Source: Glandiceps talaboti
Taxonomy: Eukaryota > Hemichordata > Enteropneusta > Spengelidae
Direction: 5' to 3'
NCBI RefSeq assembly: GCF_964340395.1
Contig: NC_135552.1
Coordinates: 18,771,181 to 18,835,180 of the forward strand
DNA: 64,000 bases
Shown here in pieces: positions 1-64,000 of this stretch (within the stretch, counting starts at the first letter, position 1; each line of letters opens with the position of its first letter). A program made the translations under genes and the position numbers. Below the pieces are notes generated by a model, which searched no databases, had not been told where the DNA came from, and saw nothing but the letters and a program-made list of their open reading frames with translations.

Positions 1-2591
1 CAAATTTGTTAAATCCAAATCAATACTTTGAACTATGAAAACTTTGTTATTATTTGCTATGTTTATATAATTCATAAATTTATTTAATCTATAATATTGC
101 TGTGTTATACCTAGTGCCAACTGTTTGTATTCAAACATGCCAATTAAATATTTCTATAAATTGTGGTCTGTTCAAAATTAAAGAGAAAACATACAAATAA
201 GTCTTTAATGGATGTAGACTGTTATCATGCAAAGTGTTGAAATTTATGAATACCATTAGTCGGATTCAGGGAATCCTTGCTAAGAACTAGAAATAAACAC
301 AAGTAAAATTTGACCATTCTCTGTTTTCAGTGTTTTGCTAAGGTTAGGAAACCCTGGAAGAAAAGGTGTGTGATAAATTATGCATAGCTTTCCACATTTT
401 GTACCATATAGCTTTGCTGAGGAATCCCACCCTGGTATAACACCATGGGGAACTTAGGCAGTTTTTATATATGTATCCCCTTAACAAAGACACTGGTAGG
501 AAACCCTGGTAAAATGACGGGGGAACTTACATAGATTTTACCTACTTATCCCCTTTAAGAAAAACACTGTAGGAAATCCTGGTAAAATGACTGGGGAACT
601 CAAGTAGATTTTAGCTACATGTACCACCCTTACAGTAACAAAAAACACCGATAGGAAACCCTGGTAAAATGACTGGGGAACTCAAGTAGATTTTACAGTA
701 ACAAAACACTGGTAGGAAACCCTGGTACAACTGAACTCAGGTTGAGTCTACAAACTGCAACACTCTATAACAAAAACACTACTATTATATTACACAAAGT
801 CACGGCAGTTATTTCTATTTATCTGTATGTACACTAAAGCACAATATCACAAATAAATCAAAACATGTAAATGAATTCACATGTTCATATTTCCTAGATG
901 CTGACAGAAATGTTGACAAGTCACCTTTAAGTTACACTGTGTGTCAGCTCAAAGCCCATTTTGTAAGTTATTCAGACTTCTCTTTTTATACCCTAAATCT
1001 CATGTACATTGATTAGTGAACTTATCTAGAATTTGGACGCTGATCACTGGATGATGACAAGTTCAAAAATAAAACAACAACAACAACAACATCTAGTCAT
1101 ATGAGACGACAACAATTCTAAAATCTTGTGTGGCATAATGAACTCTTATCATCATTAATCCCTCGGTGTTAATACTAACAGCACTTAGCTATTAAAATAA
1201 AAATTAAATGAAACTTAAACTTTGGTGACAACAAATAATTAAAAACTTACACATACTGATAAGAAATGAGTTGGAAGTTTGCCATTGCAAGAATAGAACC
1301 ATGGATGTATTAAGGTCTCCCCAATACATCCATGTTAGAACTATGAGTACTAAATAACAATGTGTTTAATTTATCCCCTCACTTGCACTGTTATGCAATG
1401 CACTCACACCAGACATATCATTCATACTGCTTTTTAAGTTTTCAGGGTTATATTCATTATACAGCCATTCACAACCAGCTGCCAGTTTGTCCCAGATGTT
1501 TTCAAAGCCATTGGTAAAGGAAATCTATTGTATTTGTTCATTGTCTATGTGAAACTAAAGTTGAGGCAGTGAGGCCTTCATGTACGTACACTATTTCAAC
1601 ATAACTGACGAGATTGCGTACAGTAAAAGATCTTGTATGTATGTATAAATGCTGCAGTGGTCCAACTTCCGACCACATCTTCGAGAGTTTTCAATTGAAA
1701 CACAAACTGAAAAGACCTCACTGCAATTTAACTTACCGACTCTGTATGAAGTAAACAAAGTGAACCAAACCATTTTATATTTTGTGGGCTTGCTCTTTAC
1801 ACTTACAGGAAGTTAGTCAGTCAGTCAGTAAATCTTTCTTTTGCTATTGCTATAGAGATCTGAAGTTTCAAGTCCGCTGCACTTGCGAAATGCAAATGCA
1901 AAGTTGTTTTTTTATTTTGGAGGATGGACTCTTTGAGGATTGTTAGCTTTAACTGTAGAAAATGGGGGAGCCTTCAGTAATTATGGTGGGGGGGGGGGTC
2001 ACTTTTTACAAATTGGTTCTCCTCGGAGATGTTAAATAATCTGATGACATTCACCATGGTGGGTAATATAAAGAAAGACTAGTATAAAATAAATGTGACA
2101 ACAGCTCTCAAGTTCACCTGCAATTAGTTCAAGTACTACTGTCTGATTACAGAACTCACAAGTGCCGACATATTTTCTTCAAATTATTAGTTGAAATTAT
2201 AGCCAAAGTGGCAGTGTTGTCTTAATATACATTTATCAATTGTGAGGGGACGGATTTCAACTTCCTTACAAACAGAGACGTGTGCATGGGGGAGAGGAGT
2301 TGGGGGGGGGGGGGGGGGGGGTTAATTCCTTACAATTGAGAGCAAGGTGGCAATTTAATGATTCTCTTGCTACAGTAATGATGTTAGTAGTCTAGCTAAT
2401 CTGGCAGAAAGTTTGATAAACTTGCCAACCGACTGACTTCCTTGTAACTGTCAGTGTAAAGACGTCCAGACACATGACCCTGTAACTCTTGGCAGCTGGT
2501 ATCTAGAAATGGCTATAACTTAGAACTGTACTCTTTTTGACAAGTAAAATGTAAATACTGGTATCTGGTACATAAACTATCTTTGCGTCCT
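1..2591. other. Region downstream of the Rnd gene; no gene seen
   Basis: This stretch lies 3' of the minus-strand Rnd stop codon, so its right part should include that gene's 3' UTR. A minus-strand AATAAA (TTTATT on the given strand at 1911-1916) is one possible polyadenylation signal; I cannot tell which is used. The stretch also holds a decayed tandem repeat (330-740, listed separately) and G runs near 1988 and 2303-2322. Short ORFs here have no recognisable motif. Confidence 0.5.
330..740. repeat. Decayed tandem repeat, GGAAACCCTGG family
   Basis: The phrase TAGGAAACCCTGGTAAAATG or a close variant recurs near 345, 490, 550, 650 and 710. It is mostly followed by ACTGGGGAACTCAAGTAG, then ATTTTAC and an AACACTG link, giving an uneven unit of about 60-110 bp. 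A related piece (GGGAACCCTGGTAA, then GTAAAATGACTGGGGCACTAG) occurs at 38862-39010 inside another gene's intron, so this is a dispersed family and not only a local tandem. Confidence 0.7.
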
Positions 2592-5500
2592 CTACATCAC
2601 TACACAACTTTTATTGAGTTTATTGCTGTCTGTAGACGACTGTAGTACTGTACTCTTCACTCTCACTTTATGATGTGACAAATCTCCTTCACTCTTCTTT
2701 CTCCTAAATGAGATAGTTTTGGAGTGTGGCAGTCCTTTCAGAGATTTGTGGAGACTCAGTTTTCCCAGTGATGCTAGAGTTGCTATTTCAAATACTTCTT
2801 TGACACTACTCCTGGAGTTCTTAGAGGAGCACTCTACAAATGCTGCAGCACCAATCCTTTGTGCAACTTGTATACCCTGAAAACAAAAACACAAAGAAAC
2901 GTGGTAAGGACGTGTCCATCGATTTACCAAAGAGGTCTTTAAGTACTCCCAATATTGTGAGAACTCTAGGTGTCACGATAAAATGTTCACATCTTGTTCA
3001 AAATTTGAATTTCAAAGTTAGACTTTTAAATGTAATTATGTCTTTGAAGGTAACTGCATTTTGGATGATAAACATATTACAATACAATTTGGCAATAACT
3101 ATAGACCTGTACACAAGTTACACTTTTCCTACTTTTTTGTCACAATTTGTTCTTTATTTTTCTGATGCAACAACATTTGTGTTATGATTTACTGTGTTCG
3201 CCCACATCATCACTTTAAAACCATCGCATGATTCACCCGATGCCCTCTTTATCACGATTCTAATCTTGTCTCGGTAGTTGAGAACTCAACTGATATTCAG
3301 AGAGAACAAAGAAGCGTTGTCATACATTGATGTGACCTATGACCTACGACACCTGGGAAAAGGTCATCTGATTCAAACATACTGGCATAAAAAAAAAAAA
3401 CGTTTTTAATTTCCTATTTTGTGCTATATCACTTATTAAAATTTATCATAGACATTTGTTTCCAATTACAAAGTTGCTAAGTTTCATACTGAATTTCCAA
3501 GTATTCAATGTATTTCTAGAAAGTTGTACATGTTGACGTTATATATGGCTAACTATCACATAAACAGTGGCATGGAGGGTGACGCGATGACATCACAGTC
3601 TGGCAATGAAAGCCATCCACTGAATCCAATCATTTGCATATCAGGTCTATGACGACATTGATATCACGACACACTGCCTCACCTTATTTAACAGTTAACA
3701 CTTTACGCTTCTGCGAACAGACTCAAGTTTATCTACGTCAAAATTATTTCCGCTAGCCTACAGCAGTAGAATTTGATGGTTTTTCCAAAAAAGTGTTAAT
3801 AAACTTAGTCATAAAGCAGAAAATAGGACACCGGTTGACTGACCCTACGATCACTCAATTTTTACAAAAATTCTTGTTTCACACTAAACACAGTAAATGT
3901 CTACTACTCAAAATATGCAAATTAATAAGCAAGTGTCGTAATCCACAACAAGCGACCTATCGGTCAGAATAGCTCCGCTGTTTTTTTTTTTAATTTAATT
4001 TTTTATTTTGGTGACATGTAGAAGTGGTTCAGGTCTTCACTATGCAGTTTTGTTTTAGCGATGCAATAAAGTGGTTAGTGGTTTCATATGATGTCTCACT
4101 ATAAAACACATTTTACACAGAAGTTGGTAATGTATTGTACTTTTATACCATAGTCACCATTTTATAACAAAAATCTACTGTTATGAAAAATTGCACAAAA
4201 TCTCAGAAAAAAATGACTGGGAAATGCACACAAGAAAAAGAAAAAAAGAGGATTTTGAGGTTGGCTATAAATAATTCCAGTGTCTTACAGCTGTAACCCT
4301 GGAAAATTTTAATGATGAATGAAATAAACTAGGGATCTAAAATAATTTTGAGGCAATTTGAATTTCAATTTTCTAACAAATTTACAAAGTCAACAACATT
4401 CAACTTGTACTAGTTGTGGTAGATATATATAGGGAAGAAATGTATTAATCGCCATCTTAGTTTCCGTACGGCGACAATTCAATCTCAAGTTAAGTACCCG
4501 GAAGAGAGTCATTCTCAGCCATACGTTACAGTGGTAACACTCGTTCATGTTCGGTTACCTTTCACAAAGAAAACACAACGAAGTGGTTGAAATGATCTTT
4601 TTTTTTATTTCTTTTCATCACAACAACAAAATCTGCGTGATTGATCAAAAGTGTTGTAAACTAAACCAGAAAGAATTATCGGACTGGCTAAACTTCCCGA
4701 TGAACTGGAGTAAGGTCCTACTACTTCCAAGTAAGCCTCGATAGTACTATAGTACGTGAGAAAATCGTCTCAAACTAGCGATACAACTTTCAAAATATAA
4801 CTTGACATGTCTTCATTTGTTAGAGTTATACAATTCAAGACGGGTTTTCACTCGAAAACAACAATTCTGTGAATAATGACACTCTGAACGCAGCGATTTC
4901 TCGGACGATGTTACCACTGTAACGTATGGCTGACAACGACTTGCTTCCGGGTTAGTCCCTCATGCATACGGGTGGATTGTCGGCGATTAATACATACATC
5001 GTCTGATATTTTAATTCACAGTATTTCTTGTGACCGGCGCCTGTCAGCAGACTCTGCCATTTTTTTCATCATTCCATTGTATTTAAACCTTGTACTTGAC
5101 ATTTCGCAATATTTATAATTCTCAACAAAATACCTCAACATGCCTCACTTCGCTCGTACTCAAAGCAGCCCCGCGCGGTATGATCACTGACACTGATGAC
5201 ATGATGAGAGAGAACCTTTTCGGATTTACATGTAAAACGGGGAAAGATACGCAAAACATAATGCAAAGTCTAAAGCCAAATTAAAGTTGTAATTATTTTA
5301 ATTATTTTTACTTGCCAAATATTTGCATTTTGGAAAGGCAAGACACGTTCATGTCGTTTAACTTTACATGTGAACTGTCGGCCATAACTTCAACCGCATG
5401 TCTGGCATGCCCTTCCTTACGCAAGTTGTCTGAATTCTGGTTCACTGTCATTCCAAATTGCACGACAATATAGAATTAACCACAAGTTACATGTTATCTG

Positions 5501-8500
5501 AAAACATCACACTTTTATAGTGGGTCTGAAGTGTGATTTTAGTGAGTACCAAGAACGTCCTGTGTTGATACTCAAGATGCTTGCTGTGGAAAATCGCTCG
5601 GTCAAATGAGGTCACCTTCAGCTTCTGGTCGAATCAGGATAGAGTATGCAAATGAGGATGTTGCGGACTGATTTGAAGTTTACAACCCTGTTTCGAACAA
5701 ACGCTTGTCATTTGGGCGCCCAATGCGTAGAATTATGACTATAGCACATATTACATTGCTTGTTTGACGTCAATAGTGTCTTTTGAAAAGTGGCAGTTTA
5801 CTTAAAGTCTCGTCGACTGATTTCCAATATGGCGTCGGTCATTATGCTCATTAACATATTCATTTTTTTTTCAAATTACAAAAAAAAAATCATAAAAAAT
5901 AAAAATGAGGATGTGCTGACTTGAAATTAACAAATCTGAGTAAGCTACCCCCTGCGCATCAACACGCCAGATATCAAAGCAATCTAATAAGAGGTTTTCA
6001 AGGAGTTGATGAAAATGACATTTTATGAAAAAAAATCATAAAAAATTGAAAATGGCACAGATCAACTTGGCATGAACAAATCTGAATAGCCTCCCCCCAG
6101 GGAACATGCACACCAAATATCGAAGAATTCCGACTGTCACTTCCGGAGTAGATAGTAAAAATATAAAAGTTTGACGGACACCTATGATTCACTCTACTCT
6201 CTATACCTCAATACCCACCTATACCTAAAGCTACGCTTTCAGCTTTCGCTGACAGCGGAGCTAAAAAGTGACTCCAAAATATGATATAATGTCATATTTA
6301 CAGCCATAAAGGTTTTACGAGATTTTATCAACTTCCGATATCAGTTACCAAACCTGAATAGATAAGTACCACCATTTTGAAATTTGTGTATGACAAGACA
6401 TCAAACTATATGATAACAATATGGCTGTGTATCTGACGTCAATATACTCCTAATAGGAAATCGCAGTCTGAAACCACTGGTGTATACGTGGCTGCTAATA
6501 AACAAATTCCTTACAGAAAAACGTAGACAGAAAGCTACTTGAAGTGCCTATAAAAGACTACAGTATGCCTGTAACATAACTCTGACTCCGATGATGACCA
6601 TTTACAATTCCTCCATACCAAACAGTATACATGCTACACTGATCCCGTTACAAGCATTTGTTAGCATTAAGTAAACTTGAAACACCTTTGACATTTGAGA
6701 GTCGTGATAGTATTCAACTCAGATGGTATCCATGACGATTACAATCTGTCTACTGTTTGTCTCTTATCACTGGCAAACTGTAGAGCTGTCGTGACTTTCA
6801 ACTAATTCTCACAGTCTATTCATCAACTCTCCAGTGATGGCAATGCAGTTTTTTTCCATTTAATGATTTTCTCACGTTTGTTTATGGAATGTTGAAAACT
6901 GGCTTAAGTGATAACACCGTTGAGAAAAGCCATTCACTTTTTAAGACTACAATGGTTCACAGACTATTGACATTGTAAAATATCTTACAGGAATATAGAC
7001 AAGATTGCATTTGGTGTTCCATGATTACTTAACGCTCAAAACCTATCAATTTCAAAATATTTTTTTCTGTACCAGCCTTCCTTATTAAAATATCACTACC
7101 AAAAACTTTCCAACAAAAATATTCCTAACACCAAACCATTTAACTTCGCCTTCTCAAAAACTAATGAGTATAAAACCTATGACATATGGGTGCCCAGAGA
7201 CTGCAGGCTATCTAGCATGACAATGTCATTCGAGACAGAATGTCGAGTCAGATAGTCAAACCTCTAGGCTAATGACACGATGGGTGATCTGTCCTTTTTA
7301 AAACAGACAAAACAAGGTGTTCAGTCCCTTAAATAGAAATCACCGATACTTACTCTGTCATGGGTGAGTGATATTTGTCTTTTCTTGGCAAGTTCTGTGA
7401 TGACGTGTATGTCGTTACGTAGATCAGATTTACAGCCAACAAGAATGACAGGGATACCAGCAGAACTGTAGTTTCTCACTTCTGGATACCACTGTGATTA
7501 AAAATCAAATATAAATATATTAATAATTAGTATTCAGGGCTTGAAATTAACTTTTTTCTTTGGTAGTCCTGGTAGACTGATTTCAGAAATTGGTAGCCCA
7601 AGGACTGTGACCTGTAGTCCCGAACTGAAAACAGATTTCCTTTTTTGGAATATGTGTTATTTAAATACTTTCATGTCCATAAATCGTCAATCCTCATCAC
7701 ATAATCAGTGGTAGCCTGAGTGGGCTACCATCAGAAATTACGGTAGTCCCATGACATGAATTTGGTAGTCTGTGGGCATGGGACTACTGTTATAATTTCA
7801 ACCCTGGTATTACATATATATACAACACAAATAATCAGGAAATAGTTGCTGTGGAAATACAAGCCCACCCTTCAAATAAGTTACACCCAATACATTCTGT
7901 GCTCAATAAATTGTTGAACTAAGATAACACTGTTGAGATTAAAATAAATGTACATCAAAAATTACTTTCCATACCCACAAATTCTATTACTAGCCCTATT
8001 TAAATCTACAATCTGTGTACTTTATAGATAAAATCATACTGTGAGGGTACAACATCCTAATGTGATGTTTTATAATGAAATAAAAATTGCTGATTAAAGT
8101 CACTAAAAAGTCAACTAGGCTGATTTGTATCTTCATAAGATTTTCAAAACATACAGACTTCAGTTTTTCGAGACATAAGGACTTCTGTTTTTCTGATAAC
8201 TTTTTTTTCACGAGTTGAGATCAAGAGGGTATGAAAACTTAAAATTTGTAGTACATCATTTTAGAAATGTTTGCGTCTTGTCTGCAAGGTTGATGCTGGT
8301 ACAGTACACCTTTAGCAATGGAATGTCACTCCGTACATTCCAGATATGTACTATAGTCTGTATAGAGTACACCTTTGGCAATGGAATGTCACTCCATACA
8401 TTCCAGATATATACAATGTATTAGGATAAACACAGCATTACTGGCTTATTAAGGAATTATACAGCATTGTTGGAGAGCTAACTAGACATTTTTCACTATT

Positions 8501-11500
8501 AAGTACTTCAAATGGCGGGCAAAGCCTACCCCTACAGCAACGACATCAAAAGCTGTTATTGTACACTTAGTAATTCTTATAGAAATGAAAGTACACTTAT
8601 AGCACACACTTATGTAATTCAAGAAAAGTTACTAGCCAAGTGACAGAAATGATAAAAGTACTGTCATTGGTGTCGACCAAAGGTTGAGTATTAAGAAGAA
8701 ATGCTGTGAGAGTTCTACAAGTACAGTCTTCAGTTATGTACCATTGCGAACGGTTGAAAACTAATTTTTACCTATCGGTTGAATTTTTTAAATTTGACCA
8801 CGGCAAACAGGACTGAAATATTGTTGCTATAGTAAATTTGAAATGTGATGAACATTGTGAATGAAATACTTTCTTTTGTGTGTGGGGTTTTTTTTTTTCC
8901 TGGTATTATTTTTTTAAATGCTAACAAAACTTTGCCTAATCAGTCTAAGACATTGGTAAACTTACAACATGGCCATTTCTATGACTTGAATAAAAATCAC
9001 AAAATAGCATTAAACTGTTCTCAAGTAGATTTCTCCTTCTTTTCTGTCTGCTAATTCCTGTGTAAACGTATTCAAAGCTGACTTAGTGTAAGAGTCTTAG
9101 CTTATTCTTCAAAATCATCATCTACAGGTATACTTTGTGAAATACCTCATATGATTACATAGTGTGTAATACGTATGTGAGTCATTTCACCTGCACTACA
9201 TTAAAAGTCTGGCTAATTATCAAACACACCACCACCACACCCAAGATTATGTACATCCACGTCAATGAAGTCATTCAATCCGGTCTCCGTCTACAAAGCT
9301 GTGTTTTGAAAACCTTTGTCCGGGAATTTTTTCATTCAATCTTAATACACAGTATAGCACAGCACAATGTAGAGTCAAAGCTTTTGTTCAATACATATTG
9401 TGTAGGTATTATAGGACAATTTTACAATCAATATTGCATTGTGTAGATCTTAATGTTCACTTTGGGTTCAATTCTCAACAAGGTGTTTCCATAGTTTTCA
9501 TGAATTTTGTTGGAACATCTACAAAACTTGCAAAGTTCAACATTCCACGACCGACTGTACACAACAGATCTAGGGACTGACGTTTTTTCTATTGGCACGA
9601 TTTCAATAATGTCATCTCTAATTTTGAAAGGTTATTCATCCGCCATTGATGTGACTTCCCTTATTTATCAACAGGATACCTGGGTATTCTTTATAGTTGA
9701 CATATATCCTGTCCTACCAGTATACCTGACTAGATTTACATTGTATATTGTTGACATACCAATAGATTTTTTTTTTACCTTCCGGTCACAAATATAACAA
9801 ATGACAACCTGTTATCATATAGATTTTACCAGGTCAATAACTCCGGGTTTTTTTGTTTCCTGTCATTATTAGGTTATTACAGGTCATGTAAATAAATAAT
9901 ATACAATGATTTCAATGTTTTTAGTAGTCAATGTATTCTGTAACTTAACCCAGTGGACACTGACCCCCAGAACAAAAACATCATTTTTTTTGTCATCAGA
10001 ACTTAAAGTGGCCATATGGACGACAAATTGCTATTTATTTTGGATTTTTTATTCATAAATTAACTGTGTTTTCCTACCTGAAAAACAATGTCAAACAACA
10101 TATACGAAGTCAATAAATTGCAAAAAAAAAAAAAAAAATTTGTCTGAAAAGTTTGTTGTTGTATGTACAATAACAAACACATTTTTCATTTTTTGCAATT
10201 TATTGAGTTACAAACATGGACTTGATATATGTTATCTCACTTTTTTTTCAAGAAGGAATGACAAAGTAGAGTTATTTTGTGGAAAAAATCCAAAATAAAT
10301 CCCAATTTGTCATCAATGTGGCCACTTTAAGGACGTCTTTAATATTTTTATCATTTTATAAAAACCCATTAAAAATTTACAACTTACAGTACTTGCATGC
10401 AAAATACACAAACATGTTCATGAGTTTTGAGAAATAATTTGGTTAAAAAATAACCAATGTTATTAATTCAGTATTTTGGCTACATTGTATCATTGTTTTC
10501 ATTAATTATCACAATAGTGTTACATTGTTGCCACTAAAGCTAATATAAATCCACCCTCCCTGTTTACTTCACAGATAACATAGTACACACAAAGTAACAA
10601 TGTTTATATTCTAATTAGCAATCCATTATCAACTTGTTGAAATTAAACAGACATTGTTTACATATCAGCTTGTAAACATAAAACTACTGTTGACACATTG
10701 TTTATCTAAATCAGGTGTAAACATAGTAGGTCTACTGTTCACAGCTACTTGTAGTGAAGTCTCAGGCACACTGCAATGATACTAAATTTCAAGTTTATTA
10801 TCTCTTAAAAGTAAATGAAGTTTAGGAAATGGACTTCCCAAAGATTAAACATGTGAATATTATCATAGAACAATTTTTCAAATTCCAATAATTCCAAAGC
10901 AACAGAATACAGGGGTGTGATTTCTAACCAAGTTTCTTTGTTCATGGCAACTTGCTTTGGTGGACTAGTTATAAAGAAATCAGAAATAGCCGAGTTATTA
11001 AGTTTGGAGTCAGTATACGGTTAGAGTATTGGCATCAAAGCGTATAAACAACAGACTATAGGTCTGCAGATTGTCAAACTCAGAACGAAGTAACTTGATT
11101 CTCAGTGAATAAACTGTATATACCTTTCAACTCTTTCACAGATCAATTACCTTATGTTACTAAATCTCCTAATTAGTCTTACAATAGGGATTAAGATAAT
11201 CCCAGCTAGATCACCCAACACCATCAATAAGGGATTACAGACATGTTTCACCTTCTGATCTAATCTTTCTATGACATATCTTACATCTCCAATAGACTCA
11301 TCATATCGGGGTATGTTGGGAATTTCTGACAACAATTAGGACTCGTTAGTAAACTTTTAAACTGTACACAAAAGTTGTCACATATTTGACAAATTTCCAC
11401 ATTCCTGGTAAATCAAAACAGGAAGGAAAAGAAATGACTACACGCCTCTATGCTCCATCATATCAGTTGTGACTTTTTGTGTACATTTCCATGCTGTGTG

Positions 11501-14500
11501 TACCATTTCATCAAGGTTGTGATATTTACATAGAAAAGTGTGAACACGAGGATAAAATTCATCCCCACTGCCTTGAGTCAGGATTTTTTCTTTGAAGTCT
11601 TTTAAGATTTTTAACAATGATCGACACTCAGCATCCTGGTATTACTGAGTAAACCCAGTAACCTTGCTAGGTACAGCCTTTGCGTAATTCCACAGATTTC
11701 AGAAATCTATGACATAATTAATCACCAATGTTTTCCAACCTTGAAAATTATTGATTTTCTCCTTCTTTTTAAAGAATTGTCAATGACAAATCATTGTAGT
11801 CCTTCCTTTCTACAGCATCCTTCCTTTTAAAATTCAATGAATTCCCTAAATCTTTGTCAACTTGTCATTTTCATGAAAACTATAGATGAGTCTACAAGTT
11901 GAGATCTAGTTGTTGTAATCAAGAAAACAATCTATTTCAATCTGTTATAATTAGTAAGACTTGACCAAATAAATTCAGTGACATCACTTATCTCCATTTA
12001 CAAACAACCCCGGAGGTGAAATCAATCAATCATTTTGTTACAATGTTACAACTCACCTTTGTCAGGACATTGTCCAATGATTCTGGTTGGCTGATTTCAT
12101 AACATATGATAGCGCAGTCACACTCCATATATGCCAATGGTCTCACTGTATCATACTGATCACAACCTACCAAAGATATAAAAGAACATGCAATATGAAT
12201 ACTAATGAGATCATATGAATACTAATGAGATTATATGAATACTAATGAGATCATATGAATACAAATGAAATGAAAAATGTTCTTTTGCTGATCTGTTCAA
12301 TTTTGTTAGCTCTACTATTCAAAAATTGGTATACACATGTAATTAAACGACCTGACAAACTACCACTCAATGTACATATAAATGAAGTCAGATGTGTTTC
12401 GGATTAAAATTCAGGTGTGAAAAAAAAAATTATTTTGCAGAGCTTATAAAAAAAGTTGGTATTAGACACAAAATTAATCCTATATATAATCCTCACGGTT
12501 TAACTGATAACATAACACTACTGTGAGAGCCTGGATTTAAAACCATGGATTTAAACCACATTTTTCATGACTTTCTTGAAGCACTGTAATCTAGAATTAT
12601 AACTCTTAATATGAATTCATTTACCAAGTAATATTGTTTTTTCTATGACTCGTTTATCTTAATGAAATGTGAAACAGCAACAAATCTGTAAAATACATGT
12701 ACTTTAAACTCTGCAAAAACACATTTAGCCAATTAATGTCATGTACCGTGGTCCAGGAATTACACACACAGTCACAGAAATCAACACACTGGGTTTGTCA
12801 GTCCTCGTCAATTTCATAATTACTATTTTCAATACTTGAAAGATACAATAGTTGGCTGTAGCTTTTGCTATACAGTGATACATGTAGCGATGTGTTTGTT
12901 TCCGTTTGAATATTTAAATCAGTTTTATGAATACAGCAATCTGTCACTACCTGCACAAGGACATTTATACATGATGTTGTATAACTCGACATATATTGTA
13001 CAGAACTGTAACAGTTCATTTTCAAGGGAAAAACATGCAATTCACTGCAAATAATACTGAGCAGAGAAAACACCACACAAAGTTCTGATATCATTACATT
13101 AAATTATGACTATACACAGATTATATTTCTGTGATACTAAATACCATATGATAAATGATAAAATTATACAAAATACTGTCTGTCTGCATCAAGCGTTTGC
13201 ACACCACAATCCAGGTACCTACCAACCTATATACATATTTAATATAATGACTATTTTGGTGTAAGCTGAAATAACTTTATTTATAATTTGAGCACTGCAT
13301 CAACTAGTTGTAATATGAATTGACAGCCGCTGATTCATCATTTAGTGGACTATTTTACATCAAAGGAGTCTATTTTCAACAAAAAAAAAAACAGAACTTC
13401 GCTGTTTTATCTACATTTCCCATTCTCTGTATTTTACATACCAATTTGTATTTTTCAGAATATGAGTAGTCGTCAAGGGGCACGTATTCGTGCAATCAGC
13501 GTAGTACAGTGTTCTGGCGAAATAGTCAGGAGTGGTATCAAATATAATAAACCATGACGTGTCTATTCAGAACTGCGACAACAACAAGGTAGTGACTCAA
13601 AACATACATGAATGGACCAATACAGAAAATCTACAATGACCCTCTCTGTGCTGTTCTTACACAAAGACACTTTCTCAATGACAATTCATTGCTATGGCAA
13701 CACATGACAATCATGCACACTTCTGAGTGAGTTTCAAAATGAAATATTCAAATATAAGTATTGTGCGTCATTGTTCACACACTACACAAAAGTGATGTGT
13801 TATTGTACAGGAAAGACACTTTTAACTGCAGCAGTCACCCAGAAGGGTTAGGAGAATTGAACATTTATTGTTCCATAGCATAGAACAATTACTAGCAAAT
13901 GGTTGGGAGAATTGAAAACTATCCTGTGGTTTAGTTTGGCAAAATACAATCCTGACATCTGTACAGTCAAAGAATCATTGGCTTTACACCATTATTGAAT
14001 AAAACTTCACTTTTAAGTATAAAACAATCTTTCGTATAATCTTTCGAACTGATATGAACGATACCTCCTGCACAAAACAAGACATGGTTGGCTAGGTACC
14101 GATAATCTAGGTAACGTTATTTTTGTCAGATGAACGACATCTCTATGTGTTTTATCTGATCATGCCAAAAAATAAGTGATAAATAAATGACTAGCTGAGT
14201 GGTTGCTGAGGACACAGGTGTGGACGATTGCTTGTATTAATGTAATGATACAAAGACAGTCTTTGTTCTAGCTTCTACTCTCCAACAAATTTAATGCGTT
14301 GCTCTACTTCATCATACAGTTCAAATAAAACGTGTTTACGTACTAAAAATGACACACACTCGATCACTACACGTCACAGACAGTTCTCAACTAGCTAATA
14401 GAACACTCGAAACAGGACCTTTTTGGGGGGTAACTTGGTGTCACTAAATTTGAAATTTCAGAGCTGTGTTCACGTTGAATTTCTTAATACCCAGACATTT

Positions 14501-17500
14501 AACAATTGTGGTTTGCCATTGCTTGGCACATGGAAGTATAACCCACCCTTGGCATAATATTGTGTTGACATACAGGATCATTTTGTTTTACTGGTTATTG
14601 ATAGGTCAGTGGCAGTGTCAATCAACTTGGGTGGATGTAAGTACAACCAGGGTGTAATCTGTCTTTTTAATGTTCACTTTTGTTGGCTCATCAAATTCGT
14701 AAATTAATTAGCACGTACATGTTAGTAGAACATTACTCAGTAACTGTATATCATTAGATTGTTAGTACATCTATTAAGGTGTTGACTATTTCAGACATTG
14801 TCATCGTTCATGCTGAGATGACTCACCATTAAATCAGCTAAGCTATTAGCAATGTTTTATTTAATTGCAGTAAACAGTTTTTTGTTTCAGGCATCCTCTA
14901 TGAGTGAACATATCTTATTAACAAGCTGGTAAAAAAAAAAGATTAACTTTTGGGATTTTTCCCACCAAATTATCACATCTGTTCAAGTTGGCAAAATGTG
15001 TTTGTATACGTGAGGCCGAGTTGTACACTTTATAGTTTGTAACATGCACATCTGTTAAAAGAAAAGTTTACAGCTTTGGAGCGTTTTGTCATTTTGGAGC
15101 ATTTTAATAGCAAGTGTTTTTGTGAATGTCTTAGGTGTGTGTGAGTGAAGCATCTGTGGCTCTTTTGTAGAAGGATTGTAACTTTTTACGAGAATGTTTG
15201 TTAAGATTCCTGCTGAGTTATCCTGCAGAGACATTAACTCTTCATCAAATTAACATAGCTATTAGCAGACACCATTATGTGGTGTTTGGTTTCTATGCAT
15301 TGTTAACACTTTAAGTCTATTCACAAGACACAAAATCTACCCTATGAGATTGTAAAGAAACAAGAAGACCAACATCCTTTTTAATCAACAAATTTACAAT
15401 TAAATTGCCAGCATCTTTGTCAAGTTTTATTGCCAGTTCCTCGTTTTTTATGGTCAGAAAGTTGGCCCAGTAATTAGAGTGTCAAAAAACTGAATGGAAA
15501 GTTGGCCCATCTAGTAACCTGTTTACGATAAGTGTGTTTGTGTAATGCTGGTTTCTCACGGCCGAAATTAGCACAACTATGAACATATTTGCTGTAATGT
15601 ATTCCCTGGGTCTGAATGGCCTTGCTGTAAGGCTTATTGTTAGCATTTCTACTGTTACCATGATATTCAAATGGTAATCAAGTAGTTTCATAACTTGTAC
15701 TTTCACATCCCACTACAGATGTGGCAATTTTCATTTTTAGATTTTACGCAAGATATGAAGATTATAGCATGTACACTAAACATCACTACTGTATTACTAT
15801 GCATGTTTAAAACTCGATGCAGGCATGTCGTGTGTTTTACTAGGGTTCTACAACAAAAATGTTGTGTACAGGAAATGGAAATCTATGCTAATTTTACCAG
15901 ATTCTCTGTTCCTGGGGTTACAAAACATTAGAAAAAAACACTAGTTACTTTTGTACAACTTTTACTGGCAGACTACAAGTAAAAATATCAAACCAGGGGT
16001 TGTATTACAATCAGAAGTACTGACCAGTCATAGTCACACTACCATCATTTATGTCAAAAAGTGGCACAAAATATTCTTTTTTTTTCAAAGCTCAATGCAA
16101 TTCAGTTCACTTAGAGTTCTGCAGACAAAATATCTAGTTTTTTGTAAAGAACATGTTGAAAGAGAAAAGTGGGAGAACTTGTTCTTATCCTCAAGTTTGG
16201 CTAAACAGCATAATATATTAGTTACAAATTGAATCAGGTCCATATATAACTTTAAGTGCAAACTTAGGGAATATTCAAATGTTGAAAGATTTGATGAGTT
16301 TTATGGACAAAGTGTAAACTTCTGCCAATAAAGAACTTAATTTCTTTAAAAAGCTGATATTTTGGTGTCTGACTGAACAATAAGTCAAGTATAGTCAACA
16401 AGAGTATGACCAGTTTGAATTACAGCAATACATACACTGTAGAAGTTTAGAATTGTGTGTGTATACACCATATCAAGTGAAGACCATGTCTGAAGTACCA
16501 GTAAAGTACTTGACAAACTCTGAATTTTCAAACAATGGTAACATTTCCACTATTCACAATGTGTGAAAGTGATGCATTCTACTATAGATGTCTGCCTTTA
16601 GTCACAAACTGGGTGTGATCACCTCTTGCCATTGTTTCAGGTCACTCACTATATCAATCACCAGTCCACTTTCACTATAATTACACATTACACAAGTACT
16701 AGGCTGACTCACAGACCCATGTCCTTGGTATACCAGTATTGTAACCAGCTTCTCCCTTTCACACTTCGTCATTGTTTTTTGTTCAAATCAAATTCTGCTT
16801 TGAAGCTAATAGTGAAACAAACATGTACAGTGAAATCACATTAGAACCAAAACTAAATTCATTACGTTGCACAATATTTCGCTTTCAGTTCACTTATCAT
16901 TTTTTTAGTTTAAAAAAAAACTTTCCCTAACAAATTTCTCCTGATTTCCTTTCATTCAATGGAAATAAACTATTAGTAGTATGTATCCTTGATTTGAGTT
17001 TAAATTTTCATTTCTAGTCCTAAACCTTCACAGTTACCGATAGCCGACATGAGTGAACTCATACGCCACTATAGCATCTACACCTCTATCTATCTTCTCA
17101 CAGGTCACAGGGTGATAACCTGTTTTTCAATTCAAATCTTGCGAGGGGACATCCTAGGTGAACAATTCCTCCCCTGATTGTATCTACACAAAACCCACTA
17201 AGATGCTTAACTCAGACAATAGTGGAAACCAATGTAAAATCCCAGTGAAAAGAAAGAGTCGTTGAAAAGACATGTAGCATGAAATCATTGTATTTCCCCT
17301 TGACCACGTTTGGCTGTGGCAAACAAAATTCATCAAATAGCCAATTAGCCTTGGCCCTGTTACTAATACTTTCTGCCCCTAAGCCATCTATTATAATTCA
17401 TATACAATAAGTCTAAAAAAAACCTGGTAATGAAAGTTCTGCTGTGAAGTCCACACTGATTAACACACCACCGATTCCCGCTATTGCGGAATGTGCAAGC

Positions 17501-20500
17501 TCTATATGTACAAAAGTTTCCCACATATCTTCCACAGGGAACTGTTATGTCTTGAATGGCAGGTTGATTGGTGTGAAAATCGTTCCGCCAATGTTTTTGA
17601 CAAAGTCTTGTCAAAGAATGTCAGGCAGTGTTCAAACATACATTTATATCTTTAATTTCACATGTATTGAGCAGACTGTGAGTGAAACCCTTCAACTGCA
17701 TGTCAAACGACAAACAATGGAGAAAAGTGAAGTCATTGGTCACACCATGGCAGTATCATAGCTTTTAACACACTGCTAGGTTTAACCCTTTTAGCAGTGT
17801 AATGGTGCAAAACCAACCATAAAATAAACCAAGTTGGTATAATTGTCTCTCACGGAACAACAGGAACTAGACAACACTTTAGTCTACATGTACAGACTGT
17901 GAGAAGGGTGACTGGCAGTTCACATGTAAATCACCGTACTGCTGCATCAGACAAGATATTGGCACTAGCCATACTGTATACATGCACACAAACCCAACTG
18001 TTTTTTTTCCAAGTCAAAACAAGATAATAACTCATATATCTGTTTATTCTGTGCACACATTAAAGATACACATATAAAGTTCACCAAGGATGTCTAATTG
18101 TGAAAAGCAGACCTTGACCTGATGATTGAAATATTCCTAAAAATCAAAAATAGAAACCATCAGATATGGACATCACACCTGACTACATTGTTACAATGTA
18201 TGTACATTGTAACAATTTATCTAATATCTGTTATAAATAAGGTGATTGTATCCACTGTTATTTTCTTGGCAGCCATTCCTGACTCTGCATGCCTTGATTT
18301 ATACATGCCAGATTTACCAAATGGTGGTAAACCAAATATTTGGAAAACCAGCAGTGAAATCTAACTCAACAAATCATAGTCTCAAGTTACATCCACTTTG
18401 CCACTGCAGTCTCTGACTGGGTGTAGATCTAACATATAATTTTTCATAGTTTGCAGTAGCTACTCTTTACATGTAAGCAATCTCTGACATACAGCTGCAT
18501 GGTTTGTGTGTCTGACTAACTGTGTACTTTGGGCGTACAATATCCGGCACATAGTCCACTCTAGTATAGCAGAGTGCTGCTATAGGGTTTGTGTAATCCT
18601 GTGTCCTGCTATAGGGTTTATGTGGTCTAGAGTGTGTTTATATGGTCTTAGTGTGCTGCTAATTAGTCTGGATGTCAACTGTGGTTTCTGTGAAGGTATA
18701 ACTATAAATCGTAATGATACTGTAGGGGAACTAGACTAGCTGCTAATGGGTTTATGTGATCTAGTGTGCTGCTAATGGGTTTATATGGTATAGTGTGCTG
18801 CTGTAGGGTTTATGTGATCTAGTGTACTGCTAATGGGTTTATGTGATCTAGTGTGCTGCTAATGGGTTTATGTGATCTAGTGTACTGCTGTGGGGTTTAT
18901 GTGATCTAGTGTACTGCTATAGGGTTTATGTGGTCTAGTGTACTGCTATAGGGTTTATGTGGTCTAGTGTGCTGCTAATGGGTTTATGTGATCTAGTGTA
19001 CTGCTGTGGGGTTTATGTGATCTAGTGTACTGCTATAGGGTTTATGTGGTCTAGTGTACTGCTATAGGGTTTATGTGGTCTAGTGTGCTGCTATATGGTG
19101 TAGTGTGCTGCTGTAGGGTGACCACATATACTCCCTGGTATTGTTTATCTTCTTCTTTTTTACATTTTTACATTTTTGACCTCCAGTAACTTTTAACAAT
19201 AAAGAAGCAAGTTCAAGGTTGTGACAGGGTGAATGTCTGTACAGATGTCTAGTTTGAATTCACTTTAATCATTCATGTCTAAACAAGGTTTCATTGACTA
19301 GTCTTGCATTACTTTTTTTTTAGAATTGATCTCTTACAAGTAAAGGTTCAATAGCTGTCTGGGGACTCATTCAATTAAACTACAATAGCCATATTTCCAA
19401 AATACACTCCAGAGCGGAAAAAAACATTCCGATAAATCATTGATGGAAATGACAGCTGCATTGCCAAGGTCAAGGGGAGGATTTCTGCTCAGAGGGGTCG
19501 ATAGATTGCCAATGCTAGCTAGCTACATGTGCTACAGTAGGACTTCTGTTGTGTTGTAGATATAGTCCACTGTTTTGCTAGTATGGAGGTTGAAATGTTT
19601 ACCTCAATGCATGGTTAGTGCAGTATAGACACAGTCCTATCGCCATGGTTACTGACACTTAAAATACCCAACCCAATGATCTGGTAGTGATACCCTATCA
19701 CCGAGTACTTGGCAACATCTGAGTCTCTCATTGAAGTTTCTGACAGCTCCAGCAACATGTTATTGCCATATGTAGAAATCTCACTTGTTTTTCTGGAGGA
19801 TATATTTTCTGAAGGATATCCTCCAGAAAAAAAGTGAAACTTATATAGACTGTATTGCGATGAAAACTTAATGAAATATAACTGGATGAAACAAAGGTAC
19901 AAGTTGAATACCATCTATGTACATCCTAACTATGGAGAAAGAGAAAATTCTACAACTTGGGATTACAAAACTCTTTACCTAAAAGACAAATTTAACATTG
20001 AAAAAGAAGTCAGAAGACAGTCACCCTATCTCAATGATCTAAAAAAGAGAATACTAGTTTGCAAACTTTAGGACACTAAGGCTTTTTTTTCTATGGCGGA
20101 TTATACATCACAAGTACAAAGTAATTAAACTACAAATAAAACTAAACTCTACTACAGGAACTCGTGAAGCCATGAGATAACATTTGAAGTCAATTGTTTC
20201 AATAATGGTCTCATTTTTTTTTCCTTTTCGCGTTTCCATTTTTCAGGTTACATAACTTACTTTCTTGCGTCTAGTCTGTCTCTATCGTCATAACATATTT
20301 GAACAATTCACCAAGCGTCTCTACGGAGACGATTGATTGATTGTCTATTGTTTTAATTTATTGATTTAGCCGTGGGATGACCGGAGATGTCAGCCTCGTC
20401 TGTATCTCAATAGTACTTTTGTCAAATTATTCTCCCGTTGGTGCGTCATCTATTTCGTTTACAGTCACAGCCGAGAGCCTTTGTTCAATGTTTCTGTCAA

Positions 20501-21300
20501 AAAACCATGAAAAGAGATACACGACGTACGACAAATGTGTGTGTTACAACACCGGATCTACTGACTCATAGATGAACTTACCTGAGGTGTCCCAAAGTCC
20601 GATATGGATTCGATATTTTTCAACTTCAAGAGACATACTGTAGTTATCAAAGATGGTGGGACTATATACCTACAAAGGCAATACACAAATAAAAGTAAAT
20701 GTATAATCACCCAAACCCATCGGTGATGAAAACACACCAACTAGTGCTTCGACACTATATACACATCTCCTTTTCTGAAGTTCTAAAATCATTGGTGATG
20801 AAAATGATAGTCAGTTTACAAATAATTGAAATATACTGTATATTAGTATTGCAACTGCCGCTTTGCAAAATTCAATGCAAGAATACAGGATGAACTTTTG
20901 TACAAAAGCACATCGACAGTTAAGATTGTACACCGAGCGTTCCCTTTCTGATGTAAAATAGCTACATATGAACTCTCGACTAGACACGGTAAACATGTTA
21001 TGTTCTATACAGCACTCGCCTTCACACTGGAAAACGCGTACACTTCATACGCTCCTCACAGACAGCATTAAACAAATATAGTGTGCAGTTGCATACTATA
21101 CAACAAATTACTAAATACAAATGAAAAAAAGAAGGACGGAAGATCAAAACAACATATGAAATAAATTAAATTACCTCTGGAAAATATTCCTTGACGAGCA
21201 CATTCAGCAGTGCGCTCTTTCCACATCGCGAGTCCCCAACGAGAACGATTTTGCAGGCTGTGCGGTCCACAACCAAAGATCGTCGGTGTGCGATGTTCAT
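2592..21300 (-). CDS. RND: Rnd-family Rho GTPase (Rnd1/2/3-like), five coding exons, complete
   Basis: This is an atypical Rho GTPase that should act at membranes to weaken RhoA/ROCK signalling and loosen actin structures. Exons in coding order: 21175-21300, 20582-20669, 12057-12166, 7354-7491, 2592-2876. All junctions are GT-AG, and phases join to give 248 aa (human Rnd3 is about 244). Visible motifs are the P-loop GDSRCGKS (residues 22-29), switch [10 protein letters not shown] (44-52), WDTSG (68-72), GCKSD (127-131), ECSS (169-172) and a C-terminal CVVM box (245-248), which favours farnesylation. The WDTSG motif and the loss of Gln at the Ras-61 position are Rnd hallmarks and predict a GTP-locked protein without hydrolysis. 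The start is the first ATG of exon 1, just before the P-loop strand. I cannot say which of Rnd1, 2 or 3 it equals; a pre-duplication form is likely. The introns (1.9-8.4 kb) hold only repeats. Confidence 0.93.
4440..4995. mobile_element. MITE-like element with long imperfect terminal inverted repeats
   Basis: The left end reads ATGTATTAATCGCC and the right end is its reverse complement, GGCGATTAATACAT. Similarity continues inward: AGCCATACGTTACAGTGGTA near 4519 is matched inverted by TACCACTGTAACGTATGGCT near 4912, so the arms are about 100 bp and diverged. The centre has no transposase-like reading frame. The element sits in the last intron of the Rnd gene. Confidence 0.75.
5868..6262. mobile_element. 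Non-autonomous repeat with a 3' hairpin
   Basis: Two internal sub-repeats of a phrase of the type ACAAATCTGA(A/G)TA(A/G)GC...CC, then a body with ACCAAATATCGAAG, run into a terminal hairpin. Its arms are AGCTACGCTTTCAGC (6229-6243) and GCTGACAGCGGAGCT (6248-6262), 13 of 15 paired. A fragment AGCTCCGCTG at about 3970 looks like another copy of the end. The class is uncertain. Confidence 0.5.
7535..7806. mobile_element. CAGGG-ended MITE with target duplication GTATT
   Basis: The left end is CAGGGCTTGAAATTAAC. The right end, reversed, reads CAGGGTTGAAATTATAAC; both ends carry GGTAGTCC or GTAGTCC just inside. The 5-bp word GTATT directly flanks both ends (7530-7534 and 7807-7811), as expected for a target-site duplication. 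CAGGG ends recall hAT-type elements, which usually make 8-bp duplications, so the class is not settled. A second, truncated left end lies at 63224-63262. The element lies just upstream (in gene sense) of Rnd exon 4. Confidence 0.75.
8294..8412. repeat. Two-copy tandem duplication, about 68 bp
   Basis: AGTACACCTTTAGCAATGGA followed by ATGTCACTCCGTACATTCCAG is repeated 68 bp later with few changes (AGTACACCTTTGGCAATGGA). The duplication lies in an intron of the Rnd gene and has no coding signal. Confidence 0.8.
10002..10331. mobile_element. MITE-like element, about 330 bp
   Basis: The left arm CTTAAAGTGGCCATATGGAC (10002 onward) continues with GACAAATTG...ATTTATTTTGGATTTTT. The right arm, reversed from 10331, reads CTTAAAGTGGCCACATTGAT, then GACAAATTGGGATTTATTTTGG. 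The arms are about 48 bp. The interior is AT-rich and non-coding, with its own imperfect symmetry (TTGCAATTTATTGA against TCAATAAATTGCAA). It lies in the third intron of Rnd. Confidence 0.8.
12188..12262. repeat. 20-bp tandem repeat, about 3.5 copies
   Basis: The unit is close to ATATGAATACTAATGAGATC, repeated about three and a half times with single-base changes, roughly 20 bp upstream (in gene sense) of the Rnd exon 3 acceptor. Confidence 0.8.
18570..19120. repeat. 29-bp minisatellite (CTGCTATAGGGTTTATGTG type)
   Basis: The unit is about 29 bp: GCTGCTAATGGGTTTATGTG followed by ATCTAGTGT. The core array runs from about 18738, and degenerate units extend left to about 18570. Two variants alternate, one with CTAATGGG and one with CTATAGGG or CTGTGGGG, suggesting higher-order copying of unit blocks. 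It is intronic and has no coding function that I can see. Confidence 0.85.
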
Positions 21301-22240
21301 GTTTGTTCTTAAAATCACTGTAGATAGGTTTCCGAACGTTTATCTGTTTCCTTTACTCCAAGTCGAGCGAAAACATACTTTACTTGTAACCGTGTGATTC
21401 GTATAAATGCATGTGATATGAGGACGTTTGGATCACGATGAACTGATGAAAGCCTGTGTGAACTGACCAATTAGAGACCACTATTGTGTTATTTGCATAG
21501 TAATATTTACATTTGGACGCCCACTATTCCTTATATGGTTAGACGCATCATCTGCTATTTTGAGAACATTATATACATATCCTTCCTTGTTTTGATCATT
21601 TCGATTTTTATGTGATGATCCGATTTAGTAGCTCAATACATGTTAAAATTGTAAAGCGCTATGCTTTTTACGTGATGGCCATAACGTTGGGTTAGTTTTT
21701 ATCTCTCAAGTTGACCCAGGTCATGTACTTAAATCACGCATATAATGTAGTCATGACGATCATTATGGCGTGGCCGGGCATTCACCCCCATAAGGTCATA
21801 AGGTGGGACTAGATAGTCACATGACGTAAACGTGAGGGCGTAGTGCAGTGCTCGACTGGACGCGTAGAAACCGCAAATGTGCAACTAAACTGTACAATGC
21901 TAGCTATGAGCTCGGACATTTACATAGTATATGGAAGTACGGATTTTCTTTATAACGTCAAGTATCTTTATAACGTCAACTGTGGTTTAACTTTATATGT
22001 ATCGAAAAATAAATGGCCAACCAATACCTGTGCAAGTCTAGACTGCATGTTGTAACCCCTGAGAGCCCGAGAAGACATCTGTTATAATATAAACTCAAAA
22101 GAGTTTCATGGCTGGGCAAAAAATGGCCAATGAACCTTTGTACAAGGATGCAAGGGTTAATAGCTTATCGTAACATCACCGATGAATACAATAAAAGATT
22201 ACACTGTAACTACTGCAGTGTGACCACATCTAACAAAAGT
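21301..22240. promoter_or_regulatory. Shared upstream region of the divergent Rnd and VAT1 genes
   Basis: Only 940 bp separate the two start codons, which point away from each other, so both core promoters and 5' UTRs must lie here unless an upstream non-coding exon exists. Visible candidate elements are an octamer-like TTATTTGCATAG near 21489 and a CRE-like CATGACGTAAAC near 21820. No TATA box is clearly placed. That this is a bidirectional promoter is inference from geometry. Confidence 0.55.
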
Positions 22241-25200
22241 ATGTCTAAAACCATTGTGCTTACTGGGTTTAGTGGTTTTGATAAACTTCAAACACTCCAA
22301 TATGAAATACCACAACCAAAGAAAGGTGAAGTGCTGGTTGAAGTTAAAGCATGTGGGCTAAATTTTGCAGAAATCTCAGCTCGTCAGGGACTGTATGTTC
22401 CGATGCCAAAACTTCCACTGGTTATGGGACTGGAGTGTGCTGGTGTGATCTCGAAACTTGGTGAAGGGGTGACAGAACTAACGGTAAAGTGTATATTATA
22501 ATAGAAGAGATTTCAGTCAACAATTTTATCACAATACAATGTTTTGTAAATATATATTTCGTCAGTTTAGACAGCAACATTGTAATAATGGTGTCTATAT
22601 ACTTAATGGCATGGACTGGACCGGGCTGATTCTAGTTCACATACGTAATCTATCACGTGTCTGTACACATGTCTGTATTGTGGTCGATGCCCGTTTTTTC
22701 CAACGTGATTAGAACGCTTCAAGGGCGATAATGACTAGGTAATTCGGTCGAGTAATCAATCAATAGTTACAGACCTGTTTTCTCATCCCCGGACTCTACT
22801 CAATGTGCTCCCGTTATAGATAAATTGAACCTTGGTCACACATGTACAGTGTATGCATGTGAAAATGTTCTGTAACGAATGCAGAGTACATTAGCAGTAC
22901 GCGTATAATAGTATTTGCAAGTGAACAAAATAAGCTTAGTTAAAATGCTAGCGACTTTATTTGAATGATAATCTGTTCTCCCTATGCTCACTTGCTTTAC
23001 ATTTAGAAATATTTATAATATTGGACGGGGTTCCAACCTGAAATTAGACTGCTAAATAGTGTACTGGAAAATATACGAATTATCAGTTTCTTTCTCGCTA
23101 AATGTACATTACTTTACCTTTTTTAGTCTAGTTCCATGACGGACAGTACACACACTTTTACAAACAAACAAACAAACAAACAAACAAACAAACAAACAAA
23201 CAAAAAAGGGTGTATACTGTCCGTCATGGAACTAGACTAACTTTTTATGCCTTCAAAACTTCATCTTTCGATCATTGTTGTAGATAACAGTTAAACCTGA
23301 CTGGCTTCGAGGTATTTTATAAATTACGTTGTCACTATAATAAAATAGCCTACTACTATGCTGCAATCGGGGCATTTGTTTCTCATCAAATGACCGAAGA
23401 TACATACACTAAAAATTGATAAATTGCTTCTAAAAAGACATTGTATGTGTTAATTAGTGGTCAATATTATATCTATAGAGGTAGTGTAGTGGCAAGTTTA
23501 ATCTTGAGCGAAAGCTTGGTTTCAAATTTGTTATGTTACCATGTTACATTGGTTAAACGATACTAGTTGTAGGCCTAACTCCATGCTGGAGGTATTATTT
23601 TTCGATCAGAAAATCACACTACATTAACTGAAAATTGTTAAAAATGTACGTGTTAATCAGTGGTCAGTATTATCCATAATCAGTACAGAAACAGGTTGAA
23701 ATTGTGATCGCCGTCACGGTTGAGGGCGCTGATTTTTTGGGTCCGAACCCAATTTGATTCGATTTATTACGGCTAAAAATATGTTTACTCACAAGTGATG
23801 ATGTAAAACTGTGCTGTTCACTGTGTACGGTATTACGAGTTAGTTATTGTATCTAACAAAACATTTTCAAAAATGTTCCAGATATATGCAGTTAGTGCAG
23901 ATTCATCGTTTGTTACATGTTATCGGATGATTACAAAGTTATAAAGGAGCGCGCCAACAACGGCGAATAGTCTATGCAGATAAAGAAATCTACTCTCTTT
24001 AAAACATGATCTAGTCGACCTATTTCTGTTAACGTTGGTTTCCAAAACTTGTTAGATTTACTGTGTCGATTAGACTGACACCAGTCCCTTGTGATATTTT
24101 TAGTTTCATAATCTTCAAATATTTTCAATTTGTTATTCATTTTTTAGTAACGAAAAAATGTCCCCTACTTTGTTTTTTAATTTGTCCCAGTTACTAGTAG
24201 TCTCCCAAGGGTCATATGCAGTTACCCCACTGTTTTGCAATCACTAAGCCAGGTCATTATTTCACATAAAAAACACACTTGTGGGTTTTTTTTTTTAATT
24301 CTTCTTCAAATAAAGACTGAAAAAAACCCGAAAACTTTAGCAAGTCTAATGTTTACCTAATCATTACCTTGCCCTTTCTTGCCAAAGTATTTTACTCGTT
24401 GATGTAAGGGATTGGTATTTTCAAATTACCCCCCTCCCCTCCCGTCAACAATTCTTTATGATTTACACGAAATATCGTAATCAAAATTTGGAGACTCCTA
24501 AAAAGTCTACAGCGCCACCAAGCATGTTTTTATGGTTTCAGTTGGATATAAAAGTAGAAGTAATTTTTAATAAATTGTTGTTTAAATTTTAGCGAATTCG
24601 GGGCAATGAATTTTAATTAAAACTGTTTTTTAAGCCGAGAGATGTTTTACGGGGTAAACTTAAAATGGAACAAAGTTGTGTTCGTTGTAAGATTCTTTAA
24701 AGTTGTAGTATGATTCGTGTGAGGTTTTCTTTAAGGAAAACAACAATCTAATTATATGCAATAATACATGTCTCTTTGCGTCCACCTTCATTATCCACAG
24801 ACTGTACATAATTATTCTGTATGTGTAACAGCACATCGAATGTATATAATTCTTAATTGTGTAGCTAGCCCTCATCGGAGAGTGAGGCTTTAGGGACAAC
24901 TATTAAAAGGATCATATGGGAAGACAAAGAGCGAAGAACTCAGTAGTGCACCAAGTTTTACCACAAAGTTTACTATTTCAATAGAGGCCTACCATGTATG
25001 ATTGTGTTGTCATTTGAAATATACAATAATGCACACATGAAACCGCAATTATATTTTAGTATAGCAAATTTTAAATAAAGTCTGTATCTAGACTGTGTTG
25101 TTCAGTCATACCAGGCTTCTTGTGTGCTGAGTGATAGCATGGCACAGATGTCGTATCCTATAGACTAAGATAGGTTCTACAACCGGTTACAATGTACTTT

Positions 25201-28200
25201 GTGGGCGTAAACTCTAGGAATATCACTGTGGCGGAAAATGTACACCTGACCAACAGAGGGCGTCTGTCCTAATTTTTTTACGAAGATTGCAAGTGCCAAG
25301 TATATATACACATAGAGCTACATCATGCTTAATACATTTATACTCTGTGATGTGCAAATCAACCATAGTATAGTAATACGATGGAAACCTGAGCGAATTT
25401 AGCCTAATTTACATATTAAAGAACGGAACATCTTTAATTTAGAACTTTGCTGTTGTTTTATCTAATTTTGTTGTGTCTTTTTTTTCATTATAGGTTGGAA
25501 CGCGAGTAGCATGTCTTCATGAGTGGGGATTATGGTCAGAGTATGTAACATTACCAGCTGAGAACTGTTTTGCAATTCCTGATGAGATGACATTTGAAGA
25601 AGCAGCAGCTATTCCTGTTAATTACCTGACAGCATATCTAATGTTGTTTGATTTTGGTAATTTACGTCCTGGTAAAAGTGTCCTCATTCACATGGCAGCA
25701 GGTGAGTAACGGCCCTACTCCGATTCATTTACGTCCTGGTAAAAGTGTCCTCATTCACATGGCAGCAGGTGAGTAACGGCCCTACTCCGATTCATTTACG
25801 TCCTGGTAAAAGTGTCCTCATTCACATGGCAGCAGGTGAGTAACGGCCCTACTCCGATTTATTTACTACTGAACGTAAAAAAGTTATCGTTCATTAGAAA
25901 CACTACCAAATAACTTATAAGAAACCGAGAGGGAAATTTGTACAGTGTGAAACGGTGTGCAACTTATTTGTCATGACAATTTGTATTGTATTTGTAAAAT
26001 TGTTCCTGGTGGATATTTTTCCTTTCATATGTCATTTTCTGTATTCCAAATAAGTTACGGAGTTATCCGTATTCAGTATTCTACAATGGCTTGATTTTGA
26101 TATCATATCGACCTAGCTCTTTCAAAAATGTGTACGGTGACCCCAGATATCTTTTCTTGAGTTTTACCGAGAAAGGGATTGAGATTTCTAAAAAAAAAAA
26201 AAGTAAAAAAAAAAAAAAGTTAAATTTTAAGATTTTTATATCCGCGGTGCACACTACCTTAGTAATCATATACCTAATGTTTATACACCTTTAATATACT
26301 ATTCATTTCAGGTGGTGTTGGTTTTGCTGCAGCCCAGCTGTGTAAAACTGTACCTAAAGTTACAACATATGGAACGGCATCACAACACAAACATGACGCA
26401 ATCAGAGAGAATGGAATAACCCATCCCATTGATTACAGAACGCAAGATTATAAACAAGAAATACTTAAAATTGACCCAAAAGGTTTGTTTACCTTAGGTT
26501 AATAAATCAGTTATCAGAATATACTTGGATATACATGTATATGTCATAACACTCACATGATGATCGAGGCATACAATATACTATACCCATTATATAGCAA
26601 TGTTTGACCCGAAAGACACAGGTAGTTTAAAATGGGAATTACCGAAAACCACCTGTTGATTTCTTTGAACATAATAATATGTACTGTAAATCTGAAAAAC
26701 CTTAGACTGGTACAGTCGTTACTCTCATGTACTTATTTATTTGTGATGTTTTCTTATCAGTTTGCTAATCTAAAAACAATGAAATCTCGCGAGACAGCGA
26801 TATCTCGCATGATTGCGAAATATCGTTCATTCAGATGAAAACGCTGTTTCGCAATCATGCGAAGTCTCCCGAGATTTCATTTTTTAAATTTTTTACAAAG
26901 AAATTAATACATCAGAATGTCTATTTTATTGTAATACGTGGCCAATTTGAATATGATACCCATTTAGATATTGTTTCTTAGCAATGTGCAGGTGATCAAG
27001 TGTTTACTATCGTAACAGCTGTGAAAAAGATAAAGGTATCATTTCTCTCACCATCGCAAAAAATGTATACATTTATTTGTAATAGTTTGTGTTAGAGTAT
27101 ATTTGCGAAGCAAATTAATTTAATTTCTATCAGTATTTAATTATTTGAATAGATGAATGGATGAATGAATTGATCGATCGATTATGTATCGATCGATTGG
27201 CTTACAACCAATTTATATCATGTAAGGCCGTCAAAGAGAAATAAAACTTAGTTGATATACTACAAGTATGGAAAGAAATGACATGTTATAATTCATATGT
27301 TTATGTTTATGTTTCCCATCTACAGGTGTTGACATTGTACTTGATCCATTGAGTGGCAAAGACACGACGAAGGGATATCAATTACTTAAACCGATGGGCA
27401 AAATAATTACATACGGTAAATATACACATTTCAAGTTATAAATTGACAAAAGTTAGTTTTTGATTAACTTGTTATGGTTAATATAGTTGGTTGCCGATGG
27501 GCAATATTGTTGATCCAGATGGTCATCACTACTGGATAATCACTAATGGACGAGGGCGCTATAAAAGATATGGATGTCCTTCAAACGGTCTCTGTGGTAT
27601 AGACTAATGAATTTCAACTTATGTTTTAGACTAGACTTTATCTAACATGTCTGTGATGTGTACAGGTGGTGCTAATTTTATAAATGGTGAACGTCTTCAT
27701 TACTGGGCCATGTTCAAAAACTGGTGGAATATACCATCCTTTACTGGTATGAAGTTAATGGGTCATAACAAATCTATTAGTGGATTTCACGTCGCCAAGA
27801 TGACCAATGAGTTTGAACTCCTTGCCAACGCTTTTGACACGTTGATGCAAATGTTCAAAGATGGACAAATTAAACCAAAGATTGATTCAGTGTTCACATT
27901 TGAAAAGGTAGGTATATGTGTAGAGTATAGTAGAGTAGAGTAGAGTAGAGTAAAGTAGAGTAGAGTAGAGTAGAGTAGAGTAGAGTAGAGTAGAGTGGAG
28001 TAGAGTAGAGTAGAGTAGAGTAGGGTAGGGTAGAGTAGAGTAGAGTAGAGTAGAGTAGAGTAGAGTAGAGTAGAGTAGAGTAGAGTAAAATAGAATAGAA
28101 TAGAATAGAGTGGAGTAGAGTAGAATACAATACAATAGAATACAATACAATACAATACAATACAATACAATACAATACAATACAATACAATACAATACAA

Positions 28201-28944
28201 TACAATACAATACAATACAATACAATACAATACAATACAATAGAATACAATAGAATACAATAGAATACAATAGAATAGAATACAATAGAATACAATAGAA
28301 TAGAATGTGATATGTAATGCACAGGGGGGGGGGGGTTACTTAGCTGGGCAATGGTTACAGATGTACCTTAGTGGATTCAATTTAAAAGCTACAATGAATA
28401 AAAAAAACTAGAGATCAAAAGTTTATACTTCAGCCAGAAGCTAAGGGTCAAATGTTTACATTCTGCCAGAAAATAAGAGCTAAAGCCTCGGAGGAAATGG
28501 GGGGGGGGGGAATTAACAACTTGGAAACTACGTTGTCAAAATACGGGGTCAAAGTCGTACATGCATTCAAAGAGGGAGTCAAACCTCTACATAATGCTTA
28601 AATATAAAGTCAAAAGTCTACATGAGTCAAAAAGGGGGAGATTAAAACCGCGGACATGTGTAACCTTACTTTGTGAGTCCCCCCCCCCCCATGAATGTAC
28701 AGTATAATACAATGTAATGTAATGTAATGTAATGTAATGAAACAGAATGAGCTAGACATACTTGTGAATTTTATTTGGTTTGTTCTTATCCATAATCATA
28801 CAACTAGTGATAAATATATAATGTCGTTCTTTGGTTTTTAATTTACAGGTTGCTGATGCTATGAAGAAAATGTATGACAGAAAGAATGTTGGCAAAATTA
28901 TCTTAGTTCCTGGAATGGTACAAGAAACTAAAACAGAACAATAA
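22241..28944 (+). CDS. VAT1: VAT1 (synaptic vesicle membrane protein VAT-1) homologue, six exons, complete
   Basis: This is a member of the zinc-free quinone-oxidoreductase branch of the MDR superfamily. Vertebrate VAT1 is linked to vesicle membranes, lipid transfer and inhibition of mitochondrial fusion. Exons: 22241-22483, 25494-25701, 26312-26482, 27326-27415, 27666-27907, 28849-28944, all GT-AG and in phase, giving 349 aa (human VAT1 about 393, longer at the N-terminus). Visible: CGLNFAEISARQGLY in the GroES-like domain, TFEEAAAIPVNYLTAYLMLF, the cofactor loop HMAAGGVG (147-154), GVTHPIDYRT-like GITHPIDYRT, LLKPMGKIITYG, and a C-terminal FEKVADAMKKMYDRKNVGKI. There are no zinc-ligand cysteines. 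The reading frame is open upstream to an ATG at 22130; I prefer 22241 because homology starts at TIVLTGFSGFDKL. VAT1 and VAT1L are not separated by this evidence. A possible poly(A) signal is AATAAA at 29790-29795. Confidence 0.95.
23123..23240. mobile_element. Hairpin element with perfect 26-bp arms around (CAAA)n
   Basis: The arm at 23123-23148 begins TTAGTCTAGTTCCATGACGG and is matched exactly in reverse complement at 23215-23240. Between them lies (CAAA)n at about 23158-23205. It lies in the first intron of VAT1. The TAGTCTAGTTCC end recurs elsewhere in the window (48814, 48889, 50902, and inverted near 50988), so this is one member of a family. Confidence 0.8.
25661..25861 (+). repeat. 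67-bp triplication spanning the VAT1 exon 2 splice donor
   Basis: Three head-to-tail copies start at 25661, 25728 and 25795. Each holds the last 41 nt of exon 2 and the first 26 nt of the intron, including donor CAG|GTGAGTAA. Copies 1 and 2 are identical, and copy 3 differs by one base near its end (ATTTA for ATTCA), so the event is recent or an assembly error. The frame of the gene requires the first donor at 25702. Confidence 0.95.
26771..26885. mobile_element. Foldback element in VAT1 intron 3
   Basis: AATGAAATCTCGCGAGAC at the left pairs with GTCTCCCGAGATTTCATT at the right, and TCGCATGATTGCGAAA pairs with TTTCGCAATCATGCGA inside. The arms are about 45 bp and imperfect. The interior is too short for any gene. 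Confidence 0.75.
27921..28306. repeat. Compound pentanucleotide microsatellite (TAGAG)n to (TACAA)n
   Basis: The array starts about 13 nt after the exon 5 donor of VAT1. It runs as TAGAG units with scattered TAGGG and TAAAG variants, passes through TAGAA, and ends as about 30 TACAA/TAGAA units. It makes long meaningless ORFs of the LYCIV and TLLYS type on the minus strand. A run of G (28324-28334) follows. Length is likely to be polymorphic. Confidence 0.95.
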
Positions 28945-29022
28945 AGCTGGCGTTTGACCCAATATATGTAATAACAACAGCAACATGAGTACTAAAATTG
29001 TAACCAATACACACAACATACT

Positions 29023-29160
29023 TTTGATAAACTGAGAGCTTTCGACTGCAAACAGATAGTCTCGTTCACTCATGATAGAGGGCGCTGTTGATAAGTTGAG
29101 AGTTTTTGACTGCAAACCAAACAGTCAGTCTTGTTCACTCATGATAGATGGAGCTGTTTA
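29023..29160. repeat. Two-copy duplication, about 64 bp, in the VAT1 3' region
   Basis: TTGATAAACTGAGAGCTTTC followed by GACTGCAAAC and TTCACTCATGATAGAGGG is repeated with changes as TTGATAAGTTGAGAGTTTTT, then GACTGCAAAC and TTCACTCATGATAGATGG. It begins about 80 bp after the VAT1 stop codon and so probably lies in the 3' UTR. Confidence 0.8.
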
Positions 29161-30486
29161 ACAACAGCAACATTTATACAACAATAGCAAAAAAAAACGA
29201 GGAACAAGTGTTACATTTTTGGACACACACGTATAAGAATAGGTCTTTATCAACACTTTTATTTTTGTGGCAAGTCAGTGTCGATATAAACAAAATGTTT
29301 GTTCTTTCTTGTTTGTTGAAATTCTGGAAGAAACTTTCGAATTGGGTGTCGATCCAACAACAGTTCGCCCTTCCTTGCAGTGTGTCTGTTAAATTGCTGG
29401 ATGAAACGTATTGAATGTGAATGTGAATAGTGATTGTTTTATCAATACCAGTGGTAGTTCTATTCTGTAACTTTTAATAGAATATAGACGTGGGTGAATT
29501 TAATCGAATTTGTAGCGCCAAAATCCAATACATGTAATTGGTTTGAAGATTATAGAACGGTCTTTCAAATTGGTGTGTGACAGACGGTAACTTTGTAATC
29601 AGCATCCAAATGTACATAGACATTTTAAACACTCTCCATCGCAGCTGATACAATTTTAGGTTTCAATGTATTAAAGTAACTGCAGATCAAACACTATATC
29701 GTTCTCATTTCAGTGATAAATACATCTACCTGACTGTATTTAATTATCTTGTTTCCAAAATATATACTCATCCCGCTGTCATCTTCAAGAATAAATTGAC
29801 AGTGAATGAGTCATTTGTGTAATTAATCATGAACGATTCATTTATGTTACATTTTGAGCATGTTAAGAAAATGCAAATTGCCGCCACCAATTTTAACTAA
29901 TACAGTGATGATGATGATGATACTTGACAGTTTGTCTTGACATCCGGGTATCTTGCTGTATCATGAAAGTACGAGGTGTCTGTATGCACACTTCGTACAT
30001 GCATGGAAGTGTCTGGTGGGTGATACTTCCATGGTACATTCCATCCTTACGCCGGCACCAACGACTGTTTTACCATATGGAGATCGGCATAGATAGATCA
30101 TGGAGGTAGAAACTACCTCCATGGACAAACTACCTCCATGGACAGATGTACATAAACGTTAACTGCATACGAGAGACGTCATATGGAGTAAAACTGGTCA
30201 TGGAATATAGACTTTATTTTGTCAAAGCCCTGAGTTTGGTGAGACATAAATACATGGTCACCTGTCCAAGGTCAAAACCAAAGTGCTCAAACCTCCGACA
30301 CTTTGGTCGTCAAAATAAGTCAAGCAGGCATAGTAGATGAGCGTCCTGAGATTAAACAGTAGGTCTTGCATAATTATGAGCGTCTTGGAAGATGACGCGT
30401 ACGTCTCTAGACATATGAGATGTTAATTATTGTCGTGACGTCTATGTGAACTACTGCAATAAAGGGTGTTTAGCGACATGTATAAA

Positions 30487-30517
30487 CAGTTCCCGTCATG
30501 TCATCCCGATGGACAGT
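30487..30517 (+). repeat. Left copy of a perfect 31-bp inverted repeat
   Basis: It begins CAGTTCCCGTCATGTCATCC and ends GATGGACAGT. The exact reverse complement is at 34015-34045, about 3.5 kb away. ATAAA lies directly outside both copies (30482-30486 and 34046-34050), like a 5-bp target-site duplication. This could be the end of a TIR transposon or a shared regulatory block. Confidence 0.85.
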
Positions 30518-32479
30518 ACAAGTAGCCAATGAGAGGATCGATGATGTCATCTTTTCAGTCAACTGGTCAGAGGTTACGCGCGTTTGTTCTTATATCCATT
30601 ACTCCACGCCTAACTTCCTGTCTACATGGTCGAGCACTTCAATGGTCAATCGTACCCTACGGCGTGTATGGTTCGTGGCTTACGGGAGTTTTCGGCGTGG
30701 CTGAGCTTTTAAAATCAGGGTAAATATGGTACTCTTCTTTCTCAGTTTTAAATTTTGACTACATGCTGGATAAAAAAGAGCTGTCAATATAACTTTGTAA
30801 AGAATAAATTGCCAAACTGAACACCTCTCAACACAATGCTACTTGATTGGGACTCGAGACTACACTGTCACTAGTACACTGTCGATAGTCGTTCGTTCGT
30901 GCCCTTTTTGCTACATTTTATCTAAAACGAAAGTCGTCGCATTGCTCCGAACCGGGGGAATACTATAACCGATGTACTGATTATTTCGCAACATCACAGC
31001 AAGTGCCAGATAGGCATTCACAGTTTCCTATCAGTACGGGTGTATTCAGTGCTACGGAGCGAGGCGACGACTAGCACAGGCAAATGTGTATATTATCTTT
31101 TATAACTGGCTAAAACACGTAAGGTTGTGAACTAAGGAATAACATTCTGTATAAACAAAAAACGTGTTAAAGGGTAAGATTTCAATTGATTGTTATTAAT
31201 GTAATTTGTTCTAAATTGATCGAAATATTTTTGTTGAGAATATAAATTCAAATGTGGGTAATATTGTGACTTGGAAATACTAAGAATCAATATTTATGCT
31301 GATAATTTGATAAAACAGTGATATGGTATTTGGTGAAAATAAGTATTTTGTACCCATTGAAACGATATTTCTTTAACATGTATTAGTGTGAAGAAATACT
31401 AATCAGCACACTTATTTGGTTGATGTTCAGGGGTTTCTTGTTTGTTGGCCGTGACTGACAATTAGTAACAAATCACCTGATTTGTTCCATCACATCAAAA
31501 CTTTAATTTTATCTCATATGCAAGACTTTGCACGCACACCTATATTTTTGTTTTGTTTTGAAACAGTTTCCACAATTGTCCCGTGAAATTACTCAGCAGT
31601 GATTTGAATTGAAATCAATGTCTAATTTAAATTTCTGGTTCTCTCTTGTCAACAGATGAAAAATTACACGTTTGTACAAGATGAAAGTCTTCCTCTACAT
31701 AAAGTCAAATGTGAAGATATTGACTGACATGCTGAAAACTATTTATAGCAGGACTCAGGACCATTGCAAACAAGTGAAGTTTAATACATGTTACAAAGTG
31801 TAAACTGAAGCAGATGATATATTTTATGTATTTATATATTTTATTAGCCACATATATATATTACATATTCATTTTTATTTATTTTCTCCATGTTAAATAA
31901 AGTATTGAAAATACAACTGCAGAGAGTTGTTGTTATCTTTCACATTACATCATTTTACGTTTCTCCAAAGCTTGACAGTTCATGGCCCCCATGAAGTGTT
32001 TAACTTATAAATGAGCCATAAGAGTCTTCTCAAAAACAAGTCAAGTTTGAATGAATCATCAACCAGATACTACTTCAATAGAACAGATAAGCCAATCATT
32101 GAGGAACATGTTTGGTATGGTAATATCACAACTAAACTGTCATTGTTACATGAAATAGATTGCACTAATCCTGGTATATGTTACAAGGACATAGTCAAGA
32201 TCAACCTAGTAAATAGTCCAAGCTAGAAGTAGACAAAAAGAAGAGATTGAATTTTGTGTTACAAACCACCAAATATGTACAGGAGCTTGATAATGTTCTT
32301 TCCTGGAGAAGATTTATGAAGTGAGTTGAAAAACAGACTGTCCTTTTGTAAATGTATCCATATGGGACTGTTGTGCTCACAGCTACTTAAATTTTATATT
32401 GAAGGTTTATTTCTACTATCTCAATAGTGAGAAGGTCATCGACTTCCTCGTACAATTCAATGTGTTTTTCTTTTTTCGC

Positions 32480-33809
32480 CTATTTTGTTTCAACAAGTTT
32501 CTTGTTTACTTCTAATCTGTATTCATCAATAGCAGTTAGATCATGAGGGTTGTCGACTTCCGGATGTAAATCCATCTATACACTTGTGGGACAGTCACAG
32601 AGAGCCTGATAGCTATAAAAACAAAACGAAAGAAAAACATTTGTATGGGGTCATAATAAAATATAACCATGCATACACAGCAGATAAATTAACTAGAATA
32701 AATTTATAGAAATAACTAAGATGATACACATTACAAAATGACATTAATCAAAGTAAAATTCTGTTAACTTTGGAACTCGGGCAAATCTGGTAACATAATG
32801 TGCTGGGTATGATGGTTATCAGAGTACTATCAACCATATCTGTTGTTGTTGTTGTTGTTGTTACTACTATTAAAATTATCACATCTTGGATTACATTTTG
32901 TTTTATGGCCTGTTTTCAAGTGCATGTTTACTATGTCAGATCATAAGCAAGTGACACAAAGTAATAATAAGATATTGCAGTACGTGATATCGGGAATATG
33001 TCTCACATACCCTCTTACACTAGTCTCAATTTTGATATCTCCTGGCTCGATTTGCTTTGGCTCTGTGGATGGTGCTAACAAGACTGACGATGATGCTGTC
33101 GGACGAAAAAAAATTCATTAGTACTCTATCGACCAATATTGAAAGCAGCTGGCAAAAATTGACACAAATAATTTATCTGTAACAGTTACATTACCTACCA
33201 AGTGCCAACATATGATTACATTTACGATTGTATACACATGCTTTGCATACGATGTACGTCTACGTCTACGCGCCTAATCCATTTACTCACGCATATATCA
33301 GACGATCGATCGACAATGAAGCTTTCATCCACTATCACGCATGTAAATAAGGCTTACGTTACCGTGATTACGTTTTCCAGAAATTCGTTTTAGAACTCAG
33401 ATAGCTATTCCCTCACCAAAACAAATCTACTCCAAGAAAGTCAACAGGCGCTAGGCTGACAGTGACAAACAACGTGTCACACATAGTACACAGTGTTGAA
33501 TACGTGGACACTCTCGCTCTGATCACCGAGAATTTACACTGCTCCCGAAAAAACGCGCCCCATCGCGCCCCATTGCCCGACAAAAAAATATGACCCCTCG
33601 TTGTAAAGCTTGGAAAATCCTCTTTCAGACTGACTACAGCGATATATGCAAAGGAAAACCTCTAAAAATACATTTAGTCTTACATATGTACCCATGAACT
33701 TAGCACGGACTTTTGAGCAAAATCTGACCTCGCTGCCAGACCGATCAATAGGTCAAAAAGGGATGATAACTCGTACGAGCTCGTACTTACCGCTTTCAGC
33801 AGTTGCCAT
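32480..33809 (-). CDS. Small three-exon gene model, 63 aa, not recognised
   Basis: Predicted exons in coding order: 33791-33809, 33019-33095, 32480-32575. The first exon opens AAAGATGGC, a good initiation context, and ends at donor GTAAGTAC. The second follows a T-rich tract and CGACAG, and ends at donor GTAAGA. The third follows TATAG and ends in TAG. The product starts MATAESASSSVLLAPS and ends with an acidic then basic helix-like part, DLTAIDEYRLEVNKK. It has no signal peptide, membrane segment or cysteines. I do not know the family. Oddly, the frame after TAG stays open for 30 more codons (to TAA at 32387-32389) and keeps a similar charged composition (AKKEKHIELYEEVDD), so a disrupted or readthrough gene is possible. 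AATAAA on this strand lies at 32406-32411. The whole model lies inside the 31-bp inverted repeat pair. Exon 3's acceptor and the alternative donor GTATGT after 33011 are the weak points. Confidence 0.42.
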
Positions 33810-34877
33810 CTTTCTTCGTACGTCGTATATAGTGGCACGTGTGGCATGTTTACATCCGAAAACTACCGAATCTTTTAAACAAAGGGCGAAACTTCTGCCG
33901 ACAAGTTCCGAAGACTTGGGGAAGAATGGCGGTGAGCCGTGCTCATGAATATTCATGATATTTCGTGACGCTGAAAGATTCCAGTTCACTGAATGGTCGA
34001 GCGTGTGGCAGTGAACTGTCCATCGGGATGACATGACGGGAACTGATAAACAGCGGCATGAAAGCGTATCACACAGACGTAAGGAAGAAATAGAGCCACG
34101 TACACACAACAGAGCTAGAGTAAGCTCATAGTCATACTAGTATGATGAAAACGATGGAGCAGAGATCGTAAAGAGTACATTACATCAAAACTATTAAAAT
34201 CAGTATCAGCACACGGAGAAATATTACATACTAGTAATAGTTTGTCGGAAATTTCAGCCGCTATATTTTATTCAAATATTACACACATCTTTACGCATTA
34301 ATTTCTTGAAAAACGTTTCGTAGTCCTCGGACAACCACAAAGATGCAAACTCTCTCAGAACGACGAATTAAAAACTACGATACACAGAAAGCGTATAAAG
34401 GTAAATATAGGAAACCTAGCCGTATTCCTACATTAGATTACAATCACATTGGTAGGTATATTTTCACCAAATAGACGTGTCCAACATCTATGCCTGATTC
34501 TATACTGCAATAGCAATGACCAGTTCATTTACACACGTACTGTTTAGGGACACAGTATAATGAAACAATCATTACATATATCTGTTACATCTTTAATCTA
34601 TCTTTTCACTGTCCTATACTTGTATTCTCGATCCAGTGTGTTAAAAGGTAATGTATACATTCAAATCCTTGTTATAATTTCTCTCTCAGAATGATAGATG
34701 CGTATGCATGATCATGATACGATGAGTCTTCATGCAAAATGATGCGATCTGTTTATATATTATGATCGTAGGCGACCCCCTGTTATGACGTCACATCAAA
34801 AACGGAGCATGCGCACATACAATAACTACAAACTTCATTGTTTTCGTTGCTCACACACCCGATTGAATTCTGCTGAA
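33810..34877. promoter_or_regulatory. Divergent upstream region of the small gene and the VOPP1-like gene
   Basis: About 1.07 kb separates the two outward-facing start codons. CpG is relatively frequent from 33400 to 34080. A minus-strand ORF of 118 codons (33753-34109) covers part of it, but it reads through the predicted exon 1 donor and the 31-bp repeat, so I take it as chance. TATATATT lies near 34755, and no promoter motif is decisive. Confidence 0.4.
34015..34045 (-). repeat. Right copy of the 31-bp inverted repeat
   Basis: It is the exact reverse complement of 30487-30517 and is followed by ATAAA at 34046-34050. It lies about 200 bp upstream of the start codon of the minus-strand small gene and about 830 bp before the plus-strand VOPP1-like start. 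The identity stops sharply at both ends. Confidence 0.85.
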
Positions 34878-37800
34878 ATGTCGTATTTTGTAAATTTACT
34901 GCAATCGTTGCTGGTGCTAGTAATTTCAGAGGTAAGCTATATTCACTACAAATCAAAAAGCTCTAAGTTTAAAATGGATATTTAAGATAAAACAACCACA
35001 ATAATCAGTCACGTCCGACGCCTTTCCCTTTCTTTTGAGTCCACAGTGCAGTGTGGACATGTAATACATACAGCATCTGTTGAAAAATTTCCTCGCTAAA
35101 GCCATTTACCGCCGTCATATCGTTGTGTTTATCTTTGTGTATTTACTTTTTTATGGCTATCATAAGTCATCATTTTCGTCAAGAAGGGTATCTTTTTCAT
35201 CATAGGCGTAAACCCGTTTACGTACGTTTTTTACATAACATCCTGGTATGGCCTACGTTCTCCGATTTACCCTTTCTGAGTAGTGAGTAGTAATGACCCG
35301 CTATCACGTGAATATGATGATAATTTCACCCTTTCATTCCGGATATTCAAAGTTTTCCAGAGATACACGAAAGAGCGATGAACCAAAAACAAAATGGTTA
35401 TTGAAAAATAGATAAATATACAAGATATTATTACAGTAATTCCCAGTGAAAATATACACAATCTTGCATTGGTGGGTTCAGTTTGTAACAACGCCGGACC
35501 CAGCAAAGAACAAACAAACAATTCAACAACAAAAATATGTCAGCACATGAACAATAAAAGCAGCATATATCACATTCATGAAATGTAAACATCATTGTTC
35601 CTATGCAACAAATACTACAATAGATTTGTTCTTATAAATATTAATAAGTCACTAATTTACATATTTTTCCAATACATAACTAGTCGTCACCACTGCACCA
35701 TGTAAATTTGTGACTATACAGAAAAAAAATATGTATATGATGTAAAATATATTTTTACTTTTAGTTGAATTTTGTTCATTAGATTTTTGAAATTTGGAGA
35801 ATAACAAAGACTGCCATATGCTCTGAATAGCTAAGAAGATATATGCCTAGTCAAAAGATGGCTTGCAGGTGTAAATAATGAACAAGATGAATAAACTTTC
35901 AACTACGTACTTCTCTATAATCAAATGAAACATAAGTGTTTTCCATTTTTGGCAAGGTAGTAAAAGGTTATTCAAAATGGTATCTACATGTAAAATGTTT
36001 TTTTTTTTTAAACCAGAGGTATATATTTAAATGGAAAATTGAAATTCGATAATTGTAGCAATATATATATTACAGAAACACTTGGTACCACAGAAGTATT
36101 TGAATTTAGTCATATTGGTGGTATATTTTTGAAAGGAAGGCCTGTTATTTTGTAGTCTTTCCATCAAATAAAAATTTAATCTCACCATTCCGTAATATTT
36201 ACATTATATGACATGGCTGTAATAAAGCAATAACAGTCGATCGTGGAAGCATATGCAAGTGAGGTTACATGTAAGTCTGTAGCACACATTACATTGTATA
36301 CAGACAAAAAATCCATACCTCAGTTACGAGGCAATGCTTGTGATATTTTTAGACTGCAGCATTCCAAAAGGAACATTCAGTACAATATGATATATCAAAT
36401 AAAAAAAAAATAACCGTACTCTGTTCTCTTAATATGCAGTTCACACCTTGAACATTTGATAGTAGTAACTAAAGTGGTCTTGATACTGTCAAATTCATTA
36501 CACCTTGTCGAAACTTTAAAATTCTATGTTAATGATATTCTGACTGAGTTTAATATATTCGTACTTGATACGGTCACTTCACATACATATATATACTGTT
36601 TATTGGTGTGAATTTGTGTGTGTGTAGTACCACGCGCTTTGGAAATATAAGCTGACATTATATTAGAAGCTGTAACCATCCATAATATTCTTTCAGAGAT
36701 TAAAAATTAAATAAACAAATAACTAAAGCACACTTTGTAACTAAGATCCAGCCTTGTCTCTACTTATGTAAGCCTAGTTGAAGCTTGTACAAAACATGTA
36801 GTTACATAAAGTTGAAACAATGACAGATCTTGCTGTTTCAATCTAAACCTGCACTTTTGTCAGCTTTGTGGAATGTTATATATCATTTCCATAGAATCTA
36901 TTCTACCTTTGTTAATTTTCATAAATGAAAATATTGCATTGATATTCATAACATTATGTTCTTGTAATTGTAAAGATTTCATTTTGAAAACTTGATTCTG
37001 TGTTAAATGTTTTGAAATTGGCAAGTTATAGTAAAATAAAGTAAAAATAAATTTGAAAAATCTCTGTATGACAAGAGCACAAAACGTTTGCCTAGTTTGT
37101 TCAGGGGAGAGTGGGTGCAGTCTTGAAGTAAAACATGCAGTAGAGATGCAGACATTGTTTTGTAGAAACAGTTGAAAAGAAAGTATTTATTTTGTATTTC
37201 AGTGATAGAGCCAACTATCGCAGTAAATAGGAAACACTTCATACGTGTAAAACTCTGATATGTTTTTAAAAAAAACAAACCATACTTCTGTTTTAGTTAA
37301 GAATAAATCTCATGAACATGAATCATCCAGCAGTTTTGATAAGAAAGTGTAACATAATACACGTAGCTATAAAAAACGTTTAGTAACTGTGTACTCAACC
37401 GTGTAAAAATTGAAATTTCACTGGTAATGAAACATATAACGTTGACTCCTTTTTTTTTTTTTAAACTGTGTAGGTGTCTGCAGAATATTGTAGTGACTAT
37501 GGCCACAGGTGAGTGACATTACCGAGTAGTAACTATTAATTTTGAAATAAATGTTGGAGAGCAATAAAGTTGATAATCAGTCATTAATGATTTAGAGGAC
37601 ATGCTGATTAATAATTGTCTCTAGAGACTGGGTTATATTTATCATGTCTTTTTTTACTGTGTGTTTTATGGACCAGAACAGAATAATTAGGTTCAAAAGT
37701 GTGGCCTGTCATTTTCAAAGAGAAACTAAAATTTATGTACGCATACATATGTAAAGGTCAGGGACTGTGTTCTCTTGTATAGGTGTAGTGAGTTCATAAT

Positions 37801-40800
37801 ACAGTTGTGGCTATGAGTGAGTTTGATGTCCGGTATGAATGACAGTATTGACAGTATGAAATAGAAAATGTTGATTAGTGATAAAAAAAAAAAAAAAATT
37901 GTTTTTAGAGTATAACTGTAATCCTCTTTCTCCCAACTTGTCCTTTGTATAAACAAATACCTTTTAGGAGAGAGAGGATTAATTTCCAACTAAAATCATT
38001 TGAACCCAGTATAGACCCTCTACCAAGGGTGCCCAGCAAGGGAGGAAGGAGGGAAATGGCACATATTATTTATGTATTATATATATATCATTAATTATGT
38101 TTGTTCAGCAAAGGGAAATACAAATGACCTAAGGGGCCATGTCAATATGAGTCACAGTCTCACAGATGAGTAGTGATAAAACTGTTCTGTCCAGACTATT
38201 TTGGCTGAATAAAGAAAAGAATTGGGATGGCATAATTATATGTGTGCAAACATATAATATATGTAATATAGGAAAAAAACAAAAAAAATTTGTGATTTTG
38301 AGAGTTTTAAGTCATATTTTTAGCACCACAAAACCAGTGACGTAGACACATGAGTGTAGGATGACCAGGGTATAAACATCATATTTTCTGTTCAAAGGCG
38401 TACACCTTTGCTTGTGTGTAGTATAAATGATGTATATAAAGATAGGTATATCGACACCCAGGACAACTGACTCTGAGCAGTTACATGTAACAATTACTAC
38501 CGGTAGTAGTTTACTACAGCTGTTACAACAAATACAACATTGCGATATTGATAATCAAAATAAATCAGGAGAAATCTCAAAATAACACAGTATATAGGAA
38601 AGTGTAATTGACCAAAAGAAAGCAAATATGTCCAGCCAATATATGACTTGTCAAAAGACTCTGTCATAGTTGACTACTGAGTGGTGAAAGATGTGATTGG
38701 GAGTAAAAGATGTTGTTTTTTAAACGCTGACCGGCCATCAACACTTGTCATTTCAGTTGTTCACCACCAGAGTATTGCTGTAGTTACACATGTTGTAAAG
38801 CATACACCCACTACAGTTTTTGGAGTATGTGGTATTTCTGGTAAGTATACACTGTGTTTGCTAAGGTCTGGGAACCCTGGTAACACAAAACAGATGAATC
38901 TTAAAACTGGCATTGTTTCCCATATTTTATCATTTTAGTGGTGACCCCCCCCCCCCCCCCCAGTAAAATGACTGGGGCACTAGATTTTACCTACTAGATT
39001 TTACCTACTTTAATACCGCCCTAACGAAAACGGAGTACAGAATGTGTCTAACAAATACCAAATGAATGCGTACAAATATTTTAAAAATCGATGAGTAAGT
39101 TTATATCATCATATAAAAAGAAAGATGGTAATGTTTCTCAAATCAGTGTTTATCAGAACAGATGGGGACACACCCAGTCTATTTATAATTTGCTTGTAGG
39201 CACACAGTTTGAAATGTCAGTTGCTTGTAGTAGGTATGATTAATGAAGTAGTAACCACCTCAAAGGATGAACAATATGTTTTGATTATGCATATTAAATA
39301 ATCTCCTTTTTTAACCAGGCAAAAATTTATGATCATCGTTTAAATTTAGGAAGAAAGATCAAATTACCTCAGATATTGATAAAGTTTGAGTTGACACAAA
39401 CCATTGGAAAGATTAAATAGTAGTAGCTCCTTCACAAATGTAATTATTTATTTTGTTTTGTTTCAAAACTGTCCACCAAGATTTTAAAGTTGATACAACA
39501 TTGTAAATTGTTTAGTCTTCAAGGTTCAGTTGTGTCCAAGCCAAATAGTATGGCACTGACAGAACCAGTTGTTGCAGCTGGCATTCTACATTTATACTCT
39601 GCCTACAAGACATTGTAGTTCCCCAGCAGCTACAAATCTACACAATAAGGAAACACAAATTGTATTTATCTGATAGGGTACATTCTAAGCAATATGCCCT
39701 TAAATGAAAGGTCAACATATTTTTGTCGTAAGTCAGACTGATAAAGATAGGTTTTCTTGTGAGTCACCACAGACTAAAAAAAGGTGATAGATGAACCCCC
39801 AATTTGATGTCGTGTCAGTGATGTATCAAATTAACTGACTTTGTGATTGATTCTCGGCTAGTTAAGTTACATAGTTGCATAGAACACAATGACTTGTTTT
39901 ATATAGCTGAAACTAAAATCCAGGGACAGGTTTAAACTATTGAAAATGTATATTGTACACATTTGTACTGGATGTTAGTCAGTGAGATAACAACACTAAA
40001 TATCAGTACTGTGTAGCTAACCTGTTTTGAAGAGCTGAAGAGTTGAAAAATTATTATAATGTAGATGGAAAGTATGCAGCTGAAAGTAAAGTAAGAACTT
40101 ACTACATTTGTATAATGATAGGTTTAACTCCTTTGAGCAAGGCTATACTAGAATAGGACAGCATAGATTCCAGACTACATTACTTTTAGTAGGCACATAG
40201 CTATAGTGATGGTGGCACTTCCCTCCAGTGTAGTTAATTGACTTTAAACCCCAATGTTAGAATCCCATGGTCTTGGATTAGTACTATCTTATCAATGAAG
40301 CAATAACGATTACTTTGGTAAATAATACCATTCTTTGTTTCAGACCTCTAACTGACAACTGTGTTTCACACCAAAAATTTTTTGACATTGGTCTTTAACA
40401 CCAGTTTCTGTTCATTTCAGGTGTATCATAGTATTTGTCTTAATGGCATGTTTTGGAGGTTGTGGCTACTACAGACGTCGCCATCTGTTAGTACGAGGTC
40501 GTGGTCAACCAACTACAGTTGTATTTGCCTCTACACATCCAGCACAGACAGTTTCTTCACAAAATACACAGAATGTACAAATGCCACATGTTATAGAACG
40601 TCCTGTAGGTGATTTCCCTGCCCCACCACCATACAGTGAGGTAAGGATTTATGTTTTGCCATGAATTTACCGTGAATTTACATGGGTTAGGAAGCCAGTG
40701 AGGCTTTTAATGACCCCTTTATAATACTGTTCTGAGGTGGTTATCAATACAAGCCTTAAAATGACAAGTTGATGTAGGAACAATAACCACTTCTGGTAAA

Positions 40801-41754
40801 CTGTTTCAAATGTTTACAACACGTTGACTGAAAAAATCTGTATGATTATTTTGAAATGAAGTGTATTTGCTATTTTATTAATCACCAATATTGAGATAAT
40901 TATGTCTTTGAACATTTGTAGTGATTTTTGAAGGTTAGTGGATGTGGATGGAAATCTTGGTCTCATCAAGAAATAAGCTATTTCACAGAGACAAAGAAAT
41001 TGTGAAACATAACATTCAGATGTTATTTCCTGAAAATTTTCTTCATTCAGCCAAGGAAAATATGAGTGACCTAAGGGGCCTTTGTCACTATGAGTTGCTG
41101 GACAAATGGCCATGAGTATTTTCCAGCAGAGTAAAGAAAAATATTGGAGAATAACATAATTATACCAGCTCCAGTAATATCAAAGAAAAATTGGGAAAAG
41201 TAATGGCAATTTTGAACGTTTTGACTCATATTTCGAACATAGCAGAACCATTGATGTAGACATGCCTTGTTGTGACATAGAATGATCAGAGTATATATTC
41301 CATATTTTTTGTTCAACAAGCTTGTGCATGATATTAGACTAGCTATACTTTGTACCTCTACTTCTATAACAATTTGGTGTATACATTGTAAACAGTGAAA
41401 TTCAGATATCAAAAGTGACAGGATGTCTGTGAATGGATTCAATTTCCTTCTCCATTTCAGATTGTACAAACGAAACCTGTACACTATATTTTTGTCAACA
41501 CATTTATTTGTATCATCTTGTTTTAGGTAACATCCAAGCCTGATATGTATCCCAAGACAGACAGTATGGCTTCACCATATCCTCCAAGTTACCCTCCAGC
41601 AGGTTACTACCCCCCTCCCCAGCCACCACACTTCGGACAACAACCACAGCTGCCAACCTATGAAGCAACGATAAGCCAACCAGCTACAGCAGTATCAAGC
41701 AATACAACAGCACCACACAGTGATACTGGTAATAATACCATTGGAGTATCGTAA
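34878..41754 (+). CDS. VOPP1/WBP1-type single-pass membrane protein, five exons, complete
   Basis: Exons: 34878-34931, 37474-37508 (a 35-nt microexon), 38757-38840, 40421-40640, 41527-41754. All are GT-AG and in phase, giving 206 aa. Residues 1-21 form a signal peptide (LLQSLLVLVISEVSA, likely cut before EYC). A short cysteine-rich outer part follows (YCSDYGHSCSPPEYCC and CC at 42-43), then a membrane segment around residues 52-70 with WYFW, then YYRRR as stop-transfer. The cytosolic tail is rich in Pro, Ser and Thr, with PPPY at 126-129 and LPTY at 173-176, both WW-domain ligands. The layout CC-x-CC...WYFW...membrane...RRR...PPPY matches VOPP1, WBP1 and WBP1L, which bind WW proteins such as WWOX or NEDD4-type ligases at endosomes and Golgi. 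Which of these it equals is open; CYYR1/Shisa-like proteins are a less good fit. An in-frame upstream ATG at 34785 would bury the signal peptide, so I prefer 34878. Confidence 0.8.
38105..38420. repeat. Dispersed repeat copy A (GACCTAAGGGGCC family)
   Basis: Copy A begins TTCAGCAAAGGGAAATACAA, then ATGACCTAAGGGGCC, and ends around TCATATTTTCTGTTCAA. Copy B at 41045-41345 follows the same order (ATGAGTGACCTAAGGGGCC, then GAATAACATAATTATA, ATGTAGACATG, CATATTTTTTGTTCAAC). The copies are diverged and lie in two different introns of the VOPP1-like gene. Confidence 0.65.
38862..39010. repeat. Second locus of the GGGAACCCTGG repeat
   Basis: GCTAAGGTCTGGGAACCCTG, a run of C (38945-38960), GTAAAATGACTGGGGCACTA and a doubled ACTAGATTTTACCT match the family at 330-740. 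It starts 21 bp after the donor of the exon ending at 38840. Confidence 0.65.
41045..41345. repeat. Dispersed repeat copy B (GACCTAAGGGGCC family)
   Basis: This is the partner of 38105-38420, in the same orientation about 2.9 kb away, in the intron before the last exon. Shared landmarks are GTGACCTAAGGGGCC, CATAATTATA, a stretch like TTTGA(A/G)(A/C)GTTTT(A/G)A(C/G)TCATATTT, and TTTTTTGTTCAA. A 137-codon minus-strand ORF overlapping it is not supported as a gene. Confidence 0.65.
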
Positions 41755-43429
41755 GCAGTCACTGGTACATATTATACAAGTCACAATACACAAATCCTCT
41801 TAACATCACAGCTTACGATGATCAATTTTGAAGTTTACTTGGAAATTCTGACTGCAACATATGTTTACTTATGTACGGTGGCCTACAAGTGACAAGACAA
41901 AACAAAAATTAATATCACAAAAACTTTAATTTTCAACACTAAAACTTACAAAATTTCATCGAACGAAAACTTAAACTTGTGGACACCCAAACTCAATTTG
42001 AAAACAACACATATTTAATCTGTGGATGCGCAAAAACTAAACAAGTGCTACGGCAAAACACAAAAACCCACGGCAACTTAAAGACTCACGGCAAATTGAA
42101 AACCCATGACGGAAGTAGAATCTCATGGCGGAAATGCAACATGTACAATATGGTTTCACACGGGTGTTTATTATCAGTGTACAACAGTTGTCCCAAATTT
42201 TCTTCAATATCAAGATAAAGATGCTGTACGTGTAGTGTAGTAAGAGTAAGTCCATAGTGAATGATGACCTCGAAGAGAGTTTGATTCAAGTATTCTTCCT
42301 TCAGAAGTTTTACGGGTGATGAAATTTACCATTTCATGTCAAAGTATTATAACATTCGATCACCACATTAGAATATACTTGGTCATGTGATTTATTGGTC
42401 TAAAAGAGATGTGTGATGACAGATGAATGAAACATGGCATAAAGAATTCGAGTTTCTGATGAAAACAAAAGACAGCAATTAGGCCAAAGTAAAACATGGT
42501 GGTGAGTTAATGCAGTAGTCATATATGTAGTACACATACAGAATTCCTCATAACTTTATTTCAGAATGTACAATTTGATCATATTTAGATTGTTAATATA
42601 AGCTTACCAATGTGTATTACCTAGAATGGATAGTATGTATCTGGAAAAAAACTTAACCTTGAGGTTTATTTTATCAGTTTTTATGTAAGTTGCAATATCT
42701 GACATTAACTGGATTTTTCTAAGTTATTTTTACACTAAGACATGAATCTACATATTGATAACCAGTTTAACTATTCATTAAGCTACAAATGTATGGCCAC
42801 TTAATTTCAAACAAACTTCACAATAGTGATGATAAGTTTGTTGCTATGTTTAGAAATTACTTGCATACATATGTTGAGTTATGTCATGAATTTCTTACAA
42901 ATATCAGGATACATACAAGAACACATTCCTCTATTCTCTGATAAGATGAATTGGTATGGAAACCAGTTATAGCTAACAGCTGTTCAGGTTGAGTTAGCAT
43001 AAAAGATTTGTTGATGATGTGATGTACAGCACACTGTAAACCGTGGAGGGTTCATGTGTAAACAGTTTTGAACATGTGATTTTTTGAAGTATCAGTATCG
43101 AAAATGTTGATAAAATACATTGCCATGGCATGTTGTTTGAAAATGTGATTTCTAACTACATTATAAATTGTGATAAATGACGTCATGACACACTGTTTGT
43201 AAATGTTTTTTGCATGGTTATTTGCATATCATCGATGTCACATAGTGAAACTAAACATAGGTGTGCAGATTTCCTGAGATATATGAGCATGGAAAATAAG
43301 ATTTTCTGAACAGGAACAGTGGTTTGGTTTTTTAAATATCATATGAAAAAAAAAAATTTAAACGCATATATAGCCTGTTTACAGTGCAGAATGACTGACT
43401 GTCATATTCAGCTTATTCAGTTGATAATT

Positions 43430-43662
43430 ACGGTTTGAAAATCGACAAAGTTATAGCCACACCCCCAAAAAGCCATTAATGGAAGACCTCCATCGCTGAT
43501 TATGTACAGTGGTGAATAATTACTACATCATTCTGAAAATCAATCAGTCTGATGTATGTAATCACTCTCCACTAATCAGTACTAATCACCTGTGCAGGTA
43601 TTCTGCTAATGGTTTTTGGGGTTGTGGCTAACTGTGTCGATTTCCTAACCGTAATTATCAAC
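43430..43662. mobile_element. MITE-like element, 233 bp with about 60-bp arms
   Basis: Left GTTGATAATTACGGTTTGAA, then AATCGACAAAGTTATAGCC. The right end reversed is GTTGATAATTACGGTTAGGA, then AATCGACACAGTTAGCC, followed in both by CACA(A/C)CCCC(A)AAAA and CCATTA. The arms differ at a few sites. The interior is non-coding. I see no clear target duplication. Confidence 0.85.
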
Positions 43663-44389
43663 TTTCTACGGTTAGCAAGACAAGATGAGTGTTATTGGAG
43701 TCAGTCATTGAGTGCCATAAACAGGCAAATGTAGGTGAAGAGTGATTGAAACTGACAGCATTCAGCATGCCATAATAGAGTTCAAGAATTTAAAGATGAT
43801 GAAATTTGAAAAAAATCTGTAACTTTGGACTTTTCATTCAACAATCAAATTGTTGGAAGATCGTTACAAATGTTTGGGAAATAAAGGGGTGAAATGTGTT
43901 AATTTTTAGTTTCTGATAAAGTCTTTAAAATAGCACAGAGTACAAAAAACAAACAAACAAACAAACAATAAGAATACAATACGAGCTGGAGAAGGCTGAG
44001 TAAATTTAACAGAAATATACTAGATAATGTATTCTAGGCGCCGAGTTCAAAACTACCACATAAAACAACGACAACAATGTACACTCCTTCCTGAAGCATT
44101 ATAATTTTAGATGTAAATACAGAGCCATCGTTTGGTAGAAATTCAAACTATCGATCACAGGTTTTTTTATTTTATGTTTGTGATGGAGCAATAAATAGGG
44201 TTAGTCTGATAACAAGAAACAAAACTAAAAGAGCAAAATACAATTTTTAAAAAACCTGTTGCCTTAATACTAAATTTAAGATTAACACCAATGGTGACTT
44301 CTGTTGGATACAGTATATATAGATGGGCCTTACAACAAAGTTATATGCTAAGTAATGTCTTGTATTCAAACTTAAGATGTTCAACCAGG

Positions 44390-44670
44390 CAACCAAGCAA
44401 CCAACTAACCAAGCAACCAACTAATCTAACAAAATTATATGCCGAGGAATGTCTTGTGTTAAACTAAAATTGTGTAACCAATCAACCATAACCAGCCAGT
44501 CTATGAGCTAACCAATCAATCAACCAACCACTCCACTAACCAGCTAACTAATCTGCCAACCAGCTAACTAACCAATCGATCAACCAGCCAACCTACTAGT
44601 CCAGCTGACTAACCAATCAACCAACCCACTAATTAACAATCTAACGAATTAACTAACCAACGCACTAATC
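44390..44670. repeat. Degenerate AACC-rich simple repeat
   Basis: Words such as CAACCAACTAACCAGC, AACCAATCAACCA and CTAACTAACCAATC recur with no fixed period. This is an old tetranucleotide-type array, with no coding or RNA signal. Confidence 0.75.
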
Positions 44671-45050
44671 AGCTGATCTACCACTGTCAATGAAACATGA
44701 AATTCTAGAATTTCTTTTCTGTAAGACGTAATTCCACAAGTGTTCTTAAGACTCGAAAACATACCGGTATGGAAACCATTCTAATTTGTAGCTAACATTT
44801 ATAGTCATTTATATATAATAATGATTGGCATGAACTTTGAACTGATGACTACAGACAGTTGTAAAATTGCAAATACATACATACACCTGTAATATTTTTT
44901 AGGGACAATTTTCTAACTTTTAATTGGTATAAATGTCTACTCAAATTAATATTTCAGTGGTAGCCTAGTACAGACGTAGACAAGGACTAATAACAATACT
45001 GGCACTGCTTTTAAAGTTGCTATTTGAAATTGAGACTGAATTTCAGTCAT

Positions 45051-45496
45051 GACTAGAACTGATCTGATTAAAGTCCGATGTAGTGTACACGTCGCAATTT
45101 CTTGGTGGCTGTTATATTTACTTTGTTTGTTCTTTTGTGAGCACTCATTACATACTCTGACACAATACCGTAGGGTTTCCTGAGCCACACGAGATCGCCA
45201 AGTGAATTTACTCAACCAATGAAAAGGCATAATGTGCTGAAACAGTGCAGACAGCAATGTTATCATTATTGTTTGGTGGTTCCCTTTCTGTCAATTTTGA
45301 ACATTTAGTATTGTATCGTAAGACAGATTCTGATTGGCTACTCGTAAGTATGACATTGGATTCGAGAAAACGTATGGCATTGTGTCAGATGTATGTAACA
45401 AGTGCTCACAAAAGAACAAACGAAAGTAAACGTAACAGCCAAAAAGAAATCGTGACATGTACACTACATCGACTTTTAATCAGATTGAACTAGAAC
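45051..45496. mobile_element. MITE-like element with about 130-bp arms
   Basis: The left arm has CTGATTAAAGTCCGATGTAG, TGTACACGTCGCAATTTCTT, TTTGTTCTTTTGTGAGCACT and TCTGACACAATACC. The right arm has these inverted (AGTGCTCACAAAAGAACAAA, ACATGTACACTACATCGACT). The arms are roughly 80% alike, leaving a core of about 150 bp. Two ORFs on opposite strands (44946-45266 minus, 45245-45493 plus) share the word TCTLHR only because they read the two arms, so I discard them as genes. Confidence 0.85.
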
Positions 45497-47304
45497 GCCT
45501 AACTTAATTTGCATGTGGAACTTTGTTACCTTAGATGTCAAGTTAACAAAATACAAGTGATAATATTTATGTGTTTAGAATTTGAAAGTTATTTGAATAA
45601 AAGTCAATGGTTTGTACACGAGTTGTGTGATGTATCTTATCTGTACGTTCATGAATAGCGAGTGGGAGTGCATAGAAAGTGTATTACATTGTCCCTACCT
45701 TAGCTTGTACAATGACTGACCACACACACACACACACACACTTTGGCAGGTTTCTTCCCTTGAAAGGGACAGCTGTCAATATCCTACCTTCAAAACAGTT
45801 TCAACTCACCTAGAAAAGTTTCGTGACAGTCATGCAAATATGGTAATAACAGATTTCTACAACAGCTAACTGATAAAACTGATGGAAAGTGTGGGTCTAC
45901 GTCTGGGACCTGATGCCAAGAAAGCTAGGACATTATCTAGACTACTCTTCAGCCAAAAGAGAATTAACTACATACACTATTGTTTGCTCCAAAGTTCAGT
46001 TTACCTCAAAAGAATATCCTTGATTTTTAAAAAGATTTCATGGTTTGGCCACTGGGGGAGCTGTTCACAAGTTTTTGTAGGGATGGCCAGAATAGGTATA
46101 TTGATGAGTAAAGACAACAGACACAAAGTTCCCACTCCTTTCCGAGTTGTTCTCGCTGTACCGTTTTATTTAGCAACTACCAGTAATCAATAGCAACTAC
46201 CAGTAATAGCCTAACTACTACTATTATGCTCTTTTACATATAGGAACACATGGAGTTCATTTACATACATTTGTCTACCTTGGGTGTGCTTATGGAAAAT
46301 ATTGGTATGTCTGCCAGGTGTGTAGGTATGGAAAATATTGGTATTTGCCTGCCTAGGGTGTGTGTACAGAAAATCTTGTTTAGGTGTAGATTGTATTTGT
46401 AAATTTGGTCAATCATTCAAAACCACACAATGCATTATTTGTGAATCTTAAACATGGAATAAAAAAGAAAGATTTATTCCACAAAGTTGCAAGAAAATTT
46501 TTACATTTCTTCTTTTGTGTTGTTGGTCCACCATCATTTTCATTATTATTTCTTGACAATAAATGGCAGTAAGTACTAGACAAAACATAAAAATCCAGCA
46601 CACATCATGAATTGGACACATACACAAAGTGATGACAAACAACACTGGAGCTTGGACTTGGTACAGCGCCCTCTGGAGTTCAAAATAGTTTCCAGTGACA
46701 CATGAAATTCCTTCTTTTTTTTCACTTTAAATAACAAAAAGTTTGTATTCATATTTGATTGAGAATTGTGATTAATATTCTTGTTACAGTACAAAATAGA
46801 TTCCAGACTACACAATACTTACAAAGCACTGAATGCCATTGTACATATTTCTCTACATACAATGTAATATTTTAATTTTTAAATGGTCATAACTTAAGAT
46901 AATCTATCAGAGTTTCCAAATTCAATGACACCATTTCCCTTTCAAGCAATAAGTTCTCTCGGAGTTATATGGTAAGAGGTTGGGTAATGAGTTAGGAAGG
47001 GTGACAAGGATGGATGGAAGTAATATTTGAAAACACCAGTGTCTCTCAAAAATTAAGCAGGAATATACAAGTGCTTGTCAACAGAGAAAGTTATACCAAA
47101 GTTATATGCCAGTTGAGTAGAAAATGGCAAAATACAAGAAAGAACCTAGAGGAAATTTTGCCATATTATTGCAAAGCCAAAGTTTGCTTTTCACTCTTTA
47201 CTACATTTACTACATGATGTATCTATAAATCTACAAACTACACATTAAAGGAATTTTTAATTTTTAATTTGTGTTCAGAAAGCTTTCTTCTAATTACAGT
47301 TGAT

Positions 47305-63410
<16,106 letters not shown>

Positions 63411-64000
63411 CTGGTACAAAACAAAATACACAAAAGAATCTTAATAGAGTGAGCATCATACATGTAAACGAATACATCAATTTGAAGACATAACAATGCA
63501 CTTTCATGCACTACTAACACATGTAGAAGCAAAGCTGAGGAGAGCACAGGGTCTAGAAAAGCGCACACATACACGTGTCTCATGTATAGATTAGGAATTA
63601 GAACACACATTGTTGGATGTATGAATGTGTGCTGCGTGTCTCCCATCATGGTTGGTTTTCAAAAAGCCTAAAAAATATTCCATGATCTGAGTCCATGTAA
63701 AGACAAGATGGCTGGTTAAAATGATATACCATGCAAAGAAGAATTGTAAGTGATGTCAAAAGATAGTGATACAAGAGGATAGAGTTATCTATGCTGAAAA
63801 CACAGCAAAGATGGCCGTTAGCAAATGAAGATGTTACACACACAATGACATTAAAGTTATAATGATTCTGCATGAGCCATCTCTAACTAAAAAGTTGCTA
63901 TTTTTGGGGGTGTTTGTTGGTATTTCTCTCTTAATTGATATTTTCAAAAGAACATCACAAAATATTTATTCCAAATATTGCGATTCAAATTTACTATGAA

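Follow-up and report, generated by a model that had tools for sequence, protein, structure and literature searches.

Introduction

Rnd and VAT1 genes are listed next to each other in two vertebrates. In human, the published gene order is VAT1, RND2, the BRCA1 pseudogene and BRCA1 (PMC3207938), and in chicken IFI35, VAT1 and RND2 stand at the end of an interval of chromosome 27 (PMC7240924). Both lists give the order of the genes rather than their orientation or the gap between them. We take the human pair to be divergent, with a gap of about 2.9 kb, on chromosome 17. Literature searches for RND2 and VAT1 together with synteny found no paper, with supplementary tables, which may well list the pair, lying outside the search. 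VAT1 with microsynteny returned only a paper on a plant gene, and a bidirectional arrangement of VAT1 and RND2 returned nothing of use.

Beyond the vertebrates, Rnd has been listed for three bivalves and amphioxus in a survey (PMC4669188) whose entries for sea urchin, Ciona, Drosophila, C. elegans and the cnidarians included contain no Rnd; Rnd has been reported in cnidarians in another source (PMC7600811). On the scale of whole genomes, 256 new microsyntenic blocks are attributed to the bilaterian ancestor (PMC8851819).

Here, we describe a locus in the hemichordate Glandiceps talaboti in which Rnd and VAT1 stand head to head, with a SMARCD gene further along. It most likely represents an ancient divergent pair that is unlinked to Hox in this animal; Rnd and SMARCD branch off ahead of the duplications that took place in vertebrates.

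Gene content of the window

The window, meaning the whole 64-kb stretch of DNA that was analysed, corresponds to C5:18771181-18835180 in the genome assembly that we searched, which comprises 590 Mb in 47 contigs. Exons were located with human proteins, splice sites were read, and the exons were joined into spliced models. Four animal genes could be identified in this way, namely Rnd, VAT1, a partial gene of the WBP1/VOPP1 family, and SMARCD. All 21 introns of the four gene models (4+5+3+9) have GT and AG ends, and none of the spliced models contains an internal stop.

Rnd occupies 2592..21300 on the minus strand, from the start codon at 21300 to the stop at 2592. The model encodes 248 aa in five exons (21175-21300, 20582-20669, 12057-12166, 7354-7491 and 2592-2876), and one of its introns is 8.4 kb long. 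VAT1 lies on the plus strand at 22241..28944, with the start codon at 22241 and the stop at 28944, and encodes 349 aa in six exons (22241-22483, 25494-25701, 26312-26482, 27326-27415, 27666-27907 and 28849-28944). The partial WBP1/VOPP1-family gene, whose start was not found, follows on the plus strand between VAT1 and SMARCD (37474..41754; exons 37474-37508, 38757-38840, 40421-40640 and 41527-41754). SMARCD (BAF60) occupies 47305..63410 on the minus strand, with the stop at 47305. Ten exons were modelled (63295-63410, 62798-62972, 60690-60812, 59504-59617, 58477-58578, 52948-53109, 52072-52224, 49328-49408, 48618-48740 and 47305-47460). The first modelled exon begins at 63410, and an N-terminal exon was not found within the window.

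An earlier note on this DNA had placed Rnd and VAT1 in divergent orientation 940 bp apart and SMARCD about 18 kb beyond VAT1. These coordinates and distances are right: the start codons of the two intact models, at 21300 on the minus strand and 22241 on the plus strand, enclose a divergent interval of 940 bp (21301..22240), a candidate shared promoter region, and the SMARCD stop lies 18.4 kb past the VAT1 stop.

The remainder of the window was scanned as well. Ten other open reading frames, drawn from the 78 in the window that are at least 80 aa long, were compared with Pfam; none reached the cut-off, and one gave a sub-threshold match (Kei1, 16.4 bits). A codon-usage scan found no further exons, although it is insensitive and recovered only 7 of 25 known training exons. 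There was no Rfam match in the window. Large simple and satellite-like arrays are located at 27920-28306, 47654-47968, 52387-52745 and 55181-55903, and are built from a 5-bp unit (GTAGA/AATAC, just after VAT1 exon 5), from TATG and TG, from a 66-bp unit, and from a 58-bp unit. The highest CpG observed/expected ratio of the window (up to 1.5) is found at 50361-51820, inside a SMARCD intron, where two open reading frames gave no Pfam match.

Identity of the Rnd gene

The Rnd model matches the Pfam Ras family with 135 bits, and the closest PDB structures are RND3 (208 bits), followed by RND1 (182) and RhoA (181). In a 13-row tree with Rho-family rows, the window protein groups with human RND1-3 with a support of 100/99, rather than with Rho, Rac, Cdc42 or RhoD/F, and branches outside the human RND1-3 clade (96/95). 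The comparison sequences in this and the following trees were entered by hand, with the exception of the PDB rows. The best eight Ras-family loci retrieved from the genome appeared by eye to be Ras/Rab-like, not Rho, and were set aside.

The sequence motifs agree with this placement. Typical Rho proteins carry the motif DTAGQ, and the loss of its Gln is a mark of Rnd; the window protein has DTSGC at residues 69-73 and lacks the catalytic Gln of switch II. A CAAX box ending in Met is typical of Rnd, and the CAAX-type C-terminus of the window protein is CVVM. Furthermore, its G4 box reads GCKSD, with the Cys that is described as common to all Rnd (PMC7600811). By grouping, motifs and C-terminus, the gene is a member of the Rnd subfamily, and its product is predicted to be of the GTPase-deficient type within the Rho family.

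VAT1 and its relatives in the genome

Both dehydrogenase halves known from Pfam are matched by the VAT1 model. Among PDB entries, human VAT1 matches with 433 bits and VAT1L with 325 bits, and the identity is 55.3% to human VAT1 as against 45.0% to VAT1L. In four trees the window protein groups with human VAT1, not VAT1L (91/95, 88/97, 88/98 and 87/92). These supports are fair and stay below the starred threshold, the outgroup branches are long, and in one tree the two VAT1L rows were unresolved. Judged from these protein comparisons, the gene is, with fair support, VAT1 rather than VAT1L.

A VAT1L-like gene is present at C8:2771595-2783775; over 283 residues its identity is 60.4% to human VAT1L, as against 49.1% to VAT1. 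Due to the presence of this gene, the split between VAT1 and VAT1L most likely predates the separation of this lineage from the vertebrates, and an origin of VAT1L in the vertebrate duplications was rejected.

A second copy of VAT1 is located on the same contig as the window (C5:17533563-17541982), 1.26 Mb from the window copy. In the 40 kb searched around it, which extend roughly 23 kb ahead of the gene and 8 kb past it, we found no convincing Rnd match, the only candidate being a match of 41 aa with an E-value of 0.17. VAT1 can therefore exist without Rnd beside it. The two copies share a stretch of 269 bp with 100% identity (window 25524-25792; C5:17535993-17536261). At the protein level, they are 72% identical in exon 1, 55% in exon 5, 56% in exon 6 and 87% in exons 3 and 4. 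Perfect identity over 269 bp amid lower exon identities suggests recent gene conversion between the two copies. The end of VAT1 exon 2, together with its splice donor, recurs in about three tandem copies of a 67-bp unit (25660-25866). No VAT1 match was obtained in the viral contigs scanned.

SMARCD and the WBP1/VOPP1-family gene

The SMARCD model contains a SWIB domain (Pfam, 81.5 bits). In a five-row tree, SMARCD1-3 are split from the window protein and Drosophila Bap60 with a support of 99/98. As judged from domain and tree, the predicted product is a SMARCD (BAF60) protein outside the SMARCD1/2/3 clade. Both Rnd and SMARCD thus fall outside the human trios, the position to be expected if they separated ahead of the vertebrate genome duplications that gave rise to RND1/2/3 and SMARCD1/2/3.

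The fourth gene matches the Pfam family WBP-1 (PF11669) with 26.5 bits, just below the curated cut-off of 28.1. Aligned with the two human proteins compared, it scores nearly the same against VOPP1 (132) as against WBP1L (134). Since these scores do not tell the two apart, the name VOPP1 is too specific; we dropped it as a secure name and assign the gene to the WBP1/VOPP1 family only. With that, the use of VOPP1 as a chromosome-7 marker, as first proposed for this locus, falls away.

The Rnd-VAT1 pair and its intergenic interval

The Rnd-VAT1 arrangement is most likely a deeply conserved, ancient pair. It is probably more than half a billion years old, because the two genes are neighbours here and apparently also in human and chicken. 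The head-to-head arrangement would have been inherited from the common ancestor with the vertebrates, and VAT1 would then have stayed beside RND2 after the vertebrate duplications, as in human.

To what extent the interval between the genes accounts for this persistence can be judged from several features. Bidirectional promoters are recognized where divergent genes start within about 1 kb of each other; here, the start codons are separated by 940 bp. The CpG observed/expected ratio is 0.977 in the interval versus 0.517 in the whole window. This value is equalled or exceeded by 366 of 3154 sliding 940-bp windows, and the idea of an outstanding CpG island was dropped. Of the ten motifs counted, the CArG-box consensus, an SRF-type candidate site, occurs once in the interval (CCTTATATGG, 21529..21538) against 0.05 expected, and 4.8% of 500 dinucleotide shuffles contain as many; the whole window contains four. 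CRE half-sites number 4 versus 1.5 expected (8% of shuffles), and TATA-like words 8 versus 3.1 expected (0.8% of shuffles), all three percentages being uncorrected for the ten motifs. For each of the remaining seven motifs, this share was at least 12% of shuffles. A link between SRF and VAT1 was rejected, given the single weak CArG site and a literature search on VAT1 with SRF and CArG that gave only an unrelated paper.

Mechanistically, the interval would carry regulatory sequence needed by both genes, either as a two-way promoter or as closely spaced elements, and the pair would most likely be held together because this short interval carries shared regulatory sequence. A conserved shared promoter is plausible. 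The main alternative, to which we give somewhat less than an even chance, is that the genes have stayed adjacent simply because rearrangement is slow, with no regulatory cause behind it. Such passive retention would fit the weakness of the motif and CpG signals, and whether constraint or low recombination underlies microsynteny is presented as still undecided in PMC8851819. Against it stand the shortness of the gap, 940 bp in surroundings where an intron of Rnd spans 8.4 kb, and the fact that the pair has been kept, yet the WBP1/VOPP1-family gene is absent from the listed chicken neighbours. A shared regulatory interval is our preferred reason for the persistence of the pair, with passive retention of roughly equal probability.

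Position of the block relative to Hox

For human, we take RND2 and VAT1 to lie at 17q21, SMARCD2 on 17q, RND1 and SMARCD1 at 12q13, RND3 on 2q, and SMARCD3 and VOPP1 on chromosome 7, all of them presumably Hox-bearing chromosomes. RND and SMARCD copies coincide on two human chromosomes, and with these positions and gene counts it is only moderately unlikely by chance that they share two or more (P ~0.04). From this map, the block could be read as a remnant of the ancestral linkage group that carried Hox, sharing a chromosome with Hox in the bilaterian ancestor. The argument for it is that the human RND and SMARCD copies are found on the Hox chromosomes 2, 7, 12 and 17. Based on gene counts, six random loci would all fall on these four with P ~1e-4, a post hoc value.

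A search of the genome for Antp-type homeodomains speaks against this reading. It gave 38 matches, 11 on C20, 3 on C9 and 24 on other contigs, with none on C5. The matches on C20 form a Hox cluster at C20:18203031-18676316, in which ten of the 11 homeoboxes stand on one strand in a row, and those on C9 a ParaHox-like trio at C9:10559069-10649819. We read the C20 homeodomains as Hox1 to Hox8-like plus three posterior-type genes, and the C9 homeodomains as the ParaHox trio. The C20 cluster is single and apparently ordered, with the last posterior gene inverted; an inversion of Hox13b and Hox13c has been described in a hemichordate cluster (PMC11175523). The Hox content points to an ambulacrarian, perhaps a hemichordate. 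With the window on C5 and Hox on C20, the block lies off the Hox chromosome in Glandiceps talaboti, and membership of a Hox-bearing chromosome, as suggested in the earlier note, does not hold for this species. Of that first interpretation, the orthology of Rnd and VAT1 to the human pair, the positions of Rnd and SMARCD outside the human trios, and the antiquity of the pair are retained, while the Hox chromosome and VOPP1 are not.

The published karyotype history provides another origin for the human linkage. Chordate linkage group B carries the Hox clusters and is reported to have three counterparts among the amphioxus chromosomes, each of which matches a scallop chromosome of its own; these three units are reported to have fused before the vertebrates (PMC7269912). 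The bilaterian Hox cluster itself has been inferred on ALG B2 (PMC11175523). Due to this fusion, genes that are linked to Hox in humans can derive from the other two units, and the linkage of RND with Hox in humans can be secondary. The vertebrate Hox link of the block would thus most likely have arisen by a pre-vertebrate fusion of ancestral linkage groups, and a Hox-bearing ancestral position of the block is improbable. A literature search linking SMARCD, RND, Hox and paralogon found only an unrelated paper.

Discussion

That Rnd and VAT1 came together independently in this lineage and in the vertebrates is very improbable, since the same two families would have to become immediate divergent neighbours twice, for which order-of-magnitude arithmetic (~1/(2 x 20,000) for each oriented pair, multiplied by the few pairs considered) gives a chance of ~1e-4 or less. 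Taken as a whole, the explanation that we favor, an orthologous pair whose arrangement was inherited and kept by its regulatory interval, in a block off the Hox chromosome, appears likely to us. A more far-reaching version is possible but doubtful: the pair may be of bilaterian or older age, its interval may have acted as one two-way promoter ever since, and it may have belonged to an ancestral linkage group without Hox, whose fusion with the Hox group took place only before the vertebrates arose. If true, a two-way promoter would couple a predicted always-on anti-Rho GTPase to a vesicle or membrane oxidoreductase.

The locus adds a specific pair to the deeply conserved gene neighbours of animals, with the human relation of each partner checked by trees, and its small interval of 940 bp is a candidate for a promoter maintained over more than 500 million years. 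It also calls for caution, because the same genes lie here off the chromosome with an apparently ordered Hox cluster: genes that share human Hox chromosomes need not be ancestrally Hox-linked.

Compared with VAT1-RND2 in human and chicken (chromosomes 17 and 27, respectively), the window holds the same two orthologous families, consecutive as in the listed vertebrate orders. It differs in that its Rnd partner stands outside RND1/2/3 and in that the gap is 940 bp versus ~2.9 kb in human, and its four identified genes do not include other vertebrate neighbours such as BRCA1 and IFI35. With the Rnd proteins described from invertebrates (PMC4669188, PMC7600811), the window protein shares the atypical Rho subfamily and the G4 Cys; Rnd is present in this genome, whereas none is listed for sea urchin in Table 2 of PMC4669188. 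Finally, the conserved metazoan microsyntenic blocks of PMC8851819 resemble the pair in that local gene order is kept across distant animals. Those blocks, as defined there, comprise three or more genes, whereas the case described here consists of two divergent genes that lie a short distance apart.
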